From the NCBI RefSeq assembly GCF_003096415.1, contig NZ_QEKH01000019.1, positions 1 to 64,000 of the forward strand: DNA of 64,000 nucleotides. Direction: 5' to 3'. Both the position numbers and the translations under genes were made by a program. A model generated the notes under the pieces. The model made no database searches. It had not been told where the DNA came from and saw only the letters and a program-made list of their open reading frames with translations. The DNA is from Victivallis vadensis. Lineage in GTDB: Bacteria; Verrucomicrobiota; Lentisphaeria; Victivallales; Victivallaceae. Below, piece by piece: positions 1 to 64,000 of this stretch. Each line of letters opens with the position of its first letter. The first letter of the stretch is position 1.

Positions 1-120
1 TTCACGTCCCATGTCGTCCTCCCATTATTCTGGTTTGTGGAAGAACATAACACGCATGCAATCTCAAATCCAGATGTAGCTCACCGGGCGGTTACTCGTG
101 TAATTTTCATTATAGGTTAA
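1..120 (+). other. Possible 3' end of an ORF cut by the window edge
   Basis: Frame 1 is open from the first base to a TAA at 118-120, giving about 39 residues. No family is recognised. There is no start inside the window and codon use is not distinctive, so this may be a chance open frame. Confidence 0.15.
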
Positions 121-163
121 ATTATTTGCAACAAAGAGGACGAGCTGTTAGAGGGAAAGGCGG

Positions 164-496
164 ATGGAAAAAATTTTTGTAAGAGAAACCGGAATATCCA
201 TTCAGAAGAATCATAACTGGGATTATATTTCATTAACAGATATCGCCCGGTATAAGAATCCTACTGAAACGGCCTTGGTTATATCCTATTGGTTAAGCAC
301 ATGTTTTACTGTTGATTTTCTTGGTATTTGGGAAACGATCAAAAATCTGGATTTTAATACTACGGAATTCAGTAGTATTAGAAATGAGAGTGGCAACTTT
401 CGTTTGAAGAGTTGTTATATGAACTATAATTTCTTGAAAATGAAATCAATTCCGAACTGCAATGTCATACGATTCATCTACCGGAAAGGCAAATAA
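164..496 (+). pseudogene. KilA-N domain fragment fused to a remnant of a second abiEii 3' end
   Basis: Residues 20-75 match the N-terminal part of KilA-N proteins (phage and mobile-element DNA-binding proteins): DYISLTDIARYKNP, then a tryptophan-rich stretch and FLGIWE. The match stops at about residue 77, where the family normally continues with a SKQW-type segment. Bases 403-451 are then about 86% identical to the last 49 bases of the complete abiEii gene at 3032-3080, but read in another frame. The ORF is therefore a chimera of two decayed genes. A ribosome binding site (GAGGGAAAGG) precedes the ATG, so a 110-aa product could still be made. The KilA-N call rests on motif recognition. Confidence 0.55.
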
Positions 497-506
497 AGAA
501 ATTTTT

Positions 507-572
507 ATTCCCGAACGGGAATGGTAGATTGAAAAATCCTTTTTCTATGCTATCTTATTCCCGAACGGGAAT
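507..572 (+). promoter_or_regulatory. Two identical palindromic operators with a promoter, upstream of hipB
   Basis: ATTCCCGAACGGGAAT (7-bp arms, 2-bp centre) occurs at 507-522 and 557-572, spaced exactly 50 bp. A promoter-like TTGAAA (529-534) and TATCTT (551-556, 16-bp spacer) lies between and against the second copy. HipB-type antitoxins autorepress through paired palindromes, so these are the likely HipB operators (inference). Confidence 0.65.
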
Positions 573-593
573 GATATTTAGGAATATTTTGAA

Positions 594-824
594 GTGAGCA
601 AAGAAAAACTACAATCGGCAGAAGCAATCGGAGCTTTGATCCGAACAACAAGAAAGACTCAGGGGCTTTCTCAGGCTGAACTTGCCGGAGTTGCAAATAC
701 TGGGGTGCGCTTTATTTCTGATTTGGAGAACGGCAAAGGAACAATCCAGATCCGAAAACTGCTGAATGTCCTGAATGCTTTAGGGTTGGGACTTTATATA
801 TTCAACCGTTGGGAGAATGAATGA
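594..824 (+). CDS. hipB: HipB-like XRE-family antitoxin/repressor
   Basis: The 76-aa protein is almost entirely a helix-turn-helix. Residues 11-65 carry the XRE pattern (IGALIRTTRKTQGLSQAELA, then GVRFISDLENGK), and the ending LNALGLGLYI is typical of HipB rather than of generic XRE repressors. The start is GTG at 594, preceded by AGGAA. HipB binds palindromic operators and neutralises the HipA kinase. Two perfect palindromes lie just upstream, and the gene overlaps the start of a hipA remnant (ATGA at 821-824), the usual toxin-antitoxin coupling. Since hipA is broken, this antitoxin is now an orphan. Confidence 0.8.
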   Translation: MSKEKLQSAEAIGALIRTTRKTQGLSQAELAGVANTGVRFISDLENGKGTIQIRKLLNVLNALGLGLYIFNRWENE

Positions 825-1010
825 TGGATCAGCTTGATGTTTATCTGCATGATACAAAAGCAGGAGTCCTCACATCCGATAAGGGACGGATGGAGTTCTG
901 TTACTCTCCTGCATATATCAAAAATCCGGAAGTGTAGCCTTTTGCATTTTCTTTGCCAGTCCACTCTGAACCGTATCAGGAAGATGCGATTACTCCATTT
1001 TTTCCAATCT
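821..1010 (+). pseudogene. hipA: HipA toxin kinase, N-terminal remnant
   Basis: Starting at ATG 821 (or 824), the translation begins MDQLDVYLHDTKAGVL and continues GRMEFCYSPAYIKNP, typical of the HipA N-terminal subdomain. It meets an in-frame TAG at 935-937 after 38 codons. The same frame then continues with recognisable HipA sequence (FSLPVHSEPYQEDAITPFF) to about 1000. A run of Ts marks a further frame loss, because one extra base would restore a SNLL-type HipA segment. The kinase core is absent. The remnant abuts a methylase fragment on the other strand. It is non-functional. Confidence 0.7.
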
Positions 1011-1319
1011 TCTTCTGGACGATGTCCCACATGAAATCAATGATATATTCGGGCGTGTAATAACTGTCGAGAATGGAGTTCTGCGCCGTCTGATATTCCT
1101 CGTCGGAAAGCAGTTCCTTGAGCGCCTGATAATGGCGATTGCCTTCCATGAAAACTTCGATCAGCCCGCCCCATCCGCTGAACTGCAAAAGTGTGAACTG
1201 CTCCTCATGAGACGAGACCCGTTCTCCGGTGCCGAGTTCTTTCAGCAGACGGATCGCCTTGAAATTCGCCTCAATCCGCGCAGCCGGAGTCGTCGGTATT
1301 TCCGTATTGCTTCCATCAT
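976..1319 (-). pseudogene. N-terminal fragment of a mobile-element methylase-helicase (SNF2/N6-methylase fusion type)
   Basis: Reading leftwards from about 1317, the open frame gives RIEANFKAIRLLKELG, then EEQFTLLQFSGWGGL, then SILDSYYTPEYIIDFMWD. These are hallmarks of the very large helicase/adenine methylase proteins carried by ICEs and plasmids, where GWGGL precedes the AHYT(S/T)P-type methylase start. Only about 110 residues remain. ATGs at 1316 and 1319 follow an AAAGGATAGG ribosome site but are one base out of frame. Restoring one A would give a start MMESNTEIPTTP. The fragment ends in a stop near the hipA remnant. It cannot encode a methylase. Confidence 0.6.
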
Positions 1320-1371
1320 CCTATCCTTTCGGTTGATTTTTTACCCGAAGGCTGACGGACCGAAATAGGAT
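1318..1371 (-). promoter_or_regulatory. Structured 5' leader in front of the methylase-helicase remnant
   Basis: On the minus strand ATCCTATTTCGGT pairs with ACCGAA-(3-nt bulge)-ATAGGAT to give a 13-bp stem around a loop of about 25 nt, directly at the ribosome site and ATG. It is one of five such leaders in this cargo region. The function is unknown. Confidence 0.4.
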
Positions 1372-1438
1372 GTAGCGTCATCCGGTCTGGCAGCCGGGAA
1401 AACAAACGAAAAAATTATTTCTTTTTTATCAGATTCCA

Positions 1439-1484
1439 TTTGATTTTCAAAGGAAAAGATGCTATTTTTCCTTTGAAAATCAAA
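1439..1484. promoter_or_regulatory. Perfect 19-bp inverted repeat upstream of abiEi
   Basis: TTTGATTTTCAAAGGAAAA (1439-1457) is repeated in perfect inverted orientation at 1466-1484 with an 8-bp spacer, 12 bp before the abiEi start. Characterised AbiEi antitoxins repress their own operon through long inverted repeats, so this is probably the AbiEi operator (inference). It could also form an RNA hairpin that affects access to the ribosome site, which abuts the right arm. Confidence 0.65.
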
Positions 1485-1496
1485 GGAAAAATCAAT

Positions 1497-2105
1497 ATGC
1501 TCTCTATTGAAGATAAAATACTTGCAAGAATAAAATCTCATGGCAGAGGATGGGCGATGACCAATAGCGATTTTGGAGACTTGGCCAAGACTGCAACCAT
1601 AGATTGGAGCCTATATCGTCTCAAAGATAAAAAAGTTATTCGCCCTCTTTTGCGGGGCATTTACGATTATCCCCGCTTCAGTGAACTTCTTCAAGAAGAG
1701 ATGGCTCCTGATATGGAAATGGTTGCCAGAGCCATTGCCCGAAAGTTCCAGTGGAATATTTTGATTTCCGGCAATGCGGCATTGAATTATTTAGGATTGA
1801 GTACTCAGGTTCCAATGCGTTTAACCTATTTTTCGGATGGGCCAACCCGGCAGTATGGGATTGGCAGTCGAACAATAGAATTCAAACATATTTCTCTTAA
1901 AGAGGCGCGATTTGCAAATATCAAAAGTGAAATCATAGTCCAAGCGCTCCGGGAGTTGGGGGCCGAGCATATTACTGCAGAGATCATAAATAAGATACGT
2001 AACTTTATTCCGGCATCAGAACGGAATAAAATCTTGAAAGATACTCAATTCACTACCGATTGGATTCATGATAAAATAAAATTGATCTGCTCGGAAGGAA
2101 ACTGA
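1497..2105 (+). CDS. abiEi: AbiEi-like antitoxin / DUF6088 family protein
   Basis: The 202-aa product has an N-terminal winged-helix segment (residues 1-60, ending GIYDYPRF) followed by the AbiEi-type domain. The recognisable hallmark is ISGNAALNYLGLSTQVP near residue 95, the pattern of AbiEi/DUF6088 antitoxins of type IV toxin-antitoxin systems. I chose ATG 1497 because AAAGGAAAAATCA precedes it; an earlier in-frame start at 1440 would translate the inverted repeat. The partner toxin AbiEii starts two bases after the stop codon. AbiE systems cause abortive infection against phage and stabilise mobile elements, with AbiEi as transcriptional repressor. No damage is visible. Confidence 0.75.
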   Translation: MLSIEDKILARIKSHGRGWAMTNSDFGDLAKTATIDWSLYRLKDKKVIRPLLRGIYDYPRFSELLQEEMAPDMEMVARAIARKFQWNILISGNAALNYLGLSTQVPMRLTYFSDGPTRQYGIGSRTIEFKHISLKEARFANIKSEIIVQALRELGAEHITAEIINKIRNFIPASERNKILKDTQFTTDWIHDKIKLICSEGN

Positions 2106-2107
2106 TC

Positions 2108-3088
2108 ATGGACAAAATTGCTCGTATGGATTCCAGAAAACGGCAGGAACTTTTTGTTCAAACGGCGGCAAAATTTCCTTATTTGTCTGAAGCCGCAGTG
2201 GAAAAAGATTTTTGGGTCTGCTGGATGTTGAAGCAACTTTTCGATTCTTCATTGAGGGATACTGTTATATTTAAAGGGGGAACCAGCCTTTCCAAAATTT
2301 TTCATCTGATTAAACGATTTTCAGAAGATATTGATTTGATTCTGAATTGGAAAGAGAATCCGATAGGTAATCCGTTAGAGAAACGCAGCAATGCACAACA
2401 GGCCAAGTTCAATGAAGAACTGGATACTTGGGGACAGCATTATATTGCAGACGTATTGCTGCCTGAGGTACAGAAACTTTGTGCAGGCATCTGTGTTGCT
2501 GAACTTTCAGAGGAAAAACCGGACAATATTATAATCACCTATCCAAAATCTTTTTCCGATGAATATCTGCGTCCCCAGATATTGTTGGAAATCGGAGCGA
2601 AAGCGGCCTGGGTGCCGCATGCTACCTATAGAATTTCGCCTTATGCCTCAGACGCATATCCACAATTATTTGCTACGCCGGAAATAGATATTATTGCAAC
2701 GACTCCGGAACGTTCTTTTTGGGAAAAAATTACCATTCTTCATGCAGAAGCGCACCGTCCAGAGAATAGTAAAATACGGGGACGTTACTCCAGGCACTAT
2801 TACGATACGGTTATGATCGCACGGAGTTCTGTAAAAGAGTCAGCATTCTCCGATTTGGAATTATTGAAGCAAGTCGTCGATTTTAAGGATAAGTTCTATC
2901 ATTGCGGATGGGCAAATTATAAGGATGCCAAACCGGGAACAATGAGGCTGTTGCCAGCGGAACATTCCATGAAAGCTTTGAAAGCAGACTATACGGCGAT
3001 GAGAACCATGATTTACGGAGATTATATTTCATTTGAAGAGTTATTGAATGAACTACGGTCTCTTGAAAATGAAATCAATTCTCTTTAA
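2108..3088 (+). CDS. abiEii: AbiEii nucleotidyltransferase toxin
   Basis: The 326-aa protein carries the AbiEii signature: FKGGTSLSKIFHLI at about residues 56-69 (the nucleotidyltransferase GS-type motif) followed by RFSEDIDLIL, whose D-x-D supplies metal ligands. The C-terminal half has the conserved PERSFWEKITILHAEAHR stretch. Known AbiEii toxins are NTP-binding nucleotidyltransferases that arrest growth, and AbiEi counters them by repression. It is coupled to abiEi. Its last 49 bases have a diverged duplicate at 403-451, so the element once carried another abiEii copy. All key residues seem present. Confidence 0.85.
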   Translation: MDKIARMDSRKRQELFVQTAAKFPYLSEAAVEKDFWVCWMLKQLFDSSLRDTVIFKGGTSLSKIFHLIKRFSEDIDLILNWKENPIGNPLEKRSNAQQAKFNEELDTWGQHYIADVLLPEVQKLCAGICVAELSEEKPDNIIITYPKSFSDEYLRPQILLEIGAKAAWVPHATYRISPYASDAYPQLFATPEIDIIATTPERSFWEKITILHAEAHRPENSKIRGRYSRHYYDTVMIARSSVKESAFSDLELLKQVVDFKDKFYHCGWANYKDAKPGTMRLLPAEHSMKALKADYTAMRTMIYGDYISFEELLNELRSLENEINSL

Positions 3089-3089
3089 T

Positions 3090-3533
3090 TCAAAATGCGG
3101 CGATGCAGATTCCAGCGAGCAGTATGGCGGTGATGATCCCGATCAGCAGAAAGAACAGGATCACTTTCCCTGTATTGAACTTTCCGACATGCCTGATCAG
3201 CCAGATCAGTCCCAAAGCCCCGAGCTGCACAATGATGAAAAAGCTGGCACCGCAGACCGCCCAGAGAAATTTTTTGTTGGAGAAATCCCGCCAGGTCGGA
3301 ACTTGACCATATACCAATGAAACCAGAATCAGCATGACTCCGCCGATGGCGATCAGGAATAGAACTGCTTTCATCAGCGCGTAAAGTTTGAGCGAGACGG
3401 GATGACCATATACTTTCTGGTCGATCCAGAACTCTTTTTCACGGTCGGATTGACGCATGATCCATTTGTAGATGCCGTAGATCAGAAGTATTAAAGCGGC
3501 GGGTGTGGAGAGAAGAAGATACATAATTTTCAA
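3090..3533 (-). CDS. Small integral membrane protein, possibly frameshifted at its N-terminus
   Basis: About 145 residues with four hydrophobic segments (residues 4-25, 58-76, 88-112 and 122-145) and charged loops; no family recognised. It converges on abiEii with one base between stops. No good ribosome site precedes the TTG at 3533 or the ATG at 3524. The strong one (GGAGG at 3604-3608) precedes ATG 3594, whose frame (MKNDQERENKLKREKAFP) is offset by one base. Deleting a single C in the run near 3540 would join the frames into one protein with a charged N-terminus. The gene may therefore be a recent frameshift mutant. Confidence 0.5.
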   Translation of the reverse strand: MKIMYLLLSTPAALILLIYGIYKWIMRQSDREKEFWIDQKVYGHPVSLKLYALMKAVLFLIAIGGVMLILVSLVYGQVPTWRDFSNKKFLWAVCGASFFIIVQLGALGLIWLIRHVGKFNTGKVILFFLLIGIITAILLAGICIAAF

Positions 3534-3608
3534 TCCGGGCGGGAAACGCTTTTTCGCGTTTCAATTTGTTTTCTCTTTCCTGATCATTTTTCATCTTCTT
3601 CAGCCTCC

Positions 3609-3690
3609 TTTTCGTGTTTGTTCACCCCCAAATCCATCTGATCCAAAAGGCTTTATGCCGGGGCGGATGGATGACAGGCAAACACGAAAA
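3609..3690 (-). promoter_or_regulatory. Structured 5' leader with nested stems
   Basis: TTTTCGTGTTTG (3609-3620) and CAAACACGAAAA (3679-3690) form a perfect 12-bp outer stem. ATCCATC/GATGGAT (3632-3638 and 3666-3672) forms a nested stem. On the minus strand the element ends directly before GGAGG and ATG 3594. It has the same layout as the leaders at 4696-4773, 6188-6255 and 6937-6999, with different stem sequences. Confidence 0.5.
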
Positions 3691-3731
3691 TCTTCATTGA
3701 TTTTTCTGAAAGGCATAGATCATGCCCGATC

Positions 3732-4049
3732 ATGAAATTCTTGCTTACACATATAGTTTTCAACATTTCTAAAGTTGAACTTGTATTTTGCATAAATGGA
3801 GATGTTGTATATGGAGGAGAAAATACCAGAAAAAATGTAGCGCAATTTATGATTCGGTGGACAATTCAAATTCAAAGGAAGAAGTTGGAAGCGATATATC
3901 ATAAGGATTTTTGCAGGAATCTGTTGAAACTTCGGAAACTTTCAGATAAATTCGTTTCCGGTTATGTCATCTATTCCGGAGATTTGACTCCGGAAATAGA
4001 CGGCATCAAATATCTGAATTTCAAAGAGACTGCATCGGCAGTCAGTTGA
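3732..4049 (+). pseudogene. C-terminal remnant resembling DUF4143 ATPases
   Basis: The 105-residue frame shows VELVFCINGDVV, then DFCRNLLKLRKLSDKFVSGYVIYSGD and a final hydrophobic-charged segment. This is like the C-terminal nuclease-like DUF4143 domain of AAA ATPases, where KEVDLI..., LKKLRD... and GYVLYTG occur in order. The ATPase part is missing and no ribosome site precedes the ATG. I read it as a leftover 3' end. The family match is by eye and uncertain. Confidence 0.35.
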
Positions 4050-4314
4050 AAACAGGAAGTTTGATCGTTTTGCAACTGGAATTCATCGGGTTCCACGACA
4101 CGAAGCCGTCGAAGTGCGCCGGACAGCCTTTTCTGCCGCAGGAATAGCATTTTTTGAAGCCGGAATGCTGCTCCATCTCAGCCAATGCTTCCCCGATGCG
4201 TTCCGCGCGATTCCATTGTTCCGCGCGTTCCGCTTCCTCATAACTCTGTTCCAGTTCGGCATACCGGCGTTTCCAGACAGCGCGAGCCTTCAGATAGTCT
4301 TTGCAAACCTTCAT
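4042..4314 (-). CDS. Small unknown protein with a cysteine cluster
   Basis: A 90-aa protein with an N-terminal helical, highly charged half (residues 1-50) and then FKKCYSCGRKGCPAHF, a CxxC...C..H pattern that could bind zinc. The family is not recognised. GGAGGTGAAAG directly precedes the ATG. The gene starts four bases after the previous stop and is the last of five closely spaced minus-strand genes (6163 to 4042). It overlaps the converging remnant by 8 bases. Confidence 0.55.
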   Translation of the reverse strand: MKVCKDYLKARAVWKRRYAELEQSYEEAERAEQWNRAERIGEALAEMEQHSGFKKCYSCGRKGCPAHFDGFVSWNPMNSSCKTIKLPVFN

Positions 4315-4317
4315 CTT

Positions 4318-4680
4318 TCACCTCCGATTTCTTCTTTGATATTCCGCAATGAATTCCGCTTCGGAAACTTCGATGGAGTGCCAATCGCGATCAATCTGAC
4401 CGCACCGTTCAAGAAGAATCCGGTAGATTTTCCGCTGATCGGCATATTCTTTTTCCCGGTGTATTCGGCTCCAGTAGTTCTGTTCCCGCTTGACATGCGC
4501 CATATCCCGGCACAGGCTGAAATCCCGGCTGAGAACAGAGATTTTGTTCCCGTTCAGATCGAAATACGCACGTGCCGTATTGACAAGCAGATACGGATAC
4601 CAATCGTCATTTCTGTCGAATCGCACAATGTTGCGTTTCCGTAATTCATTGAACTCAATTTCTATTTCAATCATTCCCAT
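4318..4680 (-). CDS. Unknown 120-aa cargo protein
   Basis: The start at 4680 (MGMIEIEIEFNELRKRN) is fixed by AAGGAG eight bases upstream; the longer open frame to 4752 runs through a structured leader and is not preferred. The protein is polar, with the recognisable stretch YLLVNTARAYFDLNG and an arginine-rich C-terminus; no domain recognised. It is followed four bases later by the cysteine-cluster gene. The long gap in front (97 bases after the 4777 gene) is filled by a stem-loop leader, so it may be separately controlled within the operon. Confidence 0.55.
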   Translation of the reverse strand: MGMIEIEIEFNELRKRNIVRFDRNDDWYPYLLVNTARAYFDLNGNKISVLSRDFSLCRDMAHVKREQNYWSRIHREKEYADQRKIYRILLERCGQIDRDWHSIEVSEAEFIAEYQRRNRR

Positions 4681-4695
4681 TTTCAGCTCCTTTCT

Positions 4696-4773
4696 GTTCT
4701 TGTTTGGGCCCAAAAAAGCCGGATTGTTCCAGACGGCATTTCGTCGGGACAATCCGGCAAGACAAACAAGAAC
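4696..4773 (-). promoter_or_regulatory. Structured 5' leader with nested stems
   Basis: GTTCTTGTTTG (4696-4706) pairs perfectly with CAAACAAGAAC (4763-4773). Inside, GCCGGATTGT (4718-4727) pairs perfectly with ACAATCCGGC (4749-4758). On the minus strand the outer stem ends 15 bases before ATG 4680, with the ribosome site AAGGAG between. The inner hairpin alone has a T-run next to it and could act as a partial terminator between operon genes. Confidence 0.55.
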
Positions 4774-4776
4774 CGC

Positions 4777-5547
4777 TTATTTTACACAGAAGCCTCCCGG
4801 CTTCCCCGCATTGCAGTAGAATTCTTCAAGTTGGTTTTCCCTGTAAAGCGGAATTTTTTCAATGGACCAGCCGCTGTATTTGCTTTCCGCCAGATAGTAA
4901 CCGTATCCTCCGGAATAGTCCTCACGATTCTCCCAGTCGGCTGGAGCCGTCGCCAGCTCCCGGATTTCCGGAATATCGCTGTTCAACGCTGCCTTGCGCA
5001 TTTCCGGAAACAAATTCCGCTTGTGTTTTGAAAATGCCAACACCACAGTCCGGACTGTTCGATAATCGAAGTAATCGGTTTGCAAATCCGAAACGTCTTC
5101 ATGCTCTACGGCTAAAATCAATGCCACAGGCTTTCCATGTTTTTTGATCGCATCGGCAAAATGTTCCTTGCCGATTACAGCCAGACGTTCATTTTCGATC
5201 CGGCGCTTTTCGGCTTCAAGTGCTTCGGCTCTCTCTTTTTCCAGAAACAGCTTTTCGAGTTCGGCGATTTCGGCTTCCGGCATCAGTCTGCCGGGATAAA
5301 AATAGACGCCGATTCCGAAGCGTTCCGCAATCGGTTTGATGAATTGATGACGGGATACCCGCAGATCATCAATCCAGAGAATCCGGCAGGAAGTCCCCCA
5401 TTTCCCATTCGCCACACGCTCAAGAACAACGCCGTCATATTCATGGGCAGGTCCATCAATTCCCATAACAATCTGACCTCTTTCCAGACGATGTTCCACG
5501 CACGGCTCCATCTTCCCGGTTTTCCAGTTCATGTGCATAACCTGCAT
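4777..5547 (-). CDS. Unknown 256-aa cargo protein with central coiled coil
   Basis: I chose ATG 5547 because GGAGGAT lies eight bases upstream; longer starts at 5562 and 5646 lack this. The first 95 residues are mixed alpha/beta (DGVVLERVANGKWGTSCRIL), residues 95-135 are a charged helix (LEKLFLEKERAEALEAEKRR), and the last 100 contain WENREDYSGGYGYYLAESKYSGW. No family is recognised. It is the third gene of the minus-strand cargo operon, 17 bases after its neighbour. Confidence 0.55.
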   Translation of the reverse strand: MQVMHMNWKTGKMEPCVEHRLERGQIVMGIDGPAHEYDGVVLERVANGKWGTSCRILWIDDLRVSRHQFIKPIAERFGIGVYFYPGRLMPEAEIAELEKLFLEKERAEALEAEKRRIENERLAVIGKEHFADAIKKHGKPVALILAVEHEDVSDLQTDYFDYRTVRTVVLAFSKHKRNLFPEMRKAALNSDIPEIRELATAPADWENREDYSGGYGYYLAESKYSGWSIEKIPLYRENQLEEFYCNAGKPGGFCVK

Positions 5548-5564
5548 GATATGATCCTCCATTT

Positions 5565-5882
5565 TCAGCGTCCGGAACGTTCCCGGACAAGTTTGTCGAA
5601 TGCGCTGTTTGAAATCGTCCGGACATTGGTATGCAGCCCGAACCACGGTTTTACTCTGGCAAGCGTCCAGACGACAACTCTGCCGTTTGGATAAGTCGCG
5701 ATTGCTCCGACTTCGCGGGAGTAACGATTCTGGCGATAAAGAAACTCTTTTGCGGTTTTTTCATTGAGATCGCCCATTCCGATGGTAAGACTCGCCCAGA
5801 TCAGACATTCCAACGTATGACCGTCTTTTCCCTGTTTCTTCTGCCAATTCCTGACCTTGCTGATGTCCCAATTCAATGACAT
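5565..5882 (-). CDS. Unknown 105-aa cargo protein
   Basis: A polar, probably globular protein (MSLNWDISKVRNWQKK, then TLECLIWASLTIGMGDL, and GRVVVWTLARVKPWFGL) of unrecognised family. GAGGT stands upstream of the ATG. It lies 14 bases after the 88-aa gene and 17 before the 256-aa gene, so the three are almost certainly cotranscribed. Nothing indicates function; its place beside toxin-antitoxin genes suggests ICE cargo or establishment functions only by association. Confidence 0.55.
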   Translation of the reverse strand: MSLNWDISKVRNWQKKQGKDGHTLECLIWASLTIGMGDLNEKTAKEFLYRQNRYSREVGAIATYPNGRVVVWTLARVKPWFGLHTNVRTISNSAFDKLVRERSGR

Positions 5883-5896
5883 GATTACCTCTTTCC

Positions 5897-6163
5897 TTAC
5901 ATTGAAAACCGTTTGCCGATCCCGTGATTTCGGAGAGCCTCCCGCTCGACCTCCGTAAAAAGAGATTCGGGATAACCGGTCACGTCCCCCGAACGCCAGC
6001 AGTCGGGATACTCGCGAACCATTTGGAATACATTTCTCTCGATTTCATTGAGAACACTGTCATCTGTTGCAAAGATTCCGGAATGCACCAATAATGTTTG
6101 TGTGTCGTTCCGCCGTGTTTCCGTGGTGATCAGCAGTACGATCTGCGGGAAGTTTTGACTCAT
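5897..6163 (-). CDS. Unknown 88-aa cargo protein, first gene of the minus-strand operon
   Basis: Start ATG 6163 (MSQNFPQIVLLITTE) follows AAGGTAAGG; the longer frame to 6304 runs through a hairpin leader and is not preferred. The C-terminal half is acidic and helical (EIERNVFQMVREYPDCW). The length and the ending (LFTEVEREALRNHGIG) look like a small regulatory or anti-restriction-type protein, but no family is recognised. Confidence 0.5.
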   Translation of the reverse strand: MSQNFPQIVLLITTETRRNDTQTLLVHSGIFATDDSVLNEIERNVFQMVREYPDCWRSGDVTGYPESLFTEVEREALRNHGIGKRFSM

Positions 6164-6187
6164 TTTTACCTTACCTTTCTGGAAAGC

Positions 6188-6255
6188 TATTCTTTCCGCA
6201 TAAAAAAAGGCAAGCAGGAAAGTGAATACGGCAGCGCAGCCGCAAGGAAAGAATA
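6188..6255 (-). promoter_or_regulatory. Structured 5' leader
   Basis: TATTCTTTCC and GGAAAGAATA (6188-6197 and 6246-6255) form a perfect 10-bp stem around about 48 nt that contain a GC-rich CGGC/GCCG hairpin. It lies directly upstream of the ribosome site of the 88-aa gene and shares the layout of the other leaders. Confidence 0.5.
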
Positions 6256-6321
6256 ATTTTTTATTTATCGAAAGGGATAATGCTTTTAAATGTCTGAAGA
6301 CCAAGAAGATCTTTTATTTTT

Positions 6322-6469
6322 ATCGTGTGATTTTGCATTTCAATTGCAAATCACACGATATAGTGAAGGAATCAGGAGACATTTTCAACATGTTTTTCGG
6401 GGAGGCATGTCGAAAGAATAAGAAGAGAAGGGAGAGCCAGCGGCATTTCTGAATTTCATGACTCCCCGA
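6322..6469. repeat. Two strong hairpins in the 343-bp gap between the cargo operon and the XRE gene
   Basis: TCGTGTGATTTTGCA and TGCAAATCACACGA (about 6322-6359) form a 14-bp stem with one bulged T. A second, interrupted stem pairs CGGGGAGGCATG (about 6399-6410) with CATGACTCCCCG (about 6458-6469), flanked by a further ACATG/CATGT match. No convincing gene lies in this gap. The second hairpin could terminate the XRE transcript, but it lacks a clear T-run. Confidence 0.4.
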
Positions 6470-6506
6470 CATGAAAACTCCAGTTAACGATTACTGGTAT
6501 TCAGAT

Positions 6507-6917
6507 TCAGCTATGCCAAATTTCGTTTTCAAGCTCTTGAAGTTTTTGCCGTAAAGCTTTCTTACCCATGCCGCGGAACGCCGCAATTTTCGCAACTGTT
6601 GCAGGAGAAGGCACAACTTTATCATATTCCCATTTATGCAGATTCGCCCTGTCCACTTTGAGCAATCGGGCAAATGCAGCCTGTGACAACTGCAGGCGTT
6701 TGCGGATGGCTATGATATTGGCTCCTTTCATTCTGTATTGATGAGATCGAATGGAAGAGGCGGAGGATATCTTTTGCTCCTGCGGAGCTCTCTCCAAAAC
6801 CGCCAGCCGATGTTCCATTAATTTTTGCTGTTCCGTCACCTCCTTGCAGATTTTCCGGATTTCGAGAATAATCAGTTCATGGAGCTTTTCGCCGATAGCG
6901 ATTGCTATATCCTGCAT
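6507..6917 (-). CDS. XRE-type helix-turn-helix regulator
   Basis: 136 aa from ATG 6917, which follows AAAGGAG. Residues 1-40 are amphipathic helix, perhaps for dimerisation. Residues 60-120 hold an HTH (IIAIRKRLQLSQAAFARLLK, then VDRANLHKWEYDKVVPSPATV), similar to the DNA-binding domains of MqsA- and HigA-type antitoxins and ICE regulators. It is transcribed away from the conjugation operon that starts 560 bases to the right, so it is well placed to control that promoter or its own (inference). A structured leader precedes the start. Confidence 0.7.
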   Translation of the reverse strand: MQDIAIAIGEKLHELIILEIRKICKEVTEQQKLMEHRLAVLERAPQEQKISSASSIRSHQYRMKGANIIAIRKRLQLSQAAFARLLKVDRANLHKWEYDKVVPSPATVAKIAAFRGMGKKALRQKLQELENEIWHS

Positions 6918-6936
6918 GATAAACACTCCTTTCGGA

Positions 6937-6999
6937 GCCATCATGCCGGGGGGCCGAAAAGCATGAACTGCCGGCGACGAAAATCTCAAAAATGATGAC
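6937..6999 (-). promoter_or_regulatory. Structured 5' leader of the XRE gene
   Basis: GCCATCAT (6937-6944) pairs with ATGATGAC (6992-6999) over 8 bp with one wobble pair, and GCCGG/CCGGC (6945-6949 and 6971-6975) forms the inner stem. It ends directly before AAAGGAG and ATG 6917. It is the weakest of the five similar leaders. Confidence 0.35.
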
Positions 7000-7340
7000 G
7001 GTCTGCTTTCTTTCTCAATTTCCCTTTGATATTTCTCCTATAGTTCATTTATTGTCTTGGTAATTAATATTATTATATAATTGCTCTTTTTCAAGATCAT
7101 TTATTGTTTTCAGTATTGAAAAAATGCTGAAAATACAGAGAAATTGAAAAAAATACGATTTTTTTGTTATGCCATATCAGATAATCCAGAGTAAAAAACA
7201 CGAGTCGGGCATTCTCATTATTGCAAACCACACTCAGGCTTTCTCTGAATTCTGATTCTCCTCGAAACTGGGTAATCGGGGGCATTTAAAATTGTCCGAA
7301 AGAACCAACAAAGCAGACAACAGATTTTTCAATACCGTTG

Positions 7341-7448
7341 TTGCAATATGCGGTTAATACGCTTATAATCAACATGTTATATATTTTTATCTGCATTGAA
7401 AACACTTGTTTTCCGCGTATTTTAGATAGTGTCTGCGATGGTCGCAGA
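7341..7448 (+). promoter_or_regulatory. Promoter and leader hairpin of the conjugation operon
   Basis: TTGCAA (7341-7346) and TATAAT (7364-7369) are separated by 17 bp and predict transcription from about 7376. The leader of about 100 nt holds a perfect 7-bp hairpin TCTGCGA-TGG-TCGCAGA (7432-7448) just before the first ribosome site. The rest of 7000-7340 is AT-rich with no convincing gene; an origin of transfer could be hidden there, but none is recognised. Confidence 0.6.
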
Positions 7449-7476
7449 ACTACTGAAAATCGGAAAGGATATCATC

Positions 7477-7893
7477 ATGAAAATGCAAATGATCAGAACA
7501 GGAGCATCTCTTGCCGACAAGTTCCATGGACTTGTCAAGCTGCTGCAAATGCCGTTTACTCAGGACGGGTTTGAACCGCTGTACCCATTGTTGAAATCCA
7601 GGACGATGGCCGGTTTTCTGGCGACCTATGCCACCATGTGCCGGGCATGGGCGGTCAACACCGGCATCGACGCTTCTTCGGGACTCGGCTATGTGCAGTG
7701 GATCATCATGGCCATCGGCCTGATCTTTACGCTGATCATGGGGATTTCGACCGGATTCGCATTCAAGAATGATGCGGCAAACGCGAAAGCGCAGCTGATC
7801 GGGACGATCCTGATTCCGGTGCTGTTCGCGATTGTGCTGTACATTTTCAACAAAACGCTCGGCATTTCGCTGAATGCTTCCAGCGGACTGTGA
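7477..7893 (+). CDS. VirB2/TrbC-like pilin-type membrane protein
   Basis: 138 aa from ATG 7477, preceded by GGAAAGGA. Two hydrophobic segments at residues 72-92 and 107-127 separated by a short polar loop (FKNDAANAKAQ) match the topology of VirB2/TrbC pilins. It is first in the operon and directly precedes VirB3- and VirB4-like genes, the standard order. The 60-residue N-terminal part is longer than a usual pilin leader and has no obvious cleavage site. In other systems VirB2 builds the conjugative pilus. The assignment rests on topology and position. Confidence 0.6.
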   Translation: MKMQMIRTGASLADKFHGLVKLLQMPFTQDGFEPLYPLLKSRTMAGFLATYATMCRAWAVNTGIDASSGLGYVQWIIMAIGLIFTLIMGISTGFAFKNDAANAKAQLIGTILIPVLFAIVLYIFNKTLGISLNASSGL

Positions 7894-7900
7894 GGCTGAT

Positions 7901-8242
7901 ATGACGGAAGAAGTACCTCTTGCCATTCCCCGGAATCCGGCTCAGATACCGGCATCGCAGTTCCGTCTGTCGCGGAACCTGAAAGTGCGCGGCGATGCGA
8001 TCTACATCATTTTCGGCGGCATCATCGGAGCGGTTTTCCTGTTTTTCGCCCTGATGGATGCCTCGGTGATACTGGCCGTCGCCGTATCATGGATTCCGCT
8101 GGCGGCGTCCGTCTGGTTCTATTTCCGGTTCGTTCGGGAGAAGCCGCGCTACTATTTCGACTACTGGCTCAACAGCCTCTTCGGAACGGCTCTGCGGCTT
8201 GACACCCGAAAGACAATCCGCTTGAAAGCGAGGGTAAAATGA
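7901..8242 (+). CDS. VirB3/TrbD-like inner-membrane protein
   Basis: 113 aa, starting at ATG 7901 after GAGG. An N-terminal polar segment with the VirB3-like FRLSRNLKVRGD is followed by two transmembrane segments (residues 33-52 and 55-76) and a basic tail with RFVREKPRYYFDYWL, typical of VirB3/TraL. Its stop overlaps the VirB4 start (ATGA). VirB3 proteins anchor the VirB4 ATPase at the membrane and are sometimes fused to it. Assignment is by topology, order and coupling. Confidence 0.7.
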   Translation: MTEEVPLAIPRNPAQIPASQFRLSRNLKVRGDAIYIIFGGIIGAVFLFFALMDASVILAVAVSWIPLAASVWFYFRFVREKPRYYFDYWLNSLFGTALRLDTRKTIRLKARVK

Positions 8243-11202
8243 TCCGTTATCCCAATGGTTATATCATTGAAACCGATCCGCCGGAAAATGCGTTCTTCGT
8301 CTATGGCGAACTGAATGCGACGGGATATGTCGTCAAAGGGTTCCGGCTGGATGTCCCGAATCTCTCCAATGCCGGCTGGCCGCAGAAGAATGAGCTGTAT
8401 ACGCACCTGCAATCGTATCTGTCGCGGTTCGACGCTTCAAAACGGCTTCAGTTCCGCTACACCAAGGACTCGAATTACCGGAAGATTCTGGAAAAATACG
8501 AATCCGATACGGAACGTTTGGCGAGTGTGCCGTTCTGTCGTGAGTTCAGAAAGCAGACCGCCGCCGAGCTTCGGCGTCAGATGGAGGCTCATGAACTCTG
8601 GCGGGAACATTTGACTGTTTACATTTCGCGTCCGGCAAAGGATTTCATTTCCGGAGCACTGAATGTGGAGTCGGAACAGGCAATGCAACTGTTCCGGGAA
8701 CGGGTTTCCTCCTGTTTCGAGTCAGAATATCTGCTTTTGAAAAGCGCATTCAGTTTTCCGATCCACAGACTCACGGCAGTTGAACTGTTCGCCGAGTTCT
8801 TCGGAGCGGTAAACAAGTCGCTTGCGGCGGAAGAGGTTGATTACAGGGAGATTTTCAGTCCGGATTTCAGCGATGTTTACCGGAATGAGTTCAGCGGTCA
8901 GGATCATGCGGAGCAGGACCGGGAACGGGAGACTGCTTCCGAGCGGCATTACGGGATGTACGGAGACGGAATGTATCACAACATTCTGGTCATGCGGCAG
9001 CTTCCGGGCTTCGACCTGACGCCGTTTTACGGCAATGTCCTGCTGGAGACAAACGTGACGAATTTTTCGGTCACGGTCAATCTGCGTCCGCTGAACAAGG
9101 CCAAGACCATCGAGAAACTGGAATCGCGCCAGGCTTCGGCGCAGCGTGATCTGGAAGCCGATCCCTCGGCGATTGCCTACCGTTCCGAAGTCGATGCGTT
9201 CGGAAAAATGATTTACCGGATGGGAGCGGGAGAAGATGTGCCGTTTGAGGCGGAATATCTGATCCATGTCTGGAACCGGAATCTGGAAGAACTTCAGCAG
9301 GAGACGGAGCAGCTCCGGCTGGTGGCGACCAATCTGCAATGCGGCATGATGATGCACGATCTGACGGTTCAGGTGGAAGCGCAGTTTCTGAAAACGCTTC
9401 CCGGCAATCTCTACTACAAAAAATGGGACCCGCTGTTTACGCTGCACCGGTCCTTTGCGGCGATGATTCCGTTCAATTCGACGTTCGTCGGCTGCGAGGA
9501 CGATTTTCAGGCGATTTTTCAGGGCGATCACCATAACCTTGTTTGTGTCAACGGATTTTACGGCGGTTCTCCACAGCACGCCGCCACGTTCGGACAGACA
9601 GGTTCCGGGAAATCGGTCAATACGCTCGGAGAACTGCTGCAAACATATCCGTTTTACAGCAAGGTGGTGATCATTGAGGAAGGGGCATCCTACCTGATGT
9701 TCACCCGGATCGTCGGCGGAGAGTATATCGAAATTGACCTCAACAGCAATCTGACGCTGAATTATTTCGACACCTGCGGTTCTCCGCTCACTGCCAATCA
9801 GACGGATTTTGCGACGAATTTCGCAACGGTGATGTGCGGCCAGTCGCAGAACGATGAAATCATTCAGGACCGGGCGGCGATCTTGTCACATTATGTGATC
9901 CGTCTTTATGATGCTTCGTGGCAGGAGTGGTGGAACCACCATACGGAACTGCGGAGCGAAATCGCCCGGATTGCCCTGACGATGGAGTGGATGCTTCCGC
10001 AGCAGCCTGCGGGAAGCAATACGCAGTTCGACTGTTATGCGGCATTGAAGGAAGCGCTCGCCAAATCACCGGAGAGTCTCACTGTTCCCGAACAGCAGAT
10101 TCTGAACTATTATCATGGTATTCCAAGTGGAAAAATCACGGAATGTATCGTGGAGAATGGTTCTCTGCTCCGGGACATTTCCTACGCCTATATGAGACCG
10201 GAGGATATGCCGTATCACTCTCAGCTGGTGGAAATGATCCGCTCGACGCCCGATCCGACGCATCGCCGGGAGGATACCAACCGGATTGCCACACGGTTGG
10301 CGCAGTATGCGGTGGAGTCCGGACGCGGCGCTCTTTTTGACGGCGTGACCAACATCAATCTCGGAGCGCGGCTGCTGCATTTTGAAATCGGCAAGATGGC
10401 AAACGTATCGCAGAACATCCGGGCGATGGTAGGGATGGTGATCAGCAACCTTGCACAGCAGCAGATCATCAATATGCCGCGCAAGCTGCTGAAGCTCTTT
10501 CTGTATGAGGAGATGCCGCGAATCATCGCCTCTGTTCCAGGAGCGAGCGGCTTTGTGAAACGTTCCTACGCTCAGCTGCGCAAGAGCAACTGCCGGAGCT
10601 GGACGATCACACAGGAGGCCGGTCAGCTCATGGTGCAGGACAAGGAAGGTTCCGATCTGGCGACCATCATCATGGGGCAGAGCAAGCAGTATTATCTTCT
10701 GAAGAACAAGGACAAGGGGAATATGGAGTTTTTCCGGCGCTTCATCGCATTGTCCGACGATGCGGTCAATGCCGTGATGAACTTTCCCGCGCCGGAACAT
10801 ATTCCCGGTCGAAAGTATTCTTCGTACCTCTACTACATCGACAACGGGGAATATCCGTTGGTGGGTGTGGTCCGGCACTATGCCGATCCGCTGACGATTG
10901 CAGTTGCCTCGACCAGCGGAGAAGCGTTTTCCAAGCGGGAAGAGGAATTACGGCGGCTCCGGATTCTTTATCCGGGACTGGATGAGGGACAGCTTCTCAT
11001 CGAATATGAGAACCGGCAGCGGATCAGCAATCCTGCCCTGAAACTGCTGCGGGAAATGCTGAACAGCAGGGATTTTTCCCGCCTGAATGTTCTGCACGAA
11101 GAACTGATCCGGCTGAGTCTGCAAAATGCGGGATTCCGTCCACCGGAAATTCCCGAACGAATCCGACATGAACTCGAAAACTTCAACTCAAACAAGGAGT
11201 AA
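8239..11202 (+). CDS. VirB4/TraC-family conjugation ATPase
   Basis: 987 aa. The N-terminal half matches the CagE/TrbE/VirB region. The C-terminal ATPase domain has Walker A GQTGSGKS at about residues 452-459 and Walker B LFLYEE near 752. The hallmark SQNDEIIQDRAAILSHYV and the late motif TITQEAGQLM also fit. VirB4 powers pilus assembly and substrate transfer at the cytoplasmic face. This is somewhat longer than the classical 800-870 aa. It is coupled to virB3 by a 4-base overlap and is the most secure marker that this is a type IV secretion operon. Confidence 0.92.
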   Translation: MIRYPNGYIIETDPPENAFFVYGELNATGYVVKGFRLDVPNLSNAGWPQKNELYTHLQSYLSRFDASKRLQFRYTKDSNYRKILEKYESDTERLASVPFCREFRKQTAAELRRQMEAHELWREHLTVYISRPAKDFISGALNVESEQAMQLFRERVSSCFESEYLLLKSAFSFPIHRLTAVELFAEFFGAVNKSLAAEEVDYREIFSPDFSDVYRNEFSGQDHAEQDRERETASERHYGMYGDGMYHNILVMRQLPGFDLTPFYGNVLLETNVTNFSVTVNLRPLNKAKTIEKLESRQASAQRDLEADPSAIAYRSEVDAFGKMIYRMGAGEDVPFEAEYLIHVWNRNLEELQQETEQLRLVATNLQCGMMMHDLTVQVEAQFLKTLPGNLYYKKWDPLFTLHRSFAAMIPFNSTFVGCEDDFQAIFQGDHHNLVCVNGFYGGSPQHAATFGQTGSGKSVNTLGELLQTYPFYSKVVIIEEGASYLMFTRIVGGEYIEIDLNSNLTLNYFDTCGSPLTANQTDFATNFATVMCGQSQNDEIIQDRAAILSHYVIRLYDASWQEWWNHHTELRSEIARIALTMEWMLPQQPAGSNTQFDCYAALKEALAKSPESLTVPEQQILNYYHGIPSGKITECIVENGSLLRDISYAYMRPEDMPYHSQLVEMIRSTPDPTHRREDTNRIATRLAQYAVESGRGALFDGVTNINLGARLLHFEIGKMANVSQNIRAMVGMVISNLAQQQIINMPRKLLKLFLYEEMPRIIASVPGASGFVKRSYAQLRKSNCRSWTITQEAGQLMVQDKEGSDLATIIMGQSKQYYLLKNKDKGNMEFFRRFIALSDDAVNAVMNFPAPEHIPGRKYSSYLYYIDNGEYPLVGVVRHYADPLTIAVASTSGEAFSKREEELRRLRILYPGLDEGQLLIEYENRQRISNPALKLLREMLNSRDFSRLNVLHEELIRLSLQNAGFRPPEIPERIRHELENFNSNKE

Positions 11203-11207
11203 AACAC

Positions 11208-14200
11208 ATGAAACGACAAAATTTGAAATCCACACTCAAAACACTGCTGGCGGGATTCTGCATCGCTTCCGGCGGGCTGGCATTCGCCGGCAGCGTCACG
11301 GTTTCCGGTACGGCGGGAACCAATCCCACCTACATCGTCATTCCGGAGGAGTATGCCGGAAAAGAGGGACAGTTTGTAGCGACGGCGACTTCGAGCAATT
11401 CCAGCCCGGTGACGATTGAAGAACCTTATATCAATCAGGATTATGCGTATGTGAAGAAAAGCTGGAAAAGCTATGGAGCATTCAATTTTACGCTTGGAAT
11501 CCCCTCCGGAACATTCTACGTCGGGGGAAGCAAGTCATTGAGTTCGCTGGAAAAGGGAAGCTATATTGTGAGAGTATCCCAGGATGTGACCGCACACAGC
11601 GTCACCTACGCATTGTATCGCAGTAACTGGGCTGACACGGAAGCCCAGACTTTTTCCGATCTGAAATACTATGCACAGAACGGTACTTTGCCCCCTTCTT
11701 CAGGTATTACCCGTGCTCCTACGTATGACGGAGGAGATAATAAAGCAAGTACAACGACAACAGGCGTGACGATCGCCTCCGCCTATATTGTCGTTTACGG
11801 AGTCGATGACGGAGGTTCCGGCGGAGAGGTTACGCCTCCCGTGACCGGCGGCGATTCTTCCCGCGGCAGCAATATCGACATCAACATCACAACCGGTACG
11901 GATGACGGCGTTTATACCCTGATCAACTCGCTCTTTTCCTACATTTCGGAAATGCAGTCGATTCTTTCGGCTTCCGACGATGCGATCCGCAGTGAGCTCG
12001 CGTCTTACATCACCGAACTCCAGACGGCATATCAGGCGGCCGATGCCCAACTGGCAACAACGATTCAGAATCAGATCAATGCGCTGCAGGCGGCAATGTC
12101 AACCAGTGTGTCGGATCTGCGGACTTCGCTGGAAAATCAGATTGCCGCATTGCGGAATCAGATGGGATCATTGCAAACACAGCAGTCCAATCTGCTTTCC
12201 GAGTTCCAGACGTTGAAAGGAGAACTGCAGACGGCGATTGCGCAGAATTCCGGCAATATCGCGGCATTGTCCAAAGAGTTGGCGGAAAAGTATGAAGCTC
12301 TGGTTGCGGCGAATTCGAACCTGAAAGCCGATCTGCTGGCGGAAATTGCCGAAGTCACCAGCGGTTACAAGGAGGCGGATTCCGCATTGATCGCGGATTA
12401 TTCCTCGAAACTCGCCTCCTTGCAGACTTTGCTTCAGCAGGCGGATTCCGCATTGGCCGACAATATCGCGGCATTGCAGAATGCCTATCAGAATGCGGAT
12501 GCGACCCTGCGGGAGAATCTGGAGCAGCAGCTTGCCGCCTTGCGTAACGAAATGAGCGCGGAAGATCAGAAAACGCTGGACCGCATCACAGCTTTGCAGC
12601 AGGAGATGAACAGTGCGGACAACGCCTTGCGCACCGACTATGAAAATAAGATTGCCTTACTGGAAAAAGAGCTCTCCACGGAAGCGTCTGCAATCCGGAC
12701 GGAGATGAACAATCTCCAGATCAGATATGAGACCGAGCTTGCGAATGCGAAATCGTCATTGGAGGAACAGATGGCGACCATGCAGACCCGCCTTGAGGCT
12801 GCGGATCAGCAGACTCTGAGTCAGATTTCCGCACTGGAACGGGAAATGAACAATGCCGATGAAGCTCTGCGCGCCGATTATGAAAACAAAATCTCCGCAT
12901 TGGAAAAGGAACTCTCTACGGAAGCATCCGCGATCCGCAAGGAGATGTCCACGCTTCAGACGCAGTATGATACAGCTTTAGCCAATGCGAAATCGTCATT
13001 GGAGGAGCAGATGGCGACCATGCAGGCGAATCTGACTGCGGCGGACCGGGAAACGCTGAACAAGCTTTCCTCGCTGGAAACATCCATGAACAACGCGCTT
13101 GATCTGCAGCGGCAGGATTATGAGAACCGGATCAATTCCCTGAATCAGACGCTGACTGCGGAAGCAGCGGCTCTGCGAACCGAGATGGCGAATCTCTCCA
13201 ATGCCTATCAGACGGAAATCTCCTACCTCAAGGAAAATCTGGAACAGCAGATTGCCTATCTCAAGGAAACGACGCAGAAAACAACCGATGATCTGCAAAA
13301 GCAGATCGACTCCCTGACGGAAAATTACGACCGCCAGATTACAGAGTTGAAGGCCGATTACGATGCCCGGCTTGCTGCCCTGGAGCAGAAATCCGATGAT
13401 GCGGATGCGGAGTTGAAAGCCGCTATGGAGGCGTATGTGGAAGCGTTGCGCGAGCAGATGACTGTCGCAGACGAGGAAACGCGCGCCCGGCTGCAGGCGC
13501 AGCTGGATAATCTCTCCGGGGCATTCAATGAGCGGCTGGAAGTGATTTTGCAGGAATACGAACAGCGGATTGAAAAGGTCAAAGGTCAGATTGAGGATCT
13601 GGAAAGCGACACGAAAACGGAGCTGATCACGCAGAAAGCGTTGCTGGAACAGGAATGCAGAAATAAGATTGCCAATCTCAACAGGAGTTATGCGGATAAA
13701 ATCGCTGAACTTCAGAAGAAGCTGTCCGGCGATCCGGAAAATGCCGATCTCTATTATGCCCAAATTGCGGCATTGGAGAAGGAACTGACCTCCAAAATCT
13801 CCGAAACGAATCTTTCCTATCAGAAATTGATTCTGGAAATCGACCGTCAGCTTCGCCAGCTTTCGGACAAGAGCGCGACCGAGCTTCTGGCGGAACTGAT
13901 GGAACTGCAGAACAAGCGCGACATCGTGGAGGCTGCGATCAACAGTTCCGATTATTCGGACAAACTCGCCGCATTGGATGCGGGAACCCGGCAGAATGCC
14001 GACGATGCCCATGCGGAACTGGAGGCGAAACTCGCGGAATTGGAAAAACAGCTGGAGGCGCTGAAAGCGGTCGGTGAGCTGTCGATTGACGACATCATCG
14101 CAAAAATTCAGGCGGGAGACGCAGCCAATACTGCAGAGATCGAAAATCTCAAAGTGGTCCTGAAACTTTATTGCGACTCCTTGAAGGATGCGCTCGGCGA

Positions 14201-14939
14201 TCGGATCGCGATTCTGGAGGAGACGATTTCCGCTTTGCAGACTGCGCTTCAGGAGCGGATGCAGACTTTGGAGAACCGTCTGACCTACTCCATGATGACG
14301 GATGAGGAACTGGCGAAGCTGGAGGAGGAAAAACAGGCCGCGGTCAATTCGCTTGCCAATCAGATTGCCGGAGTTCAGCTTGCCGTTGAACAGGCGAGGA
14401 AAGAGGATAAAGACACCTCCGCATTGGAGGAACAGCTTTCCGCGCTGGCCTCCGAATACTATGCGGCGCAGAACGATCTTGAAAACATCCGCTACGTGAT
14501 GGAACTGCGCTCCACTTCGGAACTGGCTCTGCACCGCAAATGGATCAAGGAGCTGCAGGAACTGGTGGCGGCATTGCAGAACACCGTTGTCAAACAGGGC
14601 GAAACCATCGCGCAGCAGGGGGAAGCGATCAACGGTCTCAAGGAGACGATTGTGAATCTGGAAAAGGCGTTGCGCGATGAACTTGCGAATCTGAAAGATG
14701 AACTCAAAGAGTATGTGGACGGCAATGTCGGCGAATTGAATGCGGAGATTGCCGATCTCCTCGGCCAGGTCGAAACACTGCGCGACAATGTCGTTACGCT
14801 GGCGACCAGTTCCTATTCCGGCTATCACTCCTCGTCCACCGGGAACGGGTATCAGTACAACTATTCCGGCACGAACAAGGATGAAATCAAAGACGACCGT
14901 GATCTCCGTACCAGCGACACCACGGCTCTGGACTTTTAA
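11208..14939 (+). CDS. Giant secreted coiled-coil protein of the conjugation operon
   Basis: 1243 aa. A Sec signal peptide (residues 1-27, ending GGLAFAGS) is followed by a beta-rich domain of about 170 residues, a Gly/Ser/Thr linker (about 200-230), and near-continuous heptad coiled coil from about 235 to 1190. The tail after residue 1195 is rich in Tyr, Ser and Asp. Tandem 80-residue repeats lie at 12579-12818 and 12819-13058, with a third diverged copy following. No known T4SS component has this form. As a continuous helix the rod would be roughly 140 nm long. A surface fibre, adhesin or mating-pair stabiliser is possible (inference). The ATG follows AAGGAG. Confidence 0.75.
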   Translation: MKRQNLKSTLKTLLAGFCIASGGLAFAGSVTVSGTAGTNPTYIVIPEEYAGKEGQFVATATSSNSSPVTIEEPYINQDYAYVKKSWKSYGAFNFTLGIPSGTFYVGGSKSLSSLEKGSYIVRVSQDVTAHSVTYALYRSNWADTEAQTFSDLKYYAQNGTLPPSSGITRAPTYDGGDNKASTTTTGVTIASAYIVVYGVDDGGSGGEVTPPVTGGDSSRGSNIDINITTGTDDGVYTLINSLFSYISEMQSILSASDDAIRSELASYITELQTAYQAADAQLATTIQNQINALQAAMSTSVSDLRTSLENQIAALRNQMGSLQTQQSNLLSEFQTLKGELQTAIAQNSGNIAALSKELAEKYEALVAANSNLKADLLAEIAEVTSGYKEADSALIADYSSKLASLQTLLQQADSALADNIAALQNAYQNADATLRENLEQQLAALRNEMSAEDQKTLDRITALQQEMNSADNALRTDYENKIALLEKELSTEASAIRTEMNNLQIRYETELANAKSSLEEQMATMQTRLEAADQQTLSQISALEREMNNADEALRADYENKISALEKELSTEASAIRKEMSTLQTQYDTALANAKSSLEEQMATMQANLTAADRETLNKLSSLETSMNNALDLQRQDYENRINSLNQTLTAEAAALRTEMANLSNAYQTEISYLKENLEQQIAYLKETTQKTTDDLQKQIDSLTENYDRQITELKADYDARLAALEQKSDDADAELKAAMEAYVEALREQMTVADEETRARLQAQLDNLSGAFNERLEVILQEYEQRIEKVKGQIEDLESDTKTELITQKALLEQECRNKIANLNRSYADKIAELQKKLSGDPENADLYYAQIAALEKELTSKISETNLSYQKLILEIDRQLRQLSDKSATELLAELMELQNKRDIVEAAINSSDYSDKLAALDAGTRQNADDAHAELEAKLAELEKQLEALKAVGELSIDDIIAKIQAGDAANTAEIENLKVVLKLYCDSLKDALGDRIAILEETISALQTALQERMQTLENRLTYSMMTDEELAKLEEEKQAAVNSLANQIAGVQLAVEQARKEDKDTSALEEQLSALASEYYAAQNDLENIRYVMELRSTSELALHRKWIKELQELVAALQNTVVKQGETIAQQGEAINGLKETIVNLEKALRDELANLKDELKEYVDGNVGELNAEIADLLGQVETLRDNVVTLATSSYSGYHSSSTGNGYQYNYSGTNKDEIKDDRDLRTSDTTALDF

Positions 14940-14964
14940 CTCAATAAATATCAGGAGAACTGCA

Positions 14965-15423
14965 ATGAAACTGCATGGAAGAATCCTTACCGCCGTTCTT
15001 GCCACTGGAATCGTCGTTGGAGCGACCGGATGCAGCACGGTGGGCAATATGGCGACCTCGGAACTGGTGGCGCCGGGACTTGCCATCGGCGGAGCCAGTC
15101 TCGGCGCGTTCGCGGCAAAAGACGAGTCCGACGGCACACGCCTTGCCGCAACTGCCGGAGGCGGACTGATCGGCTGGCTGGCCGGGCTTTTCATCACAAA
15201 GGGCGTCGATCAGGAGAAGAAAGACGAGTTCCGCACCGGTTATGAGCTTGGGCAGTCCAATGCGACCAAATCGCTCTACTGGAATATCCAGGGACTGCAT
15301 GAAGCGAAAAATCAGCCGGATTCGCAGGTGATCTACTATCAGATCCCTGCCGACTATCCGGCGGACGGAGCAAACCGGACGCCCGGTTCCGTCATGCTTC
15401 CGGTCGTTACGGATCGGAGGTGA
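14965..15423 (+). CDS. Lipoprotein with glycine-zipper-like segment
   Basis: 152 aa from ATG 14965 after CAGGAG. A lipoprotein signal peptide ends VGATGC, with Cys at about residue 23. Residues 35-70 are glycine- and alanine-rich (LAIGGASLGAFAAKD, then GGGLIGWLAGLF), like glycine-zipper outer-membrane lipoproteins. The remainder is polar. It lies between the coiled-coil protein and a small module protein. It could anchor the coiled-coil fibre or serve as a second VirB7-like lipoprotein (inference). Confidence 0.7.
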   Translation: MKLHGRILTAVLATGIVVGATGCSTVGNMATSELVAPGLAIGGASLGAFAAKDESDGTRLAATAGGGLIGWLAGLFITKGVDQEKKDEFRTGYELGQSNATKSLYWNIQGLHEAKNQPDSQVIYYQIPADYPADGANRTPGSVMLPVVTDRR

Positions 15424-15425
15424 AT

Positions 15426-15830
15426 ATGAGCAGGAAAAAGCGACCTCAAGTGCAACAGGAACAAACCAGACAAAAGCAGGAATCCCATGAGCAAAAAGAA
15501 GAAAAGGAAGACACTCAAGCCCAGGTACAAATCCCGTCGAATGCGCCGGCGACAACCCGGCAGCGGGAACTGCTCCGGCTTGCCGTACAGCGGGAATGGC
15601 TATATCCGAATCCCTTTGCCTGCGATCATGCGAAGTGGAAAAATCTTACAGCCGGTGAGGCGGATCAACTTCTTGCCTCACTCCCGCGGGAACGGCTCGG
15701 CATCCTCGAACGGGAACTGAATGAAGAGCAGCGCAGGAGGGCCGACCACGGCATTGCCCGTGCCATCGGGCGCGGGCTTGAAGATGTCATAAGACAAATC
15801 GGGCATTCGATTGACGGAGGTATTTCATGA
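15426..15830 (+). CDS. Small protein with the shared W-x-x-LT module
   Basis: 134 aa. ATG 15426 is preferred over GTG 15420 because GGAGG lies five bases before it. The first 37 residues are Gln/Glu/Lys-rich and disordered. Residues 39-88 form a module (ATTRQRELLRLAVQREWL, then AKWKNLTAGEADQLLASLP) that recurs in three other proteins of this operon. The module resembles DUF3072 by eye, in its spacing of an early Q, a Leu-rich helix and a late LT..eA segment. The C-terminus is basic and helical. Probably a cytoplasmic accessory protein; function unknown. Confidence 0.65.
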   Translation: MSRKKRPQVQQEQTRQKQESHEQKEEKEDTQAQVQIPSNAPATTRQRELLRLAVQREWLYPNPFACDHAKWKNLTAGEADQLLASLPRERLGILERELNEEQRRRADHGIARAIGRGLEDVIRQIGHSIDGGIS

Positions 15831-16720
15831 AAAAGGCAGCAACATTCATTCTTGTCGGATTGTTGGCATTTCCGCTCAGCAGTTTTGCCGCGTATCCGGT
15901 GTTCGACGCGACAAACAATCTGCTGGCGACACTGCAAAAGACGATGGACAGCGCCTTTCAGACGGTTCAGAAAGCGAATATGTCCACTCTGATTCAGCAG
16001 GGGAAAGAGGATTTTGCCGAACAGGTCAAAATTTACGAGGAATGCGTCAAGCAGTATGAGGAGTGCGTCAAAATCTACAAGCAGGCGGTCCGGATGTATG
16101 ACTGGATCGACACGAATGTCGGCAATGCCCGGAATCTGAAAACGTTTCTCTCCTGCGGCTTTTCCGATGTCAAAAATTTGCAGCAGATGTTCCTGCTGCT
16201 GAATACGATTCTGCGGCAGACGGCGACCTCGACCAACCGGAATTACAATTCGACTTTGCTTCAGCAGGCCGAACGGATCATCGGCAATGATGTCCTGAAA
16301 CAATCCGCCGACCGGGGGATTGAGATGCAGAACTATGCGCAGGCATCGGAAAAACTTGCCGATAAAAGCGACGAAATTTCGCAGACCATGCTGACGAAAC
16401 TTCGCACGAAAGATCAGGTGCTGGAATCCAAAGTCAGTTCCGGGACTGCCGACCTGATGCAGATCGCCCATGCGAATGAACAGGTGTCCGTATTCATCGC
16501 GGAGGAGTTGGCGCGCATGAATACGAACATCTCCTCCATCAACCGGACCGTTGCCAAGCAGTTGGAAATCCACGGCCAGGATGAGATGAATCAGGCGCAG
16601 GAAGCCGCCGCATACGATCTGCTGGAAAAAGAGGCGATTGAGCGCGGAAGCAGTTACACGAATCAGAAAAATTCGTGGGACCGTATCAACAGTGTATTCG
16701 ACAACTGCCGGGTGTTCTGA
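15827..16720 (+). CDS. VirB5/TrbJ-like periplasmic protein
   Basis: 297 aa with a signal peptide (MKKAATFILVGLLAFPLSSFA). The mature start YPVFDATNNLLATLQKTMD, the helical body and the central QYEECVKIYKQAVRMYDWI match the TrbJ/VirB5 pattern, and VirB5 usually precedes VirB6, as here. VirB5/TrbJ sits at pilus tips and assists adhesion and assembly. It overlaps the previous stop by four bases. Three Cys residues lie within a short helical stretch. Assignment is moderate, from mature N-terminus and order. Confidence 0.7.
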   Translation: MKKAATFILVGLLAFPLSSFAAYPVFDATNNLLATLQKTMDSAFQTVQKANMSTLIQQGKEDFAEQVKIYEECVKQYEECVKIYKQAVRMYDWIDTNVGNARNLKTFLSCGFSDVKNLQQMFLLLNTILRQTATSTNRNYNSTLLQQAERIIGNDVLKQSADRGIEMQNYAQASEKLADKSDEISQTMLTKLRTKDQVLESKVSSGTADLMQIAHANEQVSVFIAEELARMNTNISSINRTVAKQLEIHGQDEMNQAQEAAAYDLLEKEAIERGSSYTNQKNSWDRINSVFDNCRVF

Positions 16721-17856
16721 TGATACTTGCAACAACAGTCAATACCAGTATCCGGATCGGGAATACGGCGGTCAATCTGACCTCGTCCGCGAATGTCCAG
16801 CAATTGATCGCAACGGCGATGTCGAGCATTCATTACTTTGCGCTGACCGTATCGCTGTGCATTTTCCTGCTGGCGATTGTGCGGAATTACACGCAGTTCG
16901 GGGAGCATATCGGAGTCCGGTTCATCGGTTCGCTGCTGGTGGTGCTGGTCATGATCTTTTCCTTTCCGAAGATTTGCGACGCGGTGCAGAATGCCACGTA
17001 TTCCTACTCGCAGGGAACGTCCACGACGATGGAAAATATGTTCTGCTGGCTGACGGAACAGAAGCCGAATGCCGGCAAAGATCCATCCGAAAAACAAAGT
17101 CTGGCGCAGAAAATCGCCCATTTCCCGGAAAGCATGCTGCACGCGGTTCAGGCGGCGATGTGCAATATTTTCTACGTCAACGGCATCTTTCTCGGCAAGA
17201 CCATCCGGGACATCGTGTATTTCATCTTCAAATGTCTCTATAATGGAGCGCTCTGCCTGACGCCGATATTCTTTGCGGCGATGCTGATTCCGGAAACGAA
17301 ACACATCGGCGTCAACTTCATTGTGACGACGGTCGGCATCGCCCTGATGCCGCTCTGTTTCCTGTTCGGGGATTTGTGCAATATCTGGCTGGCGGAACAC
17401 ATGTGGAATGTGCTTGGGCTCGGCAGCAACGGAACGTTCTGGACGCTTGCCAGAAGCGGTCAGGCGTTGTCCGCTCCGGTCGGTACGGTCCTCGGCTACG
17501 TCGGATTCGGCATCGCCTATGCGCTGATTGCCGGAGTCGTGTATGTGGTTCTGCCGTTTCTCTACATGAAGTTGTTCCGCACCGGAAGCCCCGGTTCACC
17601 GGTCGGCCTGATGGCAACGGCAATCGGAAAGGCGGTCAATGCCGCTGTTGTCGGCGGAAGCATGCTTGCCACGGCAGGGACTGCCGCGCCTGCCGCCGGA
17701 GCTGTGACGGGAGGAAGTGCTGCCGCCACAGGTGCCGCCAATGCCGCCCAAAGCGCAGCAAAAGCAACGCAGACCGGAAGCGACAGTGCGGTCAAAGGGA
17801 TGAACAAAGCCGCGCAGGAAATCGACGATGCCGCCAACGCATCGCCGGGAAAGTGA
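16720..17856 (+). CDS. VirB6/TrbL-like polytopic channel protein
   Basis: 378 aa; ATG 16720 overlaps the preceding TGA. At least six hydrophobic segments can be seen (starting near residues 36, 65, 170, 190, 250 and 275). They are followed by an Ala/Gly-rich hydrophilic tail from about 310 (AATGAANAAQSAAKATQTGS), as in TrbL proteins. VirB6/TrbL forms part of the inner-membrane passage for DNA. Position between VirB5- and VirB8-like genes supports the call. Confidence 0.75.
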   Translation: MILATTVNTSIRIGNTAVNLTSSANVQQLIATAMSSIHYFALTVSLCIFLLAIVRNYTQFGEHIGVRFIGSLLVVLVMIFSFPKICDAVQNATYSYSQGTSTTMENMFCWLTEQKPNAGKDPSEKQSLAQKIAHFPESMLHAVQAAMCNIFYVNGIFLGKTIRDIVYFIFKCLYNGALCLTPIFFAAMLIPETKHIGVNFIVTTVGIALMPLCFLFGDLCNIWLAEHMWNVLGLGSNGTFWTLARSGQALSAPVGTVLGYVGFGIAYALIAGVVYVVLPFLYMKLFRTGSPGSPVGLMATAIGKAVNAAVVGGSMLATAGTAAPAAGAVTGGSAAATGAANAAQSAAKATQTGSDSAVKGMNKAAQEIDDAANASPGK

Positions 17857-17863
17857 GAGAGCT

Positions 17864-18580
17864 ATGAGTCATCATGAACAATCTGAATTCAACTCCGGGC
17901 ATGGGGTTCATCAACACACCCCCAACAACCCGAATTCCCATGTCCGGAGTTCTTTTTCACCTCCGCAGAAACAGGTCATCCGGGAACAACGCAGCGTGAT
18001 TCGCTGGAGCCTGCTGCACATCGCCACGGCGGTCTGCCTGATCGTCGGCATTTACTATGGTCGTGAATATATGCGGATGCCGGATCGCGTCATCGTAGTG
18101 GATGAGGCGGGAAGCATCTATCGCGGAAGCAGTAAAAACGTGCTCTGCAAAGAGACGGCGGAGAATATCGCCCGGCGCTGTGCGTTTGCGTTTCTCGACC
18201 GGAGTTTTGAACACGATCACCGGCAGCTTTGCGAAGCCCTGTTCGGACGTTCCGCGCAGAAATCGTTAAGCGACATCATCCGGAAAAGCAAAGACGAATT
18301 CACGGAACAGAAGATCCGGCAGCTTCCGGAAATCCGGAAAGTGGAACTGCTGCCGTTGAGCGATGCGCCGGGACAATGCCTCGCATTCGTTTACGGGACG
18401 CTTCACCGGACGGGCGTCTATATGAAAATCCCGTATTCGCAGAAGTTGAAATTCACGCTCGGACTGCGGCTGGTCCGTTCGCCGGATGAGAAGGCGTTTC
18501 CATTGCGGGTGCTGCGCATGACCTACGAGGAGAAATCCATTTTCGACAATAAAACAACCGGAGAGGATGGTGCGAAATGA
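17864..18580 (+). CDS. VirB8-like bitopic protein, first of two
   Basis: 238 aa from ATG 17864. A His/Asn/Ser-rich cytoplasmic N-terminus of about 40 residues precedes one transmembrane helix (VIRWSLLHIATAVCLIVGIYY). The periplasmic domain (residues 75-230) carries the helix-rich then beta-rich profile of VirB8/TraE. Its stop overlaps the next gene (ATGA), which has the same architecture. VirB8 bridges the inner-membrane complex and VirB9/B10. The family call is from architecture and order. Confidence 0.6.
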   Translation: MSHHEQSEFNSGHGVHQHTPNNPNSHVRSSFSPPQKQVIREQRSVIRWSLLHIATAVCLIVGIYYGREYMRMPDRVIVVDEAGSIYRGSSKNVLCKETAENIARRCAFAFLDRSFEHDHRQLCEALFGRSAQKSLSDIIRKSKDEFTEQKIRQLPEIRKVELLPLSDAPGQCLAFVYGTLHRTGVYMKIPYSQKLKFTLGLRLVRSPDEKAFPLRVLRMTYEEKSIFDNKTTGEDGAK

Positions 18581-19167
18581 CTTACAAAGGCATCCATGAA
18601 ATCTTGAAAAAAGCGTTTGTGATCTATGTGCCGCTCTCGCTGCTGACGCCGCTTCTGATGTATCAGTGGCGGGACAACAACCGTCTGATTCTGATGGATC
18701 GGGCAAACAGTTATCATATCACGGAGTATACCTCCGATCAGCAGCTCCGGCAACTCTATGAGTATCAGATCAAACAGGCGGTCTTCGCTTTTCTGATGCG
18801 CAATCCGAACGGCTTCGACAACCGGGAACTGCTGGATGCGATGTTCGTCGGAACAGCCGGACAGGAAACGCAGAAGCAGTTTGCATCGGAAGCGGCGCAG
18901 TTCAAACAATATAAAATGCACCAGAAGCCGGAAGTGCTGAACATCCGGATTTTGCGGGCGGACCGCCGCAGATCGTTTGCGCGGGTGAGCGGACAGTTGA
19001 TTCGCTACTATGTCACGCCGCACAACGAGCAGCGGACCTTTACATTGGAGTTTGAGCTGAATCTGGAACTGCAGGTCAACTACGATACCGCCAACGGCAG
19101 CCGCTATCCATTCGTCATTACCAACATGAAATATTCACAATTGGAACCTCAGGAGGCTCAGAAATGA
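18577..19167 (+). CDS. VirB8/TraE-like bitopic protein, second of two
   Basis: 196 aa with an N-terminal transmembrane helix (AFVIYVPLSLLTPLLMY) and a periplasmic domain ending in beta-strands (RTFTLEFELNLELQVNYDT), the TraE/VirB8 form. Helix positions and a strand-rich finish parallel the preceding gene: both place a stretch near AENIARRCAFAFLDR or YQIKQAVFAFLMRNP after the membrane helix. This suggests duplication and divergence. Coupled to both neighbours by 4-base overlaps. Confidence 0.6.
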   Translation: MTYKGIHEILKKAFVIYVPLSLLTPLLMYQWRDNNRLILMDRANSYHITEYTSDQQLRQLYEYQIKQAVFAFLMRNPNGFDNRELLDAMFVGTAGQETQKQFASEAAQFKQYKMHQKPEVLNIRILRADRRRSFARVSGQLIRYYVTPHNEQRTFTLEFELNLELQVNYDTANGSRYPFVITNMKYSQLEPQEAQK

Positions 19168-20600
19168 AGCTGTTATCATCACTCGCTCTCACATTTTTCG
19201 CCGTCATTGCCGTGATGGCGAATGAACCGACGCCGGAAGAAGTCCGGCTGCAGAATCAATATATCGAATACCGGTTGATGCAGGGAGAAATTTACCGTAT
19301 CTGCGTCAAGATGAACGATGGCGTGACCACAATTCAGTTTCCGTCCGGAATTTCGGAAATCGCCGGAAAGAATATCAGCGTTGACGGCAAGGGAACCGAT
19401 TTTCAGATCGCGGCGCAGCCCGGTTCCTATTATTTCAACGTTTCTGCGTTGAAACCGGGCGTTTCCACGACGCTGACAGTCACTTACAACCGTCAGCTTT
19501 ACATTCTTTATCTGATCCAGTCGGACAAGGAAGCGTATGCTTCGGTGGTGTTCGGCAAAAGTTCCGGCAGGCGGAATTTTACGGAAAATGTCGTTTCCAG
19601 CACGCCGAAAGCGACTCCCGCAAGGCTGGTTTCCCTGATCGACATGGCAAAAAAGTATGACGTATTGAAAGAGACTTATCCGGATTCACTCGCAGGCGTG
19701 GAGCGGGTGCTTTTCAGAAACCGTTACCGCTGCGGGAAATATGACATTCATCTTGATGAAGCGATCCGGTTCGAGGAAGAGGATACGGTCATTTTCAAGT
19801 TGCGCCTGACCAATCTGACGGAGAATGAGATCAAATATGACAAACACTCCTTTTCCGCTCATGCGGGAGACGGCATCTATTATATGAGCGTTTCCGACGC
19901 GTCCGGGATCATGCCGCCGAAGTCGGAAACATACGCCTGGTTCGGCATTACCTCCACTCCGCGCGGCGGTCGCAACAATCTCAAGGCCGACAACGACTGG
20001 CTGATTGCCCTGACCACGCAGGAAATGCACCTTGAAAATATTCAATCCGTCAAAAATGAACTCAAGGAAAAAGAGCGCGTTGAAGCGGAAAAGGAGGCAT
20101 TGCGGAAAGAACAGGCGGAAGAGGCCGAGAAAAAGATTCAGACTGCGGAACAGCTGATGAAGGAGCTGAAACGGCATCAGGAGGAGTTCGCCCGCCTGAA
20201 AGCTGAAATGGAACGCTCCTTTACAGAAAATCGGCGAAAGCTGGAGGCGGAAAAAGAGGAGACGACACAAAAACTCCAGAATGCCGTTCAGCTTGAAGAA
20301 GATGCCAGAGAAAAGGCAAAGCAGATGCTTGAGACTGCCGATCAGCGTCTGAAAGCGGAGATCAAGGCCGCTGACCTGATTCGTCGGGAACTTGATAAAG
20401 AGATTGAGGAACGGAAAGCTCAGAAAGCCGGTCTTGAACGGGAAATACAGGAAAAATCGGTTCAGGAAGCGCGGGATGCCACGATTTCTGTCCTTGAAGC
20501 CATGCGGAAGCAGACGCAGGAGAACGTCCGGGCAGTTCAGCAGCGAACGGAAGATACTGTCCGCAGATGGAAGCCGTCTGACGGCAACGGAGGAAAATAA
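19164..20600 (+). CDS. VirB9/TrbG-like periplasmic protein with C-terminal coiled coil
   Basis: 478 aa. A signal peptide (residues 1-19) is followed by beta-rich domains: an N-terminal segment with VTTIQFPSGISEI, which matches the VirB9/TraK opening, and a C-terminal sandwich at about 165-290. Residues 295-460 form a long charged coiled coil, which VirB9 proteins normally lack. VirB9 forms the outer-membrane core ring with VirB7 and VirB10. Next in order are VirB10- and VirB7-like genes. The extension may contact the giant coiled-coil protein (inference). Confidence 0.7.
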   Translation: MKLLSSLALTFFAVIAVMANEPTPEEVRLQNQYIEYRLMQGEIYRICVKMNDGVTTIQFPSGISEIAGKNISVDGKGTDFQIAAQPGSYYFNVSALKPGVSTTLTVTYNRQLYILYLIQSDKEAYASVVFGKSSGRRNFTENVVSSTPKATPARLVSLIDMAKKYDVLKETYPDSLAGVERVLFRNRYRCGKYDIHLDEAIRFEEEDTVIFKLRLTNLTENEIKYDKHSFSAHAGDGIYYMSVSDASGIMPPKSETYAWFGITSTPRGGRNNLKADNDWLIALTTQEMHLENIQSVKNELKEKERVEAEKEALRKEQAEEAEKKIQTAEQLMKELKRHQEEFARLKAEMERSFTENRRKLEAEKEETTQKLQNAVQLEEDAREKAKQMLETADQRLKAEIKAADLIRRELDKEIEERKAQKAGLEREIQEKSVQEARDATISVLEAMRKQTQENVRAVQQRTEDTVRRWKPSDGNGGK

Positions 20601-20602
20601 CC

Positions 20603-21910
20603 ATGACCGGCACTGAACTCGTCAACATCATCAAATCACCGACATCGAAAATCGTGATGTTCGGCACACTGCTGATAACCGGCGCTCTGATTCTGGTTCC
20701 GATGCTGAACCGGAACGAAGATCCGAATTCCATCGTTCAGGAAACGGAGCTCCGGCAGGAAGAAAAGGCGCCGCTGGACATCGGCAGTGATATTCCCCGC
20801 TTCAAACTGGATCGGGATTCGGATTCCGGAGCTGCGGCTGAAACGCCGCCTCCGATCATCGGCGACAGCCGTTCGCCCAAACCAGCCTTGCCGAAAGGCA
20901 GCGGAAACACTGCAAGAGAAAACGCCCGTCAAAAACTTGCGGAACGCAGCGAACGAATTCCGCGTGAGCGAGATCTGGCCTCAATGCTCGGCATCAAAAA
21001 GGATTCGCAGGCGAATGCGCGAGGCAACAGCTTTCAATCGCGGATTTTCGTTCTCAGCGCCGCGCAGGGAACCGCCGAGGCAAAAGACGATACGTTCCTC
21101 TCTTCCCGCTATGCTCCATTCGGGCGGCTGCTGGACTGCAAGCTCGTGAATACTCTGGAGTCCAACGTCGATGGCACTCCGCTGATCGCCATTGTCATCA
21201 AGGATCTCTGGTGGACCAATGCGCAGGGAGAGCGCAAGCTGATCATTCCCGCCGGAACGGAAGTTCACGGCAAGATGGGCTCATGCGTCCGCAACCGGAT
21301 GATGAGCGACGGCAATTTCATATTGGTCTGGCAGATCACCTCCGGTCAGGTCGGCATGGAACTCCAGCTTCAGGGGCGGGTGCTGGAAAAATCGAATCAG
21401 GCGGGCGACAAGAGCAAAGCCACCATTACCGATATGGCGGCGGGGATTCCCGGCCGGGTCATGGGAAACTCCAATCTGAACGAGATGCTCCAATACACGA
21501 TGGCGTTCGCCCGCGGGCTTTCAGAAGGTTTTGAGACGACCAAGACCTTTGACAACGGTTCAACCATTGTTACCGAAAACAACGGTTCCACGAAGAATGC
21601 GCTTGCCAAAGCGTTCGAGAGTCTTTCCAACGTCGCATTGGAAAACATCACGGACAAAATCTCGAAAGAGTCGTATTACATCCGCGTGCCCGCCGGAACG
21701 GAGTTTTACCTCTATATTGAGCAGGTGACGGATGTGGAAAAGGCCGCGATTGCGGACACCGTGCTGAACAATCTCGAACAGGTCAAACTTGCCCGGGAAC
21801 AGAAAAACAGCTCCGCCGACGCTTCGGTCGAACGCGCTTCGCAGATTCACGACGCGCTCGGCGGAGTTTTTCCGAAATCACTCCAAAAAGAATTGAAAGG
21901 GATACGTTGA
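20603..21910 (+). CDS. VirB10/TrbI-like core protein
   Basis: 435 aa, with a cytoplasmic stub, one transmembrane helix (about residues 17-36), a Pro/charged linker (40-125) and the C-terminal VirB10 beta-barrel domain. Hallmarks are IPAGTEVHGKMGS near residue 216 and RVPAGTEFYLYIEQV near the end. VirB10 spans both membranes and senses ATP use by VirB4/D4. ATG 20603 follows GGAGG. Confidence 0.85.
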   Translation: MTGTELVNIIKSPTSKIVMFGTLLITGALILVPMLNRNEDPNSIVQETELRQEEKAPLDIGSDIPRFKLDRDSDSGAAAETPPPIIGDSRSPKPALPKGSGNTARENARQKLAERSERIPRERDLASMLGIKKDSQANARGNSFQSRIFVLSAAQGTAEAKDDTFLSSRYAPFGRLLDCKLVNTLESNVDGTPLIAIVIKDLWWTNAQGERKLIIPAGTEVHGKMGSCVRNRMMSDGNFILVWQITSGQVGMELQLQGRVLEKSNQAGDKSKATITDMAAGIPGRVMGNSNLNEMLQYTMAFARGLSEGFETTKTFDNGSTIVTENNGSTKNALAKAFESLSNVALENITDKISKESYYIRVPAGTEFYLYIEQVTDVEKAAIADTVLNNLEQVKLAREQKNSSADASVERASQIHDALGGVFPKSLQKELKGIR

Positions 21911-21911
21911 A

Positions 21912-22517
21912 ATGAAACAGAACATGATCGCACTTCTCGCCGGACTCTCCGCTGCCGCTCTGGTCGGCTGCCAGTCGAAACCGGAAACGCCCGAACCGAA
22001 GGAATACACCTCCGTGCCGCTCTATATGGCGGGACAGGAAATTCCCGGAGATTCGCAGGAAAAGTATTTGACCAACGCCTCAGTCAAAATGTATTCGGTC
22101 GGCCGTCTGGTCGATCCCGGTTCCGGCACCATGCGCGAAGCCGGAACGGTCTACCGGATTGAAACTGCGCCGAAGTGGAATCTGATTCCGCAGCATGACG
22201 CCAATCCGGAGAGTTTCGCCAGACGGAAATTGCAGGAACAGTATGCGGATTCAATGCTCGGTCAGATGAACCGTTCGCTTTCCGAAACGCGGGAGGTCAA
22301 ACATGGGCTTGATACGGTTCAGAGGAATATGTCGGAAATCGACCGCAGGCATCAGGCATTGGCAGAGGAAAACCTTCTGCTGAAAAAAGAACTCAAAAAG
22401 CAGAATGAAAACACGGTCAGTCTGCTGAACGGAATCAAGAAAATGCAGAAATACATCGAATTGCTGGAACAGCGTCTCAACGACCGCAATACCATGAACT
22501 TCGGAGGACAGAAATGA
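21912..22517 (+). CDS. VirB7/TraV-like lipoprotein
   Basis: 201 aa with a lipoprotein signal (lipobox ALVGC, Cys about residue 20), a Pro-rich start, a central polar domain and a coiled-coil C-terminus (residues 120-190). It directly follows virB10 (one base between) and is the expected outer-membrane lipoprotein of the core complex. Classical VirB7 is much shorter; TraV-type lipoproteins are closer in size. Confidence 0.6.
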   Translation: MKQNMIALLAGLSAAALVGCQSKPETPEPKEYTSVPLYMAGQEIPGDSQEKYLTNASVKMYSVGRLVDPGSGTMREAGTVYRIETAPKWNLIPQHDANPESFARRKLQEQYADSMLGQMNRSLSETREVKHGLDTVQRNMSEIDRRHQALAEENLLLKKELKKQNENTVSLLNGIKKMQKYIELLEQRLNDRNTMNFGGQK

Positions 22518-22804
22518 AACAGCGGATTGCTTTTGCCCTGATCGTAATCGCCTTTGCCATGAGCGGAGCATTGCATTACAGGGAATACCGGAAGTCTCAG
22601 GAAATTTCCGACATACTTCGTATTCAGGCGGAAATCGAGTTCAAGCGCACTTCCCTGATGGTCGTTTATCAGGAGGTGCTGCAAAGCGTGGTAAAAGAAC
22701 TCGACGCGATGAAACATGGCAGAATCGAAGCGGAAAGTCAGGAGCTTTCCAGGCTGCTTGATGCTCTCCCGGATGAAATCGAACTTCAGGAGGCGCAACC
22801 ATGA
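22514..22804 (+). CDS. Small bitopic membrane protein
   Basis: 96 aa with one N-terminal transmembrane segment (residues 5-20) and a charged helical remainder, no family recognised. It overlaps both neighbours by four bases (ATGA junctions), which places it within the conjugation operon between the lipoprotein and the ParA-like ATPase. Confidence 0.6.
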   Translation: MKQRIAFALIVIAFAMSGALHYREYRKSQEISDILRIQAEIEFKRTSLMVVYQEVLQSVVKELDAMKHGRIEAESQELSRLLDALPDEIELQEAQP

Positions 22805-23649
22805 GACGGATGCTGATCTTTATTGCCGGGACCAAGGGAGGCGTGGGAAAATCCTTTGCCTCCGCGATGCTGGCGGGGGCGGCTGAGGATCTCGGACTCT
22901 CTCTGACCGTTTATGATACGGACAATGAGAACCGGACGCTCACCACGCTGATGAAAGAGCATTGCAGATTTCTGGATGAACAGAAAGAAACTTATCCTCT
23001 GGATGAGGTCATCAACAGCCTTTATGAATCATCGCCCGTGACCGTCACCATTGTGGACATGAAAGCCGGAACCAGCCGTTCGACGCAGGAATGGTTCTCG
23101 TCGGTTCCGTGGGATGCCCTGCGGAAAATTGATGTGGATGTTTACGTGGCAGGCTGCGTAACTTCCGATCCGGATTCCGTCAGGACGTTTGGGCCGTGGC
23201 TGGAGTATTTCCATAACATTGATTTTCCGGTGCATTATCTGCTCATCAAAAACGCGAAGGACGGAGACAACTTTTTTGTCTGCGACTCCCTGCTGGAACC
23301 GGGAATGCGGGAAATGGAATTGGATTACAGCGTCTTTTTCATATCGCCGATTGAGCAGGAATACATCGGCAAGCTCAATAACAATGACATTCTTCTGCGG
23401 GATTATCTGCATGGCAAAGGACCGAAAACACTTCTGCCGACCATCATGCAGAAATCGCGCCTGCGGAACCATTATTACGCAATCACCGATCAGTTCATTG
23501 AGTTTTTCGTTTCCGGGATGGAGGCAAATGAACGGAATGAATCCCGTCAGAAAATTCTGACATCCGTACAAAAACGGATTGCGCTCCGCTCGGGAGTACA
23601 ACCCGATGAGCTCGAAAAAGAAGAAACAGCAAAATCGAAAGGGAATTGA
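22801..23649 (+). CDS. ParA/MinD-like P-loop ATPase
   Basis: 282 aa. The deviant Walker A GTKGGVGKS is at residues 9-17 and the switch-like TIVDMKAGTSRS near residue 80, followed by Walker B-like hydrophobic strands. ParA-like proteins accompany many conjugation systems (VirC1, TraL of IncP) and may position the relaxosome or the T4SS at the pole; others partition DNA. No ParB-like partner is visible, which favours a conjugation role (inference). Confidence 0.75.
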   Translation: MRRMLIFIAGTKGGVGKSFASAMLAGAAEDLGLSLTVYDTDNENRTLTTLMKEHCRFLDEQKETYPLDEVINSLYESSPVTVTIVDMKAGTSRSTQEWFSSVPWDALRKIDVDVYVAGCVTSDPDSVRTFGPWLEYFHNIDFPVHYLLIKNAKDGDNFFVCDSLLEPGMREMELDYSVFFISPIEQEYIGKLNNNDILLRDYLHGKGPKTLLPTIMQKSRLRNHYYAITDQFIEFFVSGMEANERNESRQKILTSVQKRIALRSGVQPDELEKEETAKSKGN

Positions 23650-23651
23650 AG

Positions 23652-24170
23652 ATGGCAAGAATGAAACCGCAAATGACGCCGGAACAGCAGACCGCCTATC
23701 GTCAGGCGGTCGCGCAGAAAGTGATCGACTCGATTCCGTATGAAAAGTATTGCGCGATCACGCCGGAACAGGCTGCAAAACAGATCAAGGCGTGGGAGAA
23801 ATCCAAAGCTGTCGATTTCAATCAGCCCCTGTCGAATCGCCGCAACGCTCCGGCGCCGGAACGGGCGGCTCCGGCGAAAGCTCCGGAAGCTCCTGCCGGA
23901 GACGGATTGCGCACCCGCCACCAGCTCAACGAGTTTGTCCGGCTGGTCAAAGACGGGCGGCTGAATCCGATTTCCCGCGACAAATGGGCGACGATTTCCT
24001 CCAAAGAAATGGGCAAACTCATTTACATCGGGCAGCAGCGCGAGAAAAACGGCGAGCTTGCTCCGGCACGGGATCAGCAGGATCAGGGGAAAGAACCGGA
24101 AAAGCAGGCGAAGGCTCCCCGGAACAGAGCGCCGCGTCCCCGTTCACGCGGCAATGATCTGGATATGTGA
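23652..24170 (+). CDS. Protein with two copies of the shared W-x-x-LT module
   Basis: 172 aa; ATG 23652 preferred over TTG 23646. Residues 7-51 (MTPEQQTAYRQAVAQKVIDS, then EKYCAITPEQAAKQI) and 83-130 (RTRHQLNEFVRLVKDGRLNP, then DKWATISSKEMGKLI) are two versions of the module seen at 15426, 25063 and 27595. A Pro/Ala/Glu linker lies between and a basic tail follows (RNRAPRPRSRG), suggestive of nucleic-acid contact. Function unknown. Confidence 0.65.
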   Translation: MARMKPQMTPEQQTAYRQAVAQKVIDSIPYEKYCAITPEQAAKQIKAWEKSKAVDFNQPLSNRRNAPAPERAAPAKAPEAPAGDGLRTRHQLNEFVRLVKDGRLNPISRDKWATISSKEMGKLIYIGQQREKNGELAPARDQQDQGKEPEKQAKAPRNRAPRPRSRGNDLDM

Positions 24171-24194
24171 GGCCGATGAAAGGAGAGATGCAGT

Positions 24195-25046
24195 ATGGCG
24201 GAACCGTTCAATTTTGAATTGACCCTTACGGATTTTCTGAAATATATGCCGGAAGCGAAACGGCACGATTACGAGCTGATGCTCCGGCGCTGCAATTTCA
24301 GCGATCCCGCCGATCCGATGTTTCCCGTCATGCTGTTTCTTCTGTTTTTTCAGGATAATCTCGCCGACCGGATGGAGGAGTTGACGGAAGAAGTGAAAGC
24401 GCAGAAAACGCTTCCTTCGACGGATCACGCTGCCGTTGCGCCGGAACGGAAATTCTGCTGGAAAATTGTAATTGCGGTTCTGATGGCAGTTCAACTGATG
24501 TTGACCGTTTTCAGCATTTTCTGCCTGACATTCCGGGATTTTCCAAGTCAACCAATCATGAATCCCGCCATTTCGCATTCCAGCGAGATTCAGAAGATCA
24601 ACCGTTATTGGGATGCAAAACTGCAATATGCACAGAAAGGAAATTTTTGTATGAACCGGCTTGATCTGATTCCAGAAACGGAACTCATGGGGGCTGTTTT
24701 GCTGATTCTCATTTCTTTCCTGGGGCTGATGGCGCTTCAAATCATCTGGCTTGTTCTGACCGTTCGCGGTCTGCGCAACAGCGAGAAACGGTTGGATGAA
24801 GCGACCGGACGGCTGCATCGCAACCTCACGCAGCAGAAGAAAACGGAGGAACTCATGGCATTCCTGAACGGCCCGACGCCTCCAATTCCGCCGAATACGC
24901 CGCTTCCCGACCTCACGCTTCCGGCTTCCGCTCCGAAGCAACCTCCCGTTGCCGATGATGCGGCATGGAACGAGAAAGAAGCGGAAGAAGCACCTGTCCC
25001 GGAATCCTCGGAACAGAGCGAATCGGCAGAAGGGAAAACCTCATGA
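24195..25046 (+). CDS. Unknown two-span membrane protein of the conjugation operon
   Basis: 283 aa. The first 100 residues are cytoplasmic and acidic, with a hydrophobic patch MFPVMLFLLFFQDNLADRM. Membrane spans lie at about 95-117 and 160-190, and the C-terminus (from 215) is Pro/Glu-rich and disordered. AAGGAG precedes the ATG. No family recognised; its place next to the module proteins and before VirD4 suggests a role at the cytoplasmic gate. Confidence 0.55.
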   Translation: MAEPFNFELTLTDFLKYMPEAKRHDYELMLRRCNFSDPADPMFPVMLFLLFFQDNLADRMEELTEEVKAQKTLPSTDHAAVAPERKFCWKIVIAVLMAVQLMLTVFSIFCLTFRDFPSQPIMNPAISHSSEIQKINRYWDAKLQYAQKGNFCMNRLDLIPETELMGAVLLILISFLGLMALQIIWLVLTVRGLRNSEKRLDEATGRLHRNLTQQKKTEELMAFLNGPTPPIPPNTPLPDLTLPASAPKQPPVADDAAWNEKEAEEAPVPESSEQSESAEGKTS

Positions 25047-25062
25047 GGAAAGGAGCTGAAGA

Positions 25063-27579
25063 ATGTCCATCATGACCGAAGATCAGGTGAAACTCCTGCA
25101 CAAATTACAGATGGCGGAAATCCCCGCATTCAAAAACATCAATCCGCTGACTCTTCAGGAGGACGAGGCGCGCGATCTGTTCCGCATGAATCTGCCGCCT
25201 CTGGAGTGGATCAATGCGGCAGCGCAAAATGAAAAACATGAACTCGTCGAAAAGCGTTTTATCGGCGTTTCCGAAAACAACTGCCGCGAGCAGATGAAGG
25301 ATTGGCTGGAAAAAGAGAATCTGACTTTGCTTCAGCAGCCGAATCCGCAGTTCGGCGCGGGGGAAGCATGGCTGGAATATTTTTCCCAGCCGCTCAAGTC
25401 CGTCAATCTGAAGGCCTTGAACGATCATTTTGAACGCTGGGAAATTCCGATTCCCAGGATTCCGGTTCCGAAGGATCAGCAGGAGGTGCTCCGGCATAAG
25501 GCGCCGGTTCCTGCGCAGGAGATTTATGCCCGTCTGGATGCCGAAGAACTCGGCCAGGAGTTACAGAAATTGCGCAGCGGCAGAAGCGCTTCCGAAGGGA
25601 TTCAATTCGGATTCGCCCCCGGTGATGTCGGAACCTTCGAGGAAGACACCACGTTCCATACGTTTCTTTCGCCCCTGAGTGCTCCGTCCGCCAAGGAGTG
25701 GGAACGGCTTGCCGGCAGTCTCCCGGTGGAAGAACTGGTCGGACAGGTGCAGGTCGATACCGTTTTGTCGGATGTGGAATGCAAGCCCTATTATGCACTC
25801 CTGTCGCCGGAGGAGTTGCAGACGGAAATCGAATATTTTCAGGCAAACGGCGAGTTCCGAAACGGGATTGAAATCGGTTATGCTTCAGGCGGCAAGACGA
25901 AGGCGGAAAAATCCGTTGAGCCGCTCGTCACGGAACTTTCCGATGAGGAGCTGGATCAGTTGGAAGCCGGAACGTTTGCGGATTGGAACAAACTGCGCGG
26001 GCAGAAGCTGCTCGGCTTTTCCAAGGCGCAGGAGATACCGGTATTCCGGCGAATGAGTCCGGAAGAACTGCAGAAGGAGCTCGAATTATTTGCGGAAAGC
26101 GGCAAATTTTCCAGTCCGGATATTTCTGTCGGGCATGTTCCGGAACGGGAAACGTATAAGAAAGAGTTTCATCGTCCGCTGGTTCCGCTGTCCGAAAAAG
26201 AACTGACCGATCTTGCTGCGGGCAAAACGATCCGCAATCAGGACATCCTGCTTGCGCAGAAACTGGTCTGCCGGACGCCGCAGATCCCCGGAACTGCGGT
26301 CTATGAAAAGAAATTTTCCGCTCTGGAATTGGCCTTCGATGACTGTCCGCAGAAGCGTCTTGAAATCTACGCTCAATACCGTAAGGAACAGGACGAACGG
26401 GCGTTGAATAAGGTCACACCGGAACTGCGGGCACAGATCAAGGCGCTGCAGGAATCCGGCAAAGGACCGAAAATCGACCGGGAGAACTATCTTGCCTTTA
26501 CGCGCAAAGACGCGGAAACATACATCCAAGAGCATGAGCAGAATCCAGAGAACACCTTTACGCCGACCGTATATCCCAAACGGGCGGTTCCGAAGAATGA
26601 AGCGTTTCCGCAGTTCAAGAAATCCAATCTGTTCTCCCAGCCTCAAGCCGATTACCTGCAGCGTTCCATTCTCCGCGATCTCGCGGCGGAAGGGCATATT
26701 GCTTCTCCTGAAACCGTGGGGGAGTTTCTGGGGAAGCTGGAATTCATAACCGATGCGCAGGCAAAGGAGTTGATCAAACCGCATCTTGGCAAATCCGCGG
26801 GAACCGGTCTCCTGAACCAATGTCGCGCCTACATGGAAAGCGGGAAGATTTTCAATGAAAAAGAGATCAAAACCATCGCCGATGTGCAGCGGCTTTATCA
26901 GGTGAATCGCGGAATGGATTTTGACAAGAAGGCGGCGCTGAAAGATCTGATCGAAGGCGGTTACATCCAGTCTAACGATGCTCTGGCAAAAATCAAATTC
27001 ACCACCGAGTTACAGGATGACGCCCTGATCGCCAAATACAGCGACGCCAGAATCGGCAGGAATCTGCGCGCCCGGATCAACGACTTGATCGACGAAGCAA
27101 AAATCGGGCAGATTGCGGATGAGGATTTTCAGCAGATGAGCATTTCCAAAGGAATGCAGATTATTGCCGCCAATGCGGAACTCGAATGTTCCAAGCATCC
27201 GATGGCGACGCAGGGACAGATTGCTCTGTTGCAGAAAATGGAACAGCGCGGTCAGATTGACCTGCATAAAATCGACCTGACCAGGTTGCGCTTCCGGACC
27301 GCCGACCAGTGGATCAAGCAGAACATCAACAATCCCGCGCGGAATACGCACAATCCCGATGCTCCGGCGACCACAAAACAGAGAGGTCTTTTAACGCTGC
27401 TGGTCAGAGAAAAGCTGATCAAAAACATTCCGTACTCGGAGTGGCGGGATATGACGGTCGATCAGGCATCGAAGCGAATCTCCTCCGTTCCGCCCCGGCT
27501 TTTACAGCAGGCGATAGAAAGGCAAAATGCTCCACAGCGAAATATTTCGCCTCGCCAGAGAACCTCAATGGAACGGTGA
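25063..27579 (+). CDS. 838-aa repeat protein of the conjugation operon
   Basis: No signal peptide, membrane span or relaxase motif is visible. Residues about 158-415 hold three tandem repeats of about 84 residues, each opening with a form of SPEELQxEL and containing a later LSxxELxxL. The C-terminal third is helical; residues about 712-755 (ATQGQIALLQKMEQRGQIDL) and 765-812 (ATTKQRGLLTLLVREKLIKN, then SEWRDMTVDQASKRI) carry the shared module, and residues 4-40 look like a third copy. It may be the main scaffold of a cytoplasmic complex or a substrate-handling protein (inference). AAGGAG precedes the ATG. Confidence 0.65.
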   Translation: MSIMTEDQVKLLHKLQMAEIPAFKNINPLTLQEDEARDLFRMNLPPLEWINAAAQNEKHELVEKRFIGVSENNCREQMKDWLEKENLTLLQQPNPQFGAGEAWLEYFSQPLKSVNLKALNDHFERWEIPIPRIPVPKDQQEVLRHKAPVPAQEIYARLDAEELGQELQKLRSGRSASEGIQFGFAPGDVGTFEEDTTFHTFLSPLSAPSAKEWERLAGSLPVEELVGQVQVDTVLSDVECKPYYALLSPEELQTEIEYFQANGEFRNGIEIGYASGGKTKAEKSVEPLVTELSDEELDQLEAGTFADWNKLRGQKLLGFSKAQEIPVFRRMSPEELQKELELFAESGKFSSPDISVGHVPERETYKKEFHRPLVPLSEKELTDLAAGKTIRNQDILLAQKLVCRTPQIPGTAVYEKKFSALELAFDDCPQKRLEIYAQYRKEQDERALNKVTPELRAQIKALQESGKGPKIDRENYLAFTRKDAETYIQEHEQNPENTFTPTVYPKRAVPKNEAFPQFKKSNLFSQPQADYLQRSILRDLAAEGHIASPETVGEFLGKLEFITDAQAKELIKPHLGKSAGTGLLNQCRAYMESGKIFNEKEIKTIADVQRLYQVNRGMDFDKKAALKDLIEGGYIQSNDALAKIKFTTELQDDALIAKYSDARIGRNLRARINDLIDEAKIGQIADEDFQQMSISKGMQIIAANAELECSKHPMATQGQIALLQKMEQRGQIDLHKIDLTRLRFRTADQWIKQNINNPARNTHNPDAPATTKQRGLLTLLVREKLIKNIPYSEWRDMTVDQASKRISSVPPRLLQQAIERQNAPQRNISPRQRTSMER

Positions 27580-27594
27580 ATTGGAGAAAACAGT

Positions 27595-27849
27595 ATGAAG
27601 ATGAGTCCGATGCAGAAGTATGCGATGCGCCTTTTGATCGCGAGCGGACAGGTGCGGCTTCCAGATCGCAATGCCTGGACACAGTTGACCTCGGAAACGG
27701 CGGCGGAACAGTTGCGACGGTTCGGCGGAGTTCAGACCATTCTCAGGAATACTGTTTTGCCGCAACGGAGCTCATCCGCAGGGGAATCGCGGCTTCCCGT
27801 CTCGAAATCCATTCCGTTTTCTCCGAAAAAATCTGAACTTGAACGCTGA
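27595..27849 (+). CDS. 84-aa protein with one shared W-x-x-LT module
   Basis: Residues 3-43 (MSPMQKYAMRLLIASGQVRL, then NAWTQLTSETAAEQLRRF) repeat the module; the rest is Ser/Arg-rich and probably disordered. GGAGA precedes the ATG. It lies 14 bases before the VirD4-like gene and may be an adaptor to the coupling protein (inference). Confidence 0.6.
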   Translation: MKMSPMQKYAMRLLIASGQVRLPDRNAWTQLTSETAAEQLRRFGGVQTILRNTVLPQRSSSAGESRLPVSKSIPFSPKKSELER

Positions 27850-27863
27850 AAAGGATCTCCGGC

Positions 27864-29825
27864 ATGGCTATGAAAAAAAGCATTCTTGATGAAATCATCT
27901 TAAATATCGAAGGCAATCCGTGGACGGTTCGCGACGCCTGTACCGGCTGCATCGTGTTCGGCATGACCGGTTCCGGTAAAAGTTCCGGGCCGCTTTACAA
28001 GATCGCACATAAATTTCTGACGCTCGGTTACGGCGGCGTGGTGTTCTGCGCCAAACCGGATGAAGCCGATACCTGGAAGAAATATGCCGCGAAAGCCCAT
28101 CTGGACGATGATCCGCGCAAGCCGAACCGGACCGGGGATCTGCTCTTTTTGAGTCAGCTGACCTTCAACTATCTCGACAGTGAGGCGAAACGTGCCGGAC
28201 GCGGCGGCGGGCAGGTCGAAAACCTCGTCAATCTCTATTTGGAAATCGTCAATATGGGCAAGGACAAGCGCAATTCCGGCGGCGGCAACGAGGAGTATTG
28301 GAATAATGCCGTCAAGCAGTTGTTGCGCAACTCCATCACGATTCTGCAAATGGCACAACAGCCGATCAACATTGAAAACATTCATGAAATCATTGTTTCT
28401 GCGCCCTCTGCCTCTTCTGAAACAGTAGAAGAAAGAGGTTACTGTTCCAATTTATTGGATGTGGTTATTCCAAGAGAATTTTGCGATACGCCGGAATATC
28501 AGATTGCCCACACCTTTTTCTATGAGGAATTCGCTTATCTTGACGAACGGACCCGCTCCAACACGATTTCCTCCTTTTCCGTCGCCGCAGACTCCATGCA
28601 ACGAGGTGAACTGGCACGCTGTTTTTCCGCCGAGCAATCGACGCTTCAACTGGAAGACCTCTATCGCAAGGGGAAAATCCTGATTGTCGATTATGATGTC
28701 AAATCCTGGGGCCGGATCGGGCAATATGCCGCCGGCATCATCAAATACTGCTTTGAGTCCATGATCGAGCGTCGGGAAGACATTGCCGATGACAATGCCC
28801 CGCCTGTCTTTTTATGGGCGGATGAATGCCAGTTCTTCAGTCTTGAATACGATCAGAAGTTTCAGACTACCGCCCGTTCCAGCCGGACACTGACCATGTA
28901 TGCCACTCAAAATCTCGGCAACCTTTATGATGGTTACGGCAAGGAAAAAGCCTCCTCGCTTCTCGGCAATCTTGGCACAAAAATTTTTTGCCAGAACGGC
29001 GAATTCGAGACGAACGAATGGGCTTCCAAGTCCATCGGGCAGGAGATCATCATCCGTCAGTCCAAGACCTACGGCGATTCCAAATCATCATCGATGAAAG
29101 GCGATGACAACAAGTCGTTGTCCTATTCCGAAGGGTATAACGAACAGAAGGACTACCGTGTCGATCCTGCTGATTTTTCCACGCTCCAGACCGGCGGACC
29201 GCGCGGTCAATGCAAAGTCGGATTCATTTTCTGGCAGTCGGGACGGATTCTGAACAACGGCAATGTATTTGTCCGTTCCACCATCGAGCAGGAATGCCGC
29301 CGTGTCTGCGGAGCCAAAATCGTGCGGCATTGTCCGAAAGTTCCGACCATCGGCAAAGGCGAATACATCGGAGAATATCGGATTTTGCTGCCGAATGATT
29401 ATTTCTGCTTCATCGCATTTCTGCTGTCGCTGGCGTTTCCTCTGACTGGATTTTTTCTCGTGCTTACGAACCGGGATATTCTCATCGGCTATTTCAATGA
29501 CGTTTTCTATTGTTGCGTCAGCACGCTCTGTTTTTACATGTGGAGCGTGGTTCTGGATATTTTCTGCGCCTGCCTGAACCGGATTCCGGCAATTCTCAAG
29601 GCTCTGTTTTCCGGCAGACCTCGCAGGGAGCAGAAGTATCTGAAAGCCGTCATCTGGCAGGATGCGGTTCTCGGCTACTACGCGATCTGCGTCGGCATGA
29701 CGCTCTGGTTTCAATATCATCTTTTCGATTTCAAGCAGCTTGGAATTGTACTGGCATGGTGGACGGGACTCTGCATGTTCTTCCGCTTCCTGCGCTCTTC
29801 CGGCAAACAACCAATCAAACCATAG
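27864..29825 (+). CDS. VirD4/TraG-like coupling ATPase with C-terminal membrane segments
   Basis: 653 aa. Walker A GMTGSGKSS is at residues 33-41 and Walker B VFLWADE at about 315-321, followed by TTARSSRTLTMYATQNL, the coupling-protein sensor region. VirD4 proteins bring relaxase-bound DNA to the channel. Here the nucleotide-binding domain starts at the N-terminus, and three to four hydrophobic segments lie at residues about 510-640, whereas classical VirD4 has its membrane helices first. The gene ends the intact operon; the next gene is cut after eight codons. AAGGA precedes the ATG. Confidence 0.85.
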   Translation: MAMKKSILDEIILNIEGNPWTVRDACTGCIVFGMTGSGKSSGPLYKIAHKFLTLGYGGVVFCAKPDEADTWKKYAAKAHLDDDPRKPNRTGDLLFLSQLTFNYLDSEAKRAGRGGGQVENLVNLYLEIVNMGKDKRNSGGGNEEYWNNAVKQLLRNSITILQMAQQPINIENIHEIIVSAPSASSETVEERGYCSNLLDVVIPREFCDTPEYQIAHTFFYEEFAYLDERTRSNTISSFSVAADSMQRGELARCFSAEQSTLQLEDLYRKGKILIVDYDVKSWGRIGQYAAGIIKYCFESMIERREDIADDNAPPVFLWADECQFFSLEYDQKFQTTARSSRTLTMYATQNLGNLYDGYGKEKASSLLGNLGTKIFCQNGEFETNEWASKSIGQEIIIRQSKTYGDSKSSSMKGDDNKSLSYSEGYNEQKDYRVDPADFSTLQTGGPRGQCKVGFIFWQSGRILNNGNVFVRSTIEQECRRVCGAKIVRHCPKVPTIGKGEYIGEYRILLPNDYFCFIAFLLSLAFPLTGFFLVLTNRDILIGYFNDVFYCCVSTLCFYMWSVVLDIFCACLNRIPAILKALFSGRPRREQKYLKAVIWQDAVLGYYAICVGMTLWFQYHLFDFKQLGIVLAWWTGLCMFFRFLRSSGKQPIKP

Positions 29826-29836
29826 TGAGGTAAAAT

Positions 29837-29866
29837 ATGTTCAAATCCACAAAAGAACCTTAACAT
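29837..29866 (+). pseudogene. First eight codons of a lost operon gene, at a deletion junction
   Basis: After GAGG, ATG 29837 opens MFKSTKEP and then stops at 29861-29863. A full ribosome site before eight codons suggests the start of a real gene whose remainder was deleted. The other side of the junction is the truncated 3' end of a serine recombinase on the opposite strand. Confidence 0.5.
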
Positions 29867-30740
29867 GGTAATCTTTCCGTTTTTGCGAGATGATTTTCTG
29901 AACCTCCTGCCACTGCTCAAATGAGATGAACTCCTGACCGGTAATCTGGACATTTTTGATCAGTTCTCCCTGACTGTTATATTGATAGCCGCAATAAATC
30001 GGCTGTTTTGCAATGGCATAAATGGAGCTTTCATAGAAAAAGATATTTTTTCCCCAGCGTTCATTGCAATCACGGATGATTGCCCGGTAAGGACGATAGG
30101 CGCAAATATTGTCATAAACGAAACGGATGATCTCAACCCATTCGGGAATTACCTCGATTTTTCCGTTGCCAAGATAGCGAATTCCGTGCATCTTGGCATC
30201 ACTGCAAAGCCTGCCACTATCTTTCTTGATCCGGAAAGCATTAATACTGTTCTGCCGCTTTTTCTGCAAATCCTCATAGAGAATCTGATTTTTGATTAAA
30301 GTAATTAACTGCTGGTCAAATTTGCTCAGATCAATCGCTCCGCCTTGAACCTGCAGAACCTTCACTTCATTTTCTTTCAAAAGCTGATTGATATGCCCCT
30401 CCAGGAAGCTCCCGTTGATCGGACGGTACAGGCGGGTCAACTCATTGACCAACACAAAATCAACTTCAGAAAGTTTTTGCAAAACCTGACAGAGCCCCAA
30501 TCGGAAATCTTTCTTGGAACTTTGGTTGAGAGCCCATTTCATATATGCTTTGTCAAGCCGGGCAATTTCCTCCGCTCCCACTGGATAAGTCTCTCCGCTA
30601 GTGTTAAGATCCTTGTAGATGCCAATAATTTCAAGTTTTTCTTTTGCCGCCAGCTTCTTGCAGTTGGCAATCTGCGCCTCTACTGATTCCGAAAAATCAT
30701 CCTTTCCACTGCTCTGCCGTGCATAAATCAGTGCTTTCAT
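29841..30740 (-). CDS. Serine recombinase, C-terminally truncated
   Basis: 299 aa. Residues 1-150 are the resolvase catalytic domain (IYARQSSGKDDFSESVEAQI, with Ser10 as the likely nucleophile, and later ELTRLYRP). Residues about 165-285 are the recombinase DNA-binding domain (IRYLGNGKIEVIPEWVEIIR to SFEQWQEVQKII). Large serine integrases normally continue with a zinc ribbon and coiled coil. Here the frame ends at KRKDYH followed by seven residues encoded by the junction with the conjugation operon. It starts about 60 bases from the element's right end, the usual place of an integrase. Integration and excision ability is probably lost. Confidence 0.75.
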   Translation of the reverse strand: MKALIYARQSSGKDDFSESVEAQIANCKKLAAKEKLEIIGIYKDLNTSGETYPVGAEEIARLDKAYMKWALNQSSKKDFRLGLCQVLQKLSEVDFVLVNELTRLYRPINGSFLEGHINQLLKENEVKVLQVQGGAIDLSKFDQQLITLIKNQILYEDLQKKRQNSINAFRIKKDSGRLCSDAKMHGIRYLGNGKIEVIPEWVEIIRFVYDNICAYRPYRAIIRDCNERWGKNIFFYESSIYAIAKQPIYCGYQYNSQGELIKNVQITGQEFISFEQWQEVQKIISQKRKDYHVKVLLWI

Positions 30741-30806
30741 TGTTTTTTCTCCTCATGCGACTTGTTTTAATATATACCATATTGTACATTTAACAAGTGA
30801 TCACAG
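30741..30806. other. Right end of the integrated element (attR-like)
   Basis: At about 30803-30806 the sequence changes from AT-rich element DNA to the pseudopilin coding sequence GTGGTGATTGCGATTATTGC, which in intact genes follows codons for FTLIELL. ACTTGTT (about 30760) and AACAAGT (30793-30799) form an inverted repeat around an AT-rich centre, as serine-integrase half sites do. The exact core cannot be fixed without the left end. Confidence 0.55.
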
Positions 30807-31498
30807 TGGTGATTGCGATTATTGCGATTCTGGCCGCCATCCTGCTTCCGGCGCTGAATCAGGCCCGGCAGGCGGCCTACCGCTCCAGCTGCCTGAACAT
30901 GCTCAAGCAGATCGGCAGCTGCGACCTGTTCTACTCCGGGGACAACGAGGGATTCGTCACCCCGGAAACCACAATCGGCGACCGTTCCCAGTGGTATAAG
31001 CTGATGTACGCCTACACGCCGAACCTGTTCAAACGCAAAGGATACGAGAGCACGGAACCGAACACGGCCAAAGAGGCGGCAGTGCCGATGTGTCCGGCGG
31101 CGGCGGCGGAAAACGGCCTGAAGATCGCCGGCTGGGATTCGATTTCGCCGTGGACGCCGACCGATGTGAACTGGCAGTACACCCTGCAATGCGGCGGCTA
31201 CGGGCGGAGCGCCTTCACCGGCAGCCCCGACTGGTATACGGATTACTACACCAAGCTCGGCCGCGTCCGGAATCCCTCCATGAAAATCCTGACGCTCGAA
31301 GCCTATTATTTCAGCGTCTACCTGAACGGCGGCACCAACTGGGAGAACCGCGCGAACGGCCTGGTTTCGTGGAGCCGTCACCAGAAAAACGGCATGGCCG
31401 TCAACGTCAGCTACGCCGACGGACACGCCGGGACCTTCGGTTTCGTGCCCCGCACGCAGGAGGACCTCTACCAACCGCATATCTACCTGACGGAATAG
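30806..31498 (+). pseudogene. Type II pseudopilin (DUF1559-like) gene cut by the integrated element
   Basis: From [24 protein letters not shown] onward the protein is a normal prepilin-type N-terminal helix and body. The start codon and the FTLIELL processing motif are missing and replaced by element sequence. The C-terminal region has [17 protein letters not shown], a variant (x12) of the H-x9-DG motif of these proteins. A GTG at 30797 is in frame but would not give a prepilin signal. The gene is followed 11 bases later by the 1396-aa enzyme, which probably lost its native promoter through the insertion. Confidence 0.75.
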
Positions 31499-31509
31499 AG
31501 GACTCAGCC

Positions 31510-34500
31510 ATGAACGCACTCCGAACCATTCTTCCGGCGCTGTTTCTCGGACTCGGCTGCATCGCCGCTCCCGAAACGGTATTTCAGGACGACTTTTCCA
31601 AATTCGCCGACGGCCTTCCGGCCGGCTGGAGGAAATATGAAACCGGCAAGGCCGGCACGATCACTCCGGAAAAACTGCCCGGCGGCAAAACGGCAGTCCG
31701 CTTCGCCGTCACCGATCCGGCTCAAAGCCTCGGGCTGACCCGGCAGTTTCCGGCTCAGGGCGGCAAATACTACCGCGCCACGCTGGACTGCTCCGTTCCG
31801 CCCGGCGGCAGCCGCAAAGGCGCCTATTTGCAGATCCGCTTCTATCCCTATTCAGTCAAGGGCTTCGGCAATTCGGCCTATCTGCGGCAACTGCCGCTGG
31901 CCGATTACGATCCGGACAGCATCCCGACCGACGTTACCCTGAAAGCGCCGGAGGGAACCACCCATGCCGCCTGTTTCATTATCACCGCCGGCGGCGCGCC
32001 GCAACTGCTGCTGAACTCCTTTGAATTGCAACAGAGCGACACTCCGTTCGCGCCGCGCAAGCTCGACCCGATGAAAGTGCCGGGCATCCTCGAAATCCAG
32101 CCGCGCGACCTGTGCCTCGAAACCGATCTCGCCTCCGCCGTGATCGTCGCCCCGGCGGCTCCGGAATACCGCGAACTCGCCGAACGGGCCGCCCGGGCCG
32201 TCGAAGCGAAAACCGGGACCAGGCCGGAGATCCGCCCGGACGACTTCGCCTGCGGCGACCGGCTTTCCCGCCACCTCGTCACCATCGGCAGCCGCGATGT
32301 GAATCGGACCGTTTCCAACCTCTACAACCGTTTCTACACCTTCCTCGACGGCAAGTATCCGGGCAAGGGGGGCCGGGTGGTCCGCAGCCTCCACAACCCC
32401 TTCGGCGACGGCCACAACGTGATCACCGTCGGCGGCAGCGATTTCGACGGCGACCGCGCGGCGGTCGAACGCTTCGCCGAGCTGACCGCGCAGACCCCGT
32501 CCGGCAAATTCGGCTGGCTGGCCGACCTGAAGCTCGGCGACGGCCTTACCCCGCCCGCCGACGCAAAGGACGCGCAGGTGTGGGACGACTACGGCTGGTC
32601 GCTGGTCAGCAAGAATCTGTCGCTCTTCTACATGACCGATGACCCGAAGTACGCAAAGGAGTTCCTGCGCCTCGCGTTTCCCGATGAAAAAGCCGCCGAT
32701 GAACTGAACCGGCTCGACGGCGAATTCACCTACGCCAACCTGAAAAATCCGCTGGGCGAGCCTTACCACTACAACGCGACCATGCTGATCCCGCACTGGG
32801 ACCTCGTCGAGGAGTCCCCGGTCTTTTCCGACGCCGACCGGCTGCGGGTCACGCGGAAATTCTACGAACAGCTCAACCGCCGCCGCCAGAACGGCGACAA
32901 GGGCATCTACAAGCTCTACGAACGGACCGACACGCCGGTGCAGCTGCCCGACCGCCACTGGATTTCCGAAGCGCTGACCGTCTATGTCGCGGCCCGCTAC
33001 TTCGACAAATATTATCCTTCGCGCGACGGGCGCGACGGCCTTGAAGCGGCGCGGCGGATGTTCAAAACCCTCGACCGTTACGCGGCGATGACCGTCGGCT
33101 CCCTCTTCTGGTACAACAGCTTCCTGCGGCCCGCATTCGATTACGCAGTACTCGACGGCGGCCTGAAATACGTCGGCAGCCCGGTGATCGGCCGCTATGT
33201 CGAAGCGTTGACGCTGCTGGCCGACCGCACTCCGCACGACTGGTCGCAGAAATTTTCCGGCCTGCGTCTCCTGCTGCTCTGCGGCTACCTGACACAGAAC
33301 CAGGCTCCAGTGGAGCTGGCGGAGTTGCGCACCGGTTTCGATACGGAGGTGTTCCGGCTCGGACAGTCCTACTGGCCCGCGAAAAAGTTTGAACGCAACT
33401 ACTTCTCCGACACCGACGGCAAATGGCGTGCCGCCGGTTTCGACCCGGCGGGGATGCCGGAGTGGGATCCGCCTTTCGACAAAAGCAAGGTGGTCGAGTG
33501 GATGAGCTTCCGCCGCCACGGCGCGCGGGGCGAAGATTTCGCGCTGATCGACGCGAAGTACGAATCCGGCCGCAACGCGTTCCACAACTTCGCGCTGGTC
33601 AGCCTCTACCTGCGCGGCCTGCCGCTGCTGCGCGGCTACCACAACCAGCTCCATGTCTACCGCGACGGCCTCGGCGACCCCGCGATTGCGAAATTCACCG
33701 AGGTGCTCGACTCCGGGCGTACCGGAAAAACCGCCTTTGTGCGCGGCAGGCTCGCGAAATTCAACGGCCACGACTGGGAACGCACGCTGCTGATCCGCGA
33801 GAACGGCTTCCTGATCGAACTCGACGCGGTCACGCCGCTGGCCGACACTGCCGCCTCCCAACTGATCGCCCACTTTGAAACGCCGCGCGGCACCGTGATG
33901 AAACCGGCGCCCGGCGCCGCGGAGTTCCAACTCCAGCCTCCCGCCGGCGAAGCGTGGACTGTCGCGTGTTCGCTCCCCGCCGAACTCAGCCGGACGCCGA
34001 TCGCCGGAGGAGCCAATCTCGACACGGCGGGAGTCGCGTCGCGTTTCACACTGATCCGGCCCGGCAAACAGGCAGAGGCGATCCGTTTCGCATCGCTGCT
34101 CCGCCCCGGCGCGCCGGAACCCGGCCGTCCCGCCGCCGCCCAGCAGGGCGGCCGGATCGCCCTGCGCCTGCCGCACGAGGCGCTGCTCGAACTCCTGCCC
34201 GGCAGCGGCTTCCGGCTGGAGGAACCGCAGAGCCGCTTCGGCTTCCGCGTGACGGAGCTGCCCGGCGTTTTCACCTCCACCGCGCCGGTCACCGCCGAAT
34301 GCGACCTCATGACCGGCACTCTCGCCCTCGCCGCCCCCGCCGCCGCAACCGTCACCTTCTCCGACGGCCGCACCGTACGGCTTGCCGCCGGGGAGGAAAC
34401 GGCGGTCGAAGTAAAAGCCGCCCCCCTGCCCGCGCTGACCGAACAAACCGCCGCCATTTTCGCGGCCCGCCGCGAAGCCGATGCAGCCGGAACCGTCGAA

Positions 34501-35700
34501 CTTCCGGCGCTCAAACCGGTGTGGGAATTGAACCCCGGCGTTTTCATCAGCGTCCACTGCAAGCTCGAACTCGACGGCGTCCCGCACCTTGCGGTTGCGA
34601 CCGGCGACCGGGTGCTGCTGATCGGTTATGACGGCGGAATCCGGCAGGAATTCCGTTGTTCCGCCACCGTCGGCGCCCTCTGCTACTGGCCGGAAAAACA
34701 GCTGCTGCTGGCCGGTTCCATCGACGAAAAACTGCGCGCCTTCACCCTCGACGGCAGGCAGGTGTGGGAGTTCACCTCCCGGATGCCGGACGGTGTCAAG
34801 CACGAGCGCATGTGGTGGGCCAAGGGCGAAATGCCCGGCGTCTGCGCGGTCACCGTCGCGGAACTGATTCCCGGCAAGCCGCTGATCTTCGTCGGCGGCG
34901 CAGGCACGCTCGAAATCCTCGACGAAAACGGCAAGCTGCTGAAGCGCCGGTTCCAGGAGTGGGGCACCTTCGAGGGCTTCACACCGCTGCCCGCCCACGG
35001 CAAAGAACCGGCTTCACTGCTGAGCTGGGGCTTCATGGTCGGCCATCCGACCGTCTATTGCTACACCGCCGGATTGCAGCGCGGCACGCTGGATTTGTGT
35101 TTCGCCAAAGACGGCACTTTCATGGGCTCCTTCGGCTTCGGCTTCATCGGCCGCAACAACCTGCGCGTCGCCCGCCTCGAACCCGGCCAGCCGGAGCGGC
35201 TGGTCGGCGACTTCAACGGCAGCGTGAACCGCGTGATGGTCTGGGACCTCGACGGCAGGGTGCTGCACGAAGCGGACCTCGGCTTCGGCATCCGCGCTTT
35301 CGGCGGCATTCCGTATGCGCAAACCATGCTGCGCAACACCAATGTGCGCGGGCTGGAACTGCCCGACTTCGACGGGGACGGGGTGAAATCCATCGCGGTC
35401 GCCTTCCAGCGCCGCTTCGTGACCGCATTCGATCCGCAGCTGCGCAGCCGTTTCTTCTGCCCGCTGCCGGAGGAGCCGCTGCTGCTGGCGCTGGTTCCCG
35501 GCGCGAAAGGCGACCGGCTCGCCGTCGCCGGCTTCGACGGCGGCGTCTACCTGATCGACGGCTCCGGCCGCCTCACCGCCCGCGCCCGCATCGAAGGCCG
35601 CCCGACCCTGCTGGCCTCCGATGGCCGGACCCTCACGGTCGGCACCGACGCCGGGGTCCTCCGGGGATTTGCGCTTCCGGACAGTACGGCGGAAAAATAA
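31510..35700 (+). CDS. Secreted chimeric polysaccharide lyase-like protein with C-terminal propeller
   Basis: 1396 aa from ATG 31510 (AGAGGA upstream). Residues 1-20 are a signal peptide. Residues 22-190 look like a carbohydrate-binding sandwich, and 200-330 like the small alpha/beta domain found before many glycosidases. Residues 340-900 are an alpha/alpha toroid plus sandwich of heparinase II/III or alginate-lyase type (LPDRHWISEALTVYVAARYF, then ARGEDFALIDAKYESGRNAFHNF). The last 350 residues have repeated strands and FDGDGVKSIAV-type repeats, like a beta-propeller. Substrate unknown; uronic-acid or sulfated glycans are likely. The catalytic assignment needs structure. Confidence 0.65.
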   Translation: MNALRTILPALFLGLGCIAAPETVFQDDFSKFADGLPAGWRKYETGKAGTITPEKLPGGKTAVRFAVTDPAQSLGLTRQFPAQGGKYYRATLDCSVPPGGSRKGAYLQIRFYPYSVKGFGNSAYLRQLPLADYDPDSIPTDVTLKAPEGTTHAACFIITAGGAPQLLLNSFELQQSDTPFAPRKLDPMKVPGILEIQPRDLCLETDLASAVIVAPAAPEYRELAERAARAVEAKTGTRPEIRPDDFACGDRLSRHLVTIGSRDVNRTVSNLYNRFYTFLDGKYPGKGGRVVRSLHNPFGDGHNVITVGGSDFDGDRAAVERFAELTAQTPSGKFGWLADLKLGDGLTPPADAKDAQVWDDYGWSLVSKNLSLFYMTDDPKYAKEFLRLAFPDEKAADELNRLDGEFTYANLKNPLGEPYHYNATMLIPHWDLVEESPVFSDADRLRVTRKFYEQLNRRRQNGDKGIYKLYERTDTPVQLPDRHWISEALTVYVAARYFDKYYPSRDGRDGLEAARRMFKTLDRYAAMTVGSLFWYNSFLRPAFDYAVLDGGLKYVGSPVIGRYVEALTLLADRTPHDWSQKFSGLRLLLLCGYLTQNQAPVELAELRTGFDTEVFRLGQSYWPAKKFERNYFSDTDGKWRAAGFDPAGMPEWDPPFDKSKVVEWMSFRRHGARGEDFALIDAKYESGRNAFHNFALVSLYLRGLPLLRGYHNQLHVYRDGLGDPAIAKFTEVLDSGRTGKTAFVRGRLAKFNGHDWERTLLIRENGFLIELDAVTPLADTAASQLIAHFETPRGTVMKPAPGAAEFQLQPPAGEAWTVACSLPAELSRTPIAGGANLDTAGVASRFTLIRPGKQAEAIRFASLLRPGAPEPGRPAAAQQGGRIALRLPHEALLELLPGSGFRLEEPQSRFGFRVTELPGVFTSTAPVTAECDLMTGTLALAAPAAATVTFSDGRTVRLAAGEETAVEVKAAPLPALTEQTAAIFAARREADAAGTVELPALKPVWELNPGVFISVHCKLELDGVPHLAVATGDRVLLIGYDGGIRQEFRCSATVGALCYWPEKQLLLAGSIDEKLRAFTLDGRQVWEFTSRMPDGVKHERMWWAKGEMPGVCAVTVAELIPGKPLIFVGGAGTLEILDENGKLLKRRFQEWGTFEGFTPLPAHGKEPASLLSWGFMVGHPTVYCYTAGLQRGTLDLCFAKDGTFMGSFGFGFIGRNNLRVARLEPGQPERLVGDFNGSVNRVMVWDLDGRVLHEADLGFGIRAFGGIPYAQTMLRNTNVRGLELPDFDGDGVKSIAVAFQRRFVTAFDPQLRSRFFCPLPEEPLLLALVPGAKGDRLAVAGFDGGVYLIDGSGRLTARARIEGRPTLLASDGRTLTVGTDAGVLRGFALPDSTAEK

Positions 35701-35850
35701 ACGGCCTTTCCTGTCGCAGTCTGATATTTTCGGCAAAAAAGCGGTGTCATTCCGAAATTTCCATTTGGATTTTCCGCAATCCGGGTGTATGTTAAATAAA
35801 TATGTGCGCCTCTCTCTATTACGGAGATAACATAAGGAAAAACAAGGAAA

Positions 35851-36855
35851 ATGGCAAACGGTTTTAATGTCGCGGTGGCGGGTGCCACCGGTGCGGTCGG
35901 CGTCGAAATGATCAAGACGCTCGAAAAGCGCAACTTTCCGGTCAAGAATCTGAAGCTGCTTGCTTCGGCCCGTTCGGCCGGCAAGACCGCCACTTTCAAG
36001 GGTGAAACGATCAAGATCGAAGAGATGACTGAAGAATCGTTCAAGGGCGTCGACATCGCGCTGTTCAGCGCGGGCGGCGATATCTCCAAGCAGTTCCGCC
36101 CGGCGGTCGTCCGGGCGGGCGCGGTGATGATCGACAACTCCAGCGCGTTCCGCATGGACGACGACGTGCCGCTGGTGGTTCCCGAAGTCAATCCCGAAGA
36201 CATCAAGCAGCACAAGGGCGTGATTGCCAACCCGAACTGCACCACCGCCATCATGCTGGTCGCGGTCGCCCCGCTGCACCGCGCCAAGGGACTCAGGCGC
36301 ATCGTCGCCGCGACCTATCAGGCCGCCAGCGGCGCCGGCGCCAAGGGCATGGATGAACTGCTCGTGCAGACCCGCCAGCTTCTCGACGGCCAGCCGATCG
36401 CCCCCAAGGCGTTCGCGCACCGGCTCGCGTTCAACCTGATCCCGCATATCGACGTCTTCAATGAGAACGGGTACACCAAGGAAGAGCTCAAGATGCTCAA
36501 CGAATCGCGCAAGATGCTGCATCTGCCGAACCTGCTGGTCTCCTGCACCTGCGTGCGCATTCCGGTGCTCCGCGCCCACTCCGAGGCGCTGAACCTCGAA
36601 TTCGAGAACGACATCTCGGTGGAAGAGGCCCGCGAAATCATCCGCAAGGCGCCCGGCGTCCAGCTCGTCGACGATCCCGCCGCGAAATCCTACCCGATGC
36701 CCGCGGACGCGACCGAAAAATACGACGTGCTCTGCGGCCGCATCCGTCAGGATATCTCGCGCAACGACAAGCGCGGGCTTGACATCTTCGTTTCCGGCGA
36801 CCAGGTGCTCAAGGGCGCGGCCCTGAACGCCGTCCAGATCGCCGAACTGCTCTAA
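35851..36855 (+). CDS. asd: Aspartate-semialdehyde dehydrogenase
   Basis: 334 aa, standard length. The NADP-binding GATGAVG is at about residues 11-17, and the catalytic cysteine is Cys130 in NPNCTT. The segment YQAASGAGAKGMDEL and the later AHSEALNLEF complete the family pattern. It reduces aspartyl phosphate to aspartate semialdehyde for lysine/diaminopimelate, methionine and threonine synthesis. The gene stands alone between a lyase gene and a repeat region; ribosome site AAGGAAAA. Confidence 0.97.
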   Translation: MANGFNVAVAGATGAVGVEMIKTLEKRNFPVKNLKLLASARSAGKTATFKGETIKIEEMTEESFKGVDIALFSAGGDISKQFRPAVVRAGAVMIDNSSAFRMDDDVPLVVPEVNPEDIKQHKGVIANPNCTTAIMLVAVAPLHRAKGLRRIVAATYQAASGAGAKGMDELLVQTRQLLDGQPIAPKAFAHRLAFNLIPHIDVFNENGYTKEELKMLNESRKMLHLPNLLVSCTCVRIPVLRAHSEALNLEFENDISVEEAREIIRKAPGVQLVDDPAAKSYPMPADATEKYDVLCGRIRQDISRNDKRGLDIFVSGDQVLKGAALNAVQIAELL

Positions 36856-37331
36856 TCCGGGACTTTGCCTCCGGCAGCCGGGGGCGCTTCGCCCCCCGGT
36901 CCCCCAGACCGGCAAGGTGCCGGCGCCGGGTTCGGTTTTGAATTTTTACTGTGTAAAAATTGCAAAACCGGGGGTATTAATAATGGGTCGGAATAGTCTA
37001 TGGGCGTTTTACCGCACCGGCACGTTGCCGGTCGGGTTGCAAGGGCGAAGCGCCTTGCCCACCGGAGGTAACTTGTGCGCGCAGCGCCCAGCTACCGGTG
37101 CCTGATTGAAAATCAGGCCGCGTAGCGCACAAGGTCTGGAGGCCGTAAGGCCGTAAGACCTGCCTGCCTTTAAAACGGCAGGCTTTCCCCGCATGACTCG
37201 CCTCCAGTGACTGAGGGACATACGATTTCGAGTTTTTTACGCCCGAAGCTCAAAACCGGAAGATAATAACAGGGCAGTATGGTTTCCCGGATATTTTTTC
37301 TTTCGGCACAGTAATTCAGGTTGCGGTTCTT
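36856..37331. repeat. Mosaic palindromic repeat region, copy 1
   Basis: This 476-bp gap is a string of palindromes: CCGGGGGCG-ctt-CGCCCCCCGG (about 36878-36899, which may also terminate asd), CCGGCACGTTGCCGG, CCTGATTGAAAATCAGG (37101-37117) nested in TTGTGCGC/GCGCACAA (about 37074-37132), and CTGCC...GGCAG near 37170-37185. The same modules recur in reverse orientation at 57344-57867. No gene is seen. Confidence 0.8.
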
Positions 37332-38219
37332 ATGAAACAGAATATTTTTCTCCTGCTCCTGTTTTTGCTGCCGGCCGGTTGTTCCGAACAACCGGCCGCG
37401 TCCGCACCTGCCCCGCGCCCGGAACTGCCGGCCGGTCAGGCCTTGGCGGACCTGCTTGAAAACGGCGGATTCACCGGTCCGCGCTATACGCTGACCAGTA
37501 ATCCGCCGCCCAACAGGCACATGCGTGATCCGAACGGGAAATATCCTTTGAGATGGTTCCGGGTAGAGTATAAAGCCCGGCGCTATTTTGCCGGATTCTT
37601 CACTCGCGGCAAGGATGCTTATCTGTTTTCCTATCCGTTGGGAGATGATCTGCTTTTGTGGATCAACTATCTCGGCAGCGACATCAGAATCCAGCGTTTC
37701 CGCACTCAGAACGGTTACTTCATACTCGATTATACCGCCGCAGACGGAACTCACCGGAAAAGCGGCGTCCCCTTCGCCGACGTCGTCGACGAATACCCCG
37801 GCGACGATGGAGTATTCGCCCCTGACGAACCCGAATATGACGATGAACTTATTTACGGTGGCAAATACGGAGCAGGCGGCTTCAAACCTGCTCAGGAGAC
37901 AACCATAGAAAATTTCATTCCGAATTTCAAAGCGCTGATTCGCAATGATGACATTGATGCCATTGCTGCAATGATCCATTTCCCGCTTGAAACAACTCTG
38001 GAATTCAACGGTAGAAAAATCCTGTATATTGTCAAAAACAAGAAGGATTTCAGACGTAATTATTCACGCATTTTCCATCCGGAATTCAAGCGGGACATGT
38101 TGCAACTCGACGATCAGAATTTTTCATTTTGCGGGATGGGAGTTTACATTGATGAAACCAAACTCAGATTACTTCCCGGCAGAGGACCGAATATAGTAAT
38201 CCGAGCGCTTAATAATTAA
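37332..38219 (+). CDS. Unknown lipoprotein
   Basis: 295 aa with a clear lipoprotein signal (lipobox LPAGC, Cys17) and a Pro/Ala linker. Two domains follow: one mixed beta at 40-150 and one at about 190-295 (FKALIRNDDIDAIAAMIHFP), which resembles NTF2-like or DUF domains in which a short helical pair precedes a strand-rich half. No enzyme motif recognised. It converges with the lysozyme-like gene, with stops overlapping by four bases. Confidence 0.65.
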   Translation: MKQNIFLLLLFLLPAGCSEQPAASAPAPRPELPAGQALADLLENGGFTGPRYTLTSNPPPNRHMRDPNGKYPLRWFRVEYKARRYFAGFFTRGKDAYLFSYPLGDDLLLWINYLGSDIRIQRFRTQNGYFILDYTAADGTHRKSGVPFADVVDEYPGDDGVFAPDEPEYDDELIYGGKYGAGGFKPAQETTIENFIPNFKALIRNDDIDAIAAMIHFPLETTLEFNGRKILYIVKNKKDFRRNYSRIFHPEFKRDMLQLDDQNFSFCGMGVYIDETKLRLLPGRGPNIVIRALNN

Positions 38220-38941
38220 TTCTTTCCCATCTCAACCGGGTTTGCTGAATGCCTTTTTCGTTTCTCCTCTTGTTTTTCCGCCAATTTGCTCAGCTCAATT
38301 GCAGCATCCCGCCTGCGTAACGCCAAACCGCGATTTGCCGCTTTGGGCTTAATATTTTCCGTATAATCCTTTGAATTCAGCAATTCCAAAGCTGCCCGAC
38401 GATAATCTTCCGCTTTCACGGCTCTTAAAAAGCTCTTGTATTTCCTCAACCCAGGCCCGCCGGTGTTGAAGGAAAGGTCCAGACAGACCGCCCTCACCAG
38501 TTCCGGCTGCTTCTCCCAGGCTTTGGAATCGACTTTCTGACCGTTCCAGACCTTTACCGTTTCACCGTTCTTCAAACGCCTCTCTTCCCACATCCCCTTG
38601 TTGAACGCCTCTTTCACATCTTTTTCCGCAACCTGAAACGAAGCCTCAAACAACTTATCGATCTCCTGATTGCTGAATGTGATATTTGCAAACTGCTTCT
38701 CAATATCTTTGGCTTTCTTCTCGCGTTCACTGTCGGAAAGCTTCTTCAATCCCTGTAAATCCTCAATCACTTCTTTCGGAAATTTTTTCAGGGTCTTGAA
38801 TGTGGCGAGAATGTGCTCTTCAGCCAGATTGGCGCCAACTCCGAGCGTCGGCCACGACTTGCCATCCCGGTAAACTTTCTCCTTCCTGCCCTCCCGGTAG
38901 GAAAGATGCTTAGAGCTTATCCCTGAATAAAGAATCGGCAT
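38216..38941 (-). pseudogene. GH24-type lysozyme gene, 5' part disrupted by a MITE
   Basis: The 241-aa frame has the GH24 (T4-like) catalytic pattern E-x8-D-x5-T in REGRKEKVYRDGKSWPTLG and a later DLSFNTGGPGLRKYKSF. Its ATG (38941) and first 9-10 codons come from an inserted 161-bp repeat. Across the insertion the frame continues (GRGLTAALNK joins HLSYREG), into about 50 more codons to 39230, where a further one-base shift separates it from ATG 39278. The catalytic domain may still be made from 38941, but no good ribosome site is seen. Phage or ICE origin is possible. Confidence 0.65.
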
Positions 38942-39073
38942 GATGCCGCGCCGAAATGTCAGTCGCGAAGCCTGATAAAATTGACGATACTGGAGGTATC
39001 GGCGATTTTAGCGGGCAAACGAATGGCGTTTCGCCGCAAATCAGGACGATTTGGCTTATTTAGGGATAAGCTC
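38913..39073. mobile_element. 161-bp MITE with 18-bp terminal inverted repeats
   Basis: GAGCTTATCCCTGAATAA (38913-38930) is matched by TTATTTAGGGATAAGCTC (39056-39073), with 17 of 18 pairs. A 3-bp target duplication TTA flanks both ends (38910-38912 and 39074-39076). TNA-type 3-bp duplications are known for some IS5-family elements, which suggests an IS5-like parent. No transposase is encoded. Confidence 0.75.
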
Positions 39074-39278
39074 TTATTCAATGCCGCCGTCAGACCGCGC
39101 CCGGCGATATCCGGAGCCAGTTCACGGCCCGGCGCACTGAATTTTCCTTCGTCGATATCCTTGCCAAGCTCTTTTTCCAGTTTTTCCCGATCCCGGTTGA
39201 AATCCGTTGTATTTTTGACAGTGTTTCACCGCAATAACGGATTTTGTCAATTTCCGGCACTCGCGCAACTGTAACCAT
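39074..39278 (-). pseudogene. Detached 5' part of the lysozyme gene
   Basis: Minus-strand sequence encodes DFNRDREKLEKELGKDI and APGRELAPDIAGRGLTAALN up to the MITE, continuing into the lysozyme frame beyond it. The likely start is ATG 39278 (MVTVARVPEIDKIRYCGET), one base out of frame with the rest. Confidence 0.5.
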
Positions 39279-39316
39279 GTCACAAATTCACAACAATGGA
39301 AAAATTCTGTTAAAAT

Positions 39317-39379
39317 CAGATAAAATCTGCTATTTTTATCGATTTTGCTATTGACATTGTCACGATTTCAGTACATAAT
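39317..39379 (+). promoter_or_regulatory. Promoter and operator of the GntR-type gene
   Basis: TTGACA (39351-39356) and CATAAT (39374-39379) with a 17-bp spacer. CAGATAAAATCTG (39317-39329) is a palindrome, and its half AAAATCAGAT recurs at 39394-39403 just downstream of the promoter, so the regulator may control itself. Confidence 0.6.
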
Positions 39380-39416
39380 ATATGCAACAGACAAAATCAG
39401 ATTGGAATTCGAGACC

Positions 39417-40721
39417 ATGTCAGACAAACTTCAGGCGGCGCGGGAATATATTCTGCAGAAGATAGAACGCGGAGAACTCGCCGGCGGCGCGAAACTTCCG
39501 GCGGCACGGGAGTATTCCGAGGAAATCGGCGTATCGCTGCCCATCACCCAGATGGCGTTCAACTCCCTGACCCGGGACGGCATTCTGGCCAGCGTTCCAC
39601 GGCAGGGAACCTATGTGCGCCGGGATTGGAACTGCCGGATTCTGCCCGGCAGCTTCCGCACTTTCCGGCCGGTCTGGACGGAGATCATCCGCAATCAGGT
39701 AGTGCCGGAGGTTCCCGGTTTGCGCATCTGCGACGCATTCCGGGAAAGCGCCTTTGAAATCCGTTCCACCTTCGACGCCAACTGGCGGCAGGACGACTAT
39801 CTGGATCTGAACGAATTTCTGGAAGAGGCTTATCCGGACCGCGGCGACTTCTTCATGACGCAATTCCAGTCTTTCCACGCCCGGGACGGCAAATTGTACG
39901 CCATTCCGCTGATCTTTTCACCGTGGGTGATCTGCTGCAACGTCCACATGATCGAAGCCGCCGGGGGAGAACTTCCCCGCCCAGATTGGAACTGGCAGGA
40001 TTTCCTCGCCCTGATCGGGCTTCTCCGCCGGAAATATCCGCCGGAGCAGGTGTTCGACCTCTGGTATTCCCCGACTTTCCGGCTTACCTTCCTGTTCCGT
40101 TCCGGCGGCGCCGTACTGGAACGGGCGGCGGACGGCTCCTGCCGCGTCCGGCTCGACGAACCGGAATCCATCGCCGGGCTGAAACGCCTGCAGGAACTTT
40201 CCCGCGTTCTCGGCGATTCACGCCTGCACTGGTATGACAGCCGCAGTTCTTTCCGGGCCGGAACCATGGCGCTGGCCGCCGCCGCCCGCGAAGACGTCGA
40301 TTTCAACGCCGCTTTCGAGTGGATCAGCGTGCCGCTTCCGATGCTGCCGGGCGGCGCCGACCGCACCCGTCAGGCCAATGACCTGCTCTGCGTCCGGCGG
40401 CAGGTCACCGATTTCCGGCAGGTCGCCGAAGTCGTCCGGCTGCTGCTGTCGCAGCAGGTGCAGGACCGGCTCGGCGCGATCCGTTACGGCATCCCGATCC
40501 GCCGTTCATCGGCGATCCGCAGCTTCAATGAGGAAGACCGCCGCGACGCGGTATTCTTCTCGGAACTTCCCAAGATCGTGCCGGATCACAGTCTGGGCTG
40601 GTCCGAATTGCAGCGTCTGCTGCTGACCGGGATCGACCGCATCCGGCACGGGCAAGCCGAACCAGAACCGGTCGCGACGGAACTTGCCGCCGCTTTCCGT
40701 ACCATTATCCGATACAGTTAA
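39417..40721 (+). CDS. GntR-family regulator fused to a solute-binding-protein domain
   Basis: 434 aa from ATG 39417. Residues 1-70 are a GntR winged helix ([20 protein letters not shown], then [17 protein letters not shown]). From residue 95 the sequence follows the extracellular solute-binding-protein (family 1) fold ([35 protein letters not shown]), without a signal peptide. The usual GntR effector domains are thus replaced by a sugar-binding fold kept in the cytoplasm. It faces the pseudopilin/PL8 pair and is the likely regulator of that locus. Confidence 0.8.
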
Positions 40722-40741
40722 CCAGAAAAGGGGGAAACGAT

Positions 40742-41503
40742 ATGTGGAAAAAATTCACCTTGATTGAGCTGCTTGTAGTCATAGCGATAATAGCCATTCT
40801 CGCCTCGATGCTGCTTCCGGCCCTGAATAAGGCGCGGGAACGGGCGCGGGCGATCAGCTGTACTTCCAACCTGAAGCAGTGCGGCCTTGCGCTCCAGCTC
40901 TATGCCGGCGATTACGACGGCTACAACCTCAAAGTGCGGAAAGTGACCGCAAGCGGCACACAGGCGGCGTGGAACAACGCCCTCCTCGGCTGGAAACATT
41001 ACGCTTCCGGCAGCGGGCAGAAAATCAACCTGCAGCAATACGGCTGCCTCCCCTATCTCTCCGGCCCGGAGAGCGTCACCCGCTGCCCTGCCTCCCTACC
41101 GGAAACTCCGGCCCGGAGCAATTTTTCCTACGGCATGATGGAAGTCACCTACTGCGGGAACTGGCCGAACATCAAAGACAGCGTCGGCAACATCGACCGC
41201 CGCCTCACTCCGACGGATAAATATATCATCAGCCGCAATTTCAAAACTCCGGCGACAACCGTATTCCTGGCGGATACCGGCTTTACCGGACTCAGCGGCA
41301 AGGCCGCGTATTCGCCGAAATCGTTCAAACACACCGAACCGGAAACTCAGGAAGGGGTCGCCGGCGGAGTGATGGCGCGGCACAGCCGGAAAGCCAACTG
41401 CCTGCTGGCGGACGGCCATGTTTCGGCGCTCTCCAAAGGAGAGCTTGCCACAACGGCCAACCGGTTCACCTATGTACTGGACAATCAGGGTTTTCCGCAA
41501 TAA
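40742..41503 (+). CDS. Type II pseudopilin-like protein (DUF1559, H-x9-DG)
   Basis: 253 aa. The prepilin signal [20 protein letters not shown] (residues 5-24) has the processing site close to the N-terminus and Glu at +5, as prepilin peptidase substrates require. The C-terminal half is globular, with [12 protein letters not shown], a perfect H-x9-DG. Such proteins are expanded in planctomycete and lentisphaera genomes, but their role is unknown. It directly precedes the PL8 lyase gene, a pairing seen three times in this window. GGGGG precedes the ATG. Confidence 0.85.
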
Positions 41504-41519
41504 CAGGATGTTACGGATC

Positions 41520-44054
41520 ATGCACAGAAAAATCGTTTTTCCCCTGTTCGTTCTTCTTTTCACCGCTTTCGCCGCTTTCGCGGCCTCCCAACCGCAATGG
41601 AAGTGGCGGCAGTCGAAGTACTGCCGGATTACGGAACACGCCGGGAAAAAACTCCTGACGGTCGCGATTCCGGCAGACGCCCCGGAAATCTCCCGCCGGA
41701 ACACCGCCGATACTCCCGTCGGGCTTACCTGTTTTGAAGGGCAGCCGATCGAATTTTCGATCCGGCTCCGGAACTCCGGCATCTCCCGGCCGGACAACCT
41801 TCACAACGGCATCAAGTTTCAACTCTACTTCCGGGACGGCAATGGAACGGAGCGCTGGACTCAGGCGGAGATTCCGCACGAACCGTTTCCGTGGCGGCGG
41901 TTCCGCTTCTCGGAGCGGATTCCCGCCGATGCGACTTCCGGGACGCTTCGCCTCGGACTTCAGGGGAGTTCCGGCAACGTGGAATTCGACCTCGATTCCC
42001 TGCAGATACGTCCTCTGGACCCGGAACTTTCTCCCGTGCCGCCGACTCCGGAGCAGATCCGGGAATGTGAGCTGATCGAATCCCGGCTGCGTGCCGGTCT
42101 GCCGGCGCAACAGCCGCCCCCCGGCCCGGAGGTGAAAAAGCTGCTCGAACGTCAAAACGGCGACGGCACATTCCGGGACCTCGATTATTCCGCCCGCAAC
42201 CGTTCCATCTGGCCTGCCGCGAGGCATCTGAAGCGTACGTTCGAACTGGCTCTGGCCCGGGCGACGCCCGGCCACGCGCTTTACCGCGATCCGGCCGCCG
42301 GGGAAGCCGTCCGCAAAGCCGTCGCCTGGTGGGCGGAACGACAGCCGCAGAACGGCAACTGGTGGTGGAACGACATGTACGTCCCGAAAATCCTCGGGAA
42401 CATTCTGCTGCTTTCGCCGGAACTCTTTCCGGATGGCCCCCGGCGCCGGGCTGCGCTGAACGTCTGCCGGCAGGCGTGCTTCCTGAGCCGTTACACCGGC
42501 AACAACCGCGTTTTCATCGCCGCCAACATCTTCTGCCGCGCCCTGCTTGAACGCAATCTGCCGGTGATGGACCGCGCCGCCGCCGTCCTTTCCGAAGAGA
42601 TCCGGTTCGCACCCGCCGAACATAAAACAGCCTGGAGTTTCGGCGGCATCCGGGCGGACGGCTGCTATCACCAGCATGGCCCGCAGATTCAGTTCGGCAA
42701 CTACGGCGGCGAATTTCTCGCCAACATCGCTTACTGGTCCAATATCCTCAAGGAAACACACTGGGAATTGTCGCCCGAACAGTGGCGGATCATGCGCCAT
42801 CTTACCTTCAACGGCTTTCAGTGGGTGCTCTGGCGCGGTCGGATGGACCTGCTCGCCTGCGGCCGCCAACTCGGCCGGAACGCCGCCGAAACCAAAGGCG
42901 AACGAACGCTCAACGCATTCGCACAGTTGCGCAACGCCGATCCCGGCGACCGCGCGCCGTATGATGCGGCGCTCCGGCGCAACCGGGACGGCGAAAACAC
43001 ACTGACCGGCAACCGGCACTTCTGGAATTCAGATTACATGGTACACCGCCGTCCGACGTGGTACGCATCGGTCCGGATGAATTCCGTCCGGGTGCGTCCG
43101 ATTGAGGACGATACCAACTGGGACAACGCGCTCGGCCGTTATTTCTCCGACGGCGCCTGTCTGGTCATGCGTTCCGGCAGAGAATATGAAAACATCACCG
43201 CCTGCTGGGACTGGACCCGCCTGCCCGGAACCACCCTGCCGAAAACTCCGGTCTACACCGGTGAAGATGCCAGAAGATTCGGACTCAAAATCGGCGGCGG
43301 CGACCTGCCGCGCTGGACTCACAGCCGCAACTGGCGGCAGCTCGGCGAAACCGGATTCGTCGGCGGCGTCACCGACGGCGAACGCGGCGCGGCGGTTTAC
43401 ACTCAGGATCTTGATGGGGTCCGGGCCCGCAAAGCCTGGTTCTTCGACCGCGACGCGATCTACTGTCTCGGCAGCGGCATCACCTCGACCAGCCCTTACG
43501 AAGTCGCCACCACCGTGAACTCCTGCCTCCGCAACGGCGAAATCCAACAGGGGGACGGCTGGTTCCGGCACGACGGCATCGGCTACCGGGGCGAAAACCT
43601 GAAGCTCACCGCCGGTCCCCGCACCGGCGACTGGCGTTACGTGGAGGGAGGCCTGACCCGCCCCGTCCCGGAAACGAAGGAGCTTTTCACCCTGACCGTC
43701 GAACATGGCGTAAAACCGCGCAACGCCTCCTACATCTATACGATCCTGCCCGGAGCCACGCCGGAAGAGACCGCCGGAACGCCTCCCGGCCGGGTTCTGC
43801 GCAATACTCCGGAGTGTCAGGCGGTGGAATTTGCGGACGGCGTCCGTGCCGCGATCTTTTACGAACCCGGCAGACTGGACGATTTTGAAACCGATACTCC
43901 CGGCGTTTTCCTGATCGGCAAAGGGACGGTTCACGCCGCCGACCCCACCGGCCGGCATTCTTCATTCACGCTGAAGTTGAACGGAGTCTCCCGCAAGGTC
44001 CCGCTTCCCGCCGGAGAGTTCGCCGGGCAAAGCGTCAAAATCGTTTTGAAGTAA
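41520..44054 (+). CDS. Polysaccharide lyase, family 8-like
   Basis: About 844 aa with a signal peptide (MHRKIVFPLFVLLFTAFAAFA). An in-frame ATG at 41508 is an alternative; neither has a strong ribosome site. Residues about 280-300 (NWWWNDMYVPKILGNILLL) and 385-400 (DGCYHQHGPQIQFGNYGGEF) are the alpha/alpha-toroid landmarks of PL8 lyases, which cleave hyaluronan, chondroitin or xanthan by beta-elimination. The second carries the expected His and Tyr of the active site. The C-terminal half is the beta-sandwich part (RRPTWYASVRMNSVRV onwards). Its 3' end overlaps the convergent nucleoside hydrolase gene by 20 bases. Confidence 0.8.
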   Translation: MHRKIVFPLFVLLFTAFAAFAASQPQWKWRQSKYCRITEHAGKKLLTVAIPADAPEISRRNTADTPVGLTCFEGQPIEFSIRLRNSGISRPDNLHNGIKFQLYFRDGNGTERWTQAEIPHEPFPWRRFRFSERIPADATSGTLRLGLQGSSGNVEFDLDSLQIRPLDPELSPVPPTPEQIRECELIESRLRAGLPAQQPPPGPEVKKLLERQNGDGTFRDLDYSARNRSIWPAARHLKRTFELALARATPGHALYRDPAAGEAVRKAVAWWAERQPQNGNWWWNDMYVPKILGNILLLSPELFPDGPRRRAALNVCRQACFLSRYTGNNRVFIAANIFCRALLERNLPVMDRAAAVLSEEIRFAPAEHKTAWSFGGIRADGCYHQHGPQIQFGNYGGEFLANIAYWSNILKETHWELSPEQWRIMRHLTFNGFQWVLWRGRMDLLACGRQLGRNAAETKGERTLNAFAQLRNADPGDRAPYDAALRRNRDGENTLTGNRHFWNSDYMVHRRPTWYASVRMNSVRVRPIEDDTNWDNALGRYFSDGACLVMRSGREYENITACWDWTRLPGTTLPKTPVYTGEDARRFGLKIGGGDLPRWTHSRNWRQLGETGFVGGVTDGERGAAVYTQDLDGVRARKAWFFDRDAIYCLGSGITSTSPYEVATTVNSCLRNGEIQQGDGWFRHDGIGYRGENLKLTAGPRTGDWRYVEGGLTRPVPETKELFTLTVEHGVKPRNASYIYTILPGATPEETAGTPPGRVLRNTPECQAVEFADGVRAAIFYEPGRLDDFETDTPGVFLIGKGTVHAADPTGRHSSFTLKLNGVSRKVPLPAGEFAGQSVKIVLK

Positions 44055-44970
44055 TACCGGAATATGAAGTACACGCCCGGTCCATCCACTCCTGAACCAG
44101 CCGGGCCAACTTCTCGTCCGATGCGGCCGGGTGCAGGAAAACCGCTTTTCCATCGCCGGGCGTCCAGCGGTGACGGCCGGTGGCGGCCTCGAAGTGAAGT
44201 TTTCCCTCCGGGCCGGGGACCATCAGATCCGACAACTCTCCGGCAGCGTACAGCACGGCCAGCTGATCCCAGCTCGAACGCCGGTATTCCGGGTCTCCGC
44301 TGCCGGAAATCCGGTAGATGAGGCGCAGCAGGTCGCCGCGCTCCCCGGCCGGACAGTGCGCCGCCGAAGTCATCACGCTTTTCCCCCACGGAGATACGAC
44401 CAGTTCTCCCCGGAAACGGTTGAGAACGGTTTCGGCGGCCAGCGGCCCCATGCGCCAGTTGAAGCAGTCCGCCCCTTCCGGGAAAGGCGCTTCCGCCATC
44501 GTGACCAGCCGTTTCACCTTGCGCCGGAACAGCTCTCCGCCGCCGGAAAGAAAAAGTTCCGCAATCGAAGTCAGAAGCCCGATTGCGCAGACCGTCACGC
44601 TCCGGTCGGGAGCCGCTTCCAGAAGCCGCCGGTAAAAGGCGCAGGAATCCGGCAGCCTGTTCCGCTCCGCAACGCAGGGAGAAACAGACCGCACCACTTC
44701 ACGGGGATAAAGAAGCCCGGAAGAACGGGACGCATGGCGGCGGTACTCCTCCGTATCCTGCCGGCTCCGGTTGCAGCCGACCGGAAGCTCCGGCCGGCCG
44801 AACACCTGCAAAAATCCCCGGACCGCCGCGGCCGGCCACGGCGAACAGATACTGGCGTTGACTCCAAGCAGCCGGATGCGTCCGGCATCGGCCAGAGCGC
44901 AGGCGACCGCCAATGCTCCGGCGTCATCGCAATCGGTTTCAAAATCGGTATCGATAATCAGAGAATTCAT
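44035..44970 (-). CDS. Nucleoside hydrolase-like protein
   Basis: 311 aa. The N-terminus IIDTDFETDCDDAGALA is the calcium-binding aspartate cluster of the inosine-uridine nucleoside hydrolase family, and MAEAPFPEGADCFNWRMGPLAAETVL matches the later substrate-binding segment. Members split N-ribosides, but in polysaccharide loci distant members of unknown substrate are common. It lies 47 bases after the heparinase-like gene on the same strand and is probably the last gene of that operon. Confidence 0.75.
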   Translation of the reverse strand: MNSLIIDTDFETDCDDAGALAVACALADAGRIRLLGVNASICSPWPAAAVRGFLQVFGRPELPVGCNRSRQDTEEYRRHASRSSGLLYPREVVRSVSPCVAERNRLPDSCAFYRRLLEAAPDRSVTVCAIGLLTSIAELFLSGGGELFRRKVKRLVTMAEAPFPEGADCFNWRMGPLAAETVLNRFRGELVVSPWGKSVMTSAAHCPAGERGDLLRLIYRISGSGDPEYRRSSWDQLAVLYAAGELSDLMVPGPEGKLHFEAATGRHRWTPGDGKAVFLHPAASDEKLARLVQEWMDRACTSYSGITSKRF

Positions 44971-45017
44971 AAATCATATTCCATCTTCAGGGAAACGGAC
45001 AGCCGGCGGCAGCGTCG

Positions 45018-47357
45018 TCATTTTTTCTCCGGAGCAGAAAAGCCCATCCGATATTGTTCCGCCGTCGCTTCAAGCACAAGTTCCGTGATCGAGCAGTCCG
45101 GCAGGATTGCCGACCAGGTTTTCGGCGTGTTGACTTTTCTTTGCGAGACACATTCAAGGTTTTCCAATTCCAGCGCCACCTCGCCGAACAGAATCCGGCG
45201 CCCGTCGATCCGCGGCGGAATTGCGCACAGCAGATGAATCCGGGTTTTACGCGCCTGCCGCAGCTGAAAGCGGTCCTCGACGCTCACCCGGCCGGAAGCG
45301 AACCGCATTGTCCGGGTGAAGCCGATAATCCCGGCCTGCTTCGGATAGCTTTGCGAGAGGTCGCACACCGCGACTTTTTCACTCCCCGGCTCCAATGACA
45401 AAGCGGCGGAATACTGCTTGCCCTCCTGCTGCTCCAGCCCGTCGAATACCGGCGCGTTGTGCCCTTTCCCGCGCGTATTCCAGAGGGTATAACGCTCATC
45501 GGAAAAATATTTCTTCGTATAGACATCGGCGCCGACATCGACGATCAGCGGCATGTCTTTGTACCAGACGGAAAAATGTCCCAGGTCGTTGTGGTTGTGA
45601 TATTCCCCGTTGTTTCCGGCTTTCAGGGAGGCACTCAGCACATCGGAGCGGAATACGACCAGACGGTCCCGGAAAAATGAACATCCGTCCTCCGCCTCCG
45701 TCCGCGGCTCCGCCGCTTCCGCCGGGACATCGAACAGCGCCATCAGGCAGCCGGAAAGCCTGCTGCCGTTCCTCGTGCACCCGCGCAGGGAAAGCGGTCC
45801 GGAAGCGATCCGCAGCAGTCCGGCGCTTTTCAAGGCGCTGCCGCAGCTTTTCAGCAGCGCGGAGTTCCGGTATGCTCCCACGTCCGGAGCGGCGTCTCCG
45901 AAAGAGACCAGCCACGAATGAACCGCGGTATGGGCGATAAATTCAAAGATCGCCCGATTTTTGGGATGTCGGCAGAACTTTTCCATGGAACCCGGCACGA
46001 CCCGTTCAAAAACATTGCACAAACGGTAGAGGTTTCCGGCGGCGACTCCGTAGTAGGTCGGCCCCTCCATGCAGTATCCGTCATCCGGGTAGTACCAGGC
46101 GAAGCGCGAAACGCCTTTCAGGTAGGCCTGAACGGTTTCCGACAGCCTTTGCCGGTCCTGCTCCAGAACCAGCGCGGCGATGATCAGATTCGTGCTGCAC
46201 CACGGCGTCCAGTTGCCCGGAACCTCACCGTGCATCCAGCTGTTTTTCCAGACTGTTTCGATCGACAGCGGATTGCGGACCGTCCGGGCCAGCACGGTCT
46301 CCCGGATGCGCCCGGTCAATCCCGGCCAGTCTTCATCCAGCAGGCAGCCGGCCACATTGACGGCCAGCGCAAGCTCCGCCCCCGTCTCCGAAGCGAAAAG
46401 GTCGCTCTGGTAATGCTCTTCCGGAGAACGGCTGCGGGCATTCCAGCTCATATGCGCCGGCACACACCAGGTCCACTCCTCAAGGATCGCGTTGAGGTAG
46501 TCGATCGTCTTTGCCAGATAGCGTTCCTTGTCGTTCGTCAGGGCAAGCGCCAGCACCAGTACTCCCATATTGTTGCGCCGCCTGAAATATTTTTCTTCAT
46601 AACCGGCGCGGTCGCCGTCAAGGATGAAACGGCGGTATTCGGAGAATACAAGCGCGGGAATCTCCTCTTTCAGCACCGCATCCGCCCGGTCGACGATCTC
46701 CCGGATCAGCTGTTGTCTGTCCGGCAGCTTTTTCACGGCCTCCCACGCCGTGCGGTCGGAAGCGGGCGGATAGAGATTTCCGTCAAAGGCGCCGTTCTCC
46801 AGCCGTTCAAAGAAATCCCGCGGCAGAAAAGACTGAAGATAGTTGTCCTGCGGGCGCTTCGACGGCCGAAGCACCATTTTGAACTGTTCTTTCCGGACAT
46901 CGTAGCCGAGCGGAAGTTTCCCCACCGCCAGACTCCAACCCTGCGAACCGCTTTTCACCTGAATCTCCAGCAGGTTCCGCCCCCGTTTCACCGGAAGAAG
47001 CACGAGATGATTCCCTTTATTGATCGCGGCATACCGGTTGCCGTCCGTGAAATGATCCGCGACAATCCGGCCGTTCAGGAGACAGCGCCAGAACCAATCC
47101 GCGCCGATGCCGATCTGAAGCGTCTGATCTTCCGGTGCGACAATTTCCTGCGAAAAGGTCGCCATTCCGTCAAGTCGCGCTCCGCCGGGGACGTGAAACA
47201 CGCTGCCGTCCGCGATGGAAACCGCCTCCCGCCTGCCGTCTTCATAGACAAGCTGCCACTTCTCCGCAGGAGAATACGGAATGACCCCTTTCGCCAGAAC
47301 CGTGCCGTTCAACAGAATGGCACACACCGCCGCCGGTAAAAAACTCCGTGATATCAT
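45018..47357 (-). CDS. Heparinase II/III-family polysaccharide lyase
   Basis: 779 aa with a signal peptide (residues 1-22). An N-terminal sandwich (30-170) is followed by an alpha/alpha toroid (190-500) and the heparinase II/III-type C-terminal domain. The diagnostic motif is NNGEYHNHNDLGHFSVWYKD near residue 580, followed by VDVGADVYTKKYFSDERYTL. These enzymes eliminate across uronic-acid linkages of heparin, heparan or alginate. The start overlaps the stop of the GH39-like gene (ATGA). Confidence 0.85.
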   Translation of the reverse strand: MISRSFLPAAVCAILLNGTVLAKGVIPYSPAEKWQLVYEDGRREAVSIADGSVFHVPGGARLDGMATFSQEIVAPEDQTLQIGIGADWFWRCLLNGRIVADHFTDGNRYAAINKGNHLVLLPVKRGRNLLEIQVKSGSQGWSLAVGKLPLGYDVRKEQFKMVLRPSKRPQDNYLQSFLPRDFFERLENGAFDGNLYPPASDRTAWEAVKKLPDRQQLIREIVDRADAVLKEEIPALVFSEYRRFILDGDRAGYEEKYFRRRNNMGVLVLALALTNDKERYLAKTIDYLNAILEEWTWCVPAHMSWNARSRSPEEHYQSDLFASETGAELALAVNVAGCLLDEDWPGLTGRIRETVLARTVRNPLSIETVWKNSWMHGEVPGNWTPWCSTNLIIAALVLEQDRQRLSETVQAYLKGVSRFAWYYPDDGYCMEGPTYYGVAAGNLYRLCNVFERVVPGSMEKFCRHPKNRAIFEFIAHTAVHSWLVSFGDAAPDVGAYRNSALLKSCGSALKSAGLLRIASGPLSLRGCTRNGSRLSGCLMALFDVPAEAAEPRTEAEDGCSFFRDRLVVFRSDVLSASLKAGNNGEYHNHNDLGHFSVWYKDMPLIVDVGADVYTKKYFSDERYTLWNTRGKGHNAPVFDGLEQQEGKQYSAALSLEPGSEKVAVCDLSQSYPKQAGIIGFTRTMRFASGRVSVEDRFQLRQARKTRIHLLCAIPPRIDGRRILFGEVALELENLECVSQRKVNTPKTWSAILPDCSITELVLEATAEQYRMGFSAPEKK

Positions 47358-50347
47358 TTTTGCTCTGCTTCCTGCCGATATATCAACACGGAGAGTTCCG
47401 GGGAAGCCGCACCATCTCCGAGCCCGGGAGCCAGCCGCAGATAGCTTTCGCGTGTCGCAGTTTCATCGCAATCGTTGATCAGTGCGTTGAAGCGGATGCC
47501 GGCGCCGAGTTTCTCTCCGGTCAGGCCGATCGCATCAAACGGGATTTTCAGGATGTACCGGGTCAGCTTCCGCGCCTCGTCGCGGGTAACCTCCACTCCG
47601 ATTTTTCCGATGGCCTGCTCCGCATGGAATCCGGCCGGGGCACGCCAGCAATACCCGACGGCTTTCCCCGAATCGGCAAGCGCCGCTCCAAGCTCCCAGA
47701 AAGTATTCTGTCCCGGCAGCGTCAACGCGATCTGCAGCGAATCGTTCTGCCAGATTTCACTGCCGGAAAAACGCTGCCGGTGCCGGTCGTCGGTCACGTC
47801 GCAACGGATCGCCAACACCTGATTCCGGGCGGAAAGGAAGAATTTTCCACTCAGGTCGTCCGGCCCCTGCCATTGGAGATGGGTCGTCTCCACTGCGGAA
47901 GGATACATCGAAACCAGCTGGGACCGTTCCCCCAGAAACAGGTCATGCTTCAGCCCCGGAGCATCGCCCAGCCGAACCGCACGCTCCAGCCGCACGCTGA
48001 CGACTCCCATGCCGGGATTGACCAGAAAACGGAGATTTCCCCTTTCAAAGGAGTCCTGTGCCCTGACCGAAAACTCGACCTGCCGGGACGCGCCCGCCGC
48101 AAGCGGTTCTCTGATACTTCGCGGCCGCACCTGAACACCCCGCGGAGCGTCAGCCACCACATTCAGCGACACGGCCTTCGGCCCGGAATTGCGGAGGACC
48201 GCCTTCAGAGTCGTCACTTCCCTGCCGCGAAGGATCAGCGTATCCGGCAGCTCCAGCGGCGCTCCCATGCAGAGAGGCGCTTTTCCCTGGCCGCTGATGC
48301 GGACGAAAGCGGGCGTTTCGCTCAAGGTGAACAGCACTCCGCCGTTCGTCGCGGCCAACGGTTCCAGGTTGCCGTTCAGGTCCACCCTGACCGCCCTGCC
48401 GGTGATCCCGGAAAGCAGGATCGCCTTGTTTCCCTTGTCGGATACGCTCCAGCCCGGCACCAGGTAGTCGCCGTTCGCCGCCTTGAAGCAGTAGAGCCGG
48501 AAACTGTCGCCGGGACCGGAAAATTCCCGTTCCGGCACCGCTTCCCGGAAATGCCCGGCCACCGTATTGTAAGCGAGATATGCGGCTTTCGGCTCCAGTT
48601 CCGGCGTCAGCAGCCCGAAGTGACGCTCCGGATGCCCTGCCGGATATTTCGTCTTTTCCACCAGATTGTACCAGTTGTAGCCGATTGCGCCCCGGTTCAT
48701 CAGCGACATCGTGTAGATGATCTTCTGAAAAAGAGTATGGGCCTGCTTTTCGTCGCCGACGGTGCTGGAGGTGATCGCCGTTTCGTTGGCGTACCACGGT
48801 TTCCCGGTCCGGGCCTCCCGGCGGTATTTCAGGAACCGCCCGACCATATCTTCGTATCCCAGATACACCTGATGATTGTGGAGAGCGAAAACATCGTAAT
48901 TCGCGGCTTCGTCTTTCAACAGCTTCCAGGCATACCTGGGATCGGCGGAAATCGAGGCGGGCAGGTCGATGCCGGCCAATCCTCCGCTCTGAATCTGCAA
49001 GCCGGGATTGACGGACTTGGCCGCATCGTTGGCGGCCTTGAGCATCTTGAAATACTCCCGGGAAGTGAAATTGCCGTTGGTCCTGAGATCCGGCTCGTTC
49101 CAGACCTCCAGCGAATAGAGCCTGTCACCCCAGCGCGAGGCGAGAGTGCGCACATACTTTTGCCACGCATCGAGGTCCGGCATGGGCCAATACTTCTTTT
49201 CCGGCATCAACGGCTTCCACTCCTTCGCGACCGCCCAGCCCGGAGTGCCGAGCAACAGCAGCGACATTTTCATGTGATACCTCTCCAAGCGTTCGACCAT
49301 GGTATCTTCCACGTGATAATCGGGATGCCCTTTGCGCCATTCGATTCCGGTCCAGCTTCCGGCGCCGCGTATCACGCGGGCCCCGCAGAGAGCGGCGGAG
49401 CGCGTCCAGACTTCAGCCTCCTCATCCGAAAGACTCTCCGGGTGTTCGCAGACGCCGAGGACGAATCCCCGGATCGGACCGTCGACCGGCCCTGCCGGAG
49501 CCATATAGCCGAAACGGAATTTCCGCTCCTGTTCGCCGTCGATGTTCACCCTGAGATCGTACAGCCCGTATGCGGCGGGAGCGGGAAGCGGAATGACCTT
49601 TTCCGACCGGGGAGCGACTTCCCAATCGTCCTCGCCCGCACTCAGTCTGTCTCCGTTCGCGGTGGAGATTTCCCATTTCGCCTTTCCCCGCCGGACGACG
49701 GGATTGCCGTTTTTCAGCGAGATACCGAATTCTGCCTCCCGCCCCCTGGTTATAACCGGGAAACCATTGCCGGTGGCGACGCCGAACTCAAGGGGAGCCT
49801 CCTCCACTTCAAGGAAAACTTTTCCGAATGCAAGACTCCCCGCAGCGCCTCCCGGCCTGAAGCTGCAGGAGAAATTCCGGATCATCGTCTTGCCGTCGGG
49901 CACAGCGTTCTTCTTGCCGCCCCAGCTGTGCGGAGCGCGCAACGCGGTATCGATCTCCCAGGCGACTTTCCGCCAGCCGTGATCCTGCGCAGAAACGACA
50001 CCGGGGTATTGCAGCATCTCACCGGTACTGTCGCACAGTTCCAGATTCACGCTCCTGACGGCATGATTCCGGGGCAGCCAGACCTCCAGCGCGATCCGGC
50101 ATTTGCGGAACAGCGGCAGGCGCGGGCGCTGGTAGTTTTTGATCGCGATTGTGTTCCAGCTGTTCAGGGCGGGATCAAAAAAAAGTTCCAGTGCGTCGCG
50201 GCCGTCGATTTTCCCGACCTTCGCCGCGCTTCCCTTCTGATAATGGACCAGTTCAATGCGGTCGCTCAGCCGCGCGAAATCAAAAATCTCCCCGCCACGC
50301 AAAACCGGGGCGAGAACCGCCAGCATGAAAAGCAGCAACAAACGCAT
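47354..50347 (-). CDS. GH39-like glycoside hydrolase with CBM9-like C-terminus
   Basis: 997 aa with a signal peptide. Residues 20-290 are beta-sandwich modules. A TIM barrel follows at about 300-640, with LEVWNEPDL (acid/base Glu near 415) and WYANETAITSS (nucleophile Glu near 517), the clan GH-A pattern as in GH39/GH5. Residues 830-990 look like a CBM9-type sugar-binding domain (NDSLQIALTLPGQNTFWELG). GH39 members act on xylosides or iduronides; given the heparinase partner, glycosaminoglycan-like substrates are possible (inference). Confidence 0.75.
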   Translation of the reverse strand: MRLLLLFMLAVLAPVLRGGEIFDFARLSDRIELVHYQKGSAAKVGKIDGRDALELFFDPALNSWNTIAIKNYQRPRLPLFRKCRIALEVWLPRNHAVRSVNLELCDSTGEMLQYPGVVSAQDHGWRKVAWEIDTALRAPHSWGGKKNAVPDGKTMIRNFSCSFRPGGAAGSLAFGKVFLEVEEAPLEFGVATGNGFPVITRGREAEFGISLKNGNPVVRRGKAKWEISTANGDRLSAGEDDWEVAPRSEKVIPLPAPAAYGLYDLRVNIDGEQERKFRFGYMAPAGPVDGPIRGFVLGVCEHPESLSDEEAEVWTRSAALCGARVIRGAGSWTGIEWRKGHPDYHVEDTMVERLERYHMKMSLLLLGTPGWAVAKEWKPLMPEKKYWPMPDLDAWQKYVRTLASRWGDRLYSLEVWNEPDLRTNGNFTSREYFKMLKAANDAAKSVNPGLQIQSGGLAGIDLPASISADPRYAWKLLKDEAANYDVFALHNHQVYLGYEDMVGRFLKYRREARTGKPWYANETAITSSTVGDEKQAHTLFQKIIYTMSLMNRGAIGYNWYNLVEKTKYPAGHPERHFGLLTPELEPKAAYLAYNTVAGHFREAVPEREFSGPGDSFRLYCFKAANGDYLVPGWSVSDKGNKAILLSGITGRAVRVDLNGNLEPLAATNGGVLFTLSETPAFVRISGQGKAPLCMGAPLELPDTLILRGREVTTLKAVLRNSGPKAVSLNVVADAPRGVQVRPRSIREPLAAGASRQVEFSVRAQDSFERGNLRFLVNPGMGVVSVRLERAVRLGDAPGLKHDLFLGERSQLVSMYPSAVETTHLQWQGPDDLSGKFFLSARNQVLAIRCDVTDDRHRQRFSGSEIWQNDSLQIALTLPGQNTFWELGAALADSGKAVGYCWRAPAGFHAEQAIGKIGVEVTRDEARKLTRYILKIPFDAIGLTGEKLGAGIRFNALINDCDETATRESYLRLAPGLGDGAASPELSVLIYRQEAEQK

Positions 50348-50357
50348 CTGCGCCTCC

Positions 50358-51161
50358 TTAGTTCAGCAACCCGTAACAGATATTGAGTTTCACCGGCGAG
50401 TTTTTCATCTCATTGAAAGAACGCGCCGCCACATGGCCGTCGAAAAATCCCATATTGGCCCTGCCGCCGTGTCTGGTCATGATGCGGATTTTACGGCTTT
50501 CATAATCGGTGCTGCGCCTCCAGCCGAAGCCGCCGTGGGAAACAGCAGCGCCGATCGAACCGGTATCGCCGAGATAAAATACCATCGAAGGATTCTTCAC
50601 CCGCGTCGTGATGAAACCGCCCATCGGCCACCCGTTGACGCTTTCATAGGCATATTTGCCTTCCTCATCGGAAAAGTTGTCGCCGTAATAACGCATTCCG
50701 TAGGATTTCCAGTAAAGCGTCGAACCGACCTTCTGATCCGGATTGGCGGGACAAATCACGGTTTTCGCGGAGAAATAAGCGTTCCATTTCGCCGCTTCGG
50801 AACCGGTATATCCGGCAGGCCCGCTTACTCCGGCCATATATGTGCACCAATACTCGTAATTCGCCCATCCCCAGCGTTTTTTGATGTCCAGAACCTGCGG
50901 AATCCTCTGCTTGTAGTCGCCGGCATACATCTGCGTGCCGAGCGTCACCTGCTTCAGGTTGCTGATGCACTTGACCGCCTTGCCCCTCTCCCGCGCCTTG
51001 TTGAGAGCCGGCAGCAGGATTCCGGCGAGAACTGCAATAATTGCAATTACCACGAGCAGCTCAATCAGCGTAAATTTTGCATTCTCCGTTCCCATGCGCA
51101 AAGTCTTCTGACCAATTTCCATTGCGGACGACTCCGTGAATTTATTATCGAATCTTCTCAT
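50358..51161 (-). CDS. Type II pseudopilin-like protein (DUF1559, H-x9-DG) with a long leader
   Basis: 267 aa. AGGAGG six bases upstream selects ATG 51161 over ATG 51167. The prepilin motif [20 protein letters not shown] begins only at residue 29, so the cytoplasmic leader is unusually long; the internal Met giving [14 protein letters not shown] (51095) would give a normal leader. [12 protein letters not shown] is a perfect H-x9-DG. First gene of the operon with the GH39-like, heparinase-like and nucleoside-hydrolase genes. Confidence 0.8.
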
Positions 51162-51236
51162 TTGCATCCTCCTGCGTTATGATCATCTTTCCGTTCCTTT
51201 TGTGTGATTCGGGCACCAGATCCGTCTTCGCTATTA

Positions 51237-51265
51237 ATTATATATAAATCCTGCGCCGCAGTCAA
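51237..51265 (-). promoter_or_regulatory. Promoter of the pseudopilin/glycosidase operon
   Basis: On the minus strand TTGACT (51260-51265) and TATAAT (51237-51242) are separated by exactly 17 bp. It faces away from the araC gene, whose product is the likely activator. Confidence 0.75.
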
Positions 51266-51330
51266 TAGGCGCATATGGGATAAAATGTCTGAATGATGGG
51301 ATTATCCGCTTCTTTTCCGGCAAAGGCCTG

Positions 51331-51359
51331 TTGACATCGGGGCCGGAAAGATGTAGATT
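51331..51359 (+). promoter_or_regulatory. Promoter of the araC-type gene
   Basis: TTGACA (51331-51336), a 17-bp spacer and TAGATT (51354-51359). About 65 bp separate it from the divergent promoter, room for shared regulator sites. Confidence 0.55.
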
Positions 51360-51459
51360 GTTTCAGCAGACACACCGGGAAATGGAGCGGAAATACTCCG
51401 GTCATTCCGGGAATGGGATTTATTGATACGGCGAACAATTCAAGCCGAAGGAGGGCGCT

Positions 51460-52251
51460 ATGGATGTATTGCGGGAAAACCAGGAGATGTGCCTGCCGAT
51501 TTTTTCCTTTTCCCATTATTTCGACAACTCCACCAATGTTCCGGTCCACACGCATCCCGCCACGGAGCTGATCTATCAGGCCGGCGGGCAATGCACCGTC
51601 ACCATCGGAAAGGAAAAATTCCTCTGTACCCCCGGCGACCTGCTGGTCATCTCCCCCGAAACCGCGCACAACCAGATATCCGAGGGCCCGGTCAAAACCG
51701 TTTTCGTGACCGCCGTCATCGACGCCCGGCTGCTCAGCAGCCGCACAAGGCTGATCCATTTCGGCAACGATCCGTGGACGCCCAGGCTTATGAATATGAT
51801 TCAGGAGATGTCGCGCGAAGTGCGGTATGAACTTTGCGGCGGAGTACTTTATTCACTGGTGCGCCATATCGCGCAATTCGAACGCGATCAGGAGTTCGGC
51901 ACCCGCAACCGGATCGTGACCCGGGCGATCAAACTGATCGAAGCCAATTTCAACCGCCCGCTCAATACCAAACTGATCGCCCGTTCCGTCGGCGTCAGCG
52001 AAAGCTATCTGCGCGCGGTTTTCCTGCGGGAAAAAAAGATCAGCATCTTCCTGTTCCTGCAGAATTACCGCATGGCCCACGCCCGGCGGCTTCTGCAGCA
52101 GCCGTATTGCGACATCAAGGAAGTCGCGTTTCAGTGCGGCTATCCCGATGCCGGATATTTCGCCCGGCAATTCAAAAAGATACATCTCTGTTCCCCGACC
52201 GAATTCCGGTTCAAGTTGCAGACCCGCCCCGAATTCGATTTGAGGCTTTAG
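51460..52251 (+). CDS. AraC-family transcriptional regulator
   Basis: 263 aa. The N-terminal cupin (VPVHTHPATELIYQAGGQCT, then PGDLLVISPETAHN) would bind a sugar. Residues about 160-255 carry the double HTH (SVGVSESYLRAVFLREKKIS, then CDIKEVAFQCGYPDAGYFAR). It is divergent from the GH39/heparinase operon and so its likely controller. The stop codon TAG is formed at the edge of a repeat end (GAACTTATCC from 52251), so the last residues could have been shortened by an insertion. Confidence 0.85.
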   Translation: MDVLRENQEMCLPIFSFSHYFDNSTNVPVHTHPATELIYQAGGQCTVTIGKEKFLCTPGDLLVISPETAHNQISEGPVKTVFVTAVIDARLLSSRTRLIHFGNDPWTPRLMNMIQEMSREVRYELCGGVLYSLVRHIAQFERDQEFGTRNRIVTRAIKLIEANFNRPLNTKLIARSVGVSESYLRAVFLREKKISIFLFLQNYRMAHARRLLQQPYCDIKEVAFQCGYPDAGYFARQFKKIHLCSPTEFRFKLQTRPEFDLRL

Positions 52252-52271
52252 AACTTATCCCTGAATAAGCC
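52251..52271 (+). mobile_element. Single end of the MITE/IS family at the end of araC
   Basis: GAACTTATCCCTGAATAA differs in one base from the MITE end at 38913, and TTA, its target site, directly precedes it. No second end is seen up to 52375, so this is a partial element. Confidence 0.55.
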
Positions 52272-52369
52272 CTCAGCCTGAAGATCGCATGAAAAGCCAT
52301 AAAAAACGCACGAAGGTGTCGAAACATGGCAATTTTTTCCTATCCGAAACCGGAACGGCATAAGCCGGT

Positions 52370-55300
52370 TCAACGGTTTAAAGTGTTTTTCAGCGCCGCC
52401 GAAATCCTGGCGATGTTGATCGGCTTGTAGATCACGGTGCTGAACTGCGTATCGTCGGCGTCGCCGGTCATTTCGGTGTCGGCGGTCACCAGCAGCACCG
52501 GAATATCCGCAGTCGCAGGATCCTGCTTCAGAGCGCGGGCGAGATCGGCTCCGTTGCGATCCGGCATCCAGAGGTCGGTCATCACCAGATCGGGATGCTT
52601 CCGGGCGACTTTCTCCAGCGCCTCGTCCACCGAGAACGCGGTGCGCACCGAGCAGCCGAGCCGCTTGAGGACGCTCTCCAGCACCATGCAGTTGACCTCG
52701 GCGTCGTCGACCACCAGCACCTCCACGCCGGGAAACTCTCCGACGGGGACCGGCGGCGGAGGCGGCTCTTCCGGTTGCTCTTCCACAATCGGCACACGGT
52801 GCAGGCGGACCGTGAAGGTGGTGCCGACGCCCAATGAACTCTCCACATCGAGCGTGCCGTTCATCTGCTCGATCAGCCGCTTTGAAATGGCCAGTCCGAG
52901 GCCGGAACCGCCTTCGAACGAGCGGCTGTCGGCATTGACCGCCTGGCGGAACGGCTCGAACAGATGCGCCATGAATTCCGGATCGATTCCCACTCCGCTG
53001 TCGGCAACCGTGATCAGCACCTCGCAGTCCGGCGTCCGGTTGAAACCGAGCGCACACTCCAGCTTCACAAAACCGCGGGTCGTGAATTTGACCGCATTGC
53101 CGATCAGATTCAACAGCACCTGACGGACCCGGACCTCATCCAGCAGCAGCTTCGGCGGCTCCGGCTCCGGCGGCACGAATTCGAACTCCAGCCCCTTGTC
53201 CGCGGCGCTCTGGGCGAAAATCTGGTGCACCTCCGACAGCAGCTGCGTCAGCGACACCGGGCCGGGGCGCAGTTCCATTTTCATCGCCTCGATCTTGGAG
53301 AGGTCGAGCACATCGTTGATCAGTTGCAGCAGCGCCTTGCCCGAGGTGTTGATCGCCTCCGAAAACGCCACCCGCTGCGCATCGGAAATCCGCGGCGAAC
53401 GCAGCAGGTCGCTCAGGCCGATCACCGCATTCAGCGGCGTGCGGATCTCATGACTCATCGTGGCCAGAAAGGTGCTTTTGGCCTGCGCCGCCAGCCGGGC
53501 CTGTTCCAGCGCCCGGCTCAGCTTCCGTTCCACCTCGACCTGCCGGAAGATGTCGATGCTCAGCCCGACCAGCAGCCGGGAACCGTCCTGCTGAATCAGG
53601 CGGCTTTTGATGGTGCGGGAAGTCCGGACCACGCCGTCAGCCCCGGTGTACAATTCGGTTTTGTCGATGCTTGCGCCGGTCTCGATCACCTCGCGGTCAT
53701 CCGCCGAAAAACGGGCGGCTTCACCGGCGGCTTTGAAAAGCTCCCAATCCGTCTTCCCGGCGATAGCGCGGCTGTCGACCCCCACGATGCTGCCGAACAT
53801 GCGGTTGCACAGCACATAACGCCCGCCGTCATCCGGATTTTTCACGAAAATGCCGCAGGGCAGATTGTCGAGAATCAGCTGGAGCAGACTCCAGGTATTC
53901 TGATATTTCTGCTCATTCATGCGCACATGGGTGAAATCCTGCAGAATACCGAAATAGCGCCGGTGTCCGGTGGAGTAGAAATCCTTCGACGGAACCACCC
54001 GCATCGAATAGTAGCGCGTCTCCCCGTAGTAGTTCGACCGGAAGCTGAGGCTGACCTCCTTCCGGCGGTTGGACCGCAGCTCCTGCCATGCCCGGCGCAG
54101 CTCCTCGGCGTCCTCGGCGAACATGAACTTTTCAGGCGGAACCGGCCTGCCGTCCTCCTTGGGCCAGATCGGCTGGTAGCGGGCCAGCTCAATTCCGGTG
54201 CCGTCACTGCGGCAGATGAAGCAGCTCAGCCCCGAGATGCGAGCGGCCAGTTCCAGCATGCCGTTGCGCATCGCCAGTTCCCGCTTCTGCCGGTACTCGG
54301 CCGTCGTGTCGCGCAACACCAGAAGCACGCTGCATGTCGAATCCGTCTTTTTCCGGCAGAGCCGCACTGCCGAAAGCGACACGTGAAAGCGTCCGCCGTC
54401 GCGGCGGCGCAGCTCCGCATGTTCCCCGGCGCTGACGAGCCGGTCCGAATGCAGCGCCTCCGCCACCAGGCTGGGCAGCGGAGCATGGTCCTTCGATGAA
54501 AAAAGCGGCAGCAGCATCTCGACCGACATCCCGGCCGCTTCCTTCAGGGAAATGCCGGTGACCGCCTCAGCGGCCGGATTCATATCAAGCACCACTCCGT
54601 CTGCATCGGTTTCGATGATGCCGTCGGTGATCGCGTTGAGCAATGCCAGCTTGCGGCGGTTCAGAGCGGCATACCGGTTGCGCTGGCGGCGGAGCACTTC
54701 CGCGACCAGTGCGACGACAACCAGCGCCGTCAGCAGCAAAAAGAGCAGCCGTATCCCGGCCCGGTCCAGAAACGGCGGCGGAGCATGGATGATCCGGGTC
54801 GCGGCGGTCAGACTGTCCAGCGGAACCCCGAGCCGCGCCGCCTCGCGCGCATCCACCACCGGAACCGGCTCGCAACTGCTGACCGGAATGTGTCCCGGAG
54901 ATTCTCCGGCAAGGCAGCGGTCCACCGCCATGCAGATCTCCCGGGCGTAATCCTGGTGGAGAAACATCACGCCGCCGAGCAGGCCGGAACCGAGCGTGGT
55001 GTCCACCGGAGACAGGACTGGCCCCGGATAGACCTGGCGGACCCGGCTCAGCAGAAACGGCGCGGAACTGTACTCGCCGCTCTCCTTTTCGATCCAATTG
55101 CTGATCACGGCAAAGGAGCGTTCCGGAAGGGCTTTCATCTTCCCGATCAGCTCGGCGCCGGTGATCTGCGTTCCGGCAACGAACTCCACGGGGGGAAGCC
55201 CCTTCCCTGCCAGCGAACGCCGGGTTTCCTCCACAAGCCGCCCGGTTTCATCGTCCCCGGAAACGGCAACCAGAATCCGCTCCGTTTCCGGAAACAGCTT

Positions 55301-55765
55301 CAAGCCGAACTGGATATTCGCCTCCAGATTGTATCGGCGCAGCACGCCGGTCGCATTGCCGAACCGGCGGATGGTCTGTAAATCGCTGCAATCGCCAAGC
55401 ACGATGTCCAGCTCTTCCGGCAGCTCCTCCCGATAGCGGTACAGCAGATCGGCCGCCGACTGCGTCAGGCAGATCACCAGATCGTAACGTTTTTTCTTCA
55501 GGTCATCGAGCACCAGGAACCGGAACTGCTCTCCCGACTCCTTATTCCTGCCTCCGAGCGAAACCGATGTGACGATCGGCGCCCGCGCCTCCGGCTCCTC
55601 GCGGTAATAATCGAGTATGCGGTCGGAGAGCAGGGTCGGCCAGCGGTAGTTCGCATCGAAATCCCGCAGCAGCAGAACCCGCTTCGGCCGCATTTCCGCC
55701 TCCGCTCCGGCCAGCAAAATCAGCAGGCCGAACAGCAACATTCCCGCGAATACGATTTTCTTCAT
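52370..55765 (-). CDS. Hybrid sensor histidine kinase with periplasmic substrate-binding sensor
   Basis: 1131 aa; start ATG 55765 after GGGGAGG. Order: signal/transmembrane segment, periplasmic ABC-substrate-binding-like domain (about 28-330), transmembrane helix (LLFLLLTALVVVALVAEVLR), three PAS-type domains (about 400-740), then the histidine kinase (FLATMSHEIRTPLNAVIGLS, His near 770; GGSGLGLAISKRL). Last is a receiver domain with phospho-acceptor Asp in VMTDLWMPD (near 1063). No output domain is attached, so a separate phosphotransfer or regulator partner is needed. It lies 29 bases after the M32 peptidase gene on the same strand. Confidence 0.88.
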   Translation of the reverse strand: MKKIVFAGMLLFGLLILLAGAEAEMRPKRVLLLRDFDANYRWPTLLSDRILDYYREEPEARAPIVTSVSLGGRNKESGEQFRFLVLDDLKKKRYDLVICLTQSAADLLYRYREELPEELDIVLGDCSDLQTIRRFGNATGVLRRYNLEANIQFGLKLFPETERILVAVSGDDETGRLVEETRRSLAGKGLPPVEFVAGTQITGAELIGKMKALPERSFAVISNWIEKESGEYSSAPFLLSRVRQVYPGPVLSPVDTTLGSGLLGGVMFLHQDYAREICMAVDRCLAGESPGHIPVSSCEPVPVVDAREAARLGVPLDSLTAATRIIHAPPPFLDRAGIRLLFLLLTALVVVALVAEVLRRQRNRYAALNRRKLALLNAITDGIIETDADGVVLDMNPAAEAVTGISLKEAAGMSVEMLLPLFSSKDHAPLPSLVAEALHSDRLVSAGEHAELRRRDGGRFHVSLSAVRLCRKKTDSTCSVLLVLRDTTAEYRQKRELAMRNGMLELAARISGLSCFICRSDGTGIELARYQPIWPKEDGRPVPPEKFMFAEDAEELRRAWQELRSNRRKEVSLSFRSNYYGETRYYSMRVVPSKDFYSTGHRRYFGILQDFTHVRMNEQKYQNTWSLLQLILDNLPCGIFVKNPDDGGRYVLCNRMFGSIVGVDSRAIAGKTDWELFKAAGEAARFSADDREVIETGASIDKTELYTGADGVVRTSRTIKSRLIQQDGSRLLVGLSIDIFRQVEVERKLSRALEQARLAAQAKSTFLATMSHEIRTPLNAVIGLSDLLRSPRISDAQRVAFSEAINTSGKALLQLINDVLDLSKIEAMKMELRPGPVSLTQLLSEVHQIFAQSAADKGLEFEFVPPEPEPPKLLLDEVRVRQVLLNLIGNAVKFTTRGFVKLECALGFNRTPDCEVLITVADSGVGIDPEFMAHLFEPFRQAVNADSRSFEGGSGLGLAISKRLIEQMNGTLDVESSLGVGTTFTVRLHRVPIVEEQPEEPPPPPVPVGEFPGVEVLVVDDAEVNCMVLESVLKRLGCSVRTAFSVDEALEKVARKHPDLVMTDLWMPDRNGADLARALKQDPATADIPVLLVTADTEMTGDADDTQFSTVIYKPINIARISAALKNTLNR

Positions 55766-55794
55766 CTTGCGCCTCCCCTGCCTTCCTATCGGCG

Positions 55795-57282
55795 TCAGAG
55801 CGCCGAATATTTGCCCTTCAGATAGGTCAGGAACTGTTCCGAATCGATCGAACGCCTGCCGGTAATCTTCTCCAACAACACCGGCGGCTCGTATTTCGCC
55901 CCGTGGCAATGGACCCGGCGGCGCAGAAACTCCAGCAGCACCCGGAAGTTCCCCCGCGCCAACTCCTCCTCCAGCCCCGGAACCGTGCGGCAGGCGGCGT
56001 TCCAGATCTCCGCGCCGATCAGGTTGCCGAGCGCATAGGTCGGGAAGTAGCCGAAGTCGCCCAGCGACCAGTGGATATCCTGCAGCACGCCGACGGTGTC
56101 GCTCCGCGGGGTCACGCCGAGATACTCCTGCATTTTCGCATTCCAGTGTCCGGCCAGCTCGGAAGCCGGAATCCGCCCTTCCAGCAACCCCAGTTCCAGT
56201 TCATAACGCAGCATGATGTGCAGATTGTAGGTCGCTTCATCCGCCTCGGTGCGGATTTCCGACGGGACCACCCGGTTGACCGCCCGGTAGAACCGCTCCA
56301 GCGACACATCCCCCAGCTGCTTCGGGAATCGCTTCTGAAACGCGGGGTAGAAGAAACGCCAGAACGGCAGCGAACGCGCCACCTGATTCTCCCACAGCCG
56401 CGACTGCGATTCGTGGAATGCGTAAGAGGCCCCCTCCGCCAGCGGCGTCCGGTCGAGCGCCGGATCGATTCCCTGCTCGTACAGCGCGTGGCCGCACTCG
56501 TGCACCGTGCTCAACAGACAGGAGACCGGCAGCTCCGCATGAACTGCCGTGGTGATCCGCACGTCGGACAGGCCGAAACTGGTGGTAAAGGGATGCACCG
56601 TCAGGTCAAGCCGCCCCCGTTTGAAATCATAGCCGAGCTTTTTGACCACCTCGCGGGAGAACGCCAGCTGGCTCGCGCCGTTGAACTTCTGGTGCAGAAA
56701 AGCGTCGTCCGCCGGACGGTCCGCCAACTGCCGCCCCAGTCCGGCCTGCTCGCGACGCAGCGGCTCGAAAATCCGGTCCAGCTCGGCGGCGGTCATGCCG
56801 GGTTCGTAATCATCCAGCAACGGATCGTAGATGCTCGCCGACGGCGCGAAAAGCTCCGCATAGCGGCGTTTCAGCTCCACGATCCGCGCCAGATGAGGAG
56901 CGAACAGTGTATAGTCCGCCGCCTGCCGCGCCCTGACCCACGCCGCATGGGCCTCCGCCGTGGTCCGGGCCAGTTGCGACACCAGCTTCGCCGGAACCTT
57001 GTTCTTCTTCGCGAAGTCGCGCCGCAGCCGGGCCAGCAGCGCCCGTTCCGTCGAATCCTCCGGATAGTCCGCCGGTTCCAGCGTCTCGATCAGCCTTCCC
57101 AGCTTCGCGGCGGTGGATTTCGCGTGGATCACTCCGGACAACGTCTCGATCTGCGCCGCCCTGCCGTTTTCGGCGCCGGCGGGCAGATAGACCTGCTGGT
57201 CCCATTCCAGCAGCGCCAGAGCGGCTTTCAGGTCATGAATTTCAGCGACCAGCGCTTTCAGTTCCGCAAACTTCTTCTCCAT
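55795..57282 (-). CDS. Metallocarboxypeptidase, M32 family (Taq type)
   Basis: 495 aa; ATG 57282 chosen because GGAGG lies ahead of it (an ATG at 57294 overlaps the ribosome site). Zinc ligands are in STVHECGHALYEQG near residue 260 (HExxH-like HECGH), and the surrounding ESQSRLWENQVARS and the C-terminal GRIPASELAGHWNAKM follow the family. It removes C-terminal amino acids from peptides in the cytoplasm. Complete. Confidence 0.92.
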   Translation of the reverse strand: MEKKFAELKALVAEIHDLKAALALLEWDQQVYLPAGAENGRAAQIETLSGVIHAKSTAAKLGRLIETLEPADYPEDSTERALLARLRRDFAKKNKVPAKLVSQLARTTAEAHAAWVRARQAADYTLFAPHLARIVELKRRYAELFAPSASIYDPLLDDYEPGMTAAELDRIFEPLRREQAGLGRQLADRPADDAFLHQKFNGASQLAFSREVVKKLGYDFKRGRLDLTVHPFTTSFGLSDVRITTAVHAELPVSCLLSTVHECGHALYEQGIDPALDRTPLAEGASYAFHESQSRLWENQVARSLPFWRFFYPAFQKRFPKQLGDVSLERFYRAVNRVVPSEIRTEADEATYNLHIMLRYELELGLLEGRIPASELAGHWNAKMQEYLGVTPRSDTVGVLQDIHWSLGDFGYFPTYALGNLIGAEIWNAACRTVPGLEEELARGNFRVLLEFLRRRVHCHGAKYEPPVLLEKITGRRSIDSEQFLTYLKGKYSAL

Positions 57283-57884
57283 AGCTTCCTCCATCCGTTT
57301 GCATTTCCGGTCAATCTTTACTCCAATTTCACAGCGTTCCCCCGATAGCCATGCCGCCTTCGCGGCAGGCGGGTCTTACGGCCTGACGGCCTCCAGACCT
57401 TGTGCGCTACGCGGCCTGATTTTCAATCAGGCTCCGGTAGCTGGGCGCTGTAGCGCACAAGTGTCTCCGACGGCCAACGGTTTCGCCGTTGGATCACGAC
57501 CGGCAACGTGCCGGCGCGGAGTATTGCCGCTAGACTCCCCACAGCCCATTATCAATACCCCCGGTTTTGAGATTTTTGCGCAGCAAAAAGCTCGAAACCG
57601 CACCCGGCGCCGGCACCTTGCCAGTCGGGGGGACCGGGGGGGCGAAGCGCCCCCGGCCGCCGGAGGCAAAGCCCCAGGGGAAGCCTGCCGTTTTAAAGGC
57701 AGGCGGGTCTGTCCGCCCTGTCGGGCGGCAGACCTTGTGCGCTACGCGGCCTGATTTTCAATCAGGCTCCGGTAGCTGGGCGCTGTAGCGCACAAGTGTC
57801 TCCGACGGCCAACGGTTTCGCCGTTGGATCACGACCGGCAACGTGCCGGCGCGGGAAACCGCCCATAGACTCATCGCAACCCGT
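57283..57884. repeat. Mosaic palindromic repeat region, copies 2 and 3
   Basis: A 602-bp gap between genes. A 125-bp unit is present twice without any difference I can see, at 57395-57519 and 57730-57854. Each unit holds TTGTGCGCTAC/GTAGCGCACAA around CCTGATT-ttc-AATCAGG, then CCAACGG-ttt-CGCCGTTGG and CCGGCAACGTGCCGG. The intervening part (57520-57690) is the reverse complement of modules at 36860-37000. No gene is seen. Confidence 0.85.
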
Positions 57885-58853
57885 TTATTTTGCGGTAAAG
57901 GCGACGCTTTCCTTCAGCGCCCGGTCGAAGAAGGTGTCCAGCCCCGGCATCGAGATGAAAATATGCGGCGCGCCGTCGAAGCGGAGCATCCGCACATCGA
58001 CTCCGGCCGCCTTCATCCGGCGTCCCAGCTCCTCGCCCTGATCGCGCAGGATATCGTACTCCGACGTGATCAGCAGCGTCTTCGGCAGCCCTTTCAAATC
58101 CGTTCCGAGCGGCGAGACATAGCGCTCCGCGCGCCGCGCCGCATCCGGCACATAGGCGTCGTTGAACGCTTCCATCAGTCTGGAATCCAGCGCATATCCC
58201 TTGCCGTATTTCTTCCACGACTCCGATCTGTCCTGCTGCAGCGAGGCCACCGGGTAGAACAGGATCAGGCCGTCCACCGTCTTTTTGCGCTCGTCGAGCA
58301 GCCGCAGCGCCGCCGCCACCGCCAGGTTGCCGCCGGCGCTGTCGCCGGCCAGAATGATCCGCGCTCCCGGATAACGCTGCTTCGCCCAGTCATAGAACTT
58401 CACCGTGTCATCCAGCGCCGCCGGATACGGATGCTCCGGGGCGAGCCGGTAGTCGCAGGCCGCGACCGCGACCTCCTCCTGTTCGGCCAGCGCCCCGCAG
58501 AAGCGCGAGCAGCTCGGAATCCCGCCCAGCACCCAGCCGCCACCGTGCAGATAGAGCACCAGCACCCGCACCGGGCCGGGCGTCCGGTAGAGCCGGATCG
58601 GCAAGCCCTCGAAAGAAAGCTCCTCGGTGGTCACGCCGGAGGGCGGCACCGTATCGACCTTCCGGCTGTTGCGCACCTGTTTCAGCAGCGCGCCGTTCCC
58701 GGCGATCGCTTCGCGGATCGCCTTCGTCTGCAGTTCCGCCAGGCCCGAAGGCATACCGGCCAGAAAAGTTTGAGTTTCCGGATGAAGTTCACCCGCCGCC
58801 AGCGTCAGGGCGGCCACGGCCGCCAGACCGAAACAGATCAGTTTTTTTATCAT
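57885..58853 (-). CDS. Secreted alpha/beta hydrolase, hormone-sensitive-lipase type esterase
   Basis: 322 aa with a signal peptide (MIKKLICFGLAAVAALTLAAG). The oxyanion motif HGGGWVLGG is near residue 100 and the nucleophile GDSAGGN near 175; the catalytic Asp and the final His (GAPHIF) follow in order. Family IV esterases cleave short-chain esters, including acetyl groups of glycans. Complete. It is 157 bases from dxs on the same strand. Confidence 0.88.
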   Translation of the reverse strand: MIKKLICFGLAAVAALTLAAGELHPETQTFLAGMPSGLAELQTKAIREAIAGNGALLKQVRNSRKVDTVPPSGVTTEELSFEGLPIRLYRTPGPVRVLVLYLHGGGWVLGGIPSCSRFCGALAEQEEVAVAACDYRLAPEHPYPAALDDTVKFYDWAKQRYPGARIILAGDSAGGNLAVAAALRLLDERKKTVDGLILFYPVASLQQDRSESWKKYGKGYALDSRLMEAFNDAYVPDAARRAERYVSPLGTDLKGLPKTLLITSEYDILRDQGEELGRRMKAAGVDVRMLRFDGAPHIFISMPGLDTFFDRALKESVAFTAK

Positions 58854-59010
58854 TGCAGCACCAGAAAGTTATAGGGTTCCTTGCTTTTCCGGGCACACGA
58901 TTCCGACAGGAAACCGCGCGCACGACATCCCCCCCGGGCTGTCCGTCACATCCTCCGTTCCTCAACGGAGCGCCACAGCAAATACAAATATGACAATTCG
59001 GCTTTCTCCA

Positions 59011-60858
59011 TTACAGAGAGCCGAGTTTTTCTGCAACCGCTTCGGCGGTCAGGCCGAATTCGCGTTTCAGTTCTCCGACGCAGCCATGCGGAATCACCCG
59101 GTCCGGCCAGCCGAAATGCAGCACCTTCCCATGCGGCGCGTCCGCCAATGCCTCGTCCAGCGCCGACGCCAGCCCGCCGGTGATCCGGTGATCCTCGACC
59201 GTCGCGACCGGGCGACCCGAAGCGGCCAGCCGCCGCGCCGTTTCTCCGTCGAACGGAGCGAGAAAACGCGCATTCACCACCGTGCAGCTTCCCTTACCGG
59301 CGACCTCCAGCAGCCTGGCGGCCTCCAGCGCGGTATAGACCTCCGGCCCCATCGCCCAGATCACCGGGCCGTCGCCTCCAGCGCGCACCACCTCGGCCCG
59401 CCCCAATTCCAGAGGCGGAACCGTTTCGGCCGGATCGGCCGGAGAGCCGCCGCGCGGATAACGGACCGCCGCCGGCGCTTTCAGTTCATAAGCGAAATCC
59501 AGCATCAGCTCCAGCTCGCGCTCCGAGCGCGGCGCCATCACCGTCAACCCCGGCAGTTCCCGCAGGAAACCGAGGTCGTAGATGCCGTGGTGGGTCGGCC
59601 CGTCCTCCACCGCGCCGCCGCGGTCCAGCGCCAGAATCACCGGCTGTTTCGGCAGCACCACATCGTGATAGATCGAGTCGAACGCCCGCTGCAGGAAGGT
59701 CGAATAGATCGCGCACACCGGGCGCATCCCGCCCGCGGCCAGCCCTCCGGCAAAGGTCACCGCGTGCTCCTCGCAGATGCCCACGTCGAAGCAGCGCCCC
59801 GGAAATTTCTGCTGAAACCGGTTCAGGCCGGTTCCCGACACCATCGCCGCCGAAATCGCGGCGACCTCCGGGTGCGCCTCGCCGAGCCGGACCATCGCGT
59901 CGCCGAACGCGTTTGAAAAGGTCGGCCCTTCCGATTTTTTCAGCCTGCCGGTCGCCCGGTCGAACCCGGCCACGCCGTGGTAACGCGCCGGTTCCTGCCG
60001 CGCGAACTCGTAGCCGCGCCCCTTTTCGGTGATCACATGCACCAGAATCGGCCCCTCCAGCTCCCGGACCCGTTCCAGGGTACGCAGCAGATCCGGCAGC
60101 GAATGGCCGTTGATCGGACCGATGTAGCGGAACCCGAGCTGCTCGAAGACGATCCCCGGCAGGAAAATCCCTTTCAGCAGGTCCTCCGTCCGCTTGATGA
60201 AGCGGTGGATCGCCTCATGCCGGGGCAATGTCTTGAGCAGCCGCTTCACCGTCATCTTGAACTTGTTGTAGGAACTGCCCGAAATCAGGCAGTTCAGGTA
60301 GTGCGCCATGCCGCCGACGTTCTCCTGAATCGACATCTTGTTGTCGTTCAGGACCACGATCAGGTTTTTGCCGTCGCGCGACGCGTTGATCATGCCTTCG
60401 AGCGACATGCCGCAGTTCAGCGCGCCGTCGCCGACCACCGCGACCGCCCGGTGCGGGCTTCCGCTGCGGCCGAACGCGGCGGAAAGCCCCACCGCCGTCG
60501 AAATCGCGGTTCCGGCATGCCCCGACGCGCCGACGTCGAACTCCGACTCCCACGCCGCCGGAAATCCGGCGCAGCCGCCGTGACGGCGCAGGGTTTTGAA
60601 AAACTCCCGGCGGCCGGTCAGAATTTTATGCGCGTAGGCTTGATGGCCGACGTCGAACAGCAGCCGGTCCTCCGGCACCTTGAACACCCGGTGCAGCGCA
60701 AGAATCAGCTCCACCGTGCCGAGGCTCGCCCCGAGGTGGCCGCCGTTGACGCTGACCGTCTCGATCACCAGCTCGCGGATTTCGGCGGCGAGCAGCTCAA
60801 GCTCCGTGACGGACAGCCCCGCGAGGTCTGCCGGTGAATTTATTTTTTCCAGATACAT
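59011..60858 (-). CDS. dxs: 1-deoxy-D-xylulose-5-phosphate synthase
   Basis: 615 aa from ATG 60858 (MYLEKINSPADL); ATG 60894 with GAGAGG upstream is an alternative that adds 12 residues. Thiamine-diphosphate-binding GDGALNCGMSLEG is near residue 143, and the transketolase-like domain (EEHAVTFAGGLAAGG) and ALDRGGAVEDGPTHHG complete the pattern. It condenses pyruvate and glyceraldehyde 3-phosphate, the first step of the MEP isoprenoid pathway. It follows the NSS transporter by about 70 bases. Confidence 0.95.
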   Translation of the reverse strand: MYLEKINSPADLAGLSVTELELLAAEIRELVIETVSVNGGHLGASLGTVELILALHRVFKVPEDRLLFDVGHQAYAHKILTGRREFFKTLRRHGGCAGFPAAWESEFDVGASGHAGTAISTAVGLSAAFGRSGSPHRAVAVVGDGALNCGMSLEGMINASRDGKNLIVVLNDNKMSIQENVGGMAHYLNCLISGSSYNKFKMTVKRLLKTLPRHEAIHRFIKRTEDLLKGIFLPGIVFEQLGFRYIGPINGHSLPDLLRTLERVRELEGPILVHVITEKGRGYEFARQEPARYHGVAGFDRATGRLKKSEGPTFSNAFGDAMVRLGEAHPEVAAISAAMVSGTGLNRFQQKFPGRCFDVGICEEHAVTFAGGLAAGGMRPVCAIYSTFLQRAFDSIYHDVVLPKQPVILALDRGGAVEDGPTHHGIYDLGFLRELPGLTVMAPRSERELELMLDFAYELKAPAAVRYPRGGSPADPAETVPPLELGRAEVVRAGGDGPVIWAMGPEVYTALEAARLLEVAGKGSCTVVNARFLAPFDGETARRLAASGRPVATVEDHRITGGLASALDEALADAPHGKVLHFGWPDRVIPHGCVGELKREFGLTAEAVAEKLGSL

Positions 60859-60926
60859 GAACCGTCCTTCAACACTGATCGATGCTTCTTCCATAAAATA
60901 GCCTCTCAAGGCATTTTTGCAATCGC

Positions 60927-62522
60927 TCAGAAACCGAGGTTCACGCCGATCGACTGCAGAAACAGCGCAAGGATCACCACGGGCGCCACGAAGCGGACCA
61001 GCAAGCCCCACAGGGTCATCACGGTCAGGCCATGATTCCGGGAGGAACGGTAGAGCGGCTCGCCGCGGAACCCGGAAAGATAAGTGATCAAATTTTCATC
61101 CACCAGGCTTCCGGCGCTGATCCGCAGCTCGCGGCCCGCCTTGCGGGTGGTCCAGACCCAGCCGACGAAAATCGCGGTGAACAAGCCGCTCAGCGGCAGC
61201 ATCCAGTTGCTGGTCACATAGTCGAGCAGCACGAACCAGTTTTTGCTCTTGACCTCACCGAACACATATTCCAGAACCCCGTGCACCCCCGGCAGGTGCT
61301 CCCAGGTGGCGCAGCTGACCGAGGTGAGCACGCCGAAGCCGCCGATGCCGACGTAGCAGAGAATCACCGCCACTGAACGTTTCAGCCCGAGCTGGTCGAT
61401 CAGGAAGGTCACGCCGCACTCGAACAGCGACGCGGCGCTGGTCAATGCGGCGATGGTCAGCATCAGGAAGAAGAGCCCGGCCCAGAGCCAGCCGAAGCCG
61501 CCGGGGAAGTTGTAGAAGGTCGCCGGCAGCACTTTGAAGATCAGGCTCGGCCCATCGGAGGGATCAAACCCCATCGCGAACACCGCCGGGAAGATCGCCA
61601 GGCCGGCCAGCAGCGCCGCACCGGTGTCGAGCAGCACCACCCACAGCGCGGAGGTGAAGATGTTCTTGTCGCGCCCGAGATAACTGCCGTAGGTGATGGT
61701 GATCGCCATGCCGAGGCTGAGGGTGTAGAACGCATGTCCCAGCGCCTCCAGCGCGCCCGCCGCGGTCAGTTTGGAGAAGTCCGGCGTCAGGAAGAACGCG
61801 ACTCCCTTTGAGGCTCCGGACAGCGTCACACCGCGCAGCAGCAGCGCGACCAGCAGGAAAAACAGCGTCGGCATCAGGATTTTGGACCACCGTTCGATGC
61901 CGTTGCGGATGCCGCACCAGATCATCAGCGCGGCCAGCCCGAGGAAGAGCAGATGCCACCGGGTCACCTGCATCGGGTTGCCGATGAAATCGCTGAAAAG
62001 TTTCTCCGCCGACTCCACATCCGGCACATTCAGCTGGCCGGAAAACGCCTTGTACACATATTCGACGATCCAGCCGCCGATCACCGAATAGTAGGAGAGA
62101 ATCAGCATCGCCGCGAACAGCGAAAACAATCCGACCGCCGCAAACCCGAGCTTCAGCACCAATGCCGACGCCGCGAAAGTCAGCAGTGCGAATCCCCACT
62201 TGCCGGAACAGAGCATCACCAGCCCCATCCCGATCAACAGCCACCCCAACACTTTGGAGAGACGGCTGCGGCGCACCTCAAGCATCCTGAATGCTCCGTA
62301 GGGATTCTGCCGGGTCTTGCGGCCGATCGCCATTTCGCAGAGCATGATCGGCATGCCGAGCAAAAAAATGCAGAAAAGATAGACCAACACAAACGCGCCG
62401 CCGCCGTTCTGACCGGTGATGTAGGGGAACTTCCAGACATTGCCCAATCCGATCGCCGAACCGGCGATGGCCAGCACGAATCCCAGCGTGCTTCCCCAAT
62501 TTTCGCGTTTTTTGACTTCCAT
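60927..62522 (-). CDS. Sodium-dependent transporter, NSS/SNF family
   Basis: 531 aa, about 12 membrane segments. The first helix WGSTLGFVLAIAGSAIGLGN, then VWKFPYITGQNGGGAFVLVY, is the sodium- and substrate-binding signature of LeuT-type transporters. Bacterial members mostly import amino acids with sodium. Substrate unknown. It is followed by dxs on the same strand. Confidence 0.9.
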   Translation of the reverse strand: MEVKKRENWGSTLGFVLAIAGSAIGLGNVWKFPYITGQNGGGAFVLVYLFCIFLLGMPIMLCEMAIGRKTRQNPYGAFRMLEVRRSRLSKVLGWLLIGMGLVMLCSGKWGFALLTFAASALVLKLGFAAVGLFSLFAAMLILSYYSVIGGWIVEYVYKAFSGQLNVPDVESAEKLFSDFIGNPMQVTRWHLLFLGLAALMIWCGIRNGIERWSKILMPTLFFLLVALLLRGVTLSGASKGVAFFLTPDFSKLTAAGALEALGHAFYTLSLGMAITITYGSYLGRDKNIFTSALWVVLLDTGAALLAGLAIFPAVFAMGFDPSDGPSLIFKVLPATFYNFPGGFGWLWAGLFFLMLTIAALTSAASLFECGVTFLIDQLGLKRSVAVILCYVGIGGFGVLTSVSCATWEHLPGVHGVLEYVFGEVKSKNWFVLLDYVTSNWMLPLSGLFTAIFVGWVWTTRKAGRELRISAGSLVDENLITYLSGFRGEPLYRSSRNHGLTVMTLWGLLVRFVAPVVILALFLQSIGVNLGF

Positions 62523-62686
62523 CTTGCCGGCTTTTGCTCCTTCGGTTAAAATTCAGTTATCATCCTGATAATGTAGACTCTGAACCGGCTGTTTTCAATA
62601 TTGCGCGCCGCTTTTTTCGGCTTCCGGAATGAAATTTCAGCGAAAGAGTGTATATTGATCGGAAACACTACAGGAGTAAATTCACC

Positions 62687-63088
62687 ATGACAATCGAAGA
62701 AATCAAAGAAAAACTCAATCGGGACGACCGGTTCTGCCGGTACAATGAAATGCGGATCGACGTGATCCGCCCCGGCTATGCCGAAGCGGTGATGAAAATC
62801 ACCGAAAACAAGCTCAACGGCCTCGGAATCGCACAGGGCGGCGCGATCTTCACGCTGGCCGACCTCGCCTTCGCGGGAGCCTCCAACGCGGCGGGCTTCC
62901 GCACCGTGGCGTTCACTTCGAATATCTCGTTCATCCGTCCCGGCACCGGCAGGCGGCTGCGGGCGGTCGCCACGGAAGTCAGCCGCGGCCGCCGCACCGG
63001 CGTCTACAGCGTGCAGGTGTTCAACGACGACGGCAAGGTGGTCGCCCACGGCACCACCACCGGATTCATCTCCGAAGAAAAGCTCTGA
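62687..63088 (+). CDS. PaaI-type hotdog thioesterase
   Basis: 133 aa; ATG 62687 follows AGGAG. The hotdog pattern is clear: GLGIAQGGAIFTLADLAFAG is the central helix with the GG turn, and RPGTGRRLRAVATEVSRGRR gives the following strands. Members hydrolyse acyl-CoA thioesters. A single-gene unit, divergent from the NSS gene. Confidence 0.85.
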   Translation: MTIEEIKEKLNRDDRFCRYNEMRIDVIRPGYAEAVMKITENKLNGLGIAQGGAIFTLADLAFAGASNAAGFRTVAFTSNISFIRPGTGRRLRAVATEVSRGRRTGVYSVQVFNDDGKVVAHGTTTGFISEEKL

Positions 63089-63094
63089 ACATCC

Positions 63095-63125
63095 GCGCCT
63101 CCGGCGCAAACGGCGGCGCGTTTTT
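63095..63125 (+). terminator. Intrinsic terminator after the thioesterase gene
   Basis: CGCGCC (63095-63100) pairs with GGCGCG (63115-63120), followed by TTTTT. Confidence 0.55.
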
Positions 63126-63170
63126 ATCGACGCGAATGGCGGAAATTTCAATTATTTTTCCGTCTCCCTC

Positions 63171-63269
63171 TTGACATCTTCGTTTGAATTGGGTATAATT
63201 AATACAGAAATCGGATTTCTGCCGGGAGTCCGATTCTTTTTTGAACTGCGGCAGAAATCTGATTTCTGC
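63171..63269 (+). promoter_or_regulatory. Consensus promoter with two palindromic operators
   Basis: TTGACA (63171-63176), 17-bp spacer, TATAAT (63194-63199). CAGAAATC-G-GATTTCTG (63205-63221) lies at the transcription start, and GCAGAAATC-T-GATTTCTGC (63251-63269) is 20 bases before the regulator's ATG. Both are perfect palindromes with the odd centre typical of LacI-family operators. Confidence 0.8.
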
Positions 63270-63288
63270 TTTATGCAAAGGTGAAGCT

Positions 63289-64000
63289 ATGACATTGGCC
63301 GAGATCGCAAGGGAGCTGAAGGTATCGCCGTCCACAGTGAGCCGGGTGCTGAATGGCTACAGTAAGAATTTCGGGGCGAATCCCGAGATGAGGGCGCGGA
63401 TTCTGGAGATGGTGGAAAAAACCGGCTACCGGCCGAATCCGGTGTTCCGGTCGATCCGGGCGAAGAAGAACCGGCAGATCGCGTTCTCCTTCTACAGCCG
63501 TTCCCTGCGCCAGAACGGCGAGACCGTGGACCGGGCGCTGGATGAAGCCACCCGGATTCTCGAAGAAAACGGCTTCACCTTCCACTATCTGTTCCACCCC
63601 AGGGCGCGGGTCGAATGTTATCCGGTGCCGGAGTGGAAGGTCGCCGGCATGGTGATCCCCGATGTGATCGACCCGGCGATGCTGCGGCTGATCGAGGAAC
63701 ATCGCTGCCCCTATGTGACGCTGAACGGTGTCTGCGGCGAAGCCGGCAGTGCGGTAATGAGCGACGAACCGGCCAATATCCGCATGGTGATGGAGTATCT
63801 GTACCGCCTCGGGCACCGCCGGATCGCCTATCTGAACAGCCCGCCGGTGATGGAACGGCACCACAGCGGAATAGAGCGCGAACAAGGCTACCTCGACTTC
63901 CTGAACGCCCGCCGCCTGCCGGTGATCGACGGCTACGGAATCACCCCGCTGCCGGTCGCGGAACAGTTCGAGCTGGTCCGCCGGCAGAGCGCGACGGCAA
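63289..64000 (+). CDS. LacI-family transcriptional regulator, partial at window end
   Basis: 237 residues are visible. The N-terminal HTH (LAEIARELKVSPSTVSRVLN, then MVEKTGYRPNPVFRSI) is classical LacI. The ligand-binding domain begins near residue 60, with GMVIPDVIDPAMLRLIEEHR and YLYRLGHRRIAYLN. Preceded by a strong promoter and two matched palindromes, so autoregulation is likely. The gene runs off the right edge. Confidence 0.9.
   Translation, partial: MTLAEIARELKVSPSTVSRVLNGYSKNFGANPEMRARILEMVEKTGYRPNPVFRSIRAKKNRQIAFSFYSRSLRQNGETVDRALDEATRILEENGFTFHYLFHPRARVECYPVPEWKVAGMVIPDVIDPAMLRLIEEHRCPYVTLNGVCGEAGSAVMSDEPANIRMVMEYLYRLGHRRIAYLNSPPVMERHHSGIEREQGYLDFLNARRLPVIDGYGITPLPVAEQFELVRRQSATA

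Follow-up and report, generated by a model that had tools for sequence, protein, structure and literature searches.

The stretch of Victivallis vadensis DNA analysed here (64,000 nucleotides; hereafter, the window) contains a type IV secretion system (T4SS) operon that likely serves conjugation and is carried by an integrative element. According to our best explanation, for which we see about an even chance, the window holds a right-truncated copy of a clade-A integrative element encoding a conjugation-type T4SS found by our searches only in Lentisphaerota, the relaxase of which would be supplied in trans and recruited by VirD4. Within the family, clades A (the window copy) and B lie close together, at 42% identity in VirB4, and clade C is distant (~29%). 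VirB3, VirB4, VirB6 and VirB8 form the inner-membrane set of the machine, and VirB9 and VirB10 form a set with a lipoprotein. There is also a giant coiled-coil protein that is exported, as well as the coupling ATPase VirD4, whose membrane segments are C-terminal; intact copies add a stand-alone AAA+ ATPase of the ClpB-D2 type.

Operon structure and core T4SS proteins

The operon consists of 20 ORFs on the plus strand, mostly abutting or overlapping and many of them preceded by Shine-Dalgarno-like sequences, and it extends over positions 7477-29825, as given in the preliminary description. A chance arrangement is excluded by copies that are 92-94% identical in another family and by clade-B proteins that are 40-50% identical and encoded in the same order. 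The existence of the operon was borne out by profile matches for VirB4, VirB10, ParA and VirD4, a weak profile match for VirB9, and the predicted fold of VirB8. The order VirB2/3/4/5/6/8/8/9/10, originally read from the sequence, gained profile or fold evidence for VirB4, the second VirB8-like protein (VirB8b), VirB9 and VirB10, whereas VirB2, VirB3, VirB5 and VirB6 are assigned by order and topology only. Unassigned proteins make up 2854 of 7427 aa (38%), in line with the earlier estimate of about a third.

The VirB2-like protein (7477-7893), with two transmembrane (TM) helices, was assigned by position, topology and clade-A homologues, and the hydrophobic VirB3-like protein (7874-8242) by position, topology and homologues. 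The VirB4 ATPase (8239-11202) matched Pfam P-loop_TraG (2.4e-8), TIGR02746 TraC-F (1.8e-28) and TIGR00929 VirB4_CagE (1.3e-23) and, with alignment A1 as query, the VirB4-like PDB entry 4ag5 (0.0012); its best profile match is TraC-F, at a score far below the curated cut-off. The positional assignments further downstream are a VirB5-like exported helical protein (15827-16720) with a hydrophobic N-terminus and a clade-C homologue at 26%, and a VirB6-like polytopic membrane protein (16675-17856) with five hydrophobic segments and homologues in clades A, B and C. Of the two VirB8-like proteins, a pairing kept in clades A and B, the first (17864-18580; one TM segment) was assigned by order, length, TM pattern and relatives. 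VirB8b (18577-19167) had no convincing sequence match; its AlphaFold model (pLDDT 67) has the VirB8 fold, and the best 25 matches in a VIA structure search all belonged to the VirB8 family, including an IcmL-like protein (Z 13.9) and VirB8 (Z 13.2). VirB9 (19164-20600) has a long charged tail and a core kept in clades A, B and C, with a CagX match below the cut-off (2.2e-4). VirB10 (20603-21910) matched TrbI (1.6e-9), as did its clade-C homologue (1.7e-18), and is followed by a lipoprotein in the VirB7 position (21912-22517), with a lipobox and homologues in all three clades. The operon thus holds the VirB4 ATPase, VirD4 and VirB8/VirB9/VirB10 core (VirB9 below cut-off) of the VirB/VirD4-type superfamily.

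As described earlier, the operon encodes neither VirB11 nor a relaxase. No VirB11 match was found among the operon proteins or the scanned ORFs of the complete clade-B element, and VirB11 in the operon was rejected; the genome has ten PF00437 matches that pass the cut-off, all of them elsewhere. This absence is not unusual, because F-type and Gram-positive T4SSs also lack VirB11 (PMC12857230).

Accessory proteins

The giant coiled-coil protein (11208-14939; 1243 aa) carries a signal peptide and was identified by coiled-coil Pfam matches, a hydrophobic N-terminus and homologues; its length varies among relatives, and a congener (G009) has two copies. It is followed by a small lipoprotein (14965-15423) with a lipobox and homologues in clades A and B, and by a 136-aa protein (15420-15830) containing one module of ~45 aa, the Q module. 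Two Q modules occur in a 174-aa protein (23646-24170), a single one in an 84-aa protein (27595-27849), and an array in an 838-aa cytoplasmic protein (25063-27579), the clade-B counterparts of which have ~950-980 aa. The array protein had no match in Pfam, NCBIfam, PHROGs or PADLOC, and its structural model was poor (pLDDT 51), with no PDB match at E 0.001. The idea that the unassigned proteins derive from phages or defence systems was rejected, as PHROGs and PADLOC gave only weak or generic AAA+ and coiled-coil matches.

The remaining proteins are a 96-aa single-TM protein (22514-22804; clade-A homologues and hydropathy), a ParA-family ATPase (22801-23649; CbiA 1.6e-8) and a 283-aa protein with two TM helices by hydropathy (24195-25046). 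By hhalign (5.8e-20), the operon ParA falls into one subfamily with the clade-C ParA whose gene sits next to TrwC. No cross-clade homology was found for the small membrane proteins beside ParA; their ParA proteins form one subfamily.

Coupling protein and AAA+ ATPase

VirD4 (27864-29825) matched TraG-D_C (8.4e-14) and T4SS-DNA_transf (4e-9). Its P-loop is at residue 33, an N-terminal TM segment is absent by hydropathy, and hydrophobic segments lie at the C-terminus; the same layout, with the P-loop near the N-terminus and C-terminal hydrophobic segments, occurs in the clade A and B copies spanning those parts. Judged from this layout, the membrane anchor of VirD4 is C-terminal, not N-terminal. 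The described classes of type IV coupling proteins have an N-terminal TM domain, lack TM segments (either with a partner or alone), or are FtsK-like or archaeal (PMC7431656), and VirD4, with its TM segments placed by hydropathy only, fits none of them. The closest VirD4s outside the family (35-39% identity) adjoin TrwC relaxases in mobilizable-type loci of the same phylum (G066, G187 and G010), which differ from the present operon in that VirD4 is TM-less, no T4SS was seen nearby, the membrane part is a protein of its own, encoded downstream, and the relaxase is adjacent. Plasmids gave only distant VirD4 matches (<36% identity).

In clade A and B loci reaching that position, VirD4 or VirB2 adjoins the gene for a stand-alone AAA+ ATPase. 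Members of this family score 349-577 bits, the AAA+ proteins encoded beside VirB4 in clade C 195-205 bits, and proteins of ClpA/B/C size at most 171 bits on the same comparison. The catalytic motifs are invariant. The profile matches are ClpB (TIGR03346, 1.1e-46) and ClpV (4.8e-35); like ClpB and the T6SS ClpV, the protein has a D2-type AAA+ domain, but in T4SS operons it is a single module of ~300-350 aa without the other ClpB/ClpV domains. A tree of the AAA+ proteins from clades A/B and C is compatible with one origin, although its sole outgroup is two long Clp branches, so that it provides no test.

In the window, homology to relatives stops at position 29857, seven codons into this gene (29837-29857, plus strand; comparison with G046_C46 and G046_C61), where the remnant is fused to the 3' end of a serine recombinase fragment lying outside the T4SS (29841-30740, minus strand; Resolvase/Recombinase). 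No clade-A AAA+ copy was found elsewhere in the genome. The window copy is, by this comparison, right-truncated and short of the full gene set, having lost the conserved AAA+ ATPase at its right end; it probably does not function by itself, since only the first seven codons of the AAA+ gene are left.

Element boundaries, distribution and mobility

The left edge of the window (position 1) is a contig end. The AT-rich left part carries as cargo an AbiEi (DUF6088)/AbiEii toxin-antitoxin pair (1440-3088, plus strand; PADLOC AbiEi 3.7e-60 and AbiEii 6e-99; Pfam DUF6088 and AbiEii), and its AbiEii is 68% identical to a protein encoded shortly after VirD4 in a clade-C locus (G049:C60). Two left-end genes of element A (4777-6304, minus strand; 289 and 135 aa) are conserved at the same place in G046_C61 (71% and 48% identity), a copy that has lost most of the operon. 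An HTH regulator (6507-6989, minus strand; HTH_19/HTH_3, ~1e-7), divergent from the operon, is kept in G046.

A VirB4 alignment scan of ~85,000 named species genomes detected eight loci, all in Lentisphaeria/Victivallales MAGs, and no related loci were found in viral contigs. The proposal of a T4SS family distinct within its phylum is upheld by this distribution together with the distant plasmid VirD4 matches; no described T4SS class closely matching the entire operon, the counter-evidence named beforehand, appeared in Pfam, NCBIfam, PHROGs or PDB.

Long clade-A blocks are 92-94% identical between two families. A complete clade-B element with an integrase occupies 31.5 kb in the congener (G009:C29:700-32157). 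In the genome from which the window comes, element B is split, and its pieces are 97-98% identical to the G009 copy. Homology stops sharply at both ends of the G009 element, the right flank of which is ~79% identical to an element-free locus in G000; its left flank had no match to the empty locus. Clade B carries tyrosine recombinases (TRs), G425 also has an HTH_17 excisionase-like gene, and G409, G425 and G302 show the G009 layout up to the ends of their contigs. Clade B therefore has the integrase, defined ends and host-dependent flanks of integrative elements, and these genome comparisons show the T4SS elements to be horizontally mobile.

Relaxases

The complete clade-B element contains no relaxase recognised by Pfam among its non-T4SS ORFs and no H-U-H motif in ORFs of at least 80 aa; a hidden HUH relaxase was rejected on these grounds, and the element-encoded relaxase of a self-transmissible ICE was thus not found. 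In clade A such a gene could lie at the left ends, because all those read are cut or disturbed. No oriT-like conserved block upstream of virB2 was visible in the alignment.

The absence of a relaxase, true of the operon, does not extend to the genomes: MOBF (TrwC) relaxases sit on other contigs of carriers. TrwC was detected in 6 of the 9 genomes with clade A/B VirB4, compared with 11 of the 128 other genomes (p 1e-4), and, among genomes of at least 3.6 Mb, in 6 of 7 carriers versus 5 of 32 others (p 9e-4), related genomes not being independent in either comparison. This co-occurrence may alternatively reflect genomes rich in mobile DNA. The three carriers in which TrwC was not found have VirB4 fragments only. 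MobA/MobL was absent from all 9 carrier genomes tested, and PF03432 occurred in only two.

In the MOBF units, which stand alone, the H-U-H, YY and Walker A motifs are intact; the units also have a fused helicase and an upstream hairpin with GGTATTGCGTTT, a predicted nicking site arranged like the R388 nic site (PMC4176350). In the A/B elements matches to the hairpin/GGTATTGCGTTT motif were scattered and mostly coding, and no consistent hairpin form was found; mobilisation of the T4SS element itself by MOBF is therefore unsupported. In clade C, TrwC and the T4SS share one contig (G049). Both TrwC copies in the window's own genome are truncated and, with the AAA+ gene lost and element B split, its set looks defunct.

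Discussion

In the proposed mechanism, the machine would move DNA between cells, and MOBF (TrwC-like) relaxase-helicase units scattered elsewhere would provide the relaxase-DNA substrate. VirD4 would recruit this substrate, ParA and the Q-module array serving as adaptors, and the AAA+ protein would work either on the substrate or in the turnover of the machine. We regard the supply of the relaxase in trans as roughly evenly balanced between right and wrong. The broader proposition, in which the AAA+ protein is a standing part of a machine without VirB11, the coupling protein has a C-terminal anchor, the relaxase resides on independently mobile MOBF units and conjugation is shared by two kinds of mobile DNA, is offered tentatively, as possible but doubtful.

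It is unlikely that the element itself encodes a relaxase, of a type that goes unrecognised. The candidates would be a small TR of ~200 aa beside VirD4 in clade B and the Q-array protein (838-984 aa), the latter having neither a catalytic signature nor a fold match. The small TR consists of a catalytic domain only (Phage_integrase 1.3e-9), is convergent with VirD4 in G009, G000, G302 and G425, and is separate from the full-length integrase of the same elements; it would act like the TR-like relaxases MobK, TcpM and MpsA, which have catalytic domains without DNA-binding domains and are encoded beside transfer genes (PMC8152469), and the complete clade-B element has no other recognisable relaxase. 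However, TR-like relaxases described so far keep the catalytic set (PMC8152469), recognised as the tyrosine with RK(H/Y)RH and no CB/AB domain, a combination that the small TR does not show: the tyrosine is kept, the first catalytic arginine is missing in both lineages and HxxR is also missing in G009. The small TR was not seen in clade A.

Protein export is common among T4SSs that have no relaxase linked to them, and the complete clade-B element has none; delivery of proteins rather than DNA by a T4SS riding on an integrative element is nevertheless quite improbable, as VirD4 is closest to coupling proteins adjoining TrwC, the element itself is horizontally transferred, no effector-like gene was recognised, and clade C carries TrwC on a T4SS contig. 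About equally improbable is an ordinary ICE in decay that has simply lost its relaxase from these copies. The truncated window copy, the split element B and truncated TrwC genes of the same genome, and the reduced G046_C61 operon would fit such decay, but the G009 copy has all T4SS genes and likewise no relaxase, and G409, G425 and G302 share its layout within the limits of their contigs.

Compared with F-type systems (MPF_F), the present T4SS shares the absence of VirB11, the TraC-F-like VirB4, a weak TraE match of the clade-C VirB8, and MOBF relaxases in the same genomes; VirB4 and the clade-C VirB8 lean to F-type TraC and TraE. It differs in the low VirB4 score and in the added coiled-coil protein, Q array and ParA (with the AAA+ protein in relatives). 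Pfam recognised none of TraF, TraH, TraN, TraU, TraW or TrbC among the 20 operon proteins, which are divergent. With VirB/VirD4 systems (MPF_T; R388 Trw, Agrobacterium VirB) it shares the order VirB2-3-4-5-6-8-9-10, a TrbI-type VirB10 and the VirB8 fold, whereas VirB11 is missing, VirB8-like genes are two, the VirD4 membrane segments are C-terminal, and an AAA+ ATPase is added.

Knowledge of gene transfer in Lentisphaerota seems scant, and our literature search found no paper pairing the phylum with 'conjugative'. A complete T4SS copy with a Clp-type ATPase and without VirB11 and relaxase would alter the list of parts regarded as usual, and a survey relying on relaxases would wrongly class such a T4SS as non-conjugative. 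The separation of channel and relaxase unit would provide a testable case of conjugation shared by two unlinked mobile elements.

The T4SS operon and its relatives

ORF reading of the window confirmed the type IV secretion system (T4SS) operon at 7477-29825. Among its proteins, VirB4, VirB10, ParA, and VirD4 scored above the Pfam cut-off and VirB9 gave a weak Pfam match; the nearest NCBIfam profile to VirB4 was TraC-F, though the score was far below that profile's cut-off. The assignments of VirB2, VirB3, VirB5, VirB6, and the first VirB8 rest on gene order, topology, and homology to relatives. Sequence searches gave no convincing match for the second VirB8-like protein, and all 25 top VIA rows for its AlphaFold model were VirB8-family structures (Z up to 13.9). 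The preliminary description left about a third of the coding length unassigned; the figure is 38% of residues. A ~45-aa module is common to the 838-aa protein (the Q-array protein) and three small proteins, for which Pfam, NCBIfam, PHROGs, and PDB yielded no known family or fold; a model built from the window modules also matches copies in genomes G364, G320, G425, G302, and G006. The coiled-coil protein is a putative surface or envelope-spanning fibre, a reading that its signal-peptide-like N-terminus and variable length fit.

VirB4 and VirD4 searches identified two clades close to each other, A (the window, G046, G364, G320, G398, G014, and G410) and B (G009, a second element of the window's genome G000, G425, G409, G302, and a G006 remnant). 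The distant clade C (G049, G226, and G235; VirB4 identity 28-30%) has the same core gene order. When genome contigs bearing organism names were scanned, the only matches were Lentisphaeria/Victivallales MAGs. The window ParA falls in one subfamily with the ParA that adjoins TrwC, the MOBF relaxase, in clade C and G364.

Element copies and boundaries

Clade-A DNA is 92-94% identical across long blocks between two taxonomic families. The complete clade-B element, 31.5 kb with a tyrosine integrase at its end, lies at G009:C29:700-32157 in a congener; contigs C15 and C55 of the window's genome carry 97-98% identical pieces, the homology stops sharply at both ends, and the right flank in G009 matches (~79%) an uninserted locus in G000. 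The G425 clade-B element additionally has an HTH_17 gene. An internally deleted clade-A element (G046:C61:3350-7848, L054) retains VirB2, VirB3, and 106 VirB4 codons, followed by the final portion of the Q-array gene and by VirD4 and the AAA+ gene. A clade-B remnant with VirD4, Q-array, and ParA (G006:C1:3083875-3094500) is broken up by repeated near-identical IS-like ORFs. By eye, a small gene downstream of a clade-B VirD4 (G000:C55, L002:337-735) looks like a Doc-type toxin.

Because the window begins at the start of contig C19 (of 87 in the 5.2-Mb genome), the left end of its element is cut. At the element's other end, the match to G046 breaks off at 29857, after the first seven codons of the gene that follows, which in G046, G364, G320, and G410 is the AAA+ ATPase directly 3' of VirD4. 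The serine recombinase gene flanking this junction is itself cut there; the 3' end of the remaining fragment (29841-30740 as a whole) is fused to the AAA+ remnant, the product of either a true deletion or a join made in assembly. No other copy of the clade-A AAA+ ATPase was found in the window's genome. An AbiE-type toxin-antitoxin pair occupies 1440-3088, its AbiEii being 68% identical to a gene adjoining the clade-C T4SS in G049; 31000-64000 is a high-GC chromosomal region encoding polysaccharide lyase 8, heparinase II/III, GH39-like, and prepilin-like proteins.

Coupling protein and AAA+ ATPase

In A/B copies that include the respective ends, VirD4 has its P-loop close to the N-terminus and about three or more hydrophobic segments at the C-terminus, a layout that the published coupling-protein classes do not include (PMC7431656). 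The relatives closest to it outside the family carry no TM segment and are encoded next to a distinct membrane protein; in the cases examined (G066, G187, and G010) a TrwC-type gene lies alongside. Elsewhere in the phylum, loci of the mobilizable type (G066:C5, G187:C2, G190:C12, and G010:C23) combine a TrwC-type relaxase, a VirD4 without TM segments, and a membrane protein encoded separately; no T4SS was seen near them.

The AAA+ protein consists of one AAA_2 module, to which ClpB D2 is the nearest NCBIfam match; its Walker, sensor, and arginine motifs are invariant. Searching 137 genomes of the order with a profile gave 13 matches at 349-577 bits; at the loci read, which do not include G409:C193, they fall within clade A or B loci or at the ends of elements. 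At one G141 contig end the AAA+ gene occurs with a small gene and an integrase. Four matches at 195-205 bits are ~300-aa frames, three of which adjoin clade-C VirB4, and ClpA/B/C-size proteins score at most 171 bits. Given these locations and scores, the protein is probably part of the T4SS machine or of the handling of its substrate. A role as substitute for VirB11 is no more than a guess, since F-type and Gram-positive systems also lack VirB11 (PMC12857230).

Relaxase supply and function

The reported absence of a relaxase holds for the complete element B, where Pfam searches of the non-T4SS ORFs and an H-U-H motif search found none, but not for the carrier genomes, eight of nine of which, when tested, have TrwC genes elsewhere. 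Across the order, TrwC is present in 6/9 VirB4-A/B genomes vs 11/128 others (p 1e-4), and among genomes of at least 3.6 Mb in 6/7 vs 5/32 (p 9e-4); these p-values are indicative, given the non-independence of related genomes. Stand-alone MOBF relaxase-helicase units of ~5 kb, each with TrwC-helicase plus one or two small genes and neither VirD4 nor a T4SS, are scattered in Lentisphaerota chromosomes: G009:C32:15414-20709; G009:C22 (28509-33907 of the stretch starting at 5001); G046:C32, C87, C35, and C73; and G000:C9 and C48. Two units at different loci in G009 are 94% identical; both TrwC copies in the window's genome are truncated (302 and 265 aa). Upstream of the units lies a variable hairpin followed by GGTATTGCGTTT, the same arrangement as reported for the R388 nic site (PMC4176350). 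R388 TrwC is also able to insert DNA at nic-like sites (PMC3264647), an activity that would account for unit dispersal without an integrase; the units are possibly self-integrating relaxase elements.

A search of the T4SS elements did not recover the hairpin and GGTATTGCGTTT motif. Relaxase supply from separate MOBF units is the best supported model, and its main rival is that the element itself encodes a hidden TR-like relaxase. Of the distinct conjugation family first proposed, the phylum-restricted T4SS family stands, and conjugation is its likely function. The family is carried on integrative elements, and is new as a variant, not as a kind.
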